Source of the DNA: an uncultured Bacteroidaceae bacterium
GTDB lineage: Bacteria > Bacteroidota > Bacteroidia > Bacteroidales > Bacteroidaceae
Length of the DNA: 64,000 bases
Direction of reading: 5' to 3'
Assembly (NCBI GenBank): GCA_905233285.1
Contig: CAJODY010000004.1
Span: forward strand, 52,167-116,166
The notes beneath the pieces are model-generated. The model had not been told where the DNA came from, searched no databases, and saw only the letters and a list, made by a program, of their open reading frames with translations. Below, in pieces: positions 1 to 64,000 of this stretch. Numbering within the stretch: position 1 is the stretch's first letter; each line of letters starts with the position of its first letter. The translations under genes and the position numbers were made by a program.

Positions 1-2
1 GT

Positions 3-692
3 ATGCTACCTCCTCATCTGCGAGAATACTACCTGGATCATCTGAACCTGTCGAACAAATTCGACAAGGAGATGGCTCTTACCAACAACCTCCTGGTCAA
101 CCTCGATGAGTTGGATGCCATCCGTCCCAGCCAGCATGCCTCCCTGAAACAGGTACTTTCGAAGAGTAAGGTCAACGGGCGTCCTATTTATGGAGCCTCG
201 CAGGAAGATCGTCCACGTTATGCTTCCTTCATTGCAACTACGAACAACCCCCATCCGCTTACGGATGCGACAGGTAGTCGCCGGTATATCTGTCTTACGA
301 TACCCGAGGGAAAGTATATAGACAACACAGGCATGATAGACTACGACCAGCTCTATGCCCAGGTGCTTTATGAACTACGGGTACAGAAATCGCCTTATTG
401 GTTCAATAATTCAGAAGTGGCTCGTATTCAGGAACTGAACCAGAACTACATGGAAAAGAAAGACATCGCAGATATAGTCAGCACCTGTTTCCGCAAACCC
501 ACTATTGATGAAAAGCCTGAATCGATGAATTGCGAACATCTGTTGGAAATTATTTCAAAGAAATATCCATCCATCAAGCCCACCTTTAGCACAAAAGTCT
601 ATCTGGGCAGAGCAATGAAAGCCCTCGGATTCGAAAGTACCGAATGGGGTCATGTACCTCACTATAAGGTCATCCCTATCCAGGCAGCATAA
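3..692 (+). CDS. VapE/VirE-family primase-helicase-like protein, C-terminal part (5' end outside window or truncated)
   Basis: Translation contains NNLLVNLDELDAIRPSQHASLKQVLSK...RPRYASFIATTNNPHPLTDATGSRRYICL, typical of the P-loop core plus C-terminal region of Bacteroidales VapE-type proteins; no upstream sequence available. Confidence 0.75.
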   Translation: MLPPHLREYYLDHLNLSNKFDKEMALTNNLLVNLDELDAIRPSQHASLKQVLSKSKVNGRPIYGASQEDRPRYASFIATTNNPHPLTDATGSRRYICLTIPEGKYIDNTGMIDYDQLYAQVLYELRVQKSPYWFNNSEVARIQELNQNYMEKKDIADIVSTCFRKPTIDEKPESMNCEHLLEIISKKYPSIKPTFSTKVYLGRAMKALGFESTEWGHVPHYKVIPIQAA

Positions 693-768
693 CCCTCTTT
701 CTCTAAAGCGACCGAGACAATAGAAAATATTTATAGTAGTATTTCTTATTGTCTTGGTTGTTTTATAC

Positions 769-985
769 ATCGAAAAGCGCTAAAAACTCTAAAAGATTAT
801 AAGTTGATTATTTCAGATGATTGGTTTTATTTTGTTTGAAGCATCTTAAAAGCGAGCTTTTAGAAGTGCTTCCAATAAAATCAAACCTTTATTCAGAATG
901 TATTCAGAATAAAACAGACCAAGGGTCTTTCATCTGAAAGAATCATTCTTTTCGTGAATTCCGTGTCTTTAGATGTTCTCTCAAA
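769..985. repeat. ~215 bp structured dispersed element, copy A (imperfect TIRs ACATCgAAAA.../...TTTAGATGT, multi-stem)
   Basis: Near identical to 55866-56072; internal stems GAAGCA/TGCTTC, TAAAAGC/GCTTTTA and long-range TTTCAGATGA/TCATCTGAAA. Confidence 0.75.
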
Positions 986-1223
986 GAAAAAATATTTAAT
1001 CCTACAAATAGTGAGGGTCTTAGTGACCCATATAGTGACCCATATTTCGCATGGGTCACTATCTGAATCCCCGATGAATAAAGGGCTGAGGGGCAAAATA
1101 GTGAGTAAGTGAGGGTAAAATGAAAAAATCTTTATTTTTCTGCTATTCTTTTAATTATATAATTTTACACCAATCACACAGATTACTATCTCAGCACACA
1201 TGACCAGAATGAAAGATTAATAC

Positions 1224-1769
1224 TCATGCTATGATTCTATACATGCATAGGGTCGGCTTTGAAGCAGAAGAATCTTCTGTCGGAAAGAAACCGCACTTTT
1301 CATAGAAAGGAACTGCCGTATAAGTCTCAGATTGATATGCACGCACAGTCAAAAGAGGAGAAGTACATTCATTATCAGCTAACAAGTCCAAAATTATCCT
1401 TTCAATAATAAATGAGCCTAAATGTTGGTGTTGTCTTTCTTTTGCAACAGCAAGATATGTTATTTCGATAGAATCAATTAAAGGTAGTCTCCAATATGGA
1501 TTATCCGGGTCTAAAGCTTCTTGTGGAATTGGTTTTATACCCTCTCGCATTTTTGATTTAACATCATCGCCAATGAAAACATTAAACTTGTCTAGCGAAT
1601 ACATTGCCACAACATTACCATTCTCCTTGACAACATACGCCTTACATATTCCCAAATACAGATAGTCCTTAAAATCACCATGAAGAAAACTGTCTATTGC
1701 TTCTACGCCACAATAGAAATCCTTCAACTCATTTGCATCAGATAATTTTTGTATTTCAAGTTGTTTCAT
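1224..1769 (-). CDS. GNAT-family N-acetyltransferase (possible toxin of GNAT-type TA module)
   Basis: 181 aa with GNAT-like YLAVAKERQHQHLGSFIIERI and VPFYEKCGFFPTED; TAATG-type overlap with upstream small ORF. Confidence 0.75.
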   Translation of the reverse strand: MKQLEIQKLSDANELKDFYCGVEAIDSFLHGDFKDYLYLGICKAYVVKENGNVVAMYSLDKFNVFIGDDVKSKMREGIKPIPQEALDPDNPYWRLPLIDSIEITYLAVAKERQHQHLGSFIIERIILDLLADNECTSPLLTVRAYQSETYTAVPFYEKCGFFPTEDSSASKPTLCMYRIIA

Positions 1770-1951
1770 TATTTTTCAGATGATACAACCTGATATTCTT
1801 GTAATATCTTTTTTGATCTTTCAAGAATCCTCTTGTCCGATGCATTCAGCATATGAGTATTAACGCGTACAGCAGCAGAACGCATTGCTTTTGCATAGCG
1901 ACCAGTAACACGTGGTTGTGTCGTATCAACACCTAACATAAGGCTTAACAA
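1769..1951 (-). CDS. Small antitoxin-like protein upstream of GNAT
   Basis: 60 aa ORF whose stop (1769-1771) overlaps the GNAT start (1767-1769); size and position fit a TA antitoxin. Confidence 0.45.
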   Translation of the reverse strand: MLSLMLGVDTTQPRVTGRYAKAMRSAAVRVNTHMLNASDKRILERSKKILQEYQVVSSEK

Positions 1952-2426
1952 TTAAGGTTAAATAATAGAGTTTTAGTATGATTCCTTGTATCTTTATGCA
2001 AAAATACAATTTTTCTTTGATACACCAAAAGAAATTAGGTATAAAACACTATTTTCTCAAAAAATAGGTCTTTTTGCCTACTTTTTCCCACTTTTTACAA
2101 AGCAGGGCTGATCTCTATCCAGAAATCAGCCCTTATCTTGTCCCCTCTGCAGTTTTTCGCATAGGTTTTTACTATTTCATTTGCAATAATTATCGCAAAT
2201 CTATCAATTCTCTTTCATTAATAACACGCGTATTCTTTGTTCCGTTAATCCTTTCCATCATTTCCACTGATTCACCCTCCTACACCTCTCACTCAGCTGC
2301 ATCAACTTCACACAGATGGTCGATGGCACTCCCGTAGAGTCCAGCATCCCCAAGGACATCATAGTAGAGATCTACAAAGTCGTCGGCAACTACCGCCGCC
2401 AGTAACCTCGACCACCAGAAACGCCA

Positions 2427-2467
2427 CATCCCCCGACTCAGCTCACAAAAAGCTGAATCGGGGGATG
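2427..2467. other. Strong hairpin CATCCCCCGAcTCAGCT-cacaaaa-AGCTGAaTCGGGGGATG
   Basis: 17-bp stem with one mismatch; no T-tract adjacent, so not called a terminator. Confidence 0.7.
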
Positions 2468-2781
2468 CCTGTATATATGCCGCTATAATGCGAAGCCGTT
2501 CATCTACGACTCCACATCTTCCATCTTACTTCTTACCTATCACATCTATTCAGCTCTTCCATCACCAATCCTACGGACACACCTTTCCCGTACCCAATGA
2601 ACCCACCAAACCCGAAGTCCATAAGGTAAGCCGGAATCCCAATATAGATTGATGTATAGAGCCTTCTTCTCATCTTGATTTATTTTCTTGTCTTGTTTTT
2701 CTTGTGGTCGACGGTTCTGCCGTCGAGAAGCCACCGTTCCCTGTGTGTCAATGCAGGGGTTATTTCCAATAATTCTGATTC

Positions 2782-4629
2782 CTATATATTATGAATCTCT
2801 GCATCCTTCACATACAGATATTTGTCCTCTCCTACAGGTACCTGATAATATAATTGCCTTATTGTACGATGGTCAATTATCCGCTTTAATGTCACTAGTT
2901 CCAAGTCACTTCCTGCTGTATATTGTTTCAAAAACCTGTCAGCAGCATCCATTACTATTTCACATAAGTAATCTCTCAAATGATAGTCTATGCAAAAATA
3001 GGCACCTGTTTCTATATACTTGTCAAAATCATCCAATCTAACTTCAGCGGCAAAACTGAAATCAAAATAGCTCAGTCTATTGGATGAATCCGAAAAATTC
3101 AAGTCTATAGTAAAACAAGCCTTTGAAGATGCTTTATCCAATAAACATACCATTCTCCTGTAATTAACGGATACCTGATGTAATTCTTCGATCGTTACCG
3201 TTTCCATCGAATGACGTTCATATTTCACATCAGATATTACAGCATCAGATATACCGTCTTTCACGAAAGGAGAAAATGCCTTTTCATTCCGAACTTTTTC
3301 CTCTTTCTCATATCGCATAAACACAGGATCTGTCTTCGGTCTAATCTGAACCTGCGGATCGTTAGGCTTAACCAACCACAGGCTCCATGGGTTTGCCGGT
3401 CCATATTCCGAAGAATCTTCTTCTTGCCATTCTCCTCCATACGGATTTGTAAACTTCTGTATATGGGCCTTTATGGCATCCTCTGTTTTAAAGCGTCCTT
3501 TATCAACGTCCACCTCAGGCAAGATAAAGACAAACAACACATCCAGTATATGAGCGACTGCTGTACAATAAGGCTCCTCACCAGGGCGATTACTCAAGAA
3601 AACGTCAACTGTTGGCTGTTTAACGCTTTCTCTGTCATAAGTAGCCCAGTAAGGCGGCAACTCATTATCCATCACAGATCCATTTATTAAGCCTATCGTT
3701 TCTCCGAAGTGACTTAGCTCTGTAGAAGGCAACAAGTCTATCACCATCTTACAGAGGGATTTGTATATTCCCTGATGTGTGATGATCTCATTTGTTTCTA
3801 ATTGTATCCTAAATGGCTGACTTAAATCCATGTCAACAGGTAGACTCTCCTGTTCTATATAGAGTACGGCCTGATTATTCTCATCCCCGCGTATAACGAA
3901 TCTTTTGCCATCCACCGAAGGTACAGCCCCATCAGTTTTTGTTAGAATGCCACCCATTGCACGTCGGATATCCAAGTAGTGCATCAGATTACTCTCCAGT
4001 TTGGAAAGCTTGTTGTTGCAGGCATCACACTCCTCATTGCAAATGAGTAGTTTGTTTCCCAACCCCTCAGAGATTGCATGAGCAACTTCTTTGAATGCGA
4101 CATCTGGTATCCTACCTCCACAAAAGCGGCAAACACGTTTTACCTTTTCACCCTCGCCTATCACCGTTCTGATTCCATCATATCCGAATGCCAGATGACG
4201 GAATGTTGTCGTTAAAGGTCCCCATGCTAGTAAATAGCGATTATGGATGTCCTGTTCATTCTCTCCTGTTTTCTGGCCATTGATCTTTAATAAAGCCAGT
4301 TGTTTGTTCATCGTTGGTGCATCTTCTGAAACAATTCTAAAAACATCACTATCTTCTAAGGCATTAAGGTATGCAATGAGCTGCCTAATACGTGGATATG
4401 CCGGAGCTATATCAGTTTCTAACATGGTCACAAACCTTGTGGCCTTTTCTTTATCCATTATGAATTTTCCTGTAAAGGCACTACCCTCTTGGCACATATT
4501 CGTCGATGACAATCCTAACAACACCTTGTCAAAGATGTCGTCTGGAAGCTGCGACAAGTCTATTCGTTCATTTTTCCTCCTGAACGAATAGATTAGCATT
4601 GTCTTGGATACAAATTCAAATGGATTCAT
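2782..4629 (-). CDS. HNH endonuclease-like protein (HNH_5-like zinc/HNH core in ~615 aa protein)
   Basis: CRFCGGRIPDVAFKEVAHAISEGLGNKLLICNEECDACNNKLSKLE: CxxC + AHAI + CxxCN arrangement. Confidence 0.65.
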   Translation of the reverse strand: MNPFEFVSKTMLIYSFRRKNERIDLSQLPDDIFDKVLLGLSSTNMCQEGSAFTGKFIMDKEKATRFVTMLETDIAPAYPRIRQLIAYLNALEDSDVFRIVSEDAPTMNKQLALLKINGQKTGENEQDIHNRYLLAWGPLTTTFRHLAFGYDGIRTVIGEGEKVKRVCRFCGGRIPDVAFKEVAHAISEGLGNKLLICNEECDACNNKLSKLESNLMHYLDIRRAMGGILTKTDGAVPSVDGKRFVIRGDENNQAVLYIEQESLPVDMDLSQPFRIQLETNEIITHQGIYKSLCKMVIDLLPSTELSHFGETIGLINGSVMDNELPPYWATYDRESVKQPTVDVFLSNRPGEEPYCTAVAHILDVLFVFILPEVDVDKGRFKTEDAIKAHIQKFTNPYGGEWQEEDSSEYGPANPWSLWLVKPNDPQVQIRPKTDPVFMRYEKEEKVRNEKAFSPFVKDGISDAVISDVKYERHSMETVTIEELHQVSVNYRRMVCLLDKASSKACFTIDLNFSDSSNRLSYFDFSFAAEVRLDDFDKYIETGAYFCIDYHLRDYLCEIVMDAADRFLKQYTAGSDLELVTLKRIIDHRTIRQLYYQVPVGEDKYLYVKDAEIHNI

Positions 4630-4763
4630 ATTATTATCTTAAAAGATATTGATATCCGACAATCTTTAATGTACTCATTATACACATATTCTTTCTTTTC
4701 CCCTCAGCCTATCCCATCTACTTGCTCCGCCTGGTTTGCACCATTCCGAAGGATGTCAAATCA

Positions 4764-7700
4764 TCACATATACAACGGATATACAGCCTTATATGCCGTC
4801 AACAGTTCCTGTCTCAAATGGGGTAATTGTTTATAAGCAGAAACGACAACAGAAAAAGCCGTCTTTTGTTCAAGTTTTCCAAACATCGTTCTCAGCATAG
4901 TGTCTATCGTCAACGTATCTATCGCCGTCATAATTTTCTTCTGCGTGATTCGAGAACAGAAATTTAAGATAACAGGATATAGATACAGACTATAAAAAAG
5001 ATTCTCTTTGCATTTGGAAAACGAAGAGTCTTTATCTAGCACATATAGGTCATATTGTTGCAGAACATATTCCACATCCATTCCTCCACCATAAATATCT
5101 GACTCAATAAAGAAATGTGACACGTCAACATATATATCCTGATGAAAATGTGAAATGATCAGATTCACATCTGCTACTGGAAATCCTTTTCCAAAGACTG
5201 TTGTCATCGCAATATCTTCTGAAACCATCACGCGGTAGCCTCGCATCGTCAATATTGCAGACTGATATTCAATGGTTAGATACCTTGATTTCTCAAAAAT
5301 GGAATCATCGCCCAACTCAACATCAACCATCTCATGAACAGTCTCAACAGTCATTGAGTCTTCAATCCATCTCTTTAAACCAGTCAAACGAGACTTAAAC
5401 CAAGTACTCTCTGCATACTCCGCGACAGCCAATCTATCAACAACAGATTGATAAATACCGGCAGGCAAGGCATATTCTTCTTTAGCGAGAGTGCCGTCTA
5501 TAAGGTGAACTATACCTTGCGGTACAACAAACTTCGCGGTGTAATCTATGCCGAATTTCAAATGGAGCTCGTATAGCAAGATTAACGAGGACAGGTCAAG
5601 CACAAACTCCTGTTCATCAATATTTACCTCTCTCTTTTCATACAATTCTTCAAAATCATTGCTCGGAATATTATAGACCTTGAAATCACCAAAGAGGTGA
5701 TTGTATAGCTCGGCAATATACTCCTCACCAATAAAGAACGTGCTGATTGTCTGCTTGCCTTGTTTATACTCCTCCAAAGCTGCCTTATGAGCTTTTTGCC
5801 ACTCTTCATCATGGCCAGACACTTTTGCCAAACCATCTAAAAGATTTCCTCCCCTTTCGGTTAAATCATCTATCGTAAATGAGAATGCAGATTGAAACTT
5901 GTTCTCTGATATAGCCTTATATATTTCCTCCAGCAACTGATAATACTTATTGTTGATAGAAATCACTTCGTAGGTTTCATCGCGGTCCATTCTGTCTTTC
6001 AGGATGGCTGTCTCACCCACTTGCTTTCCTATCATGCAATCTATACGTTGGCCTTTTACTATGATGTCCGACCGTTCTTCACCATTATGCTTATAATGAA
6101 CATACAAGCCATCTTCAACAATATCATATTCTTTCCTTATGATAGGAGCCGTCTTAGGATTCATGCAAATACTATGGAAGAGCAGTGAAACCTGTTCGTT
6201 AGGATCATTGTTACGAATATACGTATAGAGGAACTCTACAGATTCCTCTATCATATCCGACAACAACAATACATTGAACACTTCTGTCGCAGCATCTGGC
6301 GTATATCTGTAATCCCCCAATTTATCCGCCAACTCTTTAACTTTATCAAAATGTCCATTCTGATACTGCATTGTCAAATAGCAGGTATAATAGGACACAT
6401 TCTTGGAATCTAGCCTATACAATGCTTCTGCAATGCTCAACATCCTCTGGAAATCCTCTTCCTTTCGAGCAAACACATACTCATCTTTAAGCCATAAAGG
6501 ATTCTCGGCATATCCTCCTTCTCTTACCTTACGCAGATAAGCATTGAGACGGGAGTATGATTTAGATTTTTTCAATAAGTCAACATAAATATGACTACCG
6601 AAGTCAACATACCCATCCCGTAAACAACTTTCACTTAAATCCAATGCCTCTTTGGTTAAACCTGCATCATAGAGTGCGATAGCCATAAATGGTCTTAACC
6701 CTAATGCAGCATCAGATTGATGATCTAACAAGTATTGCGTATCTACTTGAACTTTGCAGAAAGAATTGCAGACTTCTTTATATACATTAGAATCCACTTC
6801 GTCTGCTATAAGCACCTTATATACATTCTCCTTCAAAGATTCAGTATGGTCTCTGAATGCCATCAGAAGGAATATCAGCATAGTGCCAGGCATCACCACT
6901 TTCTTCTCTACAAGTTGAAGCAATGTTTCTCTGGCAAAAATTTCATCTGCTGTCACCACTGCCAAATAGAAGCGTATATTATAGATACTGGCATCATTAA
7001 CAATTCTAGAACCTTTCAGGTAGTTCTTTGCCTCTTCAAATTGTTTTTCTTTTGATAAAAACAACACATACGCCAATTGCTTGACGGGGAGGAATTGAGC
7101 AGAGGCCTTACATTGTTTAAGTTTTTCCAAAAGCTCAGTATCCTTTCGCATTTTGTATGCTGTGATAGTGTTAAACAACGTCACATCAACCGAAAGTTCT
7201 CCTATTTCCGTTTTCTCCGACAACTCTATAAAGCGAGTCGAATAATCATAAAGTTCTTTGCAAAATGGGCCAACTGGCGTGTCACCAGCGAAAGCATCAG
7301 CATTCCACTCACGTATATATCTATTCGTCAGAACGGACAAATTAAATATCCATATAGGAATATTCTCAAATTCCAAAGTTACTGGCCGGGCTACCTTATA
7401 TTTGAATATATCTACACAAAGACTCGTCTCCTCACGACGCATCATGCAGGCGTTGGCCAAAATAACCGTATTGGCTTTAATATCTTCAGGTAATTTGGAA
7501 TAGGTCTCTTCAATATTATCTGCTAATACCAGACTTGGTATCCATGCCCAGATATTATTTCTGTCATGTTCCCTTAGTCCATTAGCCATTCTTATTGCTT
7601 CATCACTCTTTTTCTCTAGGCATAAACAATAGAGTTTACCTGAAATAATGTCTGGGTCGTACCGTTCTGCTCCTATCATCTCCCTATAAGCCCTATCATA

Positions 7701-8102
7701 TTCTGCGAGACAGAATTCTTTGCTTACATAGCGGGAACAACATCCCAACGCATAATCCACTATAGAAAGTGTATATTGATCACTCGTTGGAATATTGAGG
7801 CGTAACTTAAGCAACACGTCATGGGCCGTGCGTATATGCAATGATGAGATAAGACCATTCAGTTGCTGGGCTATTTCTCTTATCGTTGCATTTGAATTTG
7901 ACTTTGACAGGCTAATCAAGTAGTCCATCTTTGCGTCAAGCGTATTCACGGCATCAAGCACAGGTTCTTTCTTTTTACCACTAAACAGTCTCTTGAGGCC
8001 AGCTTTTATGCCGTCCGTTACAAAGGACTCTACAACATCTTTAACGTATTCTGGTGCCTTTGCTATCAAATACGCTTTTATGGCTAACCAAATAGTAATC
8101 AT
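4764..8102 (-). CDS. Large TPR-type helical-repeat protein with GreA/B-C-like segment and C-terminal PIN-like domain; start re-assigned to 8102
   Basis: Helical repeats throughout; IVKGQRIDCMIGKQVGETAILKDRMDRDETYEVISINNKY resembles GreA/B C-terminal domain; FVLDLSSLILLYELHLKFGIDYTAKFVVPQGIVHLI resembles PIN N-terminus. TAAAAGGTATATG places an AAAGG SD and ATG (8100-8102) just after the upstream HNH stop (8110-8112); the track start at 8141 lies inside that gene. Confidence 0.6.
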   Translation of the reverse strand: MITIWLAIKAYLIAKAPEYVKDVVESFVTDGIKAGLKRLFSGKKKEPVLDAVNTLDAKMDYLISLSKSNSNATIREIAQQLNGLISSLHIRTAHDVLLKLRLNIPTSDQYTLSIVDYALGCCSRYVSKEFCLAEYDRAYREMIGAERYDPDIISGKLYCLCLEKKSDEAIRMANGLREHDRNNIWAWIPSLVLADNIEETYSKLPEDIKANTVILANACMMRREETSLCVDIFKYKVARPVTLEFENIPIWIFNLSVLTNRYIREWNADAFAGDTPVGPFCKELYDYSTRFIELSEKTEIGELSVDVTLFNTITAYKMRKDTELLEKLKQCKASAQFLPVKQLAYVLFLSKEKQFEEAKNYLKGSRIVNDASIYNIRFYLAVVTADEIFARETLLQLVEKKVVMPGTMLIFLLMAFRDHTESLKENVYKVLIADEVDSNVYKEVCNSFCKVQVDTQYLLDHQSDAALGLRPFMAIALYDAGLTKEALDLSESCLRDGYVDFGSHIYVDLLKKSKSYSRLNAYLRKVREGGYAENPLWLKDEYVFARKEEDFQRMLSIAEALYRLDSKNVSYYTCYLTMQYQNGHFDKVKELADKLGDYRYTPDAATEVFNVLLLSDMIEESVEFLYTYIRNNDPNEQVSLLFHSICMNPKTAPIIRKEYDIVEDGLYVHYKHNGEERSDIIVKGQRIDCMIGKQVGETAILKDRMDRDETYEVISINNKYYQLLEEIYKAISENKFQSAFSFTIDDLTERGGNLLDGLAKVSGHDEEWQKAHKAALEEYKQGKQTISTFFIGEEYIAELYNHLFGDFKVYNIPSNDFEELYEKREVNIDEQEFVLDLSSLILLYELHLKFGIDYTAKFVVPQGIVHLIDGTLAKEEYALPAGIYQSVVDRLAVAEYAESTWFKSRLTGLKRWIEDSMTVETVHEMVDVELGDDSIFEKSRYLTIEYQSAILTMRGYRVMVSEDIAMTTVFGKGFPVADVNLIISHFHQDIYVDVSHFFIESDIYGGGMDVEYVLQQYDLYVLDKDSSFSKCKENLFYSLYLYPVILNFCSRITQKKIMTAIDTLTIDTMLRTMFGKLEQKTAFSVVVSAYKQLPHLRQELLTAYKAVYPLYM

Positions 8103-8109
8103 ATACCTT

Positions 8110-9240
8110 TTATCCTCTTTCCAACTGTTCCCACAAATCATTCTTCATAATGCTAAGTGGCCGCTTCAAGAAGTCATCCTCTTTATCGTAATACCCACCC
8201 AGAATAAAGCGTTTCATGTCAAACCCGGCAATACCAAGCGTCTTGATCTGATTTTCCATCGCTGTCATAAAACCCTTGGAGTAAATCTTGTGCTTCCACA
8301 ATATTTCCTCTACGATGTCCTCATGCTCTTCGTACACGCCCTGTATGCCAAACATATTAACAAACTTCCCTGCTATAGTCGTTTTGTCCGACACAACTGG
8401 AGGTATATCCGTTCCTTCATTACATAGATAGGGTTTTATTCCCTTTCCATTATTAGTAGTCCTGAAACGGATTACATCAGCTGGGTTCATAACAAAGTGT
8501 ACAGGCTTATTCCTCGTGTCTCCGATTTCGTAATACAGCGAGAAGTCCAGTTCCCCGTCATTCTTCCGTCTGTTACAAGAACCACAACTGGGTTGCAGAT
8601 TATAGAAGTTGGTACACAAATAAGGATATTTCGACTTGGGTTGGTTATGATCTAACTCATAACAGGCTGCATCTTTTGTCCTTACAGTGTACATACCTTT
8701 CTTTGCATATTTGATTTCCTGCAGCGATGCCGTTGTGGCAAACTGCGCATTGCAATAAACACACGTCTTTATCCCCACCTCCCTGATATACTCAGGCATG
8801 ATATCCTTCTGTACCTTTTTATATTGCATCGCTTCCACTATAAGGTCTGCGAACTTCTGGAGTTTCTTTTTAGGCAGTTTTACCCAAATATCGACGATGT
8901 TATACCCTGTAAGTTTTGGCTCCACATGTCGGGCAATCTTTTGGGGGTATTCTGATGGCAGCAATGCATTCAATCCGTCATAATTATCATAAATGGCTTT
9001 CACATAGTCCGACAAAATTGTCATCTCATTACCTTTCTTTCGCGAAAATGGAGTCTTTCTATCATTCTTTTTCTTTTGCTTCTTTATTCTAATTGAGGCA
9101 CTGGCTTTTTTCAGGTCATTGCTCAGTATCAGCAACCTTTCTTTTGGGCCCATGCCAGAAAATGTGTTGCAGTCCTCCATCTTCTTCGCATATCTCTTGG
9201 CTATGTCCTCAATCCGTGGTGTTATCAGAATCCTTCTCAT
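8110..9240 (-). CDS. HNH endonuclease (Septu PtuB-like / retron-associated type)
   Basis: CVYCNAQFAT...YELDHNQPKSKYPYLCTNFYNLQPSCGSCNRRKND; 4-nt overlap with upstream ATPase. Confidence 0.8.
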   Translation of the reverse strand: MRRILITPRIEDIAKRYAKKMEDCNTFSGMGPKERLLILSNDLKKASASIRIKKQKKKNDRKTPFSRKKGNEMTILSDYVKAIYDNYDGLNALLPSEYPQKIARHVEPKLTGYNIVDIWVKLPKKKLQKFADLIVEAMQYKKVQKDIMPEYIREVGIKTCVYCNAQFATTASLQEIKYAKKGMYTVRTKDAACYELDHNQPKSKYPYLCTNFYNLQPSCGSCNRRKNDGELDFSLYYEIGDTRNKPVHFVMNPADVIRFRTTNNGKGIKPYLCNEGTDIPPVVSDKTTIAGKFVNMFGIQGVYEEHEDIVEEILWKHKIYSKGFMTAMENQIKTLGIAGFDMKRFILGGYYDKEDDFLKRPLSIMKNDLWEQLERG

Positions 9241-11405
9241 ACGCCCATCCCTAATCTTCTGGCCTCGCTGGCAATCCAGTTTCTGTAACTCTCCGAACCT
9301 CCAAATTTCGCAGCATATAATTGCCGCAACTGGTACTGTATAACCTCATCGCCCACAAGTTCAATCAACTCTTTGGCATTCTCTGCGTTCCATTCTTCAT
9401 TTGGTTTATCGCTCTTCAGGTAGTTCACCAGCGATTCTATCCTCTGTTTGGCGAACTCACCCATAAAACCTCCTGATAGGAAGAAACTCTGACATAGCAG
9501 CTCATTCACGTTGGCCCCAAATGTATTCAGATGTTTCTCACTGGTCACATTTTTACCATTATCCAGATACAGTATATTCCCTTTGGGCATATCACTCAGC
9601 ACAAAGGGCGAATGTGTCACTACTATCACAAAGATTCTAAAACCTTTGTTTAGCTTCGTCCTTTCCATCAGTTTCAACAGGCTATTAATGAATGTCCGCT
9701 GGTACTCGGGATGGAAGCATATCTCCACCTCTTCAAGCACCATGCACAGATTCCTGTATGCCACCCGCTCTGCCTGTGGTATCGACAGAATATTAAACGA
9801 GTGGTAAAGCAATGTGCTGGTTGTATATATAAACTGTCGTTCTCCAGAACTGAGTTCCGACAGCGTTATTGTGTTTTTGGCTAAAAGGGCTTTCTTCTCG
9901 GTCTCTTCTAGGTTACTTTCCATGATACCCTTATACACTTCGTCCTTTATCAGATAAATGGTCGGTTGGAAAAGTGGTGGTGGCAGTGTATTATATCTGT
10001 CCATCACACTCTCACAATTTGTATCAACGCCCAGCATTCCACATATCTCTTCGTAGGCCAATGCGCGCTCAAACACTTTCTTATCCTCAAAGTTATCCAA
10101 ACGTCGTATCAAGTCTATCGTTTGGTGTACTTTCAGCTCTATATGGGTATTCCTTTCATTTATCATTTCAGCCAGTTCCTTCACCAATTGTAACTCCTGT
10201 TTGTTGGAATTATTTTTAAAAGCATTATTCACACTTCCAAGTGGCTTAAAATAACTGTATTGAGGGTACTTATTTGCGATGCTGAATGTCTTATAAACCA
10301 GATAAAGCCTCAGTGTCAGCTCTATATAGTTCATCTTCCGGCTGGCATCTATTCCGTATCCGTCAAGTATCGCCTTGGCATAACTGTTATCTTGCACATA
10401 AGCATATAGAAACTTTCCGCTGACACTTTCCACTGGTATGTCCCTCAACACCTGGCGGTCAAACTTTTCCAAAAGATACCTTTGGTTGAATCTGTATATA
10501 ATATGTGCCAGCCTGTATCCTTCAACTATCTGGTACTCATTTTTTGATTGCAGCAACAGTGCACATAGTCTGTTCGTGGTTAGATGTGCCTCCTTAGCCA
10601 TATCTATCTGGCCGCTGTTACGATAAGGGTTAAGCACAATAGGGCACATATACCCGTCGTTCTTATGAAACACGCTATTTATCCAGCTACCCGTTTCTTC
10701 CCTATGCCATTCATAGTCCACAAGCATCTCGCCATATTCATCTTTCTTGGGCTGCCATGAGTATAGCGTTTCATATCTGTAGTCGGCATCTATATACGCC
10801 TGCATGCTATAGTTCGTCGAAATCAAGTAGAAGAAATGGGCAGCCACATTCTTTGCCACCTCAAATTCATTCTTCTGCTGTTCTTCGCCGTTTATCCTAT
10901 ATACACACTTCCCATCCTGTTTGTTCCATTCAAACGAATGCCCGTCATGTTCCAATGCAACTGTATTTCGTGTACAACAGAGTATTCCCTGCTTATCTCC
11001 GATGCTAAAGTGCAAATCTGCTACTATCCCTCCTATAAAGTAAAGCATCTCTGCCGCAGGCCTATCAAGTTCCTTCAGCATCATTGCTCCGAGGTTATTA
11101 ACCATCCTGAACAGAATCTCTATCAGCGACGACTTTCCGCAACCATTTTTTCCTACCACAGAGCACACCGTTACACCTTCGAGAAAGAAATGGTCATATC
11201 TCGAATCAGTAAACACATACTCGCCTGGTTTGATTATCTTCAGGATTTTCTCGTCACAGGTGTCATGTACAACTATCTTTCTTATTGTAAATGTCCTCAT
11301 TCTTTTACACTCTTCTTCTATCTCCTGCTCTATTGTGTTGTATGGATCTGGCATATTTTCCAATATCTCGTCCATATGTTCGTCTAAAAAATCAGTCATA
11401 GTCAC
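9237..11405 (-). CDS. AAA/SMC-like ATPase (Septu PtuA-like)
   Basis: Walker A GKNGCGKSS, signature LSSGERQFIYT, Walker B CMVLEEVEICFHPEYQ, H-loop VVTHSPFVLSD; coupled to HNH gene. Confidence 0.8.
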   Translation of the reverse strand: MTMTDFLDEHMDEILENMPDPYNTIEQEIEEECKRMRTFTIRKIVVHDTCDEKILKIIKPGEYVFTDSRYDHFFLEGVTVCSVVGKNGCGKSSLIEILFRMVNNLGAMMLKELDRPAAEMLYFIGGIVADLHFSIGDKQGILCCTRNTVALEHDGHSFEWNKQDGKCVYRINGEEQQKNEFEVAKNVAAHFFYLISTNYSMQAYIDADYRYETLYSWQPKKDEYGEMLVDYEWHREETGSWINSVFHKNDGYMCPIVLNPYRNSGQIDMAKEAHLTTNRLCALLLQSKNEYQIVEGYRLAHIIYRFNQRYLLEKFDRQVLRDIPVESVSGKFLYAYVQDNSYAKAILDGYGIDASRKMNYIELTLRLYLVYKTFSIANKYPQYSYFKPLGSVNNAFKNNSNKQELQLVKELAEMINERNTHIELKVHQTIDLIRRLDNFEDKKVFERALAYEEICGMLGVDTNCESVMDRYNTLPPPLFQPTIYLIKDEVYKGIMESNLEETEKKALLAKNTITLSELSSGERQFIYTTSTLLYHSFNILSIPQAERVAYRNLCMVLEEVEICFHPEYQRTFINSLLKLMERTKLNKGFRIFVIVVTHSPFVLSDMPKGNILYLDNGKNVTSEKHLNTFGANVNELLCQSFFLSGGFMGEFAKQRIESLVNYLKSDKPNEEWNAENAKELIELVGDEVIQYQLRQLYAAKFGGSESYRNWIASEARRLGMGV

Positions 11406-11419
11406 ACCTTATATACGAG

Positions 11420-11650
11420 TTAAATCCATTGGTTCTTTCTCTTGTATTGTTCTGACAACTCAAGCATTTCTTTGAACATCCCTAATCTCGGTTCTTTCAA
11501 CTCCCCCGCATTCATGAGCTTTCGCCCTCTCTTCATGAAATGAACGAGTAGTTTTTCTTCTGGAGCATATTTTGATGGATTTCTATGATTAGCCTCTATA
11601 AAGCGAACCACTTCTTTATATCTCGTCACCCATCTTTCGTCCTGTGTCAT
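11420..11650 (-). CDS. Small helicase-associated (HA)-domain-like protein heading the ATPase/HNH operon
   Basis: 76 aa W.tryKEVVRFIEANHRNPSKYAPEEKLLVHFMKRGRKLMNAGEL resembles helicase-associated domain; 14 nt upstream of ATPase. Confidence 0.5.
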   Translation of the reverse strand: MTQDERWVTRYKEVVRFIEANHRNPSKYAPEEKLLVHFMKRGRKLMNAGELKEPRLGMFKEMLELSEQYKRKNQWI

Positions 11651-11680
11651 TACATCTTAATTCTTACATCCTAGATAAAT

Positions 11681-11970
11681 CCCCTTCTCTCTTGTTTTTA
11701 GATTGTATAAACAATCGTGTTTTTGCCATTGATGAGATGAGATTTCCTGAAAGGAATTGAAGATATTTGAGAAAAACTGCGAGTAAGCGAGCGTAGAATG
11801 ATGCTTGTATCAATTATGCCGAGCGAAAGCAGGTTCGACGAAGTCAACGCTTGTCTGGGTGCTTGTACACAAGCAGACTTTACTAATATCGTTAATACTC
11901 TGCTAAGAGTACAATCCCATCAATGGGGTTATTGAGGTTTTTTGTTTATTTAGTGTCTTTCGATGTTCAG
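11681..11970. repeat. Structured element family 2, copy 1 (flanks RelE-type TA)
   Basis: Shares ends ccccttctctcttgtttttagattgt and ggggttattgaggttttttgtttatttagNgtctttcgatgttca with 12624-12844; inner stem GCCATTGATG/CATCAATGG. Confidence 0.7.
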
Positions 11971-11974
11971 AAAA

Positions 11975-12012
11975 ATATCTGTGTAATCCCTAAAAATTCT
12001 CGCGCCAGCCAT
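11975..12012 (-). pseudogene. 5' remnant of a four-helix-bundle (IVP-type) gene, MAGARIFRDY..., adjoining the structured element
   Basis: Matches MAGARNFRDY start of 18990-19373 including upstream CCTTAACGATAAC-type leader; homology lost after ~10 codons. Confidence 0.55.
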
Positions 12013-12064
12013 AGTTATCGTTAAGGTTACAAGTTTTCTTCCTTCTTTGATGACTCTGTCTTCT

Positions 12065-12373
12065 TCAACCTTTAATCATTTTAACTGGACGAATACGATC
12101 TACAACTACAACATCTTCTTCTATATGGAAGATATACATCCATTTCTTATTGTGGGATATCATTCGTCTTGCCATAGGATGAACTATACGAACATCGATA
12201 TATCTACTCACACCAAATAAATCCGCCAAAAAAGAAAGTGACTTTATCTCAGCAGCCATTGCATCTAAATAGCTATTTGCCGTGTGCAATGACATCATAC
12301 TGTAAAGCCAATCTGTCAGTTCTTCAATATCCGCTAAAGCCGAACTATCGATTTCAACTTTGTAAGTTTTCAT
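12065..12373 (-). CDS. RelE/ParE-superfamily toxin
   Basis: 102 aa, YKVEIDSSALADIEELTDWLYSMMSLHTANSYLDAMAAEIKSL...ISHNKKWMYIFHIEEDVVVVDRIRPVKM. Confidence 0.8.
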   Translation of the reverse strand: MKTYKVEIDSSALADIEELTDWLYSMMSLHTANSYLDAMAAEIKSLSFLADLFGVSRYIDVRIVHPMARRMISHNKKWMYIFHIEEDVVVVDRIRPVKMIKG

Positions 12374-12533
12374 ACTTCCTTACAAGAACTGAACGAACTT
12401 TATCAAAATATTCATCTACAGATAGCCTATTCACCTTGTTATTATGATGAATAGATTTGGAATGAGAATTTCTATTCCAAATCTCATAGGTAGCAGATGG
12501 TTCATTTACCAATGTTGACTCGTCCTTTTGCAT
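12354..12533 (-). CDS. Antitoxin partner of RelE/ParE toxin (59 aa, absent from the supplied ORF track)
   Basis: Manual translation MQKDESTLVNEPSATYEIWNRNSHSKSIHHNNKVNRLSVDEYFDKVRSVLVRKYENLQS*; overlaps toxin start by 20 nt. Confidence 0.7.
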   Translation of the reverse strand: MQKDESTLVNEPSATYEIWNRNSHSKSIHHNNKVNRLSVDEYFDKVRSVLVRKYENLQS

Positions 12534-12623
12534 ATACCAATATTTTCTTCTGCAAATGTATATGATTTATTCCCAAACACCAAACTATTATCCATATTAC
12601 TTCATATATCTTTGATGGTTTAC

Positions 12624-12844
12624 CCCCTTCTCTCTTGTTTTTAGATTGTGATAACAATCGTGTTTTTTGCCATAACAGTATTAAAAAGACTCTGAAAGAG
12701 GATGAGATATAAGATAGGTATTTTTATCTGGGTGCTGGCATTCTAGGAAAAATAGATAGCTTATATCGTTAGTGCTGCAAAGCACTTTAATACTGATATG
12801 GGGTTATTGAGGTTTTTTGTTTATTTAGAGTCTTTCGATGTTCA
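12624..12844. repeat. Structured element family 2, copy 2 (same orientation, other side of TA pair)
   Basis: Shared ends with 11681-11970; inner closing stem replaced by CAGTATTAAAAAG/CTTTAATACTG. Confidence 0.7.
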
Positions 12845-12932
12845 ATAAAATATCCGTGTAGATTCGTGAGATCCGTGTTCGTCCTTTTTGTTTTTTAGAT
12901 GTTTACGGAATATTGAACCATAAGTTGTTGTT

Positions 12933-14060
12933 TTATTTTGTAAATATATTAATATATTTTGACAGAACATATTTCTTTCCGCGTTTACCGCCAGTTATTT
13001 CTGACAGTATGCCCTTATCCGTCAAACTCTCAATAAGAACTTTTGCTGTTGGGAACGATTGCCCAATGATACTTGCTGTCTTAGTAATGTCGGTAAACGG
13101 ATTCTGGTACATTGAGTCTATCAGTTTCAAAGCATTGGCAGAACGACTTCCCATCTCTTTTATCTTCTCCTCAAATTCTTTTTGTAGAGCCAGTATTTCG
13201 TTCAAAGCCTCGGTACCCTTTTCCGCAGTAACAATAATGCCTTCCAAGAAAAACTTCACCCAACTTGCGACATCATCACCAAAGCGAACGCCCATTATCT
13301 TATCATAGTAACTTCTACGATGACTCTCCAAATAATCTGAGAGGTAAAGAATCGGACGTTTAAGAATGCCCTTGCTCACAAGATAAAGTGTTATCAACAG
13401 TCTGCCCACCCTGCCATTTCCGTCATTAAACGGATGAATGGTCTCAAACTGGTAATGAATCAATGCAATCTTTATCAAGTCTGGTAATTCGCAAACAGGA
13501 TTATGAATAAACTCTTCAATGTCAGTAATAAGATCAGGGACATCCCCAAAAACAGGTGGAACAAAGAGAGCATCCGTCGGGCTTGAACCTCCAATCCAGT
13601 TCTGTGATCTTCTAAACTCTCCAGGAAACTTTCTCTCTCCCCTCACGCCACTCATCAACACCTTATGCGTATCTCTAATTAGACGTGATGACAGGGGTAA
13701 AGTCTGTAGATGTTGTATAGCCTGATTCATTGCATAAGTATAGTTCTGAACCTCTGCCCAGTCATCCCTTTTATCCAAAGGTACATCTTCTTCATCAAGC
13801 AACGCCTCCTCCATTTTGGTCTGTGTACCCTCGATATTTGAAGACTTTGTTGCCTCCTTATACACGTGCATACTGATAAACAAGTCAATGTTGGGTACAT
13901 ATTCCGAAAACATATCAAGCCGACCAACAACACGGTCTGCCTTGCTGAGCAGATTAACGATTTCCATATCGTCAACTACCCAGTTCCTGTTTATCGGATT
14001 TGGGCTATAGCTATTATACCAACCTTGACTCACATAATCGCCTGCATGAAAACTCTTCAT
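12933..14060 (-). CDS. Fic family protein (Fic_N + Fic core)
   Basis: Fic motif HPFNDGNGRVGR; N-terminal region with EGT.TK motif (SSNIEGTQTKMEE). Confidence 0.95.
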   Translation of the reverse strand: MKSFHAGDYVSQGWYNSYSPNPINRNWVVDDMEIVNLLSKADRVVGRLDMFSEYVPNIDLFISMHVYKEATKSSNIEGTQTKMEEALLDEEDVPLDKRDDWAEVQNYTYAMNQAIQHLQTLPLSSRLIRDTHKVLMSGVRGERKFPGEFRRSQNWIGGSSPTDALFVPPVFGDVPDLITDIEEFIHNPVCELPDLIKIALIHYQFETIHPFNDGNGRVGRLLITLYLVSKGILKRPILYLSDYLESHRRSYYDKIMGVRFGDDVASWVKFFLEGIIVTAEKGTEALNEILALQKEFEEKIKEMGSRSANALKLIDSMYQNPFTDITKTASIIGQSFPTAKVLIESLTDKGILSEITGGKRGKKYVLSKYINIFTK

Positions 14061-14188
14061 AAGTTCTTTTGTTACTTTATTAAAGAAAACGCTGCAAAAT
14101 TACAATATTATTTTTATTATTAAAATTTTTGCCCAATTATTTTAATAAAGACCTTATTCATTAACTTTGAACCTTGAACCACGAACCA

Positions 14189-14428
14189 TCAATGATAATA
14201 CTCCCTCAAAAACCGCTGCACCGCCTCTTGTTGGCGCTGTTGGTTCTGCATCCACTCGTTGTATTCCCTCAACAGGCGTTGAAAGTGTTCAGCTCTCTCC
14301 TGCCCGTCGATGGCATTACACATCTGCTCAGCTATTTGAGATGGGAAATTATTCCTAATGAGAGCCTTTTGCGCCTCATTAGCAATCTTATTCCCAACTA
14401 TATTATATAAGTCCTGTATCGTAATCAT
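14189..14428 (-). CDS. Hypothetical small protein
   Basis: 79 aa clean ORF on the same strand as neighbours. Confidence 0.45.
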   Translation of the reverse strand: MITIQDLYNIVGNKIANEAQKALIRNNFPSQIAEQMCNAIDGQERAEHFQRLLREYNEWMQNQQRQQEAVQRFLREYYH

Positions 14429-14483
14429 TCTAAATGTATTTTTGCTTCTTTAGTTACGGAACAGTTTTCTTCTCCCCTCTTAC

Positions 14484-15287
14484 TTACTTTCTCCCTCTCA
14501 ACCTATTAATCACCCCGTATGTCACGCCAGTCAGTCTGGACAGCTGACGCATTCCGGCACCCCTCTCCAAACAACAGACGATTATCTCATTACGCTTCTC
14601 CTTGTCCATTTCCTGCACCTTGATAGAGTCCATAATGCCATAACTCTCCAGCAGGTATTGACGTATTTCGCGGTCACCCACACTAATCTTTACGTCCTCA
14701 TCAAGGTCTAGACATTGTACATCGTCATCCAGAGGTGCCTCAACCAGTTCCTTCAGCTCGTCAAGACTCATCCGCTTCAGTATCGCATTGGTGGCGCAAA
14801 GTCCCAGTGCCACAGGCACCTCACCTGTATATTCTTTCCAGCTACTCCAGTCATAATCCCCCACCTTGCTCACCATCCCAGCCTTCGTCGGATTCTGATG
14901 GATGTACCTCAGTAACGTCACAAAGTAAGCCATATCGTTCACCGGTTCGCTCTTAAAGCGGTCTTGAAACACGTGGCCAGAGCGAGAGTACTTCTGATTG
15001 TAGTACATGGCATACATGACAGCCAGATGCTTGATGGTACTGCCTATATCCTCCTGGTTCACACGCAACAACAAGTGCACATGGTTCGACATCAGACAAT
15101 AGGCATAGAACGTGCAGAGAGGCGGCAGACGGTTACCCAAATCGTCGTATTGCTCAAGCATCAGTTGCAAGCATCTGAGCATACGCATATAATCCTCCGC
15201 ATCCTCAAAGATATCCTGCCTATTGATGCCACGAAGCATCACATGGTAGATACCCGTTCCCGATTCCTTCCTCGCCTGTCGTGGCAT
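14484..15287 (-). mobile_element. REP-associated tyrosine transposase (RAYT, Y1_Tnp family)
   Basis: MPRQARKESGTGIYHVMLRGINRQDIFED...FYAYCLMSNHVHLLLR...; HVHLL HUH-type motif. Confidence 0.92.
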
Positions 15288-15446
15288 ATATGATTAAAAT
15301 AGCTTTTATCCCTTATTATTACATTGTTACGGAACGCGGAACGGATCAAAGAACCGTCCCCTGATCCTCTTTCCAAAGACGGTATAGAAAATCATCTGAA
15401 TATCCTTTATTAAGGAACCTGTCCTCAAGTCAGCTTATGTTAGCTT

Positions 15447-16799
15447 CTACAACCTCGATTCATTAATTTTCAAATCATCAGATTGGTGATGTTTCCTCAA
15501 GTAGTGCTGGATTTCGTGAACATACATCAAATGCTCTTTCTCTACAATAGCCTTGTAACTCTTCTTCCCATCAGAACAATGCTCAAAAGCATCCATATAG
15601 TAGGAATAGTCCGTATGGTAAGAAGGAACTTCATCACCTGGAAAAACGATTGAAGCGGCAATCATTGGATCAAAGTATATCCAGCGGTCTTCTATCCCAT
15701 CAACAGCGACTGGCTCTAACTCAGACAACGGTACATCTTTATTTACGTTCAACAGTCTGACCACATCCCCTTTAATTTCACGAATCTTATACAGATTTAT
15801 CCCATATCCATAAAAATCAGAACTTCTCTTATATTCAGAGGGGTGTTTCAACTTTACTATATCTCCTATTTTGAAGCCCTCAGGTACTTTTATAAAGGAA
15901 AACAACTTTCTATCAGTCACTTTATCATCAGGTTTTAGATTACCTACCAACAATGGCGAGTTCGGATCATGGGCAGTTCTGTTCTGGAAAACCATACTCT
16001 CTTTAAAATTTGCGTAGCAATACTTACATCCATGTGAGCATGTATTATACTCGCCAATATCTATACTCTGCACGCAACCGCATTCTTTTCTTTGATTGGG
16101 ATCTTTGCTTACTACTAGCTTTACACCAAGAAGGTCTTCTATTAAAACATTATCTATACATTTTCCATGTTTGATTCCTAGAGACTCCAATGCTATTTCC
16201 TCTGCACAGGTCTGTATAGTGATTCCATATTGCTGGGCAATAAGAAACAATCTTGCAGATAACATCATCATCTCCTTTGCTGTTAATTCTCTCGCCTCTG
16301 TATCTTTAAGATTATTCCGTGTTTTTTTATACAAATCTACAAAACTTATTACGCATGTATCAGTATATCCTTTCAGGCGTTTTGCAATCTCCTCAAAATA
16401 ACAGATATGATAGTCCATATCCATTTTGTCCGTAAGCAATATTGGATCATACCTCCATATTACCCTTTTGGGACCTATCATATCTGATAGTTCCTTGAAA
16501 GTATTAATTATATTCTCTTTCTTTGGAACTCCAACCTCCATTCCATTATTATAAGGATTGACTGTATATTGGAAGTAGTACATATAGTCCTTCAATTCAT
16601 TCAATCGAGATAACATCGGTTTAGGATTCTTGCTCCAAAATACAATGCAGTCTATCACTTCAGGTGATAACATGATTTTGCTTACCTGATGAATATTCAT
16701 CGGGTTACGTACATATACAAATCCCTCTTTCAGGCGATTAAAAAACCAATCCGAATAAAAAGCTGGAATATCTGTTCTACGACTAACACTTAAGATCAT
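15447..16799 (-). CDS. DUF1848-family radical-SAM-like protein with ~150-aa C-terminal extension
   Basis: MILSVSRRTDIPAFYSDWFFNRLKEGFVYVRNP; C-rich CSHGCKYCYANF; 4-nt overlap with upstream ORF. Confidence 0.75.
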   Translation of the reverse strand: MILSVSRRTDIPAFYSDWFFNRLKEGFVYVRNPMNIHQVSKIMLSPEVIDCIVFWSKNPKPMLSRLNELKDYMYYFQYTVNPYNNGMEVGVPKKENIINTFKELSDMIGPKRVIWRYDPILLTDKMDMDYHICYFEEIAKRLKGYTDTCVISFVDLYKKTRNNLKDTEARELTAKEMMMLSARLFLIAQQYGITIQTCAEEIALESLGIKHGKCIDNVLIEDLLGVKLVVSKDPNQRKECGCVQSIDIGEYNTCSHGCKYCYANFKESMVFQNRTAHDPNSPLLVGNLKPDDKVTDRKLFSFIKVPEGFKIGDIVKLKHPSEYKRSSDFYGYGINLYKIREIKGDVVRLLNVNKDVPLSELEPVAVDGIEDRWIYFDPMIAASIVFPGDEVPSYHTDYSYYMDAFEHCSDGKKSYKAIVEKEHLMYVHEIQHYLRKHHQSDDLKINESRL

Positions 16800-17668
16800 T
16801 TGAATCGTATTATAGTTTGAATACTATCAACATGACTAAAAGGGTCATATCTGTTTACAATTGATTTATTTGGCATATTAAAAGGTTGCCTTGTTATAAT
16901 CTTTCCATACTGACCAATATATGGATTTATTCCATGATATTGTAATTTCAAATATTGGTACATGATACCTTCCGTGTTCAAACGTTCAAACAACAAGCGT
17001 GATGCCTCAATAGAAACTTTCAAATAAACATCATTAATCAATAAGTATTTGGGTTTTATTTGACTAATAAAATTACACAAAGAGGTAAGAAATGCAGAAT
17101 ATTGATTACATTTAAATTTGAGCATATCTGAAATCATATAATTCAACACAAGAATATCAACTCTATCCTGAGTTGTCTGATAATATTTGAACACATCCTT
17201 ATCATATAATTTCACATCAGCTCCTTGGAAAAATGCCGGTAATTTCTGCATGATAGGGTTCCACATCGGTTCTATATCAAAACCCTTATAATGAAACAAG
17301 GTATCAAGTTTCCCTATACTCCTCCAATGAAATAATGCTCCAAACAATTCGGTACACGGACCACAACCTATTGAAGTCACATATAAATCACCCTGTTGTA
17401 CTATGTATTTTTGAATATTCTGAAATAGATAATAAATCTCTGCTGAAAATCTATAACTTTGCTTCAAAACATAGTTATATAACATTTTAGCGCAATTATA
17501 ATGAATTGTATTATTGTAACAATTGTGTACTCTTTTAATACACTTGTAACAATGAGGTTCCTGTCCTTGACAATAATTATTATTAGAACATTCTACTCCA
17601 CATTTGGTTGGATTTGAATTCTGATATTGAATATCACAATAATCCAAAAATCTTTCTAATTCTAACAT
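16796..17668 (-). CDS. Cys-rich N-terminus + SAM-dependent methyltransferase-like protein
   Basis: N-term KCGVECSNNNYCQGQEPHCYKC; motif I-like VTSIGCGPCTELFGALFHW; LNYMISDML. Confidence 0.55.
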   Translation of the reverse strand: MLELERFLDYCDIQYQNSNPTKCGVECSNNNYCQGQEPHCYKCIKRVHNCYNNTIHYNCAKMLYNYVLKQSYRFSAEIYYLFQNIQKYIVQQGDLYVTSIGCGPCTELFGALFHWRSIGKLDTLFHYKGFDIEPMWNPIMQKLPAFFQGADVKLYDKDVFKYYQTTQDRVDILVLNYMISDMLKFKCNQYSAFLTSLCNFISQIKPKYLLINDVYLKVSIEASRLLFERLNTEGIMYQYLKLQYHGINPYIGQYGKIITRQPFNMPNKSIVNRYDPFSHVDSIQTIIRFK

Positions 17669-17818
17669 AAATATTTCAACTCATCTTCCAAGTAATAATA
17701 CTTTCTTATACATTAACCATGAATCATGAACCATGAACCGCCTCTGGTCTTCTTTGAGGCCAAAACAAATATGAGCAGAACTGCCAAACGGCTTTGATAA
17801 CCATTACCATAAGTCATA

Positions 17819-18979
17819 TCAGTTTTCGTTATGGTTATCGTTAGCGTTGATGCTTAGTAGCAACTTCGTTTTCAGTTTCCAGCACTTATGCCATACGAAC
17901 CATATTGGTGCCCAAATGACATCACCAGGATAGTGGCTCAACAAATGCCAGTTATGCCTGCACACTTGCTTCACCGTGTTCCATTTCCCACCGCGATGCT
18001 GCAGTCTCTGATCATGATGTCCGAAGTTTCCGCCTGCCATCACTTCCTCCAATATATATTCACCTTCTTTCTCATCAGGCTTCCAAAGCATCCATTCTTT
18101 AGGCATACCTAAAGCCTCATGCATCACCCACATCAAACCTTTTGCGAACCGCTCCATACCAAACATGGAAACAGCCTCCAAAGAATAGCTCACATCCAGT
18201 CTGGATCCATTTGCTACTTTCAACACAAAGTAGTAATCCACAATCTGCCTCATCCCTACCCCCTCATACAGAAAATGCCGATATATGTGCAACAGTATAT
18301 AGAATACGTTGAACAAGGACGTTGGTGTTGTCAATCCATTATTATCATGGAATAACAATGCATCATTTTCCCGGAACCACTTCTGCAGCTTCCTATTCTT
18401 CCACAGATTCAGCAACACCTCCACATGGTAGTGCATCTCCACCTCAGTATCATCCCATATCTTCAAATGTAGGTGCTTATAGTCCCATTCTACATTCTTC
18501 TGCCCAAGAGATTCTGCAAATTCTATAGCTTTCTTCAGTCCACAGTCAACATACACATCGATATCCCCAGACTGCCTTAGCCTCCCCAGTCCACCTTTTT
18601 TGTCAAGGTCATCGTTAAGGTTAAGGTCAACGTTATACAGCCTCGCAACTCCCTGACCTTTTAATGTTGTTCCTTGCAGCCCATAATCAGACAGCCTCTT
18701 AAGCAAATCTAAACACCGTTCATCCATCACCTGGTTTCGCTGTTCAACCATCTGTCCTACCCCTATCCACTGAAGCAGAAGCCTTTGGTTAAGGTTAAGG
18801 TCATCGTTAAGGCTTTTCAGCCTTTCTATGCCGTAAAGAAGGATTCCCGTCACTGCCTGCCGTTCGGACTCGTCATACATATCCAACCACTCTTCCGAGG
18901 TTGGCGTACAACTTAACATTTCCCGATTACCTAATGCAACCTGTAGCAGTTCAAAAAACAACTTATCAACTTTGGCCAT
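17819..18979 (-). CDS. Nucleotidyltransferase family protein (NTP_transf_5-like)
   Basis: GTTLKGQGVARLY...RQSGDIDVYVDCGLKKAIEFAE; HLHLKIWDDTEVEMHYHVEVLLN. Confidence 0.8.
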   Translation of the reverse strand: MAKVDKLFFELLQVALGNREMLSCTPTSEEWLDMYDESERQAVTGILLYGIERLKSLNDDLNLNQRLLLQWIGVGQMVEQRNQVMDERCLDLLKRLSDYGLQGTTLKGQGVARLYNVDLNLNDDLDKKGGLGRLRQSGDIDVYVDCGLKKAIEFAESLGQKNVEWDYKHLHLKIWDDTEVEMHYHVEVLLNLWKNRKLQKWFRENDALLFHDNNGLTTPTSLFNVFYILLHIYRHFLYEGVGMRQIVDYYFVLKVANGSRLDVSYSLEAVSMFGMERFAKGLMWVMHEALGMPKEWMLWKPDEKEGEYILEEVMAGGNFGHHDQRLQHRGGKWNTVKQVCRHNWHLLSHYPGDVIWAPIWFVWHKCWKLKTKLLLSINANDNHNEN

Positions 18980-19403
18980 GACCTTAACGTTAACTCTTTC
19001 TAATGGAAGATATAAGACCGTTTAGTTGGCGTTCAATACTATGAATCCTATCCATTAACTTTTGGTAGTTAACGTCAAGGTTATCGTCAAGGTTGTCAAA
19101 ATACCCCACGTTCTTGGCAATCTTTAACTGTGTTTCAACCTCAAATGCTGAACCTAAAGCGAAGTCCAAGAAATGGGCAAAGTCTGCATCAGAAGAACGT
19201 GCTGCATCTTCAGCAATGTTTGAACTGATGGAAACAGCTGCCCTTTGTAGTTGGTCACATAGCCCCTTCTTCTCAAACCAAGGCATTTGACCTGTTACCT
19301 CATATACATAGGTGGCATAATCCACCGCCTCATTCCACACAGGATAATCTCTAAAATTTCTTGCGCCAGCCATAGTCAAGGTTATCGTCAAGGTCAAGGT
19401 TTC
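17821..19403. repeat. Cluster of GGTTAACGATAAGGTT-type short repeats, several inside coding sequence
   Basis: 17821-17852, 18601-18636, 18786-18812, 18979-18996, 19068-19097, 19372-19403; encode NDDLNLN / VDLNLNDDL / LDDNLDVN. Confidence 0.75.
18990..19373 (-). CDS. Four helix bundle protein (23S rRNA intervening-sequence protein family); start re-assigned to 19373 (MAGARNF)
   Basis: FRDYPVWNEAVDYATYVYEVTG...GLCDQLQRAAVSISSNIAEDAARSSDADFAHFLDFALGSAFEVETQL. Confidence 0.85.
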   Translation of the reverse strand: MAGARNFRDYPVWNEAVDYATYVYEVTGQMPWFEKKGLCDQLQRAAVSISSNIAEDAARSSDADFAHFLDFALGSAFEVETQLKIAKNVGYFDNLDDNLDVNYQKLMDRIHSIERQLNGLISSIRKS

Positions 19404-20620
19404 AAGTGCTTCATAATAGCATTATAAGTATGCTCTACCAGATAGTTCTCCTTCAAGAACTGATAGCCCTTTTCGCCCATCACCTTTTGATCCGATTTCA
19501 ACATTTTATCTACGAGAGCAGTAAAATCATCAGGCTTTAGACTCTCACACCAATAACCATATCCGTTCTTCTCTGCTATCTTACCAATGTCCGTATTCAC
19601 GTCTGTAGCACAGATGACAGGCATTTTATATTCAAGATAGCTCAAAAGACGAGACGGGAAGTTAGGTATGGTAAACCGATGATCAAGGAATATAAGCCCT
19701 ACATCACAATACCTAACAAGCATATCGTAGTCTTCTTTAGGAAGTCTTTGCATCAATTTAACGCAACCTCCTTTATTGTCCCTATACCATTTTTCCAACT
19801 TGTTGTACTCAGTTCCATTACCAACCACGATGAAATAGCAATCCAGACGCTGCTTATTTGCTTCTAAGCATTTAATTAAATAATCGATTCCTTGAGGTCT
19901 TCCAAGATTTCCACCATAAATAAAGATTGGTTTGTCAATTGGTAGATCATACTTTTTCCTGATATAATATCTCTCTGCCTTTTCCTGACCGTCTTCGTAC
20001 TTCTTTTCTACTAATTCTATAGAATTCGGTGCAACCCCCACCCTGTCAGCAGATATCTCTGGATTGTGCTCCAATACAAACTGAACATTTGCAGGACTCA
20101 TGCAACCAATGTAGTCAGAAAGACCATAAAGAACCTTTTCTTTCCTGCGGAAATAATTATATAGAACACCCTTCACGCCCTCTTTACTCATCATTCCCAT
20201 ATCAACAGCATTCTGCGGAAAGATATCCTTAAGCATTAGATACGTCATTGCATTCGGATTACGTTTCTTAAGGAATTTTATGACTTTAGAAAAAGTAATA
20301 GGAGGTGTAGAATAAAGAATCAAGTCAAATGACACATCACTTAAATGCTTTTTGATAGCCTTTTTATATTGGCTTTCAACCAACACTTGCCCTAATCCCT
20401 TTTCTATAATGCTCGTTTTCTGTAAGTTTAGCGTTTTTACACCAAGGATTCGAACACCATCTTTATCCACCAACTCCGTTGGACGACCGAAAGATCGCTC
20501 ATTGGGAGATACAATATACACCGAATGTCTCTCGTTTCTAAACTTGCGCAACAAGTCTGTATAGATATGTCTTTGCGAAATGTCCGTTAAACGGGACATC
20601 GTAAGGAAAATAACATTCAT
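19394..20620 (-). CDS. Glycosyltransferase family 4 (WbuB-like)
   Basis: FIYGGNLGRPQGIDYLIKCLE ... ILSYLEYKMPVICATDVNTDIG. Confidence 0.85.
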   Translation of the reverse strand: MNVIFLTMSRLTDISQRHIYTDLLRKFRNERHSVYIVSPNERSFGRPTELVDKDGVRILGVKTLNLQKTSIIEKGLGQVLVESQYKKAIKKHLSDVSFDLILYSTPPITFSKVIKFLKKRNPNAMTYLMLKDIFPQNAVDMGMMSKEGVKGVLYNYFRRKEKVLYGLSDYIGCMSPANVQFVLEHNPEISADRVGVAPNSIELVEKKYEDGQEKAERYYIRKKYDLPIDKPIFIYGGNLGRPQGIDYLIKCLEANKQRLDCYFIVVGNGTEYNKLEKWYRDNKGGCVKLMQRLPKEDYDMLVRYCDVGLIFLDHRFTIPNFPSRLLSYLEYKMPVICATDVNTDIGKIAEKNGYGYWCESLKPDDFTALVDKMLKSDQKVMGEKGYQFLKENYLVEHTYNAIMKHLKP

Positions 20621-20659
20621 TGCAAATAATTCGCTACTAACACGCTAACATTATGATTA

Positions 20660-21298
20660 TTATTCTTTCACCTTCAATAGTTTTGCTGGCACACCAGCCA
20701 TCACCGCCTTATCTTGCACGTCTCGTATAACCACGGCACCTGCTCCAATCAGACAATCTTCACCAAGTTCATGCAATCCAGTCATGATAGTAGAACTGAT
20801 ACCACAATAAGCGTACTTATGGGCATGTATAGATGCGCCGAAATTACAACCTGTTGATAAGAATACTCCCTCATCCAAGACAGTATGATGCGCCAAATGC
20901 ACGCCCATACTTATCATTACGAAATCCTTGATGGTCGCATGTGGCATTATGGTTGTACCAAGTAATATATATACCCCTTTGCCAATGGTGACATTAGGTG
21001 AGAGTATAACACTCGGATGGATGTAGTTAGGTGTTTCATATCCAAGCTCACGAGCCTGAGTGAGAAACTTTACTCGCAACTTGTTATTACCCAATGGGCA
21101 ATAAACAGCCTCTACGCTATGACTTGCTTTCAATGTTTCAAGCATTGAAATCGGGCCTAACACAGGTATGCCTCTTACATCTTTTCCTGAATATTGCGGA
21201 TCGTCATCAAGGAACCCTACGATTTCAACACCAGCTTCCAGCAAATAAGTTAGATAAACCTCACCGTAAGTTCCGGCTCCAATAATAATACTTTTCAT
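20660..21298 (-). CDS. PglD-like sugar O/N-acetyltransferase (hexapeptide)
   Basis: IIGAGTYGEVYLTYLLEAGVEIVGFLDDDP + hexapeptide repeats. Confidence 0.85.
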   Translation of the reverse strand: MKSIIIGAGTYGEVYLTYLLEAGVEIVGFLDDDPQYSGKDVRGIPVLGPISMLETLKASHSVEAVYCPLGNNKLRVKFLTQARELGYETPNYIHPSVILSPNVTIGKGVYILLGTTIMPHATIKDFVMISMGVHLAHHTVLDEGVFLSTGCNFGASIHAHKYAYCGISSTIMTGLHELGEDCLIGAGAVVIRDVQDKAVMAGVPAKLLKVKE

Positions 21299-21309
21299 TG
21301 TTGTGTTTT

Positions 21310-21918
21310 TTAGTTTGTACCATCAAATGGGTACATTGTTGCTGCTGTTGCATTATTCACATCTTTACGCATCAGCACATTTTTTATAGTAATAAAAATT
21401 ATCTTCAAATCAGTAATCAGTGATACATGATCCACATACCACACGTCCAGCTTGAACTTTTCTGTCCAGCTGATAGCATTCCTCCCATGGCATTGAGCCC
21501 AACCACTGATACCTGGCCTTACTTCATGACGTCGTGCTTGCTCCGGCGAATAAAGGGGAAGGTAATGAACACGCAACGGCCTTGGACCTATCAAAGCCAT
21601 ATCGCCTTTCAATACGTTGATTAATTGAGGTAATTCATCTATTGACGTGGAGCGAATAAACTTACCAACCTTTGTCAGACGTTGTGCATCTGGCAACAAT
21701 TTGCCTTCAGCATCGCATTCGTCTGTCATTGTCTTAAACTTAATGACCTTGAATATCTTAGCGTCCTTGCCAGGGCGCTCTTGGAAGAAGAATGCTCCAG
21801 CCCCCTTGTTGGCAAAATGCAGCCAGATAGCGATGATGATTAAGAACCATCCAATCAGCAACAATGCCACCAAAGCAATACAAAAATCAAAGAAACGCTT
21901 AAAAAAGTTCCTATACAT
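21310..21918 (-). CDS. Initiating sugar-phosphate transferase (PglC/WcaJ-like); start re-assigned to 21918 (MYRNFFKRFFD)
   Basis: KFKTM...LRxTSIDELPQLINVLKGDMALIGPRPL...GISGWAQCHGRN; ATG overlaps upstream stop (21911) by 8 nt. Confidence 0.9.
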   Translation of the reverse strand: MYRNFFKRFFDFCIALVALLLIGWFLIIIAIWLHFANKGAGAFFFQERPGKDAKIFKVIKFKTMTDECDAEGKLLPDAQRLTKVGKFIRSTSIDELPQLINVLKGDMALIGPRPLRVHYLPLYSPEQARRHEVRPGISGWAQCHGRNAISWTEKFKLDVWYVDHVSLITDLKIIFITIKNVLMRKDVNNATAATMYPFDGTN

Positions 21919-23122
21919 TTCTAAGTAATTCTTTATAAATTTCAATATATTTATCAAAACATATTTCTTTATCAAAACAACTCTCTGCTCTTTTACGGCA
22001 TTCGCCAGTGTACGTATCTTTATCACATCCGCAAACGACTTTTACAGCTTCGACTAAAGACAGAAGATTTCCTTGTTCCACCACCTGGCCTGTTTCACCG
22101 CTTACGGCTTCAGGGCTTCCGCCCGTTCGATAAGTTATCACAGGAGTACCACATGCCATCGCCTCAAGGTTTGTCGTAGGATAGTTATCTTGATAAGTTG
22201 GGTTCACAAAAACGGATGCTGCAGAGTAAAGCTTAGCCAACTCCTGCACATTCTGTGTCCTATCAATAAAAACTATTGGACAGCCTTTATCTTCTTCTAA
22301 CGTCATCTTCTTTAGAATCTTACCAACTATTACTATGGCATAATCATCTTTGGGTAACAAGTTTGCAAGCTTCAGCATATCCGGCAGTCCCTTTCTCTCA
22401 CTCCATTCGGATGCGACACCAAGAATAATTTTCTTGCCCTCAATATTATATTTCCTATGAATATCAGCTACAGTAGGATGGAATGTGTTGATATCTATTC
22501 CATTATGAATTACTATAATATCACTTTTTCCTAGAAACGATTCTTTCATCATCCCTCCCAACCATTCTGATACAGGAACCAAAGTTAAAGACTTAATTGC
22601 AGTAAAATACTCCTTTTTCAAAGAATAATTCTTTTTGCTTCTATCAATTTTCGCCCCTTTCCTTAATGGACACTCATAACACCCTGTCTGCCATTTATTG
22701 CAACCATCTGGTACATAGCAGCAACCTCCAGTTGTGGCCCACTGATCATGTTGACTCCAAACTACTGGAATATCATTCTTAGATATCCACTCAAACAATA
22801 TCGGATAGTTCAAAAAATGATCATGAATGTTATGCATATGAATCACATCCGGCTTTATCCTTTCTATCTCCTGCACAAACTTCTTAGTTGCCCGCTTCGA
22901 AACCAATCCCTCATAGTCAAGGTATCGACCCAACGCATAATGAAAATAAACCCCACTTTGCGTACCTATCCTAATCAATTTAGATTTTGATGGGTTCATC
23001 ATTCTGCCATATGCTATATAACTTTCCCATCCGGCTTCCATAGCCTTCAATCCTATTTGCTCTGCAATTTTTCCAGTACTACCCCAATTGGCAGTAACAT
23101 TTATCTGAAGTAATTTTTTCAT
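21911..23122 (-). CDS. Glycosyltransferase family 4
   Basis: MKKLLQINVTANWGSTGKIAEQIG...NPTYQDNYPTTNLEAMACGTPVITYRTGGSPE. Confidence 0.9.
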   Translation of the reverse strand: MKKLLQINVTANWGSTGKIAEQIGLKAMEAGWESYIAYGRMMNPSKSKLIRIGTQSGVYFHYALGRYLDYEGLVSKRATKKFVQEIERIKPDVIHMHNIHDHFLNYPILFEWISKNDIPVVWSQHDQWATTGGCCYVPDGCNKWQTGCYECPLRKGAKIDRSKKNYSLKKEYFTAIKSLTLVPVSEWLGGMMKESFLGKSDIIVIHNGIDINTFHPTVADIHRKYNIEGKKIILGVASEWSERKGLPDMLKLANLLPKDDYAIVIVGKILKKMTLEEDKGCPIVFIDRTQNVQELAKLYSAASVFVNPTYQDNYPTTNLEAMACGTPVITYRTGGSPEAVSGETGQVVEQGNLLSLVEAVKVVCGCDKDTYTGECRKRAESCFDKEICFDKYIEIYKELLRNV

Positions 23123-23141
23123 CCAAACTAATGTATCAAAT

Positions 23142-24152
23142 TTAAGCCCTTCCTCCGCTTAATATACCCCACACCATTTTATTTTTCTTCAAGCACCAGG
23201 CTAATGCAGTAATAATCAGAAGAGTCAACAAAGGAGCCAGCATAAAATCTAATAACGCCCCAATGAATGTATTTCCCAAACCCAACCAAAATACTTTTTC
23301 AATTGATTCTAATATCATAGAATGGGAACAATAAATGAAAAATGATATTTTCATCCACCATTTAGGTTCTGTCTTTATCGCTAGAAAGTCCGAGGCTACC
23401 CATATCAATGGAATTTGTAATAATCTAAGCGGAACCATAACTCCATGTTGCGGACTCCCAATTGATGCTTCTATTATCACCGAAATCAGCAACAGAAAAC
23501 CGCAAGTTATCATTTGTTTTTCATTATATCGTTGCTGACAAAATTCCTTATAATGAATTCCCATATACCCTCCGAACAAAAACACCGCAGCATATTTTGA
23601 TACGAATTTATTACCTATCACAAAACTTATTACAAGGATTATAGCAATCAAAATTGCCCCCCCCATTCTATGTTTTAAAGCTGGGAAAAACAAGGGCGTG
23701 ACAACCACGAAGATTATCAAGTCACGAATAAACCAAGTGATATTGTATCGAGTATCTATAAACACATCATATACCCAAGAACCTATATTATACTCAGGCA
23801 GACTCCTACTCAATGAAGCACTAACATAGGGTAGATTAAACAATAGCCATGCGAAAAGGAAACCAATTATATTCCATACGGCAAATGGGATAAATAAACT
23901 ATGTGTCCTTGTTTTCCACTTTGACCTTAACTTTCCAAAATCAAAGTTCTGGTAGAACAAATATCCACTCATAGCAAAGAACATTGGCACTACCAAATCC
24001 GTCGCATAGCTAAAAAAAGTCTCTACATATAATAGAGGGCCAGATAAATCATATATTTTAAGACCTATACTATGCCTTATGATTATCAACAACGATAGTA
24101 TAAATGAAAGATATACAATTTTATTCCTATATTGAGTTTCTTGCTGTTCCAT
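23142..24152 (-). CDS. Acyltransferase 3 family membrane protein
   Basis: Multi-TM, IRHSIG..., FFAMSGYLFYQNFDFGKLRSKWKTRTHSLFIPFAVWN. Confidence 0.85.
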   Translation of the reverse strand: MEQQETQYRNKIVYLSFILSLLIIIRHSIGLKIYDLSGPLLYVETFFSYATDLVVPMFFAMSGYLFYQNFDFGKLRSKWKTRTHSLFIPFAVWNIIGFLFAWLLFNLPYVSASLSRSLPEYNIGSWVYDVFIDTRYNITWFIRDLIIFVVVTPLFFPALKHRMGGAILIAIILVISFVIGNKFVSKYAAVFLFGGYMGIHYKEFCQQRYNEKQMITCGFLLLISVIIEASIGSPQHGVMVPLRLLQIPLIWVASDFLAIKTEPKWWMKISFFIYCSHSMILESIEKVFWLGLGNTFIGALLDFMLAPLLTLLIITALAWCLKKNKMVWGILSGGRA

Positions 24153-24185
24153 TTTTATTCCGTTTGCTCGGTATTATAAAAGTTC

Positions 24186-25136
24186 CTATTTCATAGGACT
24201 AAACTTAAGCCATTGTACTAATATGAGCCAACAAATCCTATCGAATGCTCTTCTTATTAAAGAACTTTGCCATCTTTTATATTTATAAATCTCTTGTTCA
24301 AAATCATAATCAGGAAGTACAAACGGTGGTTCATGTTCTATTATATATTCCTCCTTTTGATATGTAACTTCTTGGAAAGCCCTACATTTTAAAAATGTTT
24401 TATTGTTAACCCCACTATGTCCGACATTCTGGACTAAATGACAAGCTGGGATAATTGTTAATGCGCCCTCTGCTCTGCAAGTATAATTAAAGATACCATC
24501 CCAGTTTTTATTCTTCTCATAGTTATTAAGCCCCTGTTTCAAATAGTTCGTGTATAAACGCTGTTCACCTGGAGAACAGAACGTTGCCTTCATTACATCT
24601 GCTTCAAGTACTTCTCTTGCTCGCACATTTTCAAAATCCAGTTTCTTCCATCTGTCACGCCAAGAAGCCCATCCGGTAATAAAGGAGTGATGCGAAAAGT
24701 AATAGTCATACTGATGGCGCACCTTATTCTTTACGAAATTGCTACCTCCTATGCTCCAAACCCTTGGATCTTTCTCATACTTTAGTAACAATTTTTCGCA
24801 TAAATCAAAAAATGCGAGAGAGCAAACGGCATCCTCCTCTATCACGATCGCCCTTTCTTCATTTTCAAAGATCCAATTGATCGCCCCCGGTATAGATGTC
24901 CACACCCCCACATATTCATCTCTGAACCACGTATGGAGGTCGCAGTCCCAATCAATCTCCTCTATAAATTTGCGTACTTCCTCATTTCTTTTCAATTCAT
25001 CGGCATTATCTTCACGCCCTTTATTAGAATAGAAATAAAGCTTCTCAGGTTTGGCTCTTTTGATGGCATCCCAACTTTGTCGTGCATATTCCGGCCTTGC
25101 AAATGTAATATATAATACTGGTGTCGTCAGTTTCAT
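24186..25136 (-). CDS. Glycosyltransferase (GNT-I/HlpA-like, GT2 fold)
   Basis: PVLYITFARPEYARQSWDAIKRAKPEKLYFYSNKG...AIVIEEDAVCSLAFFDL. Confidence 0.75.
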   Translation of the reverse strand: MKLTTPVLYITFARPEYARQSWDAIKRAKPEKLYFYSNKGREDNADELKRNEEVRKFIEEIDWDCDLHTWFRDEYVGVWTSIPGAINWIFENEERAIVIEEDAVCSLAFFDLCEKLLLKYEKDPRVWSIGGSNFVKNKVRHQYDYYFSHHSFITGWASWRDRWKKLDFENVRAREVLEADVMKATFCSPGEQRLYTNYLKQGLNNYEKNKNWDGIFNYTCRAEGALTIIPACHLVQNVGHSGVNNKTFLKCRAFQEVTYQKEEYIIEHEPPFVLPDYDFEQEIYKYKRWQSSLIRRAFDRICWLILVQWLKFSPMK

Positions 25137-25145
25137 CTTTATAAT

Positions 25146-25715
25146 CTATTTGATTTGTTTACAATAATCATTCAAACTCATCAAATGGGTATCCTTCTCG
25201 GAGATAATCAGGTTCTGTTCACCACCAATCAAATCCATTGGCCACTCAATAGCAAGGTCTGGATCATTATACATAATACCGCTATCACCTTCACCATAGA
25301 ACACCTCACCACATTTGTAGGAAACCACAGAATCTTCAATCACTAAATAGCCATGACCAAAATACTGAGGGATGTAAAGCTCTACCTGATTATCACCAGT
25401 CAAGTGGAAGCCTCTCCATTGCCCAAAAGTTGGTGAATCTGGGCGCAGGTCAGCAATCACATCATAGACATGACCACTAATGCAACGCACCAGCTTTGCC
25501 TGCTGCTTCACCAACTGGAAATGCATAGCACGAATAACACCACGTTTAGAGATGGTATAGAACACCTCTTTCAACTCATGCTCAATGCCGTTGGCCTTGA
25601 ACATATCGATATTGTAGTCCTTTACGAACCCACCACGTTCATCCGTTGCAAAGAACGGCTGAATCTTATATGCTCCTTTGAGGTCTAACTCCTCAAAATT
25701 GAATTTCGTTATCAT
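25146..25715 (-). CDS. dTDP-4-dehydrorhamnose 3,5-epimerase-like (RmlC/RfbC family), CDP-sugar context
   Basis: DERGGFVKDYN...RGVIRAMHFQLVKQQAKLVRCISGHVYDVIADLRPDSPTFG. Confidence 0.85.
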   Translation of the reverse strand: MITKFNFEELDLKGAYKIQPFFATDERGGFVKDYNIDMFKANGIEHELKEVFYTISKRGVIRAMHFQLVKQQAKLVRCISGHVYDVIADLRPDSPTFGQWRGFHLTGDNQVELYIPQYFGHGYLVIEDSVVSYKCGEVFYGEGDSGIMYNDPDLAIEWPMDLIGGEQNLIISEKDTHLMSLNDYCKQIK

Positions 25716-25717
25716 TA

Positions 25718-26626
25718 TTATTGCTCTTTTAACCAGTTAATCGTTTTCTTTATGCCTTCCTCAAAAGGAGTGCTTACATAATCACCAATGGCCTCCTTTA
25801 GAGGTGTAGTATCAAACATAGAGAAGTCGTACTTGATACCGTCATCAGGACGAATACCGATACCCACCTTCTCCTGCATACCTGCCAACTCACCAATCTT
25901 CAAGAGATACTCCTTCAATATGCGAGGTGAACCAGAACCAATATAATAGCAAGCCTGTTTGGTTTCAGAAGCGCCTAAGCGATATACTGCCTCCAACAAG
26001 TCATCCACATAGATGAAATCATAGGGTTGTGCAGCAGGCCCAAAGGTGGCTTCGTTACCTTTAAGAAGCTCACCAAGAGTATAGCTTACCAAGTTACCTG
26101 TCTTATTGCCCACACCATAGATATTGGAGAACTGCATCCAGACAAACTGCAAGCCGATGTTCTTGCAATAGTCTTCCAGCATCAGATGAGCACAATGCTT
26201 GGCAACACCATACATCATACCGCCACTGGTCTGAGAAAGATTAGGTAGGCTATGCACTGCCTGTTCTGCAACAGTACCTGCACAAAGCAGTTTCTTTACG
26301 CCAATAGCTTTACAGAGTTGCGCACAATTGATTCCTAATTGGATATTATTAAGTTGAACGGTAGGGTCTGCCTTGCTAGGGCCATTCACACCAGCCCATG
26401 CCAGATGATACATGGCATCATACTCACCTGCAGGAATCAGACTCTTCAGTTTTTCGACATCATCCAAACCAACTTGAAGTTTCACTACCTGTTCACAATC
26501 AGGGATCCTTGGTGCAGCAAAAGAAATGTCAATTGCCACTACCTTCACTCCATTCTTCAGGAGATTGTTTACCAATGTACTGCCAATAAAACCGTTGGCA
26601 CCTGTAACTATTACATTCTTCATCAT
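25718..26626 (-). CDS. NAD-dependent epimerase/reductase (CDP-4-keto-6-deoxyhexose modifying, inferred)
   Basis: VTGANGFIGSTLVNNLLKNG; YGVAKHCAHLM; 4-nt overlap with rfbG-like gene. Confidence 0.8.
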   Translation of the reverse strand: MMKNVIVTGANGFIGSTLVNNLLKNGVKVVAIDISFAAPRIPDCEQVVKLQVGLDDVEKLKSLIPAGEYDAMYHLAWAGVNGPSKADPTVQLNNIQLGINCAQLCKAIGVKKLLCAGTVAEQAVHSLPNLSQTSGGMMYGVAKHCAHLMLEDYCKNIGLQFVWMQFSNIYGVGNKTGNLVSYTLGELLKGNEATFGPAAQPYDFIYVDDLLEAVYRLGASETKQACYYIGSGSPRILKEYLLKIGELAGMQEKVGIGIRPDDGIKYDFSMFDTTPLKEAIGDYVSTPFEEGIKKTINWLKEQ

Positions 26627-27699
26627 TTCACACCGCTTAAGAATTCGCCAATCTGCTTATCCATGCAGGCACGTACATCACCACCTGCCAGCCAGCATTT
26701 GCTCCAATCTACAATCTTATCCATGGCTTCGTCCAGGTTCCAACGAGGAGCCCATCCAAATGTGGACTTCAGTTTGGAACAGTCGAGTTTCAAGAAGTTG
26801 GCCTCATGAGGGCCACCATCATACTTATTAATCCACTTCAAGCCTTCGCCCCACTTTGAAACAAAGAGGTCAACCAAAGCACCTGTCTGGAAACAGTCCA
26901 CATCGTCAGGACCCACATTGTAATAGTCTGCAAACTTGCTGTCCTCATACTGCTTGGCTGCAATCATCAGGTAAGCATACAAAGGCTCCAATACATGCTG
27001 GTAAGGACGTGTTGAATAAGGATTACGAACAACAATATCCTCACCCTTCTGAGCAGCACGTACACTGTCAGGTATGATACGGTCGTTAGCGAAGTCGCCA
27101 CCACCAATTACATTTCCGGCACGGGCTGTTGAGATAGGAACAATGGCTTTACCGTCCTTATCCGTAAAGAAACTACGCTTGTAGCTATGAGTTACCAACT
27201 CAGAACAAGACTTGGAATTACTATAAGGGTCATAGCCATCAAGTTCTTCGTTCTCACGATATCCCCACTCCCATTCTTTGTTAAGATATACCTTATCGGT
27301 GGTAACATTCAGGAATGATTTCACGCAATTGCTGTTACGCACACACTCCAGGATGTTCACCGTACCCATCACATTGGTCTCGTAGGTGTATGCAGGATCT
27401 TTGTAACTGTCACGTACAATGGGTTGAGCAGCCAGATGCAGCACTATCTCTGGCTGTGCCTCATCAAAGGCTTTCTTCAAAGCTGCATAATCACGAATGT
27501 CACCTATCACAGAATGGATATCTTTGTCCAACTCTGCAATCTCAAACAATGACGGATTTGTATTTGGTGCCAGGGAATAGCCTGTGACTTTTGCACCAGC
27601 ATTTGCCAGCATCTTGCACATCCAGCTACCCTTAAAGCCTGCGTGTCCCGTAACGAACACGCGCTTTCCACGATAGAAATCTTCCAGTAATGTTGCCAT
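26623..27699 (-). CDS. rfbG: CDP-glucose 4,6-dehydratase
   Basis: FYRGKRVFVTGHAGFKGSWMCKMLANAGAKVTGYSLAPNTNPSLFE. Confidence 0.92.
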   Translation of the reverse strand: MATLLEDFYRGKRVFVTGHAGFKGSWMCKMLANAGAKVTGYSLAPNTNPSLFEIAELDKDIHSVIGDIRDYAALKKAFDEAQPEIVLHLAAQPIVRDSYKDPAYTYETNVMGTVNILECVRNSNCVKSFLNVTTDKVYLNKEWEWGYRENEELDGYDPYSNSKSCSELVTHSYKRSFFTDKDGKAIVPISTARAGNVIGGGDFANDRIIPDSVRAAQKGEDIVVRNPYSTRPYQHVLEPLYAYLMIAAKQYEDSKFADYYNVGPDDVDCFQTGALVDLFVSKWGEGLKWINKYDGGPHEANFLKLDCSKLKSTFGWAPRWNLDEAMDKIVDWSKCWLAGGDVRACMDKQIGEFLSGVK

Positions 27700-27707
27700 A
27701 TCGTTTT

Positions 27708-28517
27708 TTACTTATTTATCTTATCAATAGGTACTTCTCTCTCCCACTTTTTCCAAGGAGCAGTGCCGTTCTCGAGCAGGTCTTCAAGCAGTTTCTTCTC
27801 ACGGATATTATCCATACACTGCCAGAAGCCCTCATGGATGTAAGACATCAATTCACCTTCCTTAGCTAGGCGCTCCAACGGTTCACGCTCAAAGGGTTGT
27901 GAATCGCCATCAATGTAATCAAACACGGAGGGTTCTAACACCATATAACCCGCATTGATAGGAGCACCATCCATAGAGTTCTTCTCACGGAAAGCACGGA
28001 CATTCATATCCTTGGTGATATCTAGCACGCCCTTATCCTGCTTCATCTTGACTGCTGTAAGGGTTGCCTTTTTACCATGGCTCTTATGGAACTCTAGGAG
28101 TTTATTGATGTCCACATCGCATACGCCATCACCATAAGTCATCATGAAGGTTTCGTAACCAACGTATTCCTGTACGCGCTTGATACGGCCACCAGTCATG
28201 GTGTTATAACCTGTATCCACCACGGTCACCTTCCAGGGCTCCAGTTTACTATGATGTACAGTCATCTCGTTCTTCCCTTCACGGAAGTCAAAGCTGATAT
28301 CGCTGTTGTGCAGGAAATAGTTTGCAAACCATTCCTTGATATATTCTTGCTTATAGCCCGCACAAATGATAAACTCATTGTGACCATAGTAAGAATACTC
28401 CTTCATAATATGCCAAAGGATTGGCATACCACCTATCTCAATCATGGGTTTGGGTTTAAAAAAGGATTCCTCGGAGATACGTGAACCAAAACCACCGGCT
28501 AAAAGAACTACTTTCAT
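27708..28517 (-). CDS. rfbF: Glucose-1-phosphate cytidylyltransferase
   Basis: MKVVLLAGGFGSRISEESFFKPKPMIEIGGMPILWHIMKEYSYYGHNEFIICAGYKQEYIKEWFANY. Confidence 0.94.
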   Translation of the reverse strand: MKVVLLAGGFGSRISEESFFKPKPMIEIGGMPILWHIMKEYSYYGHNEFIICAGYKQEYIKEWFANYFLHNSDISFDFREGKNEMTVHHSKLEPWKVTVVDTGYNTMTGGRIKRVQEYVGYETFMMTYGDGVCDVDINKLLEFHKSHGKKATLTAVKMKQDKGVLDITKDMNVRAFREKNSMDGAPINAGYMVLEPSVFDYIDGDSQPFEREPLERLAKEGELMSYIHEGFWQCMDNIREKKLLEDLLENGTAPWKKWEREVPIDKINK

Positions 28518-28529
28518 ATTTTTAATGTT

Positions 28530-29687
28530 TTAATTAATTCCTGTTTGTTGTTTAATAAAAGCAATTATTTTTCTTGCTCTCTCCTTAATAGTAAGGCTCT
28601 TTGCCATTTCCAATGCAGCTTTACTCATGGCGGTGCGTCGCTCTGGGTCTTCCTTTAGTGTCTTTATCGCTTTACTGATAGCTTCTACATCATCAGGATC
28701 TACCATGATAGAGTTTTTATCGTTTAATACATCATAATTGAACTTCCTATCACTCGAAACTACTGGCAACCCACAGGCCAAAGCCTCTACAATAGCGTTT
28801 GGACATCCCTCTGCTCTCGTAGGAAGGACAAATATATCTGAAGCACACAGATAAGTGGGTATTTGATCATGATCCATAAAGCCCTTGTATAAGATACCTT
28901 TACAATTAGGTTCAACTTCGACACCTTCATTATTCCTTCCAATAAATATACTCTTTATAGTTTCATCATTAAGCATTGTAATTGCATCTGCAACACGTCT
29001 TGAACCTTTTCTGTGGGTAAAATAGCCAGTAAAAGAAACTATAAAGTCATCTTGAGAAAATCCCAACTTTTCGCGACAAGCCTTTCTATCCAGAGGCTTA
29101 AAGATACTGGCGTCAACAGAGTTAGGCAATATGATACTATTACTTCCATCTGTGAGTCCATATTTAATAGCCTCGTCTTTATTTTTAGTGGAAACAAAAA
29201 TAATGCCTTTCAGACGATTCAGATACTCTTTCAACAGCTTGGTATATTCTTTCCTAAAAGTCACATTTGTTTCTCCTGATGCCACAATAATAGGTTTATT
29301 CCTCCTGATGGCCTCTGGTAAAGCATGAAAACCTTCAAAGAAAAAATGACCATAGAACACATCAACATCAGTTACGTATTTCATTATAGTCTTAGTTACG
29401 GCCCACTGCGTAAAGAATTTGTTCACCCTTGTACCCAAAAACGGCAATGTCCCTAAAGTAATTATCTTTGGAGTATATACAACGATATCCTTCCCTCCAT
29501 CAATCTTCAGGACTTGTTTGAACGGTATTACAGGTTCATGACGGAATACCGGTTTGAAAACACTTTGCGGTGCAATCACAGTTATTTCCTCTCCTTGTGC
29601 CGCCATTGCTTTGCATATTTCAGCAACAAATGTAAACTGGGGTATTCCCGGATAGGGAAAAGCATGACTAATTACACAAATTTTCAT
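28530..29687 (-). CDS. Glycosyltransferase family 4; start re-assigned to 29687 (MKICVISHAFPY)
   Basis: ICVISHAFPYPGIPQFTFVAEICKAMAAQGEEITVIAP...EGCPNAIVEALACGLPVVSSD. Confidence 0.88.
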   Translation of the reverse strand: MKICVISHAFPYPGIPQFTFVAEICKAMAAQGEEITVIAPQSVFKPVFRHEPVIPFKQVLKIDGGKDIVVYTPKIITLGTLPFLGTRVNKFFTQWAVTKTIMKYVTDVDVFYGHFFFEGFHALPEAIRRNKPIIVASGETNVTFRKEYTKLLKEYLNRLKGIIFVSTKNKDEAIKYGLTDGSNSIILPNSVDASIFKPLDRKACREKLGFSQDDFIVSFTGYFTHRKGSRRVADAITMLNDETIKSIFIGRNNEGVEVEPNCKGILYKGFMDHDQIPTYLCASDIFVLPTRAEGCPNAIVEALACGLPVVSSDRKFNYDVLNDKNSIMVDPDDVEAISKAIKTLKEDPERRTAMSKAALEMAKSLTIKERARKIIAFIKQQTGIN

Positions 29688-30873
29688 AATTGTTAGTTTT
29701 ATTAGAATACCTAGGTTTTTCACTCATCGCAAGGCAGTATGCGATACAAAAATGGGCAGTTATACGCATATTATTGATACTCATTGAAACTATCGATGAA
29801 CCAAATAGTACGAAAAGGACAAGTCCGATTCCCATATATAAAGTATGGCATTCCTTGTTCCGAATCCATTCTTTTATAAGTCGATAGTAAAAAATAAAAT
29901 ATATCAAAAAGCCAAAAACACCTTGGTTCATAAGCATCTCTAACCAGTCATTATGAGCATAATGCCCCTGAATTCTCAATGTACTATCAGCACCGTTCCC
30001 AAAAAGAAGATAAAAAGCATTTGATTCATTGACAAAATGTTGAAACATTTCAGAATATATCTTATCTCTGCCGCTTGTATCTCCCTCCATCATTTCCGCG
30101 AACCTATATATAAAGAAATCATTCTCCGTGATCATTTTCGAAAATAAAAAATATCCCCCAACCAGTGCACCAATGACTATTATAATTTGTGATATTGATG
30201 TTTTTTTCTTTGTATGCGTCAATTCATCAAAAACAATAATCGCCGTGCTAGCAGCACCAATTAATATTGCACCACGCTTTACACCCAAAACAATATAAAA
30301 CAATATAACAATGAGCGCCATATACTTAAACCATGCTTTTTTTACAAAAAAAAGTAATGGCAAAATAGGAAGAAATCTGTAAGCAGCTCCCATAACCATC
30401 TCATTTATTTCTCGATCCCGATAGATTCCACGAGCTATCTTTTCCAGCATTTCTCTCCTACCTGAATAAAATTCTCCAATGGCAAACAATAGCAGAGCAA
30501 TTATTATTACGTAAAGCCACTTTTGGCTAACATCAATTCTTTTCAACAAATAATAGAAACCAAAAATCGGAGCTATTGAATAAGCGGTTTTTTTTACATA
30601 ATCTATTGCGTATGTCCCCCCCCCTCTTATTATTATGTTCCAAACACCATACAATAGTAAAACTATTAACAATAAGGCAAGTACTTGCAAAACCGGGGGC
30701 ACCTGCTTAGTCGTCACCACTTTAAAGAAATAAAAAAATGACCACGTAAGCATGACAACAAGTATTCCTTGCATTATTGGGCCATGATAATTAAACATAC
30801 CCTGCGAGAAGTAAAGCCACCACCCAACAAAAAAAGTGACGAAAGATATTAAATTTATTTTCCTTAAACTCAT
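29668..30873 (-). CDS. O-antigen polymerase/ligase family (Wzy-like) membrane protein
   Basis: Multi-TM; GNGADSTLRIQGHYAHNDWLEMLMNQGVFGFLIY typical Wzy_C loop. Confidence 0.85.
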   Translation of the reverse strand: MSLRKINLISFVTFFVGWWLYFSQGMFNYHGPIMQGILVVMLTWSFFYFFKVVTTKQVPPVLQVLALLLIVLLLYGVWNIIIRGGGTYAIDYVKKTAYSIAPIFGFYYLLKRIDVSQKWLYVIIIALLLFAIGEFYSGRREMLEKIARGIYRDREINEMVMGAAYRFLPILPLLFFVKKAWFKYMALIVILFYIVLGVKRGAILIGAASTAIIVFDELTHTKKKTSISQIIIVIGALVGGYFLFSKMITENDFFIYRFAEMMEGDTSGRDKIYSEMFQHFVNESNAFYLLFGNGADSTLRIQGHYAHNDWLEMLMNQGVFGFLIYFIFYYRLIKEWIRNKECHTLYMGIGLVLFVLFGSSIVSMSINNMRITAHFCIAYCLAMSEKPRYSNKTNNYENLCN

Positions 30874-30876
30874 AAT

Positions 30877-31782
30877 CTAAAACAATATCAATTTCTCACC
30901 ATAATACTTATCATATACATCAGGCGTAAATTCACCGAAACCAGATACTGGATAAAATGTAATTTCACCAAAATAGATTCTACCCGCCACATTATAGAAA
31001 TCTATTCTTTCAAACTTAGCATAAACAGCCAACTTTTGGGCTAATTCAACCATCCTATCTAGATTCTCTGGCTTTCTCGGGGTTATTGGGGCATGTCCAT
31101 GCTGGGGATTTAAACCAGTGAAGGGAAGGAGAGACCAATCCATATCAAACAAATCAATATAGTCATTACCATTTTCATGTGTCTTTACCTGGCAAAATTC
31201 AGGTTTTCCATTAAAACAGAATAACTTATAGTCTTGTAGTCCTGTCTCACTATCCTCTAAGGGCTGTATGTATTGTTCTGCCATTATCCGCGGTTTAATC
31301 TCCTTATACGGCCATTCTCTCAGCGTCTTATATATATTATGTTTTAAAGACTTTTCCAACTTACTATTAGTCGATTGTATATCAGTTTCCCTTTTATCGA
31401 ATATAACAACTCCCGAACCACCGCCATCGTGTGTTGTTTTCAACACAAATTTCTGTGGTAGCATATCGAAATTGATATCTTCTATACAATCCCATACTCC
31501 CAATGTAGGTATAATATACTGATCTCCGATGATTCCCGAAACCACATCTTTTACTGTTGATTTATCAACAAGCGTGGTATATATTGGCTTTCTGTCATTC
31601 AACTTTAACCATTGCAGTTTTTCATTGAATGTCACCGGTGGGTCAAGATGTAATATTCTTCCTGTATGCAGGAGATATAGCATTCTCAAGTACAATCCAT
31701 CAGGAACCCAACCACCCAACCTTTCTAATAACGCTATGACAAAAAAATGGGGTTTTATTATGTAATAAACCAATTTATTCAT
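30877..31782 (-). CDS. TupA-like ATP-grasp protein
   Basis: FNEKLQWLKLNDRKPIYTTLVDKSTVKDVVSGIIG...FVLKTTHDGGGSGVVI. Confidence 0.88.
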   Translation of the reverse strand: MNKLVYYIIKPHFFVIALLERLGGWVPDGLYLRMLYLLHTGRILHLDPPVTFNEKLQWLKLNDRKPIYTTLVDKSTVKDVVSGIIGDQYIIPTLGVWDCIEDINFDMLPQKFVLKTTHDGGGSGVVIFDKRETDIQSTNSKLEKSLKHNIYKTLREWPYKEIKPRIMAEQYIQPLEDSETGLQDYKLFCFNGKPEFCQVKTHENGNDYIDLFDMDWSLLPFTGLNPQHGHAPITPRKPENLDRMVELAQKLAVYAKFERIDFYNVAGRIYFGEITFYPVSGFGEFTPDVYDKYYGEKLILF

Positions 31783-31791
31783 TATGTGTTC

Positions 31792-32589
31792 TCACTTCCA
31801 ATATGCCTTAAAGACATGATGTGCAACTTGTTTTTCTTTAGGAGGCAGTTTCATATAATCTCCATATCCATTTTTCAGATATTCGTCGTAGTTCTCAAAG
31901 AGCATAAAACGTCTATCTTCAAATGGTACAGATATAGTATTTTTAAAAACGTATCTATGAAAGCGGTTCTTCTGTATCATACCCTGTGCACTTTCAAAAA
32001 CCCAACTACCTCCTTTACGATTAAACTGCCTAATAAACTTATCTATATATTTAGCTATTCTCTTTCTTGAGAATGGCAACAAGACAAATTTGGCCATAAA
32101 AAGAAATAAATTCTTTGACAAGTTTCTATTTATGTCAAACTTGATTTGTTTAAGTGAAAGTATATGCTGCAATAGCCTGCGTCGTTTATCAAATTTCTTC
32201 CATTCAAATTCATCCTCTGGAACAGAATCTATTGGATACACATCAATTCCAATACCGATAATCTTTTTGTCGTTTCGTTGCTCTTCAAAAATGGTATAGC
32301 TGTCATATGCTCTTGCGTAAGGTCTGTCCCAATCCTTGTCATTTTCCATAGAAATTAATCTAAAACGACCGTCGTTGGAATACACCTCCATCAAACGATT
32401 GTAATCTTCTCGTAACAGATATATATCCAAATCATCATCCCAAGGTATATATCCTTTGTGCCTAACCGCCCCCAACGCTGTTCCACAAGCCAGAGAATAG
32501 GTTATTCCATTCTTTGTGCAAAAATCATGCACCGCTTGCAATACATCTAATTGAAGAACTTTCAGTTCATCCAATCCTATTTCTTTCAT
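31792..32589 (-). CDS. LicD family phosphotransferase
   Basis: YSLACGTALGAVRHKGYIPWDDDLDIYLLREDYNRL. Confidence 0.93.
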   Translation of the reverse strand: MKEIGLDELKVLQLDVLQAVHDFCTKNGITYSLACGTALGAVRHKGYIPWDDDLDIYLLREDYNRLMEVYSNDGRFRLISMENDKDWDRPYARAYDSYTIFEEQRNDKKIIGIGIDVYPIDSVPEDEFEWKKFDKRRRLLQHILSLKQIKFDINRNLSKNLFLFMAKFVLLPFSRKRIAKYIDKFIRQFNRKGGSWVFESAQGMIQKNRFHRYVFKNTISVPFEDRRFMLFENYDEYLKNGYGDYMKLPPKEKQVAHHVFKAYWK

Positions 32590-32594
32590 AGAAC

Positions 32595-33002
32595 TTACAT
32601 CGATTTAATTTGTTCCTTCAACCACGATGAAGAAATACCTTCTGTCCTTGGCAACACGACTGTTTCTTTACCATGTTCCCGGCACCACTGCATGGCTGCT
32701 TGAAAGCCTGCATGTGTCTGATCAGGGCCTGTAACGAACACATCAAAGTCTGCAGTCTTTACAATTTCGTCAACGCCCTCATACTCTATCACTTCATCCA
32801 CATATCTTATGGATTTAACCATATACATACGTTCCTCTGTTGTATATACAAGCTTGGCTTCTGGTTTATATTTTAATACTACTTCCGAACGTTGTACGGC
32901 TACAGTCAGTGAATCACCTAATTCTCTAGCACGTCTGAACAAATTGACATGGCCTATGTGGAGCAGATCATATACTCCTACTGTCAGAACTTTCTTCATC
33001 AT
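32595..33002 (-). CDS. Glycerol-3-phosphate cytidylyltransferase-like (TagD/GCT family)
   Basis: VLTVGVYDLLHIGHVNLFRRARELGDSLTVAVQ...KLVYTTEERMYMVKSIRYVDEVI. Confidence 0.85.
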   Translation of the reverse strand: MMKKVLTVGVYDLLHIGHVNLFRRARELGDSLTVAVQRSEVVLKYKPEAKLVYTTEERMYMVKSIRYVDEVIEYEGVDEIVKTADFDVFVTGPDQTHAGFQAAMQWCREHGKETVVLPRTEGISSSWLKEQIKSM

Positions 33003-33573
33003 TAAAATATTTAATTATTTTGGCAGGATTGCCGGCAACAGCACAGTTGTCAGGCACGTCTTTCACGACCACGCTTCCAGCTCCCACTATTACATTATTA
33101 CCTATTTTTATATTGCCTATGATATTTACATTGGCCCCCAATGAAACATTGTCACCGATTACAGGAGTTAGGTCATTTTGACCATGTTCTTTATTGCCAA
33201 GCGTTGTAAGTTGGCAAAAAACAAAATTCTTACCAATCTCTTTTGCATTCAGTATTGTTCCGTATGGATGATTAAGTGCAAAAACGCCACCCAAAATACG
33301 CTTTACATTAGACGTGATATAGAATCCTGAATATTCGGGAAGAAGCCATTTCAGTACTTTTACCCACTTGTTTTTCATCCTAAAATAGAATATATTTCTA
33401 TATGGTTTCCTATTGACAAGATAATATGCCAATCCTTTATTGAGTTTACATCTTCTGTTCATTTCATCAACATCTTCATTTACTAACTGTTTTGTACTTC
33501 TATTTGAGAAAGCGAAATACAAAAGATGAGGGAGGGCAAGCAAATATTTCCAACAATATATAATATTTCTCAT
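32968..33573 (-). CDS. Serine acetyltransferase-like hexapeptide transferase; start re-assigned to 33573 (MRNIIY, ATGA overlap)
   Basis: LTPVIGDNVSLGANVNIIGNIKIGNNVIVGAGSVVVKDVPDNCAVAGNPAKIIK. Confidence 0.85.
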   Translation of the reverse strand: MRNIIYCWKYLLALPHLLYFAFSNRSTKQLVNEDVDEMNRRCKLNKGLAYYLVNRKPYRNIFYFRMKNKWVKVLKWLLPEYSGFYITSNVKRILGGVFALNHPYGTILNAKEIGKNFVFCQLTTLGNKEHGQNDLTPVIGDNVSLGANVNIIGNIKIGNNVIVGAGSVVVKDVPDNCAVAGNPAKIIKYFNDEESSDSRSI

Positions 33574-34427
33574 AGTATATAAAACATTGATACCCATTCT
33601 TTTCTACTTTGATACATATTTCTACTATTTTTTACAAGATCGTAAACAAATGGAAAACCTAATGAAAAAATTTTTATTAGAATTCTTCTGCTTACATTTT
33701 TTTTCCATTCTTTATGGCCTATAAAATCATAAAAATAATTCTTTTTTATTAAGTGAATTAAACGACACAATGCCGACTTTGAATTTTCTTTTGTTGTTAA
33801 TATACTGTTCTGATTACGCAAATATACATATATCGGAGCTTTTTCTACAGCTATATTGTTAGTATAATATCCAACCATAATAGAAAAAAATATATCATTT
33901 CCATTAATAGTTTCTTCAAAGAATATATTATTTTTTTTTATATACTCATGCGATACCATTTTTGTCCATGGCACATTATGAAGAAATTTTATTTGATCTT
34001 GAGCATATTTACTTCCATCATAATCCTCAAAATATTTCTGAAAATTCAGTGGTTTTAGGTTTTGCCCTGTTTTACCATCCTTATATAAAAAATTAAAATA
34101 TATTACATCATAACTACTATTGATATATAAATCTAATATACTCAAGAAATCTTTATTATAATAATCATCAGCATCAGCAAAAAGTAACCACTTTCCTTTG
34201 GCATGCTCCAGACCTACATTACGCGCCCTTCCGGCACCTTTGGAATGCTCTGCATCAAGCAATATAATCTCAACTCCCTTTCTATCAATAGAAGGTTTCT
34301 TATCAGCATCACTATTGTCATCAACAACAATGATTTGTACATCATCACGTTCAGGAATACTATTTACACAATGTGTGAGTAATTTTGGACAATTTTTATG
34401 AGGAATAATAAAAGAATAATTATACAT
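33570..34427 (-). CDS. Glycosyltransferase family 2
   Basis: SFIIPHKNCPKLLTHCVNSIPERDDVQIIVVDDNSD...GAGRARNVGLEHAKGKWLLFADADDYY. Confidence 0.9.
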   Translation of the reverse strand: MYNYSFIIPHKNCPKLLTHCVNSIPERDDVQIIVVDDNSDADKKPSIDRKGVEIILLDAEHSKGAGRARNVGLEHAKGKWLLFADADDYYNKDFLSILDLYINSSYDVIYFNFLYKDGKTGQNLKPLNFQKYFEDYDGSKYAQDQIKFLHNVPWTKMVSHEYIKKNNIFFEETINGNDIFFSIMVGYYTNNIAVEKAPIYVYLRNQNSILTTKENSKSALCRLIHLIKKNYFYDFIGHKEWKKNVSRRILIKIFSLGFPFVYDLVKNSRNMYQSRKEWVSMFYIL

Positions 34428-34443
34428 ATACTAATAATTACAA

Positions 34444-36012
34444 TCATTTATGAACATTAACTACTTTTAACAATTTTGATGACAAATATTTGAATTCATT
34501 TCTATTTCGAAATATAAAATAAAAAGCAGGTATTACACATAATAAACAAATTATTAAATGAACAAAAAATGATAACAAACTGTTTTCAAAGATAATCAAC
34601 GAACACAAGTAATAAGAAGCAAAACCAAATAAACCTAATATAATAATATACTTCATATTTTTACAATAGTAATAACTTACAGCCTTGTAACGATTAAAAC
34701 TATATTTATGAATCACAACTGGGTCAACCACAAAATTAGCAAATATTGCAGCTAACAAAGTCCCAACTATAACACCAGAAATACTCCAAAACTGTACCAA
34801 AACGACAGAAGAAACCACATTAATCAATGAGCCTATAACAGGTCTAAACCACATTTGTTTAAAGATGCCACTAACATGACGTATTTGGGCAAGATTAAGT
34901 TTAAGGCCTGTAAATAACAGTTCAATTCCAATAAGCAAGGGGAGTGGTTGGGGTATAGTATATTGTTCCCCAATCCAGCATATTATAAACTCATTAGATA
35001 CAACTGCAACACAAATTGCAGCTGTACCATATAACAATATAGTAATAAGATTCATAACCTCAAAAAAGAAATATTTTTTTTCTATATCATCAGAGGCAAA
35101 TAGATTTCCCATGCTAGCCTTTACAGCTCGAAATGTAATATGAAGGACTCCACTAACAGCGGTAAACAATACAAGATAATTAGAATAGAGACCAACTATG
35201 GTTAAACCCACAAAAGCACTTAATACTATATTGTCTGTAGCCTTCATTACAATATTATTAATTTTATAAACAAATAATGCTGTACAGTCTTTAAATAATT
35301 CCTTTCGTTCTTTCTTATCAAGTTTTTCATTTTTATAATCAAAGTATTGCGGATAATAATGAGTTGCCAATCTCGCATTAATTAGATTCTGCAGAATCGC
35401 AAAAAATAGCATCACGATCAAATATACTGTAAAATTTTCGAATATCAGAAGTGTCACTATTTGAAATAAGCTCGACGTTAAGGTTATTACATAGCCAACA
35501 ACATCAAGCACATATAATTTCTGATTAGCTTTAAAAACGATACTCTTATATGCAAAAAACAAATATGTAGAAACATTTTGGACGAGAAACAGGATAAAAA
35601 TCAACACCGCGTTAATTCCTATATCCTTCAATGAATCATAATCTTTTATTAAATACCGCAAAAAAGGAATGAACAACAATCCAGAACAGAGTATAACAAC
35701 GCCAATTATTCTATAAGCTAATCGAAAAAATACAAGAAGTGCTCTAATTTTTTTGTAATTTTCTTCAACTATAGGTTTGTAAAGCCTATAACTAATTGCC
35801 GTATCAAATCCTAATTCAGCAAGAGATAGCATAGAAAGAACATCGGAGAACAATCCATTTATTCCTAAATAAGCAACTCCTAATGTCTGTATAAAGACAG
35901 TTCGACATACAAATCTAAGGATAATAGTCAACACTTGCCCTGCAAATCCTGACATTATGTTTAATAAAGAATTCTTAGTTCTAGAGTATCCTTTTAACAT
36001 ATCTGAAGCCAT
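34444..36012 (-). CDS. Wzx-type flippase / polysaccharide biosynthesis membrane protein
   Basis: NIMSGFAGQVLTIILRFVCRTVFIQTLGVAYLGINGLFSDVLSMLSLAELGFDTAISYRLY; many TM segments. Confidence 0.92.
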   Translation of the reverse strand: MASDMLKGYSRTKNSLLNIMSGFAGQVLTIILRFVCRTVFIQTLGVAYLGINGLFSDVLSMLSLAELGFDTAISYRLYKPIVEENYKKIRALLVFFRLAYRIIGVVILCSGLLFIPFLRYLIKDYDSLKDIGINAVLIFILFLVQNVSTYLFFAYKSIVFKANQKLYVLDVVGYVITLTSSLFQIVTLLIFENFTVYLIVMLFFAILQNLINARLATHYYPQYFDYKNEKLDKKERKELFKDCTALFVYKINNIVMKATDNIVLSAFVGLTIVGLYSNYLVLFTAVSGVLHITFRAVKASMGNLFASDDIEKKYFFFEVMNLITILLYGTAAICVAVVSNEFIICWIGEQYTIPQPLPLLIGIELLFTGLKLNLAQIRHVSGIFKQMWFRPVIGSLINVVSSVVLVQFWSISGVIVGTLLAAIFANFVVDPVVIHKYSFNRYKAVSYYYCKNMKYIIILGLFGFASYYLCSLIIFENSLLSFFVHLIICLLCVIPAFYFIFRNRNEFKYLSSKLLKVVNVHK

Positions 36013-36016
36013 ACAA

Positions 36017-36835
36017 CTATTTTGAAAGAAACATTGCTTTCATTGTTTCATCCATTTCCAAACTTAATTTGCCAGGTACAATACCTTTTGCAAATTTAAA
36101 TCTTTTTAAAAAGAAACGAACTACCGAATAAGTTAACATCTTAAATTTGACCACAAATGAAATAGACCAGACCATCCGTTTTTTGACAAATGTCATCATG
36201 TTATACCAACATAAGTTAGAAATGTCGGGTGATTTGTAGTTGTCAAATTTTAGTCTCAAAATCGGTACATCAATGTTCCCATACAAATAATATAAGCATG
36301 AAGCGCGATGCTGGCCATCACGTATGATATTATCGTTACCATACACAACAATATAATGACATTTATGAGGATAACCGTTCTCTTTAATGCTTTTCAAAAT
36401 ATCATTCATTCTTTGCGATTCTGTCTGGTTGAGTAATTGTGAATTTCTCCTTTTTTCCTTTATCTCAATACCTGTTTTGAGAGCCTTATAGCCTTTTGAA
36501 TTCTTTAATCTATATATGTATGAATGATATGGAGCATAAAGCTCACCAAGATTTACTGTCTCTATAGAATAACCAGTAAGATGGGGTAAATATGGCCATA
36601 GCATTACTGATAAAAACACAGGATCTATTTGAGACACATCGAAACCATCAACATCTACAAGCTTCGTTAACGACACACATAAATCATCGTATAGTTGTCT
36701 GAATTCTTCTACAGTTAAGTCAACTCGATTGTCATCAATATGAATATGAATTGATTCTCCAAAATTATCATCAAGCCATATTTTACTCTTACCAATTCGA
36801 CCAGATTGTAGTTTTATAACAGCAGGATTACTCAT
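36017..36835 (-). CDS. Conserved protein with ParB-like segment in polysaccharide context
   Basis: YIVVYGNDNIIRDGQHRASCLYYLYGNIDVPILRL. Confidence 0.5.
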   Translation of the reverse strand: MSNPAVIKLQSGRIGKSKIWLDDNFGESIHIHIDDNRVDLTVEEFRQLYDDLCVSLTKLVDVDGFDVSQIDPVFLSVMLWPYLPHLTGYSIETVNLGELYAPYHSYIYRLKNSKGYKALKTGIEIKEKRRNSQLLNQTESQRMNDILKSIKENGYPHKCHYIVVYGNDNIIRDGQHRASCLYYLYGNIDVPILRLKFDNYKSPDISNLCWYNMMTFVKKRMVWSISFVVKFKMLTYSVVRFFLKRFKFAKGIVPGKLSLEMDETMKAMFLSK

Positions 36836-36840
36836 ATTTC

Positions 36841-37707
36841 TTAATAACCTATAAAAGAATAATATTTTGGAATAATAGTATCAAAATTATCAGATTGAAT
36901 TTGTCCAATTAACGACGGAGTATAGTTAAAAAAGACTACCTCCAATAATTCCCTCATTTGATCTGAACAAAATATTGTTTTATTCTCTCTCAGAAACACT
37001 TTGGAATAAGGAGAAAAACCTTTATTGAAGAAGATTGCCCAACAAAGATGGTAGATACACCGACAAGCTAAACTACACTTTTTAATGACATCGTTTTCTT
37101 CAGGATGCTGCCATATTTCCTTTTGAATAGATTTATCTAGTGGAATCCATGTTTTAGGAGTTAAACTTGCACAGGGAAGTTGACAATACACTTCAAATAG
37201 AATATCGTCATACTCATACAATAGAAAAGGGGTCATCTGATATAAGAATCGATAGCCATTATTTGGACCGAAAGGATGATTTCTTATTACGCTTCCTTTC
37301 TTCTCTAAAAAATTTTTTAACCTTGACAACTCTTCTTCTTTAACAATCATTGTAATCATCTTATTTTGAACATCAAGGATACGATAATCTATATTATCAA
37401 GGGTTAACATTACAGCAAAATTATGCAATTTTTGCATTGTTAAGTCTGAGACTTCATCACGAATAGGCAATTCATTTTCATTCATTACTTCTACTGTTTG
37501 ATTCTTTATATAATCAAACTCACGCCATGCTCTCATGACCATTGTTGACAAATGATAAAAATCATTTTCTTTCAACAAATAGCGAAATTTCTTGTTTTGT
37601 ATATGAATTAATCTACCCTCAGAAGCAGTATATCCTTCATTTAACTCAATCATCAATGATGATTTACCAATTTTTATGGGATGTATATCCCTTATCTTTT
37701 CTCCCAT
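36841..37707 (-). CDS. Hypothetical protein, cassette partner of NTase-like genes
   Basis: 288 aa ORF tightly spaced with neighbours. Confidence 0.5.
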   Translation of the reverse strand: MGEKIRDIHPIKIGKSSLMIELNEGYTASEGRLIHIQNKKFRYLLKENDFYHLSTMVMRAWREFDYIKNQTVEVMNENELPIRDEVSDLTMQKLHNFAVMLTLDNIDYRILDVQNKMITMIVKEEELSRLKNFLEKKGSVIRNHPFGPNNGYRFLYQMTPFLLYEYDDILFEVYCQLPCASLTPKTWIPLDKSIQKEIWQHPEENDVIKKCSLACRCIYHLCWAIFFNKGFSPYSKVFLRENKTIFCSDQMRELLEVVFFNYTPSLIGQIQSDNFDTIIPKYYSFIGY

Positions 37708-37710
37708 ATT

Positions 37711-38370
37711 CTAAATAATTATCTTTATTTTATTTTTTAATAAATATATACATTTCCTAATAGTACGAAATATGTCTTTCTTAATCATATCTTTATCAAC
37801 ATGTTCGAAATTTGTTATTCCTCCTAAGTATTCTGGATATGTAAATAAATAGTTCTTTTCACGCATATAAGACTGGAGAGTTTCAATAGAAACTGGCGAG
37901 TATGTCCGCTTTATATTAAGTTTTTCTGCCATTTTCGTCAGTCTTAATTGATAATCTCCACTTACAAATCGTTTTTGAACTAATGCATGATAAAGTAATG
38001 AGTAGAAATAGTTTTCTTCATCTAAAACATAGCAAAAATCATTAATCACAACTCTCTTCTTCAGCATGTTCTCTTCCCATAAATCATCATAATAGCCATC
38101 ACCAACATGTCTAACATCAAGGGCTACTATCTTTTCGTCAATCATTATTTGTTGATGAATTAGATCCTTTGAGTTACTTGTACGAGTTGTGCTTTCTGCG
38201 ATCATAATCAATTCCCTAGAATCTCTACACAAGATGTCGATATCTGGATGAGAAACATTAAATTCCCCCTCTATGAATTCTTCATAATTCCTAAGAACAA
38301 CGTATTCCACATTCTTATTTAATACGTTGAAGAATTCATTTAAAGATTTCCAATTTCTAATTTTATCCAT
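37711..38370 (-). CDS. Nucleotidyltransferase-fold-like protein
   Basis: EYVVLRNYEEFIEGEFNVSHPDIDILCRDSRELIMIA...KIVALDVRHVG. Confidence 0.55.
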   Translation of the reverse strand: MDKIRNWKSLNEFFNVLNKNVEYVVLRNYEEFIEGEFNVSHPDIDILCRDSRELIMIAESTTRTSNSKDLIHQQIMIDEKIVALDVRHVGDGYYDDLWEENMLKKRVVINDFCYVLDEENYFYSLLYHALVQKRFVSGDYQLRLTKMAEKLNIKRTYSPVSIETLQSYMREKNYLFTYPEYLGGITNFEHVDKDMIKKDIFRTIRKCIYLLKNKIKIII

Positions 38371-38575
38371 TATGAAGCGGTTATTACGGATGTTAAAATT
38401 TTAATTATGGTAATGCCTACTGTTAACCTTTTCTTCATTTATAAGAGACCCTGATAAGATCAGGGGACGGTTCTACAGATCGTAAGCGTCCAATTTTCAC
38501 ATCCGTTCTCCAGAGATGCCGATAAACAGGGACATCTGGCGATGTTCCATAATTCTAATTGGACTAAAATTTTGA

Positions 38576-38782
38576 TTATTTAACTGGTTGGCATAGCATC
38601 ATTGGGGTCAGATTCTCATAATCCGTACGTCCCTCAATACATGCCGTGAAAAATTTCTTTAGATATTCGCACACCGAGATAGCCTGAGCTTTGCATGTGG
38701 CTATGATGGTGTGATAGGCAGCAGAGCTCTCCACACCCTCATGGCTACCAAAGGATTTCGAGTTGGATCTTTCGATTGTCAT
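38576..38782 (-). pseudogene. IS66-family transposase C-terminal remnant
   Basis: TIERSNSKSFGSHEGVESSAAYHTIIATCKAQAISVCEYLKKFFTACIEGRTDYENLTPMMLC resembles IS66 TnpC C-terminus. Confidence 0.7.
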
Positions 38783-38839
38783 CAGCCTGATGTTGCGTTC
38801 TGTCTCTGGGACAGAGGGGACAGGTCAGTGTCCTGTGCA

Positions 38840-39124
38840 CTAAATGCGATGAATCACTCCTTTTCCTATACCTGTCAGGCGCTCCAGTTGACGAAGCGAG
38901 GCTCCACAGTCTTTTAGTTCCAAAAACATTTCTATTCTTATATTTTCATCCAACTGCTGGAATGAAGTACTATTGGTCACGCCAGTCTTGTCTTTTATCT
39001 TCAACCATATCTGGTCGTCAGATGGTCTTCGACGTGATGAACCTTCTATATCCAAACACTGGACATCATCTGCCAGCGGGTCGTTGACCCATTGACTATC
39101 GTCTTCTTCCTCCTTGCAAGGCAT
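38840..39124 (-). pseudogene. RAYT-type transposase C-terminal remnant
   Basis: NDPLADDVQCLDIEG...CGASLRQLERLTGIGKGVIHRI parallels DDDVQCLDLDED...GAGMRQLSRLTGVTYGVINRLRG of 14484-15287. Confidence 0.7.
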
Positions 39125-39371
39125 AGATTAAGCAAGCTTATCTCTGCTCTTGCTTCGATCGTCGGTACGTTCTCGTATTGACCGTGTCGAGCCTGCTCAC
39201 GCTCGTGGGTAATCAAGCGAGCTTATTATTGCTCTCACTTACCCGCAGCATTCTTCAGTGTAAACCAGCTTCACTGGCTGATGTGCCTAAAGTGACAGGT
39301 TCGTGTCACCGTGATAATTATTCTGTTTATATTTGGTGAAATCTAAATAGAAATAACAAGAATTTACACAA

Positions 39372-39578
39372 TCAATCGCGTTTAAAGATGTCTCTAGTAT
39401 ATACTTTATCAATCACATCATCCAAACAACTATCATATCGATTTGCTATAACTGCCCTGCTCTGTTCTTTGAACTTTGCCAAGTCGTTAACAACTAAAGA
39501 TCCGAAGAAGGACTCTCCATCAGGGATGGTGGGTTCGTATATGACAACTTCTGCACCTTTGGCCTTGATACGCTTCAT
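39372..39578 (-). pseudogene. UDP-sugar (UDP-glucose 6-) dehydrogenase C-terminal remnant
   Basis: [68 protein letters not shown]. Confidence 0.8.
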
Positions 39579-39832
39579 GATGCCCTGGATTGAACTCGTA
39601 CAAGACGTTGATTCAAATTCATCTCTCGCGGGTCACGGATATTAAACTGTGCAACAGCATCTTGATTATTACTTGAAAATACAAAGATTGTCAGTTTGTC
39701 TTTGGGCTTTATTTTCAATTCATAAAGCCTTGCACCCATACTACCATCAAATTCATCTGAATTCTGGAAATACGGTATATCTTGTAATGAGCACATGAAC
39801 AAAAGAATAGTATTGCCACTATTGCTAAGCAA
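39575..39832 (-). pseudogene. Wza-type polysaccharide export protein N-terminal remnant
   Basis: [50 protein letters not shown] aligns with VPYFQNSAEFDGTKGANLYDITIKPKDNLHIYVFSGTDQESIFQFNMVDP of 54945-55760. Confidence 0.85.
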
Positions 39833-39875
39833 TTAGTCTTAAGAATACTTTTGATGTATTAAAATATGCCATGAG

Positions 39876-40946
39876 TTACTGGTGAATTGCCTCAAATTCT
39901 TTCATACAATTAATCAGTGCTTGAACATCTTCCACTGTGCAAGCATTGTATATCGAAGCACGGAATCCACCGACAGAACGATGACCCTTCACGCCTACCA
40001 TTCCTTTTTCCTTAGCGAACTCCATAAACTCGGCCTCAAATTCTTCCTTTCCTGGTGCCATCACAAAACATACGTTCATATTGGAACGAGAATCCTTTTC
40101 TGCTGTTCCTACAAACATTGTATTGCGATCAATCTCAGCATAGAGCATATCAGCCTTCTGCTTATTAATCTTCTGCATTGCCTCAACACCTCCAATGCTC
40201 TTAAGCCATTTCAAAGTCTCATTCATCACAAGAATAGGAAATACCGGTGGTGTATTAAACATTGAGCCTTTATCCAAGTGTGTGCGATAATCAAGCATTG
40301 TCGGGATATATCGAGACACCTTGCCCAATGCAGATTTTTTCACTATTACGACAGTTACACCTGCAGGACCAGCATTCTTTTGGGCGCCAGCATAAATCAT
40401 CTCATATTTGCTCACATCAACAGGACGTGAAAGAATATCAGATGACATATCACAGATTACAGGAACACCATAATCCTTATCCTCTTTAATCTCCGTTCCA
40501 TAAATAGTGTTATTGCTTGTGATGTGGAAATAATCTGCATTCTGTGGCACTGAGAAATCTTTCGGAATATAAGTGTAATTTTTATCTTCTGATGATGCCA
40601 CTATCACTACTTCTCCATAGGCCTTTGCCTCTTTTGCAGCCTTTTTTGCCCAAACACCAGTCTGAAGATAAGCAGCTTTCTTCTCAAGGAAATTTACTGG
40701 TATCATTAAGAATTCAAGTGATGCACCACCACCAAGGAAGAGAACTTCATAATCCTCGGGGATGTTAAGTAGTTCTTTCCATAGCTGACGGGTTTCTTCC
40801 ATAGTTGCTTCCCACTCTTTTGTGCGATGGGAAATGCAAAGAACGCTAACACCAGTACCTTTGAAGTCTTTAATGGCTTCAATTGCCTTATCTAATGCCA
40901 CCTGAGGCAAAATACAAGGACCTGCATTAAATACATGTTTTTTCAT
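39876..40946 (-). CDS. serC: Phosphoserine aminotransferase
   Basis: [64 protein letters not shown]. Confidence 0.93.
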
Positions 40947-41178
40947 TATATATACTTAATTACTTATCTAATTTTGATTAATTTTCACTACACATCAATA
41001 TAAAACAAATAAAAGGGGCAAGATTATCAGGATTATTGAACCTTTTTCTTTATGAGAGACCCTGATAAGAGCCTGCCCCATACTTTTTCGTATAATGTAT
41101 TTCTTCTATTCCTGCGACCAGACTGGCAGGCGGTTCGGCTGTGTGGAGGACTGCACCAACCTGCCGTCAATCATTTCA

Positions 41179-42516
41179 TTACTCAATCGCATCCTTGATG
41201 CAATCAACAATGTACTTCACATCCTCATCGCTTACATACGGCCCTGCGGGCAGGCACATGCCAATCTTGAAGATATCTTCTTCAACGCCATTGGTGTATA
41301 CCTCACAACCGGCATATACCGGCTGCTTGTGCATGGGCTTCCATACCGGACGGCACTCCACTTTCTTACCAAGCATAAACACACGCATGGCCTCCACGTT
41401 TTCATTGGGCTGGCAGTCCGTCACAGGGCTGTCCACCTGATGGATCACACCTGCAGCACCACCAACGGCGGTCTTAATCACCTCCTTGTAGGCGTTCTCC
41501 TGTCCCTTCACCTTCACGCTCGGATCCAGCGTCATCGTACATAACCAATAGTTACTGTCGTAACGTGGGTCTGCAGGCTGCTTGTTTATCTTCACGCCAG
41601 GGATGTCCTTCATCAGTTCCTCATACAGCTTCTGTACGTGCTTGTGATGTGCAATATGCGCATCCAGCACCGTCATCTGACCGCGACCAATACCCGCACA
41701 AACATTACTCATACGGTAGTTGAAGCCAATGGCCGTATGCTGATAATATGGATAAGCATCGCGAGCCTGAGTGGCAAGCCACATAATTTGGTTAGCCTCT
41801 TCCGCATTGCGGCAAATCAGCGCACCACCGCCACTGGTTGTAATCATCTTGTTGCCGTTAAAACTCAAAACGCCATACTTGCCGAACGTACCCAGCACTT
41901 GACCGTTAAACCTTGAACCCATACCCTCGGCAGCATCCTCAACCACAGGAATGCCATACTTATTGGCGATAGCCATAATCTTATCAATCTGATAAGGCAT
42001 ACCATACAGAGCTACAGGCACAATAGCTTTCGGGTACTTGCCCGTCTTCTCCTTACGGTCGATGATAGCCTTCTCCAGCAATTCAGGATCCATGTTCCAT
42101 GTATCTTTCTCTGAACCGATAAACACAGGCTTAGCCCCACAATAGGTGATTGGATGCGATGAAGCACAGAATGTGAAGCTCTGAACACACACCTCATCGC
42201 CAGGGCCTACGCCACACGCCAGCAATGCCAGATGTACAGCACCAGTACCAGCACTCAAACAAACAACTTTGGTGTCTTTCAGAGCTTCGTTCAAATGCCA
42301 TGAGGCAGGATTAGCCTCCGGCCAACGTGAATCACCATATACCGCACTCTCGTTATTGCTCGTTACAAACCTGTGAAGATCCTCCTCGAAAGCATTCACG
42401 TTCGGTCCCATCGGCACCACCCAGTTCGTATCGAATGCTTCCTTCACATACTTCTGTTCCCAGCCCTCTTCCGACATATGCGCCAGACAGAGGTAAATCG
42501 TTTTTCTTTCAGACAT
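41179..42516 (-). CDS. DegT/DnrJ/EryC1 sugar aminotransferase (PglE-like)
   Basis: GTGAVHLALLACGVGPGDEVCVQSFTFCASSHPITYCGAKPVFIG; FGKYGVLSFNGNKMITTSGGGALIC. Confidence 0.93.
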   Translation of the reverse strand: MSERKTIYLCLAHMSEEGWEQKYVKEAFDTNWVVPMGPNVNAFEEDLHRFVTSNNESAVYGDSRWPEANPASWHLNEALKDTKVVCLSAGTGAVHLALLACGVGPGDEVCVQSFTFCASSHPITYCGAKPVFIGSEKDTWNMDPELLEKAIIDRKEKTGKYPKAIVPVALYGMPYQIDKIMAIANKYGIPVVEDAAEGMGSRFNGQVLGTFGKYGVLSFNGNKMITTSGGGALICRNAEEANQIMWLATQARDAYPYYQHTAIGFNYRMSNVCAGIGRGQMTVLDAHIAHHKHVQKLYEELMKDIPGVKINKQPADPRYDSNYWLCTMTLDPSVKVKGQENAYKEVIKTAVGGAAGVIHQVDSPVTDCQPNENVEAMRVFMLGKKVECRPVWKPMHKQPVYAGCEVYTNGVEEDIFKIGMCLPAGPYVSDEDVKYIVDCIKDAIE

Positions 42517-42592
42517 ATCGTTCTGATTTATTCCTTAAACATCTAAAAGCACGAAATGCTTTTCATCATGCCAGAAGCACGGCTGCTGACAT

Positions 42593-43654
42593 TTAAACAA
42601 GGTTAGGGATACCTGCTAGCTCGTTTTTGATATATTGCAGGTCGGCAATCTTAGCCTTGGTCTCTTCGAGATTCAAACGGCGGGTATTGTCTGAGTTGAA
42701 CTCTTCAATTGTAGCGCGTTTGGTGTCACCCTCCTTGAAGTACTTATCGTAATTGAGGTCACGATTGTCAGCTGGAACTGCATAGAAGTTACCCATGTCA
42801 ATGGCTTTTGCAGCCTCCTCCTTAGTAAGCAAGGTCTCATACATCTTTTCTCCGTGGCGAATACCAATCACACGAATCTCGGGTTCCTTACCCTCAGGAG
42901 CCTGGTGCTTGAACAGGTCTCTCACAGCCTCAGCCTGCGTCTGAATGGTGCAAGCGGGAGCTTTCTGCACTAAGATGTCACCATTTTTACCGTTTTCAAA
43001 TGCGAAGAGTACCAAATCGACAGCCTCTTCGAGAGACATGATGAATCGAGTCATCTTTGGTTCAGTCAATGTGATAGGATTGCCTTTACGAATCTGGTCA
43101 ATCCAGAGAGGAATAACCGAACCACGGCTGCACATCACGTTTCCGTAACGTGTGCAGCAAATCTTGGTGTTACCACTCAGACGGCTCTTGGCTACAGCAA
43201 TCTTCTCTTCAATGGCCTTGGTGATACCCATGGCATTGATGGGATAAGCAGCCTTATCTGTGCTCAGGCAGATAACGCACTTTACGCCAGCATCAATAGC
43301 TGCATCCAGCGTGTTGTCTGTACCAATCACATTGGTCTTCACTGCCTCCATTGGGAAGAACTCACAACTGGGCACCTGCTTCAGGGCAGCAGCGTGGAAT
43401 ACATAGTCCACACCCTTCATAGCGTACTTCAGTGTGCTCTTGTTGCGCACGTCACCGATGTAGAACTTAATCTTGTTAGCCACCTCCGGCATACGCGCCT
43501 GGAAGTCGTGACGCATATCGTCCTGCTTCTTCTCGTCGCGGGAGAAGATGCGAATCTCACCGATGTCGGTTCTGAGGAAACGATTCAAAACGGCATTACC
43601 AAAACTACCGGTACCGCCCGTTATGAGCAATACCTTATTTTCAAAAACACTCAT
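42593..43654 (-). CDS. capE: UDP-GlcNAc 4,6-dehydratase/5-epimerase (CapE/WbjB-like)
   Basis: LLITGGTGSFGNAVLNRFLRTDIGEIRIFSRDEKKQDDMRHDF; adjacent capF/capG-like genes. Confidence 0.88.
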   Translation of the reverse strand: MSVFENKVLLITGGTGSFGNAVLNRFLRTDIGEIRIFSRDEKKQDDMRHDFQARMPEVANKIKFYIGDVRNKSTLKYAMKGVDYVFHAAALKQVPSCEFFPMEAVKTNVIGTDNTLDAAIDAGVKCVICLSTDKAAYPINAMGITKAIEEKIAVAKSRLSGNTKICCTRYGNVMCSRGSVIPLWIDQIRKGNPITLTEPKMTRFIMSLEEAVDLVLFAFENGKNGDILVQKAPACTIQTQAEAVRDLFKHQAPEGKEPEIRVIGIRHGEKMYETLLTKEEAAKAIDMGNFYAVPADNRDLNYDKYFKEGDTKRATIEEFNSDNTRRLNLEETKAKIADLQYIKNELAGIPNLV

Positions 43655-43713
43655 ATGTTAAATGATAAATTGTTAAATCTTATTTTTTTGAACATCGAAA
43701 AGCTCTAAATTCA

Positions 43714-44053
43714 CTAATACCGAACTATGCGTACGGGTTTTATCTTTTGGGCGTTGAAGTTCACAAGCAGTCCTAACTTATAGCCAGTAATGGCTAAATA
43801 GTTAATGACCTGTGCTTCGTGAACTGGAAGAAGTTCATCGACTGCTTTTAGTTCTACAACTATCTTGTTGTAACATACAAAGTCGGCAATGTACTTCTGT
43901 TCGAGCTCTTCACCTTTATACATAATGGTGAAGCTCTTTTCACGCTCAAAAGGAATACCCGACTTTTTCCAAAAGTCCAGGGCCAAGCTCTTTATGAACC
44001 TCATAGATAGCTCCTGTTATCTTGTATGACTCCTCAGGGTACAAAAGTGACAT
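43714..44053 (-). pseudogene. GxxExxY family gene disrupted by small internal frameshifting deletion
   Basis: From ATG at 44053: MSLLYPEESYKITGAIYEVHKELGPGLLEKV then frame lost; 43714-44004 continues SGIPFEREKSFTIMYKGEELEQKYIADF...; compared with intact 56115-56561 the YQEALEKELELQ segment is missing. Confidence 0.8.
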
Positions 44054-44080
44054 TATTAGTTTCTTTCGTGTATTTAGATG

Positions 44081-45286
44081 TTAGACTTTCTCGAAGTAGG
44101 TGTCGGGCTTGTTGGGGTTGAAGATCTCGTTGCAGTACATGACTGTGACGAGGTTTTCTGTGTCACTGAGGTTGATGATGTTGTGGGTATAACCAGGCAA
44201 CATGTGAACGCACTGGATGTTATCGCCAGAGACTTCAAACTCAATGACTTCATCTGTCCCCAATTTACGTTCCTGTATCAAGCCATGACCGGAGACCACA
44301 ATGAAGAACTCCCACTTGGTGTTGTGCCAGTGCTGGCCTTTGGTGATGCCGGGCTTGGAGATGTTGATGCTTACCTGACCAGCATTAAGGGTATGAACCA
44401 ACTCTGTAAACGAGCCACGGTCATCCACGTTCATCTTCAATGGAAAAGCAACCTTCTCCTTGGGTAGGTAGCTGAGATAAGTAGAATAAAGTTTCTTTGC
44501 GAAACTGTTTTCAGGAATCTCAGGAATCATCAGGGTCTTGGGTTGCTCTGCAAAACTTTTCAAAAGCTCGACTATCTCGCCCAACGTTGCTTTGTGGGTT
44601 GTCGGCACATAACAATAGCGCCCAAGTGGACCATCCAGAACTTCAAGACCATCAAATTCACAACGATGCTCCTTTTCTTGAAGACAAGCAATCATCTCGT
44701 CTATGAGGTCGTCTATATACAGCAGTTCCAGTTCTATGCTGGGATCATTGACAGTATAAGGCAAGTCGTTCGCAAAGGCATTACAGAATGTTGCGACGGC
44801 ACTATTGTAGTTTGGGCGACACCACTTGCCAAAGAGATTTGGGAAACGGTAAATGAACACCCTTGCACCTATTTCTTTGCCGTACTCCAAGAACAGGTCT
44901 TCGCCAGCCTTTTTACTACGGCCGTATTCGCTATTACCAAAGCGACCAGTAAGAGATGCTTGTTGTGAGCTTGACAGCATCACTGGGCATTTGTTACCAT
45001 GCTTCTTCAACGTATCAAGCAGGGTTGATGCAAAACCGAAATTGCCCTGCATAAACTCTTTCTGGTTTTGAGGACGGTTTACACCTGCGAGATTGAAAAC
45101 GAAGTCTGCATTCTTGCAGTATTCGTCCAACTGCTCGGGAGTTGAGTCCAAGTCATATTCATAGACGGCCTCCACTGTCACGTCTCCATAGCAACGTGCC
45201 TTACCTTCCTTAATATTATTCAGCTGTGCACACAGGTTCTTACCGACAAAACCTTTGGCACCAGTCACTAGAATTTTCATATTCAT
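44081..45286 (-). CDS. capF: CapF-like bifunctional reductase (NAD epimerase + C-terminal cupin)
   Basis: KILVTGAKGFVGKNLCAQLNNI...; C-terminal RGSFTELVHTLNAGQVSINISKPGITKGQHWHNTKWEFFIVVSG. Confidence 0.92.
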   Translation of the reverse strand: MNMKILVTGAKGFVGKNLCAQLNNIKEGKARCYGDVTVEAVYEYDLDSTPEQLDEYCKNADFVFNLAGVNRPQNQKEFMQGNFGFASTLLDTLKKHGNKCPVMLSSSQQASLTGRFGNSEYGRSKKAGEDLFLEYGKEIGARVFIYRFPNLFGKWCRPNYNSAVATFCNAFANDLPYTVNDPSIELELLYIDDLIDEMIACLQEKEHRCEFDGLEVLDGPLGRYCYVPTTHKATLGEIVELLKSFAEQPKTLMIPEIPENSFAKKLYSTYLSYLPKEKVAFPLKMNVDDRGSFTELVHTLNAGQVSINISKPGITKGQHWHNTKWEFFIVVSGHGLIQERKLGTDEVIEFEVSGDNIQCVHMLPGYTHNIINLSDTENLVTVMYCNEIFNPNKPDTYFEKV

Positions 45287-45327
45287 TCAAATTTCGCTGA
45301 TTACGCAGATTGAGCAGATTTCGCAGA

Positions 45328-45705
45328 TTACAACCCATTAACCCGTCGGTGAATAGATGATGCTATATCGTCTGTTTCAAAGTTCACCAAAATACCGAGT
45401 TTTAGCCCAGTCATTTTCAGGTAGGTTTGTAACTGCTTGTAGAACACTTCGTTCACATGCTGCACTGCTTTCAATTCTACGATTACCTTCTTTTCTACTA
45501 ATATGTCTAGCCTATAAGCCTTGGGAATGGTGATACCACCATAAACAATAGGCAAGTACACCTGATTCTCCACCAAAAGACCTTCCTTTTCAAGTTCTAT
45601 CTTTAGTGCCGTCTCATAAGCACTTTCCAATAGCCCAGGCCCAAGGTTGTTGTACACATTGAATATGGCACCACGTATCTTATATGAAATTTCGTTTTCT
45701 GTCAT
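45328..45705 (-). CDS. GxxExxY family protein
   Basis: IRGAIFNVYNNLGPGLLESAYETALKIELEKEGLLVENQVYLPIVYGG...VIVELKAVQHV. Confidence 0.9.
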   Translation of the reverse strand: MTENEISYKIRGAIFNVYNNLGPGLLESAYETALKIELEKEGLLVENQVYLPIVYGGITIPKAYRLDILVEKKVIVELKAVQHVNEVFYKQLQTYLKMTGLKLGILVNFETDDIASSIHRRVNGL

Positions 45706-45766
45706 AAATCTGCGCTATCTGCCATATCAGCGTTATCTGCCATATCAGCGTTATCTGCGAGAAGTT

Positions 45767-46927
45767 CTAGAACTTCCTCCAGACCATCTTATTTACAATA
45801 CCCACATAGCTTTGGATAATCTTTACCACCTTGGTAGAGACGTTTTCCTCGATGTAGTCGGGAACGGGAATGCCGTAGTCACCATTCTGGTTCAGGGTCA
45901 CTGCGGTATCTACCGCCTGTAGCAATGACTTTTCATCAATACCTGCAATGATGAAGCAAGCCTTATCGATAGCCTCGGGACGCTCGGTAGAGGTACGGAT
46001 GCAGATGGCAGGGAACGGATGACCAACAGAGGTGAAGAAACTGCTCTCCTCGGGCAGGGTGCCGGAATCTGAAACTACTGCAAAAGCATTCATCTGGAGG
46101 CAGTTGTAGTCGTGGAAGCCAAGAGGTTCGTGCTGGATGACGCGAGCATCTAACTTGAAACCTGAATCTTGAATCCTTTTCCTACTCCTGGGATGACAGG
46201 AGTACAGGATGGGCATATCGTACTTTTCAGCCATCTTATTGATAGCGGTGAAGAGACTCATAAAGTTCTTCTCGGTATCAATGTTCTCTTCACGGTGGGC
46301 GCTCAGAAGGATATACTTGCCCTTCTCCAAGCCAAGACGCTTGTGGATGTCGCTTGCCTCAATCTCAGCAAGGTTCTGATGCAGCACCTCGGCCATCGGA
46401 CTACCAGTAACGTAGGTACGCTCCTTGGGCAGACCGCAGTCGGCGAGATAACGACGGGCGTGTTCAGAGTACGCCATATTCACATCGCTGATGATATCGA
46501 CGATGCGGCGGTTGGTCTCCTCCGGCAGGCACTCATCCTTGCAGCGGTTGCCCGCCTCCATGTGGAAGATGGGGATATGCAGGCGCTTGGCACCAATCAC
46601 GGACAAACAAGAGTTCGTATCACCCAACACAAGCACTGCATCAGGCTTGGTCTCAACCATCACCTTATATGACTTGTCGATGATGTTACCCATCGTAGAA
46701 CCGAGGTCATCACCCACAGCCTCCATATAGATATCAGGATCTGCCAACTTCAGGTCCTTAAAGAATACCCCATTGAGGTTATAGTCATAATTCTGACCGG
46801 TATGTGCCAGGAGACAGTCAAAGTACTGACGGCACTTGTTAATTAACGCCGCCAAACGGATAATCTCCGGGCGCGTTCCAACAATTATCAGAAGCTTCAG
46901 CTTCCCATTCTCTTTAAATTTTGCCAT
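45767..46927 (-). CDS. capG: UDP-N-acetylglucosamine 2-epimerase (CapG/WbjD/WecB family)
   Basis: LLIIVGTRPEIIRLAALINKCRQYFDCLLAHTGQNYDYNLNGVFFKDL. Confidence 0.92.
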   Translation of the reverse strand: MAKFKENGKLKLLIIVGTRPEIIRLAALINKCRQYFDCLLAHTGQNYDYNLNGVFFKDLKLADPDIYMEAVGDDLGSTMGNIIDKSYKVMVETKPDAVLVLGDTNSCLSVIGAKRLHIPIFHMEAGNRCKDECLPEETNRRIVDIISDVNMAYSEHARRYLADCGLPKERTYVTGSPMAEVLHQNLAEIEASDIHKRLGLEKGKYILLSAHREENIDTEKNFMSLFTAINKMAEKYDMPILYSCHPRSRKRIQDSGFKLDARVIQHEPLGFHDYNCLQMNAFAVVSDSGTLPEESSFFTSVGHPFPAICIRTSTERPEAIDKACFIIAGIDEKSLLQAVDTAVTLNQNGDYGIPVPDYIEENVSTKVVKIIQSYVGIVNKMVWRKF

Positions 46928-46991
46928 TATTTTTGTATTTTTATCTTATTTCAAACTTCCCTTAACAAAAGCATCTGGCGAACCAATCAGG

Positions 46992-47624
46992 TTACATACC
47001 AAACAACTCATTCATCAGTTGCTTCGGTTGCTTGGCATCGCTGCGCTGAATGTCACGTACCATAGCTAAAGAGGTCTTTTTCAGTGCATCAATGACCTCG
47101 ATAACCTCCGGACAGTCCAACGGGCTATATGTAATGAGTTTCACATAGTCGAAGTTATACAACCTTACCGAAAGAAACCATTCCTTGAGTTGGTGCTCCC
47201 AACCTATAGTAGTAAGATACGGTTTAGTACAATCCTGATTATCCTCGTGCATGCCATAGACGGCAGCGACATGAGGATATTTCTTGCAGAAGGGTTTCGA
47301 CAGCATGACATAGCCTGCACCGGGATAGGGTTCTGCAGCAGCACGCTGTGCGAAGTCGAAAATGTTACCCCAGTAGCAGGTGGCCTGTGTGTAGCCGTTC
47401 TGCTCCAGAAAGTTGAAATAGACGATGAAATAAAGGCCATCGTCCAAAGGGAGCGTGACTTCGAAGACACGGGGACGCACCAGTCGAGTGGCACAATAGG
47501 ACTCCTTCATTGGGGAATATTTGGCAGGATGCTTGGTAAAGGCCGGAAGAAACTTGACGGGACCGTCCTCGCGCTCTGCACGCTGGGCTTCCTCAATCGC
47601 GTCCATGCGGTCTTTCGTAATCAT
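46992..47624 (-). CDS. Conserved hypothetical protein (possibly 5'-truncated)
   Basis: 210 aa; open frame extends upstream of the ATG to the stop near 47690 as FYGFDNEKTRTPLDAVID without another ATG. Confidence 0.55.
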   Translation of the reverse strand: MITKDRMDAIEEAQRAEREDGPVKFLPAFTKHPAKYSPMKESYCATRLVRPRVFEVTLPLDDGLYFIVYFNFLEQNGYTQATCYWGNIFDFAQRAAAEPYPGAGYVMLSKPFCKKYPHVAAVYGMHEDNQDCTKPYLTTIGWEHQLKEWFLSVRLYNFDYVKLITYSPLDCPEVIEVIDALKKTSLAMVRDIQRSDAKQPKQLMNELFGM

Positions 47625-47687
47625 ATCGATAACGGCATCGAGCGGTGTTCTCGTCTTCTTTTCGTTGTCGAAGCCATAAAATGATTA

Positions 47688-47981
47688 TTATTGTTTTACT
47701 ATCATCTTTAAAAGATGTTTCATCATCTCATTAGACAATTCTTGGTCAATCTTCATCTTTTGATTCTGGAGAGCTATCAGCAATTGATATATCTGGTTCT
47801 TATAATTGTATTCATCAACTGTGAGATATCCACGTCTCTGCCATACCATAATAATGTAATTATAGGTAGCACACAACTGCTGCCACATCCCTGCAAGTTG
47901 CATCTCCTTCCCCACCTTGTCTAATATAGACCAGCGGGAATAAGCCTCATCAAACTGCTCAAAAATATTATTTGCCATCAA
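47688..47981 (-). CDS. Small hypothetical protein
   Basis: 97 aa ORF on operon strand. Confidence 0.45.
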   Translation of the reverse strand: MMANNIFEQFDEAYSRWSILDKVGKEMQLAGMWQQLCATYNYIIMVWQRRGYLTVDEYNYKNQIYQLLIALQNQKMKIDQELSNEMMKHLLKMIVKQ

Positions 47982-48078
47982 GAATTAACTTTGTTGACTT
48001 TTCTCACGCTCGGCAATACTCAAACAAGTTTGGAACTGCGCTCGCTTACTCGAAAAGTTAGAGAATTAGAGAAATTTT

Positions 48079-48705
48079 TTACGGTATCGTTACCAACTGC
48101 TGGAGCTTTATGCCTGTCTCAAGGCGGAAATACTCCAAATGGTTGTTACGTGACGGATTCATCTTGGGATAGCTATTCATGCATATTGTGCAATGCTGAT
48201 GGTTTACCTTGAAGTAGCGGTGAAGCGGAGTGTGCTTCTTAGCCATTTTGTATCGCAGATTGTTGATAAATCCACACAATTGCATCATTCCAGCACTAAA
48301 ATCACTCCACAGCTGATCGTCTAATACGGAAGTCACATTCATCTTAAATTCTACAAACCAAAGGTCATTGCGGTCGAAGACTATACTGTCACATCGTCCC
48401 TGAGGATAGTTGAAATCAGACATGTAATTGCGACATCCGAAACGAATCAAACCACCATCAACGCAAATATGATAAGCGAACCAGTTAATAACCGCCAGAG
48501 CGTCGGGCCGTGGTGTTTTGCAGACAAGACAACGGTGTTTGTTCTGGTCGTCATAAACGTAGGATACTGGTGTGGTAATCCGGTGTATCTGATACTTCTC
48601 CTTACACTTGACATCGTCATGCGTCCTGTTATGATATGTCTGCCATTCCTTCACCCATAATTTGTGCGGAAAGCACATAGACAATGAACTTTTAAAACGT
48701 CGCAT
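48079..48705 (-). CDS. Putative PD-(D/E)XK-type nuclease partner of ATPase
   Basis: GRCDSIVFDRNDLWFVEFKM matches D...ExK core pattern; CxxC pairs; 2-nt gap to ATPase. Confidence 0.45.
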   Translation of the reverse strand: MRRFKSSLSMCFPHKLWVKEWQTYHNRTHDDVKCKEKYQIHRITTPVSYVYDDQNKHRCLVCKTPRPDALAVINWFAYHICVDGGLIRFGCRNYMSDFNYPQGRCDSIVFDRNDLWFVEFKMNVTSVLDDQLWSDFSAGMMQLCGFINNLRYKMAKKHTPLHRYFKVNHQHCTICMNSYPKMNPSRNNHLEYFRLETGIKLQQLVTIP

Positions 48706-48707
48706 GT

Positions 48708-50039
48708 TTACATCAGGTTGTAAAGGAAGGCAAAGTCATCATTCAACTTCTCGGTTTCTGAATCGAAAAAGTTGTCGCCAATCAGTTTGGTTGTATTATC
48801 CTTGATAGACTGGCAATACACGTCACGTGACGGGTCTAAAGAATAGGCCTCGAAACGGTCGGCATTGATACCCAAGAATTCTTGGTTAGCTGTATTCAAC
48901 GTTTCTGACAGGAAATGTTGCTCCAGTTCCTCACGCTTTGACGGATGTGCCTTCAAGACCTTGGAATAATAGAGCATATTATTGAACGTGGAAAGCACAT
49001 AAGGGCTGTGAGTGGTGACAATCATCTGAGAGTGACAGTGGTTAGCAATGAGTACCATTAACTCTATCAGCAGCTTCTGTGCCTCGGGATATATATGGGC
49101 CTCTGGCTCTTCGATAATACGAGTGGTATCAATATTGTTACAGAGGATAAATATCATATCTTGGATGATTCGGATAGACTCCTGCTGACCAGAAGATGCA
49201 TTACCAAGGGATACGGAATTCTTATCGTCAACTTGAATGCTCTCGGTGCCATTCTCGTTCTTGTAGTTGCCCTTCAATATCATCTTGGCAATCTTCAGCA
49301 CCAGTTGTCCAAAAGGATTATCCAACTTCTGTCGGTAGCCGTTTGAGAAGAAATCAACAAGTCGCTTACTGTGCAGCATAAAGGAACGGATGATTTCCTC
49401 CTCGTTGCCACCTATGTGCTTCTGCTTGTCGCTCAACTGCCCAAAGAATAGCATCTGGAACTGCTCGGAGAAAGATACTGTGATATTTCTTCCTGCTGGG
49501 ATATATAGCCCAATCTTAACATCTTCAAAGGTGTCACAAGATTCTTTCAATACCCGTCCATAGAACTCGGTCCTAATTTTCATCTCATTGGCTGGATCCT
49601 GTGCAATTAACTCCTTGGATTGCTTCTGGAAAGCAAGTAATTTCTCTGTAGAGGCCGTCAGCGAGTCGTGCATGGACTGGCTAAATCCGACCATCACCTT
49701 ATCGTCCTTAACACTGAAATGCAAACTCTTATTTTTCTCAGAGGACAAAAGGAATTGTGTTCGGAAATTAGGATCAGGTATCTCGTTATAGGAGAAATAC
49801 TCCTGAAACTTGCTTATGATTCGGATATTGAAGTTGACCATAAAAACATCACCCGTCATCTCTGGAGCATCAACACTGAACATATCTATATAGAACTGCT
49901 GAATAAACTTGAAAAAGTATATCAGCTTGGCTATAGTACTCTTACCCGATGCCTGAGGGCCAATGAGCAACAGGAAGTCCTTGACCTCAATCTCAGCATG
50001 GGTAATCTGCTTGAAATTATCAACAATTAGTTTTTGCAT
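48708..50039 (-). CDS. AAA family ATPase (OLD/AAA_15-like)
   Basis: DFLLLIGPQASGKSTIAKLIYFFK; SLGNASSGQQESIRI; TRIIEEPEAHIYPEAQKLLIEL; MIVTTHSPYVLSTFN. Confidence 0.88.
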   Translation of the reverse strand: MQKLIVDNFKQITHAEIEVKDFLLLIGPQASGKSTIAKLIYFFKFIQQFYIDMFSVDAPEMTGDVFMVNFNIRIISKFQEYFSYNEIPDPNFRTQFLLSSEKNKSLHFSVKDDKVMVGFSQSMHDSLTASTEKLLAFQKQSKELIAQDPANEMKIRTEFYGRVLKESCDTFEDVKIGLYIPAGRNITVSFSEQFQMLFFGQLSDKQKHIGGNEEEIIRSFMLHSKRLVDFFSNGYRQKLDNPFGQLVLKIAKMILKGNYKNENGTESIQVDDKNSVSLGNASSGQQESIRIIQDMIFILCNNIDTTRIIEEPEAHIYPEAQKLLIELMVLIANHCHSQMIVTTHSPYVLSTFNNMLYYSKVLKAHPSKREELEQHFLSETLNTANQEFLGINADRFEAYSLDPSRDVYCQSIKDNTTKLIGDNFFDSETEKLNDDFAFLYNLM

Positions 50040-50047
50040 AACTATAT

Positions 50048-50767
50048 TTAAATGTTATTACATACTTTCTTGACAATATCGATATCATAAAGATGAATAA
50101 AATCTTCTAGTCTATCATCAATGTCCTCTATTTGGTCAATATAAATGGAAAGTGCCAATACTAAAGTTATGGTGAAAGCATCATAGAGTTCATGCGAAGA
50201 ATTTAGCTGCGGGCCAAAATCTGTAGTATTTTCCTCAATGTGCAACAATGAGTAACTTTGGCCTACCCCATCTGAGTTCGGGTGCACGAACTCACACAGG
50301 TAGCTGTAATACTGCTGAAAGCCGGGATATGATTCTTCTGCTCGCTTTACATGCTTGCCTATCCGCTCAGCCTTTAATCTTTCGTCATCTGGTTCTATGT
50401 ACGGGTCATCTTTCCTATAATTGTTTCCAAACAGCAACCGCATTAACTGGTTATCATCGTCTTTAACCACTTCTTTTCTCTCAACGACATCTTGAACTAC
50501 TTCTGCAAGTTTAATTGTTATTGCTGCATTTTCCATTGCACTTCTGACAAGCATCAATGCAGGATGTGTTAAGTCAGACTCAAACAATAGAATCGCAGCT
50601 TCTGCACACTCCTTCATCCGCCAGTTCATCGCATTGACAATTGTCATCACTTTGTATGGCAACTTTGACAGATTTGAATACTCCTTGTTCTGCATTGATG
50701 CCACACAATGTTTTGAGAGTTCTGCAATAAGTTCTTTGGCTTTTACTATGTTTTTATGCTCAACCAT
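50048..50767 (-). CDS. DUF5677/HEPN-like protein; start likely 50767 (MVEHKN)
   Basis: LTHPALMLVRSAMENAAITIKL ... YPGFQQYYSYLCEFVHPNSDG; 8 nt upstream of ATPase. Confidence 0.5.
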   Translation of the reverse strand: MVEHKNIVKAKELIAELSKHCVASMQNKEYSNLSKLPYKVMTIVNAMNWRMKECAEAAILLFESDLTHPALMLVRSAMENAAITIKLAEVVQDVVERKEVVKDDDNQLMRLLFGNNYRKDDPYIEPDDERLKAERIGKHVKRAEESYPGFQQYYSYLCEFVHPNSDGVGQSYSLLHIEENTTDFGPQLNSSHELYDAFTITLVLALSIYIDQIEDIDDRLEDFIHLYDIDIVKKVCNNI

Positions 50768-50974
50768 TCTTTTTTGAGTTGTTGCGGCTTCGCCTCTTAA
50801 AACAACCCGCTCTCTTCGTAAGATGTGTGCGACACCGCTTTGCAGAATCATAATGTGGCAAATGCCTCTTTGAGATTCTTATGACTGGAGGCAAGCTCCT
50901 GTAAGATTACCCTGTAACAAGCGTATCCTTCTAATAATCATTCTTTTATTTTGAACTCTATTATTATGTAATCA

Positions 50975-51613
50975 CTATGCATTATCTGCAAAACTGACAC
51001 CAAACAAAGACAAAATAGAAGCTATACTACCAATAAAACCAACTATTCCTCCTACGTATGCAATGATAGTAGATATCTTACCATTTACTTTGAATTGTTT
51101 GAAACCTATCATCTGCATAAGGTATGTCAAAAGTTGAATCAGTACCTCTATTCCTCTAAAAGGCCAAAATATTACAGGTAAAAGCAATTGAGCAATTAAG
51201 TGCCATTTACGGCTTTTACGCTTTTCGTCCCATATCAGATAGTTTGCATATGCACGGCGATATAGATTTTCAAATGTTTGAAAAGAAAAATAATTGTTAT
51301 ATCTTATTTTTGCTCCTATTTCTGCAACAGGCGAGTCATAAATATCCTCATCTAAGATACGAGACACCTGCTCGGATTTCCTTATGAAAAAAACTTCTTC
51401 AACACCATTATTCTGATTCTTTTGGAATTTATTCTTGAATATAGAAGCATTCGTAAAGTAAGACTCCAATATCTTTGGTTCTGAATACCATACTACATAT
51501 ATAAGATATAGTAATCTAAAAAGACCCAAAACACTTATAACACACAGTATCCATAATCCAACTTGGGAATAAGAGGATATACTTTCGTACCATGTATTTA
51601 TTGAATCGAACAT
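50975..51613 (-). CDS. Membrane protein, unknown
   Basis: 212 aa with N- and C-terminal TM segments. Confidence 0.5.
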   Translation of the reverse strand: MFDSINTWYESISSYSQVGLWILCVISVLGLFRLLYLIYVVWYSEPKILESYFTNASIFKNKFQKNQNNGVEEVFFIRKSEQVSRILDEDIYDSPVAEIGAKIRYNNYFSFQTFENLYRRAYANYLIWDEKRKSRKWHLIAQLLLPVIFWPFRGIEVLIQLLTYLMQMIGFKQFKVNGKISTIIAYVGGIVGFIGSIASILSLFGVSFADNA

Positions 51614-51680
51614 TTTAAATAATGTATGTTAGAATATACGGAGTTTTGTTGAATAAAATCCTATATAAATTATTTTCGTA

Positions 51681-52664
51681 TTAGAAATTAAGAAATTCCA
51701 CACGAGTCATTATTTGAGGCATAGAAGGATAGAATCTTGCCACGATATTTTCATATACCTGAATTACCTGATTAGAGTATTCCTCATCTCTAGGGTTGTA
51801 TAATGAAAAAATCTCACTGTAGAAATCAAACAATAAAAGACTTTCCTCGTCATGGTGGTTTATATTCTGTAAAACACTCATAACATCAGCCTTTATCTTC
51901 TCACAAGCCTTAATCACTGATTCCTCATCTGATAATGGTTTTGATGATTTCACCTGCATAATGCCGTATGTATGGGGCTTCTTGGAGAAATGAAATAACC
52001 TTCGCTCCATGAATCTTGCGATTGCAGGTCGATTGAAATCTTCATATACCATTATAGAATATACAACTGCCTTGTAAAAGTCAGACGAGAACTGATTATC
52101 AATGATATTTCCGAATTTCTTCTTGAACGTGTTTACTTTGTTATATGTATATTTCTTAATACGTCTATCCGCCCCTTCACGCGAGAAGTTCATCTTATTA
52201 AAGATGCTGTACAAGAACAAGATAATAAGTATCCAAAGTTGCTCAAGCAGAGCCTTTGGCGAAGGCAATACGGATTCTACTTTATCAATGATACTATTGA
52301 CCCAGAACGCTAATGCAATGGAACTAACCCAATACAGAATCTGAACTTTCCAATTCAATAATGGCAACCGGCCACGAACTGTTATATATAAAAAGCGGTA
52401 TATCCAGTAATATATTACAATCAAATAAAGGTTTTTACATAGAAGGTCCAATCCTAAATTCTGAAATAATACTGCCAAGAGTATTATATAAACTATTGGA
52501 GCTAAGACCTTAAAAAGATAATTGAATAATGGCGCCGTATCGTCTTGTAAGCTAACAGACATTTGAACATATCCAAAATCCAAAGGCTTGGACTTTGCAC
52601 CAATCCAATTGACTATGTAAAACAGTACAATCGCAAGCGCAATTCTTATAAGTTGTAGTTCCAT
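51681..52664 (-). CDS. Membrane protein with C-terminal transglycosylase/lysozyme-like motif
   Basis: Several TM helices then KAVVYSIMVYEDFNRPAIARFMERRLFHFSKKPHTYGIMQV. Confidence 0.5.
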   Translation of the reverse strand: MELQLIRIALAIVLFYIVNWIGAKSKPLDFGYVQMSVSLQDDTAPLFNYLFKVLAPIVYIILLAVLFQNLGLDLLCKNLYLIVIYYWIYRFLYITVRGRLPLLNWKVQILYWVSSIALAFWVNSIIDKVESVLPSPKALLEQLWILIILFLYSIFNKMNFSREGADRRIKKYTYNKVNTFKKKFGNIIDNQFSSDFYKAVVYSIMVYEDFNRPAIARFMERRLFHFSKKPHTYGIMQVKSSKPLSDEESVIKACEKIKADVMSVLQNINHHDEESLLLFDFYSEIFSLYNPRDEEYSNQVIQVYENIVARFYPSMPQIMTRVEFLNF

Positions 52665-52914
52665 TAATATAGTTTATATCGTATGCTCAAAAGTCTAAGC
52701 AACAATTCTTTTATTTTTTGATATCAATTCCCAAACTCAATCTAATGCTAGAGAGAAATACAAATTTACTTATCTCCTTTATCTTTACGGACTCTCTTTA
52801 CTGTGTGCTTGAGTTTGCCTATGAAGAAGTTAATCTCCAGCGTCGTCTTCTCTGCCCGCTCACCCATCGATGCGAGCACTGTGCTCGGTTTGGCGTCGAT
52901 TGAGGAGAATCTCA

Positions 52915-54396
52915 TTAGTTCTCAATCTCCTTGCGAATGATAGAATATGTTCGACCTGGATCATGCAAGCCTCCATTAGCACAAACAATTCCCATCTTCA
53001 ACATTTTTTTTATATGTGAACCAATTGTAACAAATGATTTCCTTGTATGCGCAGCTAATGTACTTGTGCCTACTGCTTTATTACTTGCTAAGATTGCCAG
53101 TATTTCATGATCTAACTTGTCTAACTGTACCCATATATCCTCTCCAATAAATTCCAATGCTCGTCCTTTCCTTCGGAGATTACGCATTACAATATTATTT
53201 TTAAGCACTAATCGAACAGATTGCCCTGGCTCACTGTAAACAGGATCATCAAGAAAGAATTTTTCCATATCCGAGTAAATACGCTTTACTCCCTCATTCA
53301 GTTCTCTTACCCATCCAAAATCCGTTAATATTCGTGCAATTCGTGGATTTCTTGAGTATCTTGTTTCTTTAATATTATCCAATGTCACTATACTAGGCAG
53401 TTTGCCTGGACTTTCTATCTCTAAACGGTCATCATACATGCTGACAAGTATATAACGCCCCGCTAAAGCATACTCTCTATGGGTAACGGCGTTTACAATT
53501 CCCTCTAACCAAGCAAATTCAGGATATTCAGGAACTATTTGGAATTTTCCTGTTGTTGGATTTAGAGCAGTAAATTCACGTAGCTGATTTGATATAAAAT
53601 CTTTTGCTTCTTGAATAATTCCCAATATAGGCCTTTCTATATTATAATCTCGAGTGATATTGATATCCGAACCTGTTCTTGCCTTTGTTCCATCATAGCG
53701 TATGAAACGAATACGACAATTGGGATAGAATTGGATGATATTCTTAGCAAAGAGCAAGACTGCCGCATTGGTAAGTTTGGGCACTCCATTCTGCTTCCTT
53801 ATAAATCCACGAGCACTCAGTATTTGCTCATAAGTCTTATTGCCAGCATTAAGGATATCTTTATAGGTATCAAGTAGGTCTGTGTCTAAATCATCTATCG
53901 TGGCATCTGAATTACACTCATCTTCAAAATGACGAACATTCTTAACATATTCCAGATTACGCAAATCATCCCCCTTAAGTTCTTTCGTTCTATCTGCTAC
54001 ACGAAGATAAGTAGAGCCATTAACCGTTCTGATTACCTGTTCATGACTTGGATCTATATGAAGAAGTAACAGTCTATCTGCCTTTCCTTTTTTATTTGAT
54101 ACTGAAAGAAACTCTTCGTGATATTGCGGCATTGGAATACAGGTATCTTTGGGAGCAGAGACTAAATCATTTACTTGGTCAGGAGTTAAAGTACTTAAAC
54201 CTTCGATTGTTTTCGTTTTGTCATCAATGCCAATTACAATTGTTCCACCTTCCGCATTAGCAAATGCAGAAATAATAGGAGCCAAGTCTCCGGGCTTTAT
54301 TCTCGAAGACTTTCTATCAAATATTTTATTCTCAGGCTCATTAACGATATAATTAAGAGTCAGAGACGGTTGATATGATGATTGTATTGTATTCAT
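52915..54396 (-). CDS. AlbA_2 (Schlafen-like) domain protein with RecG-type ATP-binding C-terminus
   Basis: FDRKSSRIKPGDLAPIISAFANAEGGTIVIGIDDKTKTIEG; GIVNAVTHREYALAGRYILVSMYDDRLEIESPGKLP. Confidence 0.88.
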   Translation of the reverse strand: MNTIQSSYQPSLTLNYIVNEPENKIFDRKSSRIKPGDLAPIISAFANAEGGTIVIGIDDKTKTIEGLSTLTPDQVNDLVSAPKDTCIPMPQYHEEFLSVSNKKGKADRLLLLHIDPSHEQVIRTVNGSTYLRVADRTKELKGDDLRNLEYVKNVRHFEDECNSDATIDDLDTDLLDTYKDILNAGNKTYEQILSARGFIRKQNGVPKLTNAAVLLFAKNIIQFYPNCRIRFIRYDGTKARTGSDINITRDYNIERPILGIIQEAKDFISNQLREFTALNPTTGKFQIVPEYPEFAWLEGIVNAVTHREYALAGRYILVSMYDDRLEIESPGKLPSIVTLDNIKETRYSRNPRIARILTDFGWVRELNEGVKRIYSDMEKFFLDDPVYSEPGQSVRLVLKNNIVMRNLRRKGRALEFIGEDIWVQLDKLDHEILAILASNKAVGTSTLAAHTRKSFVTIGSHIKKMLKMGIVCANGGLHDPGRTYSIIRKEIEN

Positions 54397-54400
54397 TTTA

Positions 54401-54476
54401 ACTCCAAAGATACTCTAAAACTACTCCAAAGATACTCTAAAACTACTCCAAAGATACTCTAAAACTACTCCAAAGG
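54401..54476. repeat. 22-bp tandem repeat, ~3.5 copies (actccaaagatactctaaaact)
   Basis: Perfect repeats at 54401-54422, 54423-54444, 54445-54466 plus partial; immediately 5' of 54396 start codon. Confidence 0.95.
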
Positions 54477-54652
54477 AAGACCAAGCCAACGAAAACTGTT
54501 TTTTCCAAAACGAAGACGAGAACTAGTTCCGTCACTTCTAAGGTAACTGATATGAATCTGCAACACAGAAAGAACTCCATCAACCGTGCGATAAAGCAAC
54601 TGGGGCAGGTCCCGCCACCACACACAAGGTTGGTTTCTGTTCTGCCATCGCT

Positions 54653-54826
54653 TTACAATTTATTTGAGGTGCGAATCAACTCAAAACGACGATGCAACTC
54701 AGCCTGGAACTTAGCAGTAGAGCGCCTTGCCGACTCTGCCACCTGCTCCATGATTGCATGCAGCATGTCGTCGGTCGGCTCCTGCAGAGACGACAATCTA
54801 TATGATGTAAGTTCTTGTTGTGACAT
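54653..54826 (-). CDS. Small conserved-looking protein (57 aa; not in ORF track)
   Basis: Manual translation MSQQELTSYRLSSLQEPTDDMLHAIMEQVAESARRSTAKFQAELHRRFELIRTSNKL*. Confidence 0.5.
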   Translation of the reverse strand: MSQQELTSYRLSSLQEPTDDMLHAIMEQVAESARRSTAKFQAELHRRFELIRTSNKL

Positions 54827-54944
54827 AAGTATATTTATTTAGGCGCTAGGGAATTTATTTTTAAAGTTGAGCGATTAGCGGGGAGCGGTTAGTGGTTAGT
54901 GGTTAGCGTAACTGACTTTCAACTTTCAACTTTCAACTGTGAAG

Positions 54945-55760
54945 TTATTTCAAGACCATATATAATAATGAGCCGAGGGAGACGGTGATGCTGGCACCGC
55001 GGACCCAGAGGCGGGTGGTAGTGCCGACTTGGGATTCCTGGACCATTGCCATGTTGGGCTCTACATATACTATGTCGCGCTGCTGGAGGTAGTAGTACGG
55101 AGAGTTGAGGATGTTGGCATCGCGCATGTCGAGTTCGTGGATTGCGAAGGTGCCATCGCTCTGTTCACGGAGGACTTTGACGTTTTCACGTTTGCCGTAG
55201 ATGGTCATGTCGCCTGCCATGGCGAGGGCTTCAAGGACATTAATCTTGGGACGTGAGAGGGTGAAGGTATTGGGGTTTTTGACTTCCCCCATGACGGATA
55301 TCTCAAAATTCTCGATATAGGTATTGACTACGCAATCGGCATTTTCATGAAGATAAGGAAGTATCTGTTTCCGGATATGTTCGTTCGCCTGTTCGATGGT
55401 AAGACCAGCTATATGAACTGTACCGAGGACAGGGAATTCGATATTTCCATCGTTATCTACAAGGTAGGAATGGAATTTTTGTCCTCCAGAAGAGAATGTT
55501 TTTGTAGTGACACTTAAAACACTAGGATCAACCATATTGAACTGGAAGATTGACTCCTGATCTGTGCCAGAGAAGACATAGATGTGTAGATTGTCTTTGG
55601 GTTTGATGGTTATGTCGTATAAGTTGGCACCTTTGGTTCCGTCGAACTCGGCAGAGTTCTGGAAGTATGGGACGGACTTGTAGCTGGAACAGGAGCTGAT
55701 GACAAGTATGAATAGGATGTATTTTAGTAGTTTGGTAATCATATTTCTATTTTTGAACAC
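54945..55760 (-). CDS. Polysaccharide export outer-membrane lipoprotein (Wza-like)
   Basis: Lipobox-like LVISSCSSYK; FPVLGTVHIAGLTIEQANEHIRKQI; GEVKNPNTFTLSRPKINVLEALAMAGDMTIYGKRENVKVLRE. Confidence 0.92.
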   Translation of the reverse strand: MFKNRNMITKLLKYILFILVISSCSSYKSVPYFQNSAEFDGTKGANLYDITIKPKDNLHIYVFSGTDQESIFQFNMVDPSVLSVTTKTFSSGGQKFHSYLVDNDGNIEFPVLGTVHIAGLTIEQANEHIRKQILPYLHENADCVVNTYIENFEISVMGEVKNPNTFTLSRPKINVLEALAMAGDMTIYGKRENVKVLREQSDGTFAIHELDMRDANILNSPYYYLQQRDIVYVEPNMAMVQESQVGTTTRLWVRGASITVSLGSLLYMVLK

Positions 55761-55865
55761 TATTTATTTACTCACATCTAAAAACTCGGAAAACTCTAAA
55801 AAAACTCTATTATATTTTAACATCGAAAGGCTCTAAAAACACTAAATTTTCTTATTATATTTTTA

Positions 55866-56072
55866 CATCGAAAAACACTAAAAACACTAAAATATTATAA
55901 GTTGATTATTTCAGATGATTAGTTTTATTTTGTTTGAAGCATCTTAAAAGCGAGCTTTTAGAAGTGCTTCCAATAAAATCAAACCTTTATTCAGAATGCA
56001 TTCAGAATAAAACAGACCAAAGGTCTTTCATCTGAAAGAATCATTTTTTCGTATATTTCGCGTAGTTAGATG
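55866..56072. repeat. Structured dispersed element family 1, copy B
   Basis: Near-identical to 769-985, same orientation. Confidence 0.8.
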
Positions 56073-56114
56073 TTCTGCTATTAAGTTTTTCGTTAATTCC
56101 GCGTCTTTAGATGT

Positions 56115-56561
56115 TCAGTATCTGACGATGCGTTCAGGTTTTATCTTTGTCTCATTGAAATTCACTAAAAGACCAAGCTGGTAGCCTGTAATAGTTAAGT
56201 AATTTATCACCTGCGCTTTGTGAACCGGAAGAAGTTCATCGACTGCTTTTAGTTCTATGACTATTTTGTCGTAACACACAAAGTCTGCAATGTATTTCTG
56301 TTCTAGTTCCTTACCCTTGTACATAATGGCGAAGTATTTTTCACGCTCAAACGGAATACCTTGAAGTTCCAGCTCTTTTTCGAGGGCTTCTTGGTAAACC
56401 TTTTCCATGAGACCAGGGCCAAGTTCTTTATGAACTTCGTAAATGGCACCTATAATCTTGTATGATTCCTCAGGGTATAGCAAAGTGTTCTCTTTCATAT
56501 CACATCGCAAACCTTTTAATTTAACATCTATTGTTATTACATCGAAAAACTCTAAAAGCAC
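56115..56561 (-). CDS. GxxExxY family protein (intact)
   Basis: IIGAIYEVHKELGPGLMEKVYQEALEKELELQGIPFEREKYFAIMYKG...VIELKAVDELL. Confidence 0.9.
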   Translation of the reverse strand: MLLEFFDVITIDVKLKGLRCDMKENTLLYPEESYKIIGAIYEVHKELGPGLMEKVYQEALEKELELQGIPFEREKYFAIMYKGKELEQKYIADFVCYDKIVIELKAVDELLPVHKAQVINYLTITGYQLGLLVNFNETKIKPERIVRY

Positions 56562-56583
56562 TAAAATTACTTTTACTTTTTTT

Positions 56584-56782
56584 TTACATCGAAAAACACT
56601 AAAAACACTAAAACTTATTATTGATGATTAATCTTTGATAAGATTACTATGCTTGTGAGCATAGGTTTAATTTTGTTTGATGAATCTTGAAAATTCGTTT
56701 TCAGAAGTTCATCCAATAAAATCAAACTTCATCATCAATAATAAAATCTTTTCGTTTATTTAGGGTATTTAGATGTTTGTAA
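56584..56782. repeat. Structured dispersed element family 1, copy C (diverged, covarying)
   Basis: Shared core TTTTGTTTGA..ATCTT...AGAAGT..CCAATAAAATCAAAC with compensatory stem changes. Confidence 0.7.
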
Positions 56783-56867
56783 TCAAAATTTCTTTCGAAT
56801 TTTTAGCGTATTTAGATGTTAGTAATCAAGAATTTTTCGTTTATTCCGTGTCTTTAGATGTTAATAA

Positions 56868-57575
56868 TCAGAAGAGGTAGGAAAGGGCGACTTGGCAGGC
56901 ATGGGCTTTGCCGTCGGTGAGGGTTCGTGACTTGCCGTTTGCGGGGTTGGCAAGTTGGATTTCTCCTGTTTTGCGGAGTGCTAAGTTGTATGATATCCGG
57001 ACTTGGACTTTTTCCAGGACGACTCCACCGATACCGAAGTTCCAGCTGAAGGAAGAGGTCTCGTCGGTCCAACGGTTTTCCAGGGCGAGACCTGTAGTGC
57101 TTGTTCCGGATATAATGGTATGGTTTCTGTTGCCTATGCTCAGACCTATCTGCGGACCTGTGAAGATGAAACCATAGACCCAGTCGCCGAATGAGTATCC
57201 ATATCGGATGTTGACGGGGAACTGGAATGAGTAGCAGCGGACGGTCTCTGTATTGCTGTATGACTTTGATCTTGCTCCACGCATATCGAAGAGTGCTGAA
57301 ACATCAACTCCTAATCCGGTCTTGGGTATGTCAAAAATCACTGTCGGACCAACAAAGAAGCCCGGACGAATCTTATCGATATAGCTTTTGTAGTCGCTGT
57401 CGCTCACAGTGAATTTACTGATGTTCAGTCCTGCTGTCACTCCGAATTTGAATTGGGCAAGGGCAGGAGTCGAGCACAGCGTTGCAAGGACAAAAATGAG
57501 TATAATATGGAATTTCATATCTTTCTTTTTAAAACCACGGATTGCTCGGATTGAACGGATGATTTTTTTGAACAT
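56868..57575 (-). CDS. Outer-membrane beta-barrel (porin-family) protein
   Basis: QFKFGVTAGLNISKFTVSDSDYKSYIDKIRPGFFVGPTVIFDIPKTGLGVDVSALFD; C-terminal ...VALSYLF. Confidence 0.85.
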   Translation of the reverse strand: MFKKIIRSIRAIRGFKKKDMKFHIILIFVLATLCSTPALAQFKFGVTAGLNISKFTVSDSDYKSYIDKIRPGFFVGPTVIFDIPKTGLGVDVSALFDMRGARSKSYSNTETVRCYSFQFPVNIRYGYSFGDWVYGFIFTGPQIGLSIGNRNHTIISGTSTTGLALENRWTDETSSFSWNFGIGGVVLEKVQVRISYNLALRKTGEIQLANPANGKSRTLTDGKAHACQVALSYLF

Positions 57576-57868
57576 CTAAAGACTCTAAAACCTCGAATGA
57601 TTTTTTAAGACAAAGAACCTTAAATACCCCTCCTGCTGTATGACGCTCATTCTGAGCTTTCATGTCTGGGTGCTGTGTCTGTGTCTTTAAGAGCGAGCTC
57701 TTACGCCACAGACTCATCTTTGCCATATCCACTAAAGTGGACTCATCCCGCAGTCGGCATTAAACAAGCGATTCAGCGAGTACAGAGCTAAGTTTACTTA
57801 AGCGTTCGGCGTAGCCAAACATCGCTTCGCTAAAAAATTTTAGTATTTTTCGTATTTTTAGATGTTTA
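57570..57868. repeat. Putative structured element carrying CTGGGTGCT motif, bounded by ACATCTAAAGAC.../...TTTTTAGATGT ends
   Basis: gaacatctaaagactctaaaacc ... GTCTGGGTGCTGTG...CACAGAC ... cgtatttttagatgtttac. Confidence 0.45.
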
Positions 57869-58021
57869 CGAAATAAAAGAATCCGTGTGGTCCCCGACCT
57901 CGTGTTAAGCCGAAGCCTCTATGCTAAAGCTACGATACCTTCGGAACAACTGAGGCCAACTACCTTACAAAACAACGTATTCATGTTTTGTCTCGGTCGC
58001 CGTAAAATCCGTGTTCGTTTA

Positions 58022-59152
58022 TTATTTCACGATGCCTTTTTCGAGGTATTCGGCGAGGTTGGTGCGAACCTTTTCTGCTGCGCCTTCGGAGGCGACTTTG
58101 GCCATATCGGAATCGACCATGAGGTTGACAAGTTGTTCGAAGGAGGTCTTGGCGGGATTCCAGCCCAGTTGCGTCTTTGCTTTGGTGGGATCGCCCCAGA
58201 GGTTGACTACGTCGGTGGGACGGTAGAAATCGGGAGAGACGCGGACGACGATGTCGCCGGGTTTTAGCTTACTGCTTACGGCTGACTGCTTACTGGAGTC
58301 TATGCTCTTGATGATTCCGACTTCGTTGATTCCTTCGCCAACGAACTCCAGTTCGATGCCTACACGTTTGAAGGCATAGTAGCAGAATTCACGTACGGAA
58401 TGCTGGACACCAGTGGCAATGACGAAGTCCTCGGGTTTGGGTTGCTGGAGGATGAGCCACATGCACTCGACGTAGTCTTTGGCATAACCCCAGTCACGGA
58501 GTGAGGAGAGGTTGCCGAGGAAGAGTGTGTCCTGCTTGCCCTGAGCGATACGTGCTGCTGCGAGGGTAATCTTACGGGTTACAAAGGTCTCACCACGGCG
58601 CTCGCTCTCGTGGTTGAAAAGAATGCCGGAGCAGCAGTACATGTTATATGCCTCGCGGTATTCCTTGACTATCCAGAAACCGTATTGCTTAGCTACAGCG
58701 TATGGCGAATAAGGATGGAACGGTGTATTCTCATTCTGAGGCACCTCTTCTACTTTACCATAGAGTTCGCTGGTGCTGGCCTGATAGATGCGGCATGTGT
58801 CGGTCAATCCAAGTTGGCGGACTGCCTCGAGGATGCGGAGTACGCCTACGGCATCAACGTCGGCTGTGAACTCAGGAGAGTCGAAGCTGACCTGAACATG
58901 GCTCTGAGCAGCGAGGTTATATATTTCGTCGGGGCGAACCTTTCCAATCACACCCAGTACCGACATGGAATCGCCCAAGTCTGCATAGTGCAAGTGGAAG
59001 TGTGGTTTGCCCTCGAGGTGTGCGATACGTTCACGGAAGTCCACGGACGAACGGCGGATGGTGCCGTGCACGTCGTAGCCTTTTTCGAGTAGCAGTTCGG
59101 CAAGGTAGCTGCCGTCCTGCCCTGTTATTCCCGTGATTAAAGCTTTTTTCAT
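58022..59152 (-). CDS. gmd: GDP-mannose 4,6-dehydratase (contains repeat-derived insertion)
   Basis: [35 protein letters not shown]; insertion [19 protein letters not shown]. Confidence 0.95.
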
Positions 59153-59168
59153 ATTATTCTAGTTTACT

Positions 59169-59246
59169 GCTTACTGCTTACGGCTTACCGGTTTGCTTAC
59201 TGCTTACGGCTTACCGGTTTGCTTACTGCTTACGGCTTACCGGTTT
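59169..59246. repeat. 26-bp tandem repeat x3 (gcttactgcttacggcttaccggttt)
   Basis: 59169-59194, 59195-59220, 59221-59246; last copy supplies stop codon of 59237-59602. Confidence 0.95.
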
Positions 59247-59602
59247 AATTTTTGTGAGTATGAATTCCGGAGACCGTTTAACATGCGAGCAACATTGTCT
59301 ATTTCGGGTTTTAAATTCTCAAGGCTGTCCTGGTCTATATAGTTTAGGTCGCATGCAATGATTAACTGATTATACGCTTCCATTAATGAACCATACGAAA
59401 TTTCAATAAAGTGAATCTGCTCCTTCAATGATATACGTCCACTTCCTTCTGCAATATTAGAGGGGACAGAAACAATAGCTCTGCGCAATTGATCGCATAG
59501 AGAATATTTCTCAAAAAGAGGAAACTTGTCAATCAGTTGATATACTAAAACGACTAGTTTTCTCGACTCCTGCCAAACATTTAAAGATTCAAACGAATAC
59601 AT
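59237..59602 (-). CDS. Four helix bundle protein (IVP family)
   Basis: FESLNVWQESRKLVVLVYQLIDKFPLFEKYSLCDQLRRAIVSVPSNIAEGSGRISLKEQIHFIEISYGSLMEAYNQL. Confidence 0.92.
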   Translation of the reverse strand: MYSFESLNVWQESRKLVVLVYQLIDKFPLFEKYSLCDQLRRAIVSVPSNIAEGSGRISLKEQIHFIEISYGSLMEAYNQLIIACDLNYIDQDSLENLKPEIDNVARMLNGLRNSYSQKLNR

Positions 59603-59659
59603 GACATTATGGTAGTGGTTAACCCCAAAAGCTGTAAGCGGTAAGCTGTAATCGGTAAG

Positions 59660-60280
59660 CTATGAATTCTGATTAATTCGTACGAGGAGTTTGGGACTGA
59701 TTTCCATGTAGGCACAGCCGAGTTGGGTGATGCGGATGCCGATGTAGCTGGATTTGTCGCCGTGGAGGCGGACTATCTTGCCGGTGATGTTGTCGCCCCA
59801 GGCGAGAACTTGGACTTCCTCGCCGAGGGAGAAGCCGGTAGTGGTGAACTGGACACGGTTGCCGCTGTCTGCGAGCATGGCATGGAGCAGATCCATCTGC
59901 GAGTCGGGGACTATGGCAGGTTTATGGCGTCCGTACTCATTGGTGCTAGTTGCTTTGTCTGTGACGAAGGAATGGATTTCGGGAAGGTTAACTATCTGAA
60001 GGCGTGTTTTCTCGGTGACTCTGACGAAGACGTAGTGAGTGATGACGGGTCGTTCGATTTTCTTTCTGCGTCCATTATTCCAGACGTGCACTTCCCATTG
60101 GGTTGCCGCAAATGCTTCGATGCCTTGCCTAAGCAAGAGGTCGCGGACTGACTTCTCTTTACGGGATCCTACATAAGCGATGTACCAGTGCTTTTTCTCA
60201 CCGTCAGATACGCCTACGGCGCCGTCAGCGACATATGCTGGCGTTTCATCAGTGGTGACAGACAGTTCTTCGGACATCAC
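59660..60280 (-). CDS. upxY: UpxY-family NusG-like transcription antiterminator of capsule loci
   Basis: KHWYIAYVGSRKEKSVRDLLLRQGIEAFAATQWEVHVWNNGRRKKIERPVITHYVFVRV; KOW-like KIVRLHGDKSSYIGIRI. Confidence 0.85.
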   Translation of the reverse strand: MMSEELSVTTDETPAYVADGAVGVSDGEKKHWYIAYVGSRKEKSVRDLLLRQGIEAFAATQWEVHVWNNGRRKKIERPVITHYVFVRVTEKTRLQIVNLPEIHSFVTDKATSTNEYGRHKPAIVPDSQMDLLHAMLADSGNRVQFTTTGFSLGEEVQVLAWGDNITGKIVRLHGDKSSYIGIRITQLGCAYMEISPKLLVRINQNS

Positions 60281-60365
60281 TTTGTGGGGACTCAGTTTTT
60301 GGCTTACGGCTTACAGGTTACGGCTTACTGCTTACGGCTTAGTAGGCGAACTGAGTAAATTTGTG

Positions 60366-60402
60366 CAAAGTTATGAAATAAAATCTAGGTGGGTCTTACA
60401 AA
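60366..60402 (-). promoter_or_regulatory. Candidate Bacteroidales sigma-ABfr promoter for upxY operon
   Basis: Minus-strand -7 TAACTTTG (60366-60373) and upstream TTTG (60399-60402); 25-nt spacer is longer than usual. Confidence 0.4.
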
Positions 60403-60404
60403 AA

Positions 60405-60460
60405 TGATAAAAAAGTGCCCCGCAGCTTTAATTTTAATTAAATTTGGAGCTACGGAGCAC
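60405..60460 (-). terminator. Rho-independent terminator after GHMP kinase gene
   Basis: Minus strand GTGCTCCGTAGCT...AGCTGCGGGGCAC followed by TTTTTTAT. Confidence 0.8.
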
Positions 60461-60492
60461 GAAATTGGGTATTTGCAAAGCAAAAGTATTCG

Positions 60493-61671
60493 TTAATCGA
60501 CGAAACGGGCACCATCATCTGGCTTGACCCAGAAGACCTGGAAGGTGCGTTCGTATTCGGGGAACTGTTCGAGGTATTTTTCTGTCAGAACCTTTTCGAT
60601 TTCTGCTTTGCAGGCAGGATCCACAAGTGCGATACATGCACCTTTGAAGCCGGCACCGGAGAAACGTCCGCCATAGACTCCGGGGAGGGAGCGCATGATA
60701 TCATAGATGGCGATGAGTTCGGGACTGCCGCATTCGTAGTTATGGATGCTCGATTCGCAGGAGTCGAAGGAGAGTTTTCCGAAGAGTTTGAGGTTACCTG
60801 TCTCCCAAGCTGTAACTCCCTGACGCACACGGCGATACTCGCTGTAGAAATGCTCGGCACGACGTGCAAAACGGGCAGGCATAGCGATGCGGGTCTTGTC
60901 GTATGTAGCCTTCGGGATGTCGCGCAGGAAAGTCTTGTCGAAGGTCTTCAGGGGTTGGTCGGTATATGCGAGCATATTCCATGCGGCTGTCTTACACTCA
61001 TAAACACGCAGATTATAGTCGCTGTTAACAAGGCTACGCGTTAAACCACTGAAGAAAATGCCAATCTCGAATGGCAACTCGTTGCCGTTTACCGTTGACT
61101 GTTTACTGTTTACCGTTGAGGGTTGATTACCAAACGGTATCAGGCGATAGTCATTGGAGTCGCAGTCTAAGAATAAGAGTTGATTCTTTTTGCCAAGGGC
61201 GATACATGCTTGGTCAAGGAGACCGTTGTTCAGACCGATATATTCACGTTCAGCCTCAGAGGCGATTTTGACGACTTCAAAGGGTTGGAGGGTGATGTCG
61301 TTGGCTTTGGCAAATGCCATTACATAAGCGATGAGCACGGCTGCGCTGGACGAGAGTCCGCCAACTGGCAAGGAACCCTGGATGACTCCATTAATTCCGT
61401 TTTTCAGTTCGAAGCGTTTGCGAAGCGCATACTTAGCACCACGGGCATAGTCGCCCCAATGTTGCTCACGAACCTGAGAAGGAGCATCTATCTCGAAATC
61501 GACGATGCCTTCGAATGTTTTTGACTCGAGGTGGACATGGCCATCCTCACATACATCGAACCAAAGGTCAACGCCTTTGTTGATGGCAAAACCGGTGACC
61601 AAGCCGTGCTGGTGGTCAACATGTGCACCCAATGGGCATACACGGTAAGGGGAAAAGATATGATATTGCAT
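60493..61671 (-). CDS. GHMP sugar kinase (galactokinase-like) with repeat-derived insertion
   Basis: YRVCPLGAHVDHQHGLVTGFAINKGVDLWF; GSLPVGGLSSSAAVLIAY; GGRFSGAGFKGACIAL; insertion QPSTVNSKQSTVNGN. Confidence 0.88.
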   Translation of the reverse strand: MQYHIFSPYRVCPLGAHVDHQHGLVTGFAINKGVDLWFDVCEDGHVHLESKTFEGIVDFEIDAPSQVREQHWGDYARGAKYALRKRFELKNGINGVIQGSLPVGGLSSSAAVLIAYVMAFAKANDITLQPFEVVKIASEAEREYIGLNNGLLDQACIALGKKNQLLFLDCDSNDYRLIPFGNQPSTVNSKQSTVNGNELPFEIGIFFSGLTRSLVNSDYNLRVYECKTAAWNMLAYTDQPLKTFDKTFLRDIPKATYDKTRIAMPARFARRAEHFYSEYRRVRQGVTAWETGNLKLFGKLSFDSCESSIHNYECGSPELIAIYDIMRSLPGVYGGRFSGAGFKGACIALVDPACKAEIEKVLTEKYLEQFPEYERTFQVFWVKPDDGARFVD

Positions 61672-61724
61672 TTTGATATTGTTTATGGTTTACAGGTTAC
61701 GGTTTACAGGTTACAGGTTACGGG

Positions 61725-62474
61725 TTAGAGTTTTCCGGATTTGGCGAGTTCGCAGGCTTCGTAGTAGGTATCGAGACTACCGATATCGAAGCGACCGGCA
61801 GACATAGGCCAGGCATGCATGGTGGTGTGCTCAACCATGTAATGAGCCAGGTTGCCGGGGGCATCCTTGCCACAGCCGTTAGCTACGGAGTGACGCACGA
61901 GGTCGAGGTCTTCTTTCCTGTAGATATAGAAGGGAGGGACTGCCCAATGAGACTTGGGATGTTCTGGTTTTTCCTCCATGCCCAATACACGGTTGTTCTC
62001 GTCGAGCTCTACGACACCGGTGCGCTGGAGTTTCTCGATTGATGGCTGCTCATGACACATGATGCAGGAGGTGCCTTTCTGTTTGGCGAAATCTACAAAC
62101 TCCTGGAATGAGAAATAGAGGATGTTGTCGGCGGCAACTACTAAAAGATCATCATTGATGCTGAGCTTGTCCATCGCGAAAAGGAGATCACAGACAGCGC
62201 CGAGGCGGGTGTCGTTGGTCTCTGTTCCGTCATCAACGATTGTCAGTTTAGCGTTTAGCGATGGACGTTTAGCGTCAGCCCATTCTTCGAAGATATGAGC
62301 AAACCTGTGGTTCGTGATGATGATATGCTCGTCGATATCGGGTATGCGGTCGATGTCATCGAGCATACGGTCCAAGATGGTGCTATCGCCTATCTTGAGC
62401 AATGGTTTGGGGAAGTTTTTAGTCAGCTCGCCTAAGCGGGTGGCGTAGCCGGCTGCAATTACGATGGTTTTCAT
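61725..62474 (-). CDS. Sugar-phosphate nucleotidyltransferase
   Basis: KTIVIAAGYATRLGELTKNFPKPLLKIGDSTILDRMLDDI. Confidence 0.9.
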   Translation of the reverse strand: MKTIVIAAGYATRLGELTKNFPKPLLKIGDSTILDRMLDDIDRIPDIDEHIIITNHRFAHIFEEWADAKRPSLNAKLTIVDDGTETNDTRLGAVCDLLFAMDKLSINDDLLVVAADNILYFSFQEFVDFAKQKGTSCIMCHEQPSIEKLQRTGVVELDENNRVLGMEEKPEHPKSHWAVPPFYIYRKEDLDLVRHSVANGCGKDAPGNLAHYMVEHTTMHAWPMSAGRFDIGSLDTYYEACELAKSGKL

Positions 62475-62477
62475 TTG

Positions 62478-63599
62478 TTAGGGGTTGTAGTAGGTTTTGT
62501 ACCATTGGGCGAAGTTGCGGAGACCTTCACGGAGGGTAATCTTCGGGGTGAATCCGAAGTCGCGCTCGAGGGCGGTGGAGTCTGCATAGGTGGTGGGAAC
62601 ATCGCCAGGTTGCATGGGGACAAGTTTTTTGTGTGCCTCGAAGTCGTAGTCCTGAGGGAGGACACCTGCGTTGAGGAGTTCTTCCTGAAGAATTTGCACG
62701 AAGTCGAGAAGGCTTTCGGGCTGACCTCCACCGATGTTATATACAGCATAAGGAGGAATCGGAAGACCATCATCACCGAGTTTGCGTTCTGGAGCACCTT
62801 TCATCACACGGACAATGCCCTCGACGATGTCATCAACGTAGGTAAAGTCGCGACGGCAGTTTCCGTAGTTGAATATCTGGATGGTGTCACCCTTGAGGAG
62901 TTTGTTGGTGAATCCGAAATATGCCATATCGGGACGACCTGCAGGACCATAGACGGTGAAGAAACGGAGACCTGTGGTCGGGATGTTGTAGAGTTTAGAG
63001 TAGCAGTGGGCAAAGAGTTCGTTGCTCTTCTTGGTGGCTGCATAAAGACTGACGGGGTTATCTACCCTATCCTCGGTGCTAAACGGCACCTTCTTGTTAC
63101 CGCCATAAACAGAGGAAGAGGAGGCATAGACGAGGTGCTGAACGCCAGCATAGTTTACCGTTGACTGTTTACCGTTTACCGTTTCATTGGAATGGCGGCA
63201 GGCTTCGAGGATATTGTAGAAGCCAATCATGTTGCTCTGGATATAGGCATCAGGATTCTCTATCGAATAGCGGACACCTGCCTGAGCAGCTAGGTTTACC
63301 ACCACGTCGAAGTGATACTGCTCAAAAAGTTTGTCAATGGTGGATTTGTCAGCAATATCAGCTTTTACAAATAAATAGTTTACCGTTGACTGTTGACTGT
63401 TTACAGTTGATTTAAGCTCTTCGAGCTGTTGGAGGCGGTATTCCTTGAGGGATACTTCGTAGTAGGAGTTCATGTTATCGAGTCCGACGATGGTGCCCGA
63501 TGACATTTCCTTAAAGAGACGCTTTACGAGGTTAGACCCTATAAATCCCGCGGCTCCTGTAACAAGAACGGTCTTTCCGTTCAGGTCGATTTTTTCCAT
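62478..63599 (-). CDS. NAD-dependent epimerase (UDP-glucuronate 4-epimerase-like) with two repeat-derived insertions
   Basis: KTVLVTGAAGFIGSNLVKRLFKE; YAATKKSNELFAHCYSKLYNIPTTGLRFFTVYGPAGRPDMAYFGFT; insertions KSTVNSQQSTVNY and ETVNGKQSTVNY. Confidence 0.9.
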   Translation of the reverse strand: MEKIDLNGKTVLVTGAAGFIGSNLVKRLFKEMSSGTIVGLDNMNSYYEVSLKEYRLQQLEELKSTVNSQQSTVNYLFVKADIADKSTIDKLFEQYHFDVVVNLAAQAGVRYSIENPDAYIQSNMIGFYNILEACRHSNETVNGKQSTVNYAGVQHLVYASSSSVYGGNKKVPFSTEDRVDNPVSLYAATKKSNELFAHCYSKLYNIPTTGLRFFTVYGPAGRPDMAYFGFTNKLLKGDTIQIFNYGNCRRDFTYVDDIVEGIVRVMKGAPERKLGDDGLPIPPYAVYNIGGGQPESLLDFVQILQEELLNAGVLPQDYDFEAHKKLVPMQPGDVPTTYADSTALERDFGFTPKITLREGLRNFAQWYKTYYNP

Positions 63600-63877
63600 A
63601 TATCTTAGATTTGCGTTTTGTTTTGGCGCAAAGGTAAGAAATAAATTCAGGTAATCTTCAAAGATTACGAGTTTTTCTCATTTCCCGATGCAACATTTAT
63701 ATAATCTTCACTGTCAGCACGATAGGCATAGAACGGTACAAGTAAGAAAATGCAATTACTCATCCGACATGCTTATGTGTAATTTCCAGTCTTTCAAAGT
63801 CTGCAAAGAGTCCACTTGACCTCTCGCTTGCAAAGGTACGAAAAATCTCTCAATATTCGCACATTTATCCGAAAAAG

Positions 63878-63909
63878 TTTGGTAAATTGCAAAATTTGTC
63901 TTATTTTTG
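63878..63909 (+). promoter_or_regulatory. Candidate Bacteroidales promoter (TTTG-N20-TATTTTTG) reading rightwards out of window
   Basis: TTTG at 63878-63881 and TAnnTTTG at 63902-63909, 20-nt spacing. Confidence 0.6.
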
Positions 63910-64000
63910 CATCCGTAAATATACAATATTGATAAATTATAAGTATAAACGATGTTTAATACATCAAAATTGTAAGGTTGTTGTATGGAAGACTATTCTG

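Follow-up and report, generated by a model that had tools for sequence, protein, structure and literature searches.

Non-coding repeats with a four-armed fold and 9-bp iterated ends, companions of GxxExxY genes, seem to represent a type of gene-spreading element not yet described

Three non-coding elements, here called copies A, B and C, lie in a 64,000-nucleotide stretch of DNA (the window) from an uncultured Bacteroidaceae bacterium. On balance, the copies probably belong to a mobile-element family with two types of unit, being the non-coding partners of coding units in which a GxxExxY gene is found, and the GxxExxY protein probably acts on the ends or junctions of these units. The small GxxExxY protein family is widespread and has no assigned function, and our literature search found no paper on what the protein does or on these repeats, which seem to be a gene-spreading element of a kind not described before. 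A preliminary description made from the window alone had correctly recognized the three copies, all on the + strand and placed to within a few bases, and the compensatory stems and ACATCgAAAA / TTTAGATGT ends that it named are both found in them. Its reading of the element was partly right; it missed the nuclease partner, the four-way junction and the fact that the ends are iterated every 9 bp. The copies and the features around B and C are as follows.

767..976, + strand: copy A, a solo cloverleaf element bounded by one L end and one R end; stem P1 at 811-820/930-939, arm P2 at 821-889, two hairpins 3' of P2
55774..55800, + strand: outermost left 9-bp-iterated end of the composite unit
55820..55846, + strand: second left 9-bp-iterated end, outside copy B
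55865..56073, + strand: copy B, a cloverleaf element nested within a second end pair of its own; P2 at 55919-55987, hairpins 3' of P2
56085..56114, - strand: right end outside copy B, directly adjoining the stop codon of the GxxExxY gene
56115..56498, - strand: GxxExxY gene (127 aa; TIGR04256 / PF13366), flanked by copies B and C
56539..56565, + strand: left 9-bp-iterated end outside copy C, upstream of the GxxExxY start
56586..56776, + strand: copy C, a cloverleaf element nested within a second end pair of its own; P2 at 56662-56730, hairpins 5' of P2
56790..56819, - strand: right end outside copy C
56832..56861, - strand: outermost right end of the composite unit, pairing with the end at 55774

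Cloverleaf units are about 190-210 bp in size, with ACATC...GATGT or other ends. Copies A and B are 93% identical across 207 nucleotides (E 5e-85), and the match to copy C is 71% across 119 nucleotides (E 6e-15). The interior is a four-way junction composed of a closing stem (P1), a long arm with mismatches (P2) and a pair of short hairpins that can lie on either side of P2 (5' or 3'). The conserved property is this four-armed folded shape, rather than the sequence. Strong covariation among 16 to 33 relatives confirms the folding. Both-sided changes occur at 13 of the 27 P2 pairs, and selection on a folded molecule, as proposed from the three copies, is strongly supported by 42 both-sided compensatory cells, compared with 14.7 in shuffled data (0/500) and no more than 10 in slid controls; covariation is significant in the larger alignment. 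In P1, the core GATGA/TCATC is fixed and the three outer pairs swap freely. Certain fixed sequences had been taken as unpaired or joining. However, CCAATAAAATCAAAC pairs with GTTTTATTTTGTTTG across conserved T-C mismatches, and ATCTT and AGAAGT form an internal loop that is paired in part, with two conserved T-G pairs. Five R1 matches (L154, L158, L159, L162 and L166) proved to be hairpins adjoining tRNA genes; these were left out of the flank and pairing counts and kept among the 58 cloverleaf places considered below.

Each end repeats a 5-bp core three times in direct orientation, with a spacing of exactly 9 bp, and the two triplets of a unit are inverted. The window holds 32 end matches, whereas 4.2 are expected from dinucleotide shuffles (maximum 9). 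Period 9 is found in 64 of 104 cloverleaf flanks, while no other period from 6 to 13 exceeds 8 of 104, and the same period appears at solo cloverleaf copies (33/61). The flanks of GxxExxY genes behave likewise: 38 of 84 show period 9, as against 0.8 after shuffling, with other periods reaching at most 4. Cloverleaf units and GxxExxY genes are enclosed by identical ends. The core differs among loci (CTAAA, CGAAT, CGGAT, CAGAT) and matches across the two sides of a GxxExxY gene (0.93 versus 0.20 shuffled). The cores also track the GxxExxY tree (16 changes versus 21.1 shuffled, 0/200), a clustering to which the joint inheritance of close copies may have contributed. The 9-bp period is not common to all small inserted genes, since four-helix-bundle genes show period 7 (16/45) more often than period 9 (5/45). 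Exact-pattern matches in SAR86, Planctomycetota, Bacillus, Rickettsiales and one Bacteroidetes locus (L088) were rejected as chance matches.

In the 2.55-Mb draft genome, 21 of the 24 end matches (at most one mismatch) fall within a 62-kb polysaccharide region (C4:48254-110031). The family had been called dispersed; its copies are real, but they are clustered locally rather than genome-wide. It also extends beyond three copies: the same ends enclose one intact and one decayed GxxExxY gene, as well as several further structured inserts. The other units in the window are listed here, together with a third GxxExxY gene whose ends have a different core.

11718..11967, - strand: second-class structured element with the same end type and a less regular interior fold
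12663..12842, - strand: second-class cloverleaf element, a four-way junction of unrelated sequence with the same end type
43692..44081, - strand: simple unit of L end, decayed GxxExxY gene (43738-44038, frame broken) and R end, without cloverleaves
45328..45705, - strand: third GxxExxY gene, with 9-bp-period ends at about 45288-45332 and 45706-45763 and the core CAGAT/CTGAT
57572..57866, no strand assigned: structured insert with ACATCT...AGATGT ends, the interior fold not cleanly four-way

The gene between copies B and C is co-directional with both of its neighbours and is a clear member of the GxxExxY family (TIGR04256; PF13366, PDDEXK_3), scoring 155 bits against a curated cut-off of 35 for TIGR04256. 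Its PD-(D/E)XK motif is intact (D72, E82-x-K84, Q96xxxY100), and D72, E82-x-K84, Q96 and Y100 are invariant. The fold model has a pLDDT of 92, and its best Foldseek matches are Cas4 SSO0001 (E 4e-5), LHK-Exo and Cas4 Pcal_0546. The protein has both the fold and the QxxxY motif of the Cas4 / lambda-exonuclease branch, and as modelled it is a minimal Cas4-like PD-(D/E)XK protein with predicted nuclease activity. The 127 residues contain no conserved cysteine cluster like the Fe-S cysteines of Cas4, and in annotated records GxxExxY genes lie in operons, not beside cas genes. We know of no transposase-like chemistry for this nuclease. For the GxxExxY family, we found no description of 9-bp iterated inverted ends, operon insertion or cloverleaf companions.

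The cloverleaf places were found without use of the GxxExxY gene, and 19 of the 58 are within 400 bp of one. The order cloverleaf-gene-cloverleaf occurs at five loci (the window, L092, L093, L097 and L155). The two also occur apart: of 53 accepted cloverleaf copies, 31 have no GxxExxY gene within 1.5 kb in the DNA examined, and many GxxExxY genes have no cloverleaf. Two cloverleaf-bearing genomes, G008 and G010, both incomplete drafts, gave no GxxExxY match. Cloverleaves are present in 21 of 399 genomes of the family, and an order-wide search beyond the family added no further genomes (E 1e-6). The homologs do not amount to the UTRs of a single gene passed on by vertical descent. Rfam yielded no match within the window or around the element and none of relevance in six related loci, and a plasmid collection gave no DNA match.

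MITE-like mobility, suggested earlier from the inverted ends, gains indirect support from the patchy occurrence in 7 genera, from nested copies and from empty korA-korB sites of the sister GxxExxY units: the korA-korB gap is 16-18 bp in most congeners and is filled by GxxExxY units in others. The cloverleaf units themselves presumably transpose as well. No target-site duplication is visible at the copies, and no empty site was found for the cloverleaf units of the window, because the loci flanking them are without a syntenic relative; a search with the flanking membrane-protein gene gave no syntenic locus.

In the mechanism that we propose, GxxExxY would be translated through read-through of the host operon. 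The palindromic cassette between the ends of a non-coding unit could extrude from DNA as a four-way junction, and GxxExxY might recognize the iterated ends, the folded cassette, or both, as single-stranded or cruciform DNA, and nick or process them. Host replication and repair would then put a copy elsewhere, preferentially nearby or within related units, which would account for the nested pairs of ends. The iterated ends and cloverleaf companions represent a concrete candidate substrate for GxxExxY, and this association would explain the presence of GxxExxY genes inside unrelated operons. A bolder reading, which we regard as possible and put forward tentatively, is that these units constitute a new class of mobile element, in which a minimal Cas4-like nuclease replaces the transposase or recombinase, recognizes both iterated ends with a co-evolving core and a DNA four-way junction, and spreads both types of unit through bacterial operons. 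If so, a transposase-free element with a Cas4-type nuclease would join the known mobile elements.

The preliminary description left a choice between folded RNA and single-stranded DNA or a cruciform, and the evidence favours folded DNA. Stem changes are almost always full Watson-Crick swaps, and G·T is no commoner than A·C: with three conserved wobble positions excluded, the P2 stems of 33 copies contain 703 Watson-Crick, 14 G-T and 19 A-C pairs, and P1 stems contain 6 G-T and 5 A-C. Moreover, the pair that closes a 2-nucleotide loop covaries (C-G 18, T-A 10), and RNA hairpins do not allow 2-nucleotide loops with a closing pair. The lack of G-U preference, combined with 2-nucleotide loops, is a simple sequence test applicable to other palindromic repeats. 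These observations bear on what we consider an unlikely, although the least unlikely, alternative, that the element is an IVS-like or UTR structure of the operon transcript, whose ends and stems guide RNase III or stabilize mRNA with no role as DNA. Such a function would fit the co-orientation of GxxExxY genes inside operons (31 of 38 fully co-directional, 3 fully antisense), but upstream of GxxExxY genes cloverleaves are found in either orientation, the genes on the two sides of copy A are convergent, and the L and R end cores differ without compensating one another.

An RNA-level role also draws on the 23S rRNA intervening sequences (IVSs), whose protein family in the same genus is likewise flanked by iterated inverted repeats; in Coxiella, tandem heptamers lie upstream of S23p (PMC4990558). 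IVSs with an S23p/four-helix-bundle protein (TIGR02436, PF05635) resemble the GxxExxY units in having a small ORF within inverted iterated repeats at transcribed loci, and can even occupy the same korA-korB site. However, the protein is a different one, IVS repeats are mostly of period 7 rather than 9, and no cloverleaf was seen with them.

A further, rather improbable alternative is a REP/RAYT-like system, in which palindromic elements are mobilized by a Y1 (HUH) transposase and GxxExxY is cargo or coincidence. The window does encode an IS200-like Y1 transposase (14484-15287), which is the only PF01797 match in the draft genome, lies within the 62-kb end cluster and is similar to REP-associated tyrosine transposases (61 bits to NF047646, where the cut-off is 80 bits), and long TIRs can flank RAYT-type genes (PMC3733652). 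Yet none of the family's ends flank this gene, and among 35 cloverleaf loci (313 kb) no RAYT homologue was found, the sole match being 21 C-terminal residues, whereas 13 of the same loci have GxxExxY. Cloverleaves are like the repeats of REP/RAYT systems, REPtrons and TIRtrons in being palindromic, imperfect, dispersed and non-coding, in flanking a small nuclease-like gene on both sides, and probably in being recognized as folded DNA. Membership among REPs, raised in the preliminary description, does not hold, as RAYT linkage is lacking and the ~200-bp, four-way cloverleaf with 9-bp iterated ends is not a 20-40 bp hairpin with a GTAG/CGTC tag; its partner gene encodes a PD-(D/E)XK nuclease in place of an HUH/Y1 transposase.

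It is improbable that the repeats are ordinary MITEs of an unseen DDE transposase, with conventional IS terminal inverted repeats and GxxExxY as a captured passenger. Short inverted ends, a non-coding interior, dispersed copies and nested insertions are all as expected of MITEs, but at the annotated part of the genome's end-bearing sites no IS transposase lies between these ends, which cloverleaf and GxxExxY units have in common, and no target duplication is visible. The end core also changes from lineage to lineage in parallel with GxxExxY, a pattern not expected if the gene were a passenger. Very improbable is a toxin-antitoxin or defence pair with the cloverleaf as structured RNA or DNA antitoxin or decoy: although the loci are small and two-part, with structured elements on either side of a nuclease gene, the cloverleaf has no fixed orientation with respect to that gene, each of the two often occurs without the other, and the 9-bp inverted ends are left unexplained.

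The preliminary description also drew a comparison with attC-type sites. Like integron attC sites, cloverleaves are imperfect palindromes with conserved mismatches, keep structure more than sequence, and flank a small gene on both sides. Unlike attC sites, they fold as a four-way cloverleaf, no cassette array was noticed in the window, and the copies have their own inverted iterated ends.

The preliminary description placed three copies of the ~200-bp element in the window and proposed that their stems vary in a compensatory manner. The positions are borne out; in sequence, A shares 93% identity with B, and C has diverged. True copies adopt a four-way junction made up of a closing stem (P1), a long mismatched arm (P2) and two short hairpins. 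In an alignment of 16 copies, 13 of 27 P2 pairs have changed on both sides, as proposed (42 cells versus 14.7 when shuffled, and at most 10 with partners slid), and RNAalifold independently recovered 21 pairs of this arm. Within P1, GATGA/TCATC is invariant and the next three pairs exchange freely.

About half of the copies have the short hairpins 5' of P2; the remaining copies carry them on its 3' side. The cloverleaf interior at fetched locus L141 (5194) is reversed relative to its own left (L) and right (R) ends when compared with window position 767, and together these arrangements suggest inversion between the P1 arms. Variants at three other loci (L161 3506-3666, L156 552-712 and L165 146-307) carry two P2 arms in opposite orientation ~25 bp apart.

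At each end a 5-bp core is repeated three times in direct orientation, with a spacing of exactly 9 bp, and the opposite end carries the inverted arrangement. Such period-9 triplets occur in 64 of 104 cloverleaf flanks (no other tested period exceeds 8), including those of solo copies. The left end, ACATCGAAAAACACTAAAAACACTAAAA, and the right end, TTTTCGTTTATTCCGTGTCTTTAGATGT, belong to a motif with 32 matches in the window versus 4.2 expected. Within a copy, the L and R cores tend to agree (0.71 versus 0.25 shuffled), and variable core positions show no L-R compensation among cloverleaf copies, so the ends resemble protein-binding iterons, not a stem. The elements cluster locally: of 24 close end matches in the draft genome, 21 fall in a single 62-kb polysaccharide region (C4:48254-110031). 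Across 84,980 species genomes, a pattern scan recovered the element core from Prevotellaceae and other Bacteroidales, and R1, our cloverleaf search model, has matches in 21 of the 399 genomes of the bacterial family, spread over 7 genera. No Rfam match to the element was found, nor any paper describing these repeats in the literature searched.

Elements and GxxExxY genes (window positions unless a contig or locus is named)
767-976, forward strand: cloverleaf copy A
55774-56861: composite unit with balanced layout L( L( L-B-R )R gene L( L-C-R )R )R
55865-56073, forward strand: cloverleaf copy B
56115-56498, reverse strand: GxxExxY gene between B and C (TIGR04256, 155 bits; PF13366)
56586-56776, forward strand: cloverleaf copy C
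43692-44081: simpler L-gene-R unit, GxxExxY decayed
45328-45705: third GxxExxY gene, its flanking ends built on another core
12663-12842 and 11718-11967: second-class elements
C4:48263, C4:51346 and C101:435-914 (draft genome G000), and L046: second-class elements

Of 58 R1 places in the fetched loci, 19 have a GxxExxY gene no more than 400 bp away; as a 3-Mb genome of this genus holds roughly 0-6 such genes, the expectation is well under one. Five loci have a cloverleaf-gene-cloverleaf arrangement. Period-9 triplets are also present in 38 of 84 GxxExxY gene flanks (0.8 after shuffling, and no more than 4 for any other period). The core varies among these loci, but the two sides of one gene agree (0.93 versus 0.20), and cores cluster on the GxxExxY protein tree (16 changes versus 21.1, 0/200), to which near-copies contribute. 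Period-9 ends also accompany GxxExxY genes in Bacteroides finegoldii, Persicobacter and Gemmatirosa; other records inspected had no period-9 ends, or different spacing.

D72, E82, K84, Q96 and Y100 of the protein are unchanged across eight relatives. Its AlphaFold2 model is confident (pLDDT 92), with best PDB matches to Cas4 SSO0001 (E 4e-5), LHK-Exo and Cas4 Pcal_0546; a sequence search for a solved relative found none. As judged from the predicted structure, GxxExxY belongs to the Cas4/lambda-exonuclease branch, and we infer nuclease activity.

In an RNA kept by selection, G-U pairs should be much better tolerated than A-C pairs. P2 stems of 33 copies, leaving out three conserved wobble positions, contain 703 Watson-Crick, 14 G-T and 19 A-C pairs, and P1 has 6 G-T and 5 A-C. 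A hairpin loop in RNA requires three bases or more, and two-base loops are common in DNA; the pair closing the 2-nt loop is C-G in 18 of 33 copies and T-A in 10. Because G-T is not preferred over A-C and a covarying pair closes this loop, the element more likely works as folded DNA. The main alternative, an RNA-level role like that of 23S rRNA intervening sequences (IVSs), is improbable, although a parallel architecture is seen in the Coxiella IVS and around four-helix-bundle genes, whose flanks have period 7. In this genus such S23p/IVS genes (window 59237-59602 and 18990-19397, L179-L208) are often bracketed by inverted, iterated repeats with a period that is mostly 7 (16 of 45 flanks), matching heptamers reported for the Coxiella IVS. 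Still less probable is mobilization by the RAYT-like Y1 transposase at 14484-15287, which is the sole PF01797 match in the draft genome and lies inside the region of clustered ends, but lacks the family's ends on its flanks and is missing from the other cloverleaf loci. The system is real, structured and partly unexpected, and its anatomy is well supported; the most economical reading is a putative mechanism in which a Cas4-like nuclease acts on the iterated ends and on DNA junctions.

In 31 of 38 loci GxxExxY runs in the same direction as both of its neighbours, as in fabD-GxxExxY-fabG of Sphingomonas, and in 3 it is fully antisense. The korA-korB gap is 16-18 bp in most genomes of this genus and in others holds a GxxExxY unit or, once (L229), a four-helix-bundle gene; the same site is thus filled in some genomes and empty in most. 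A search for syntenic loci via the flanking gene found no empty site for cloverleaf units themselves, whose probable mobility is indicated by patchiness, nesting and shared ends.

Second-class elements at 12663-12842, C4:48263, C4:51346 and on C101 are unrelated in sequence and have the same ends, and most form the same kind of four-way junction; their tail is GGGGTTATTAAGGTTTTTTG. At L046, a second-class-like element flanks GxxExxY. In related genomes (L154, L158 and L166), very similar structured hairpins that R1 matches weakly lie immediately downstream of tRNA genes.
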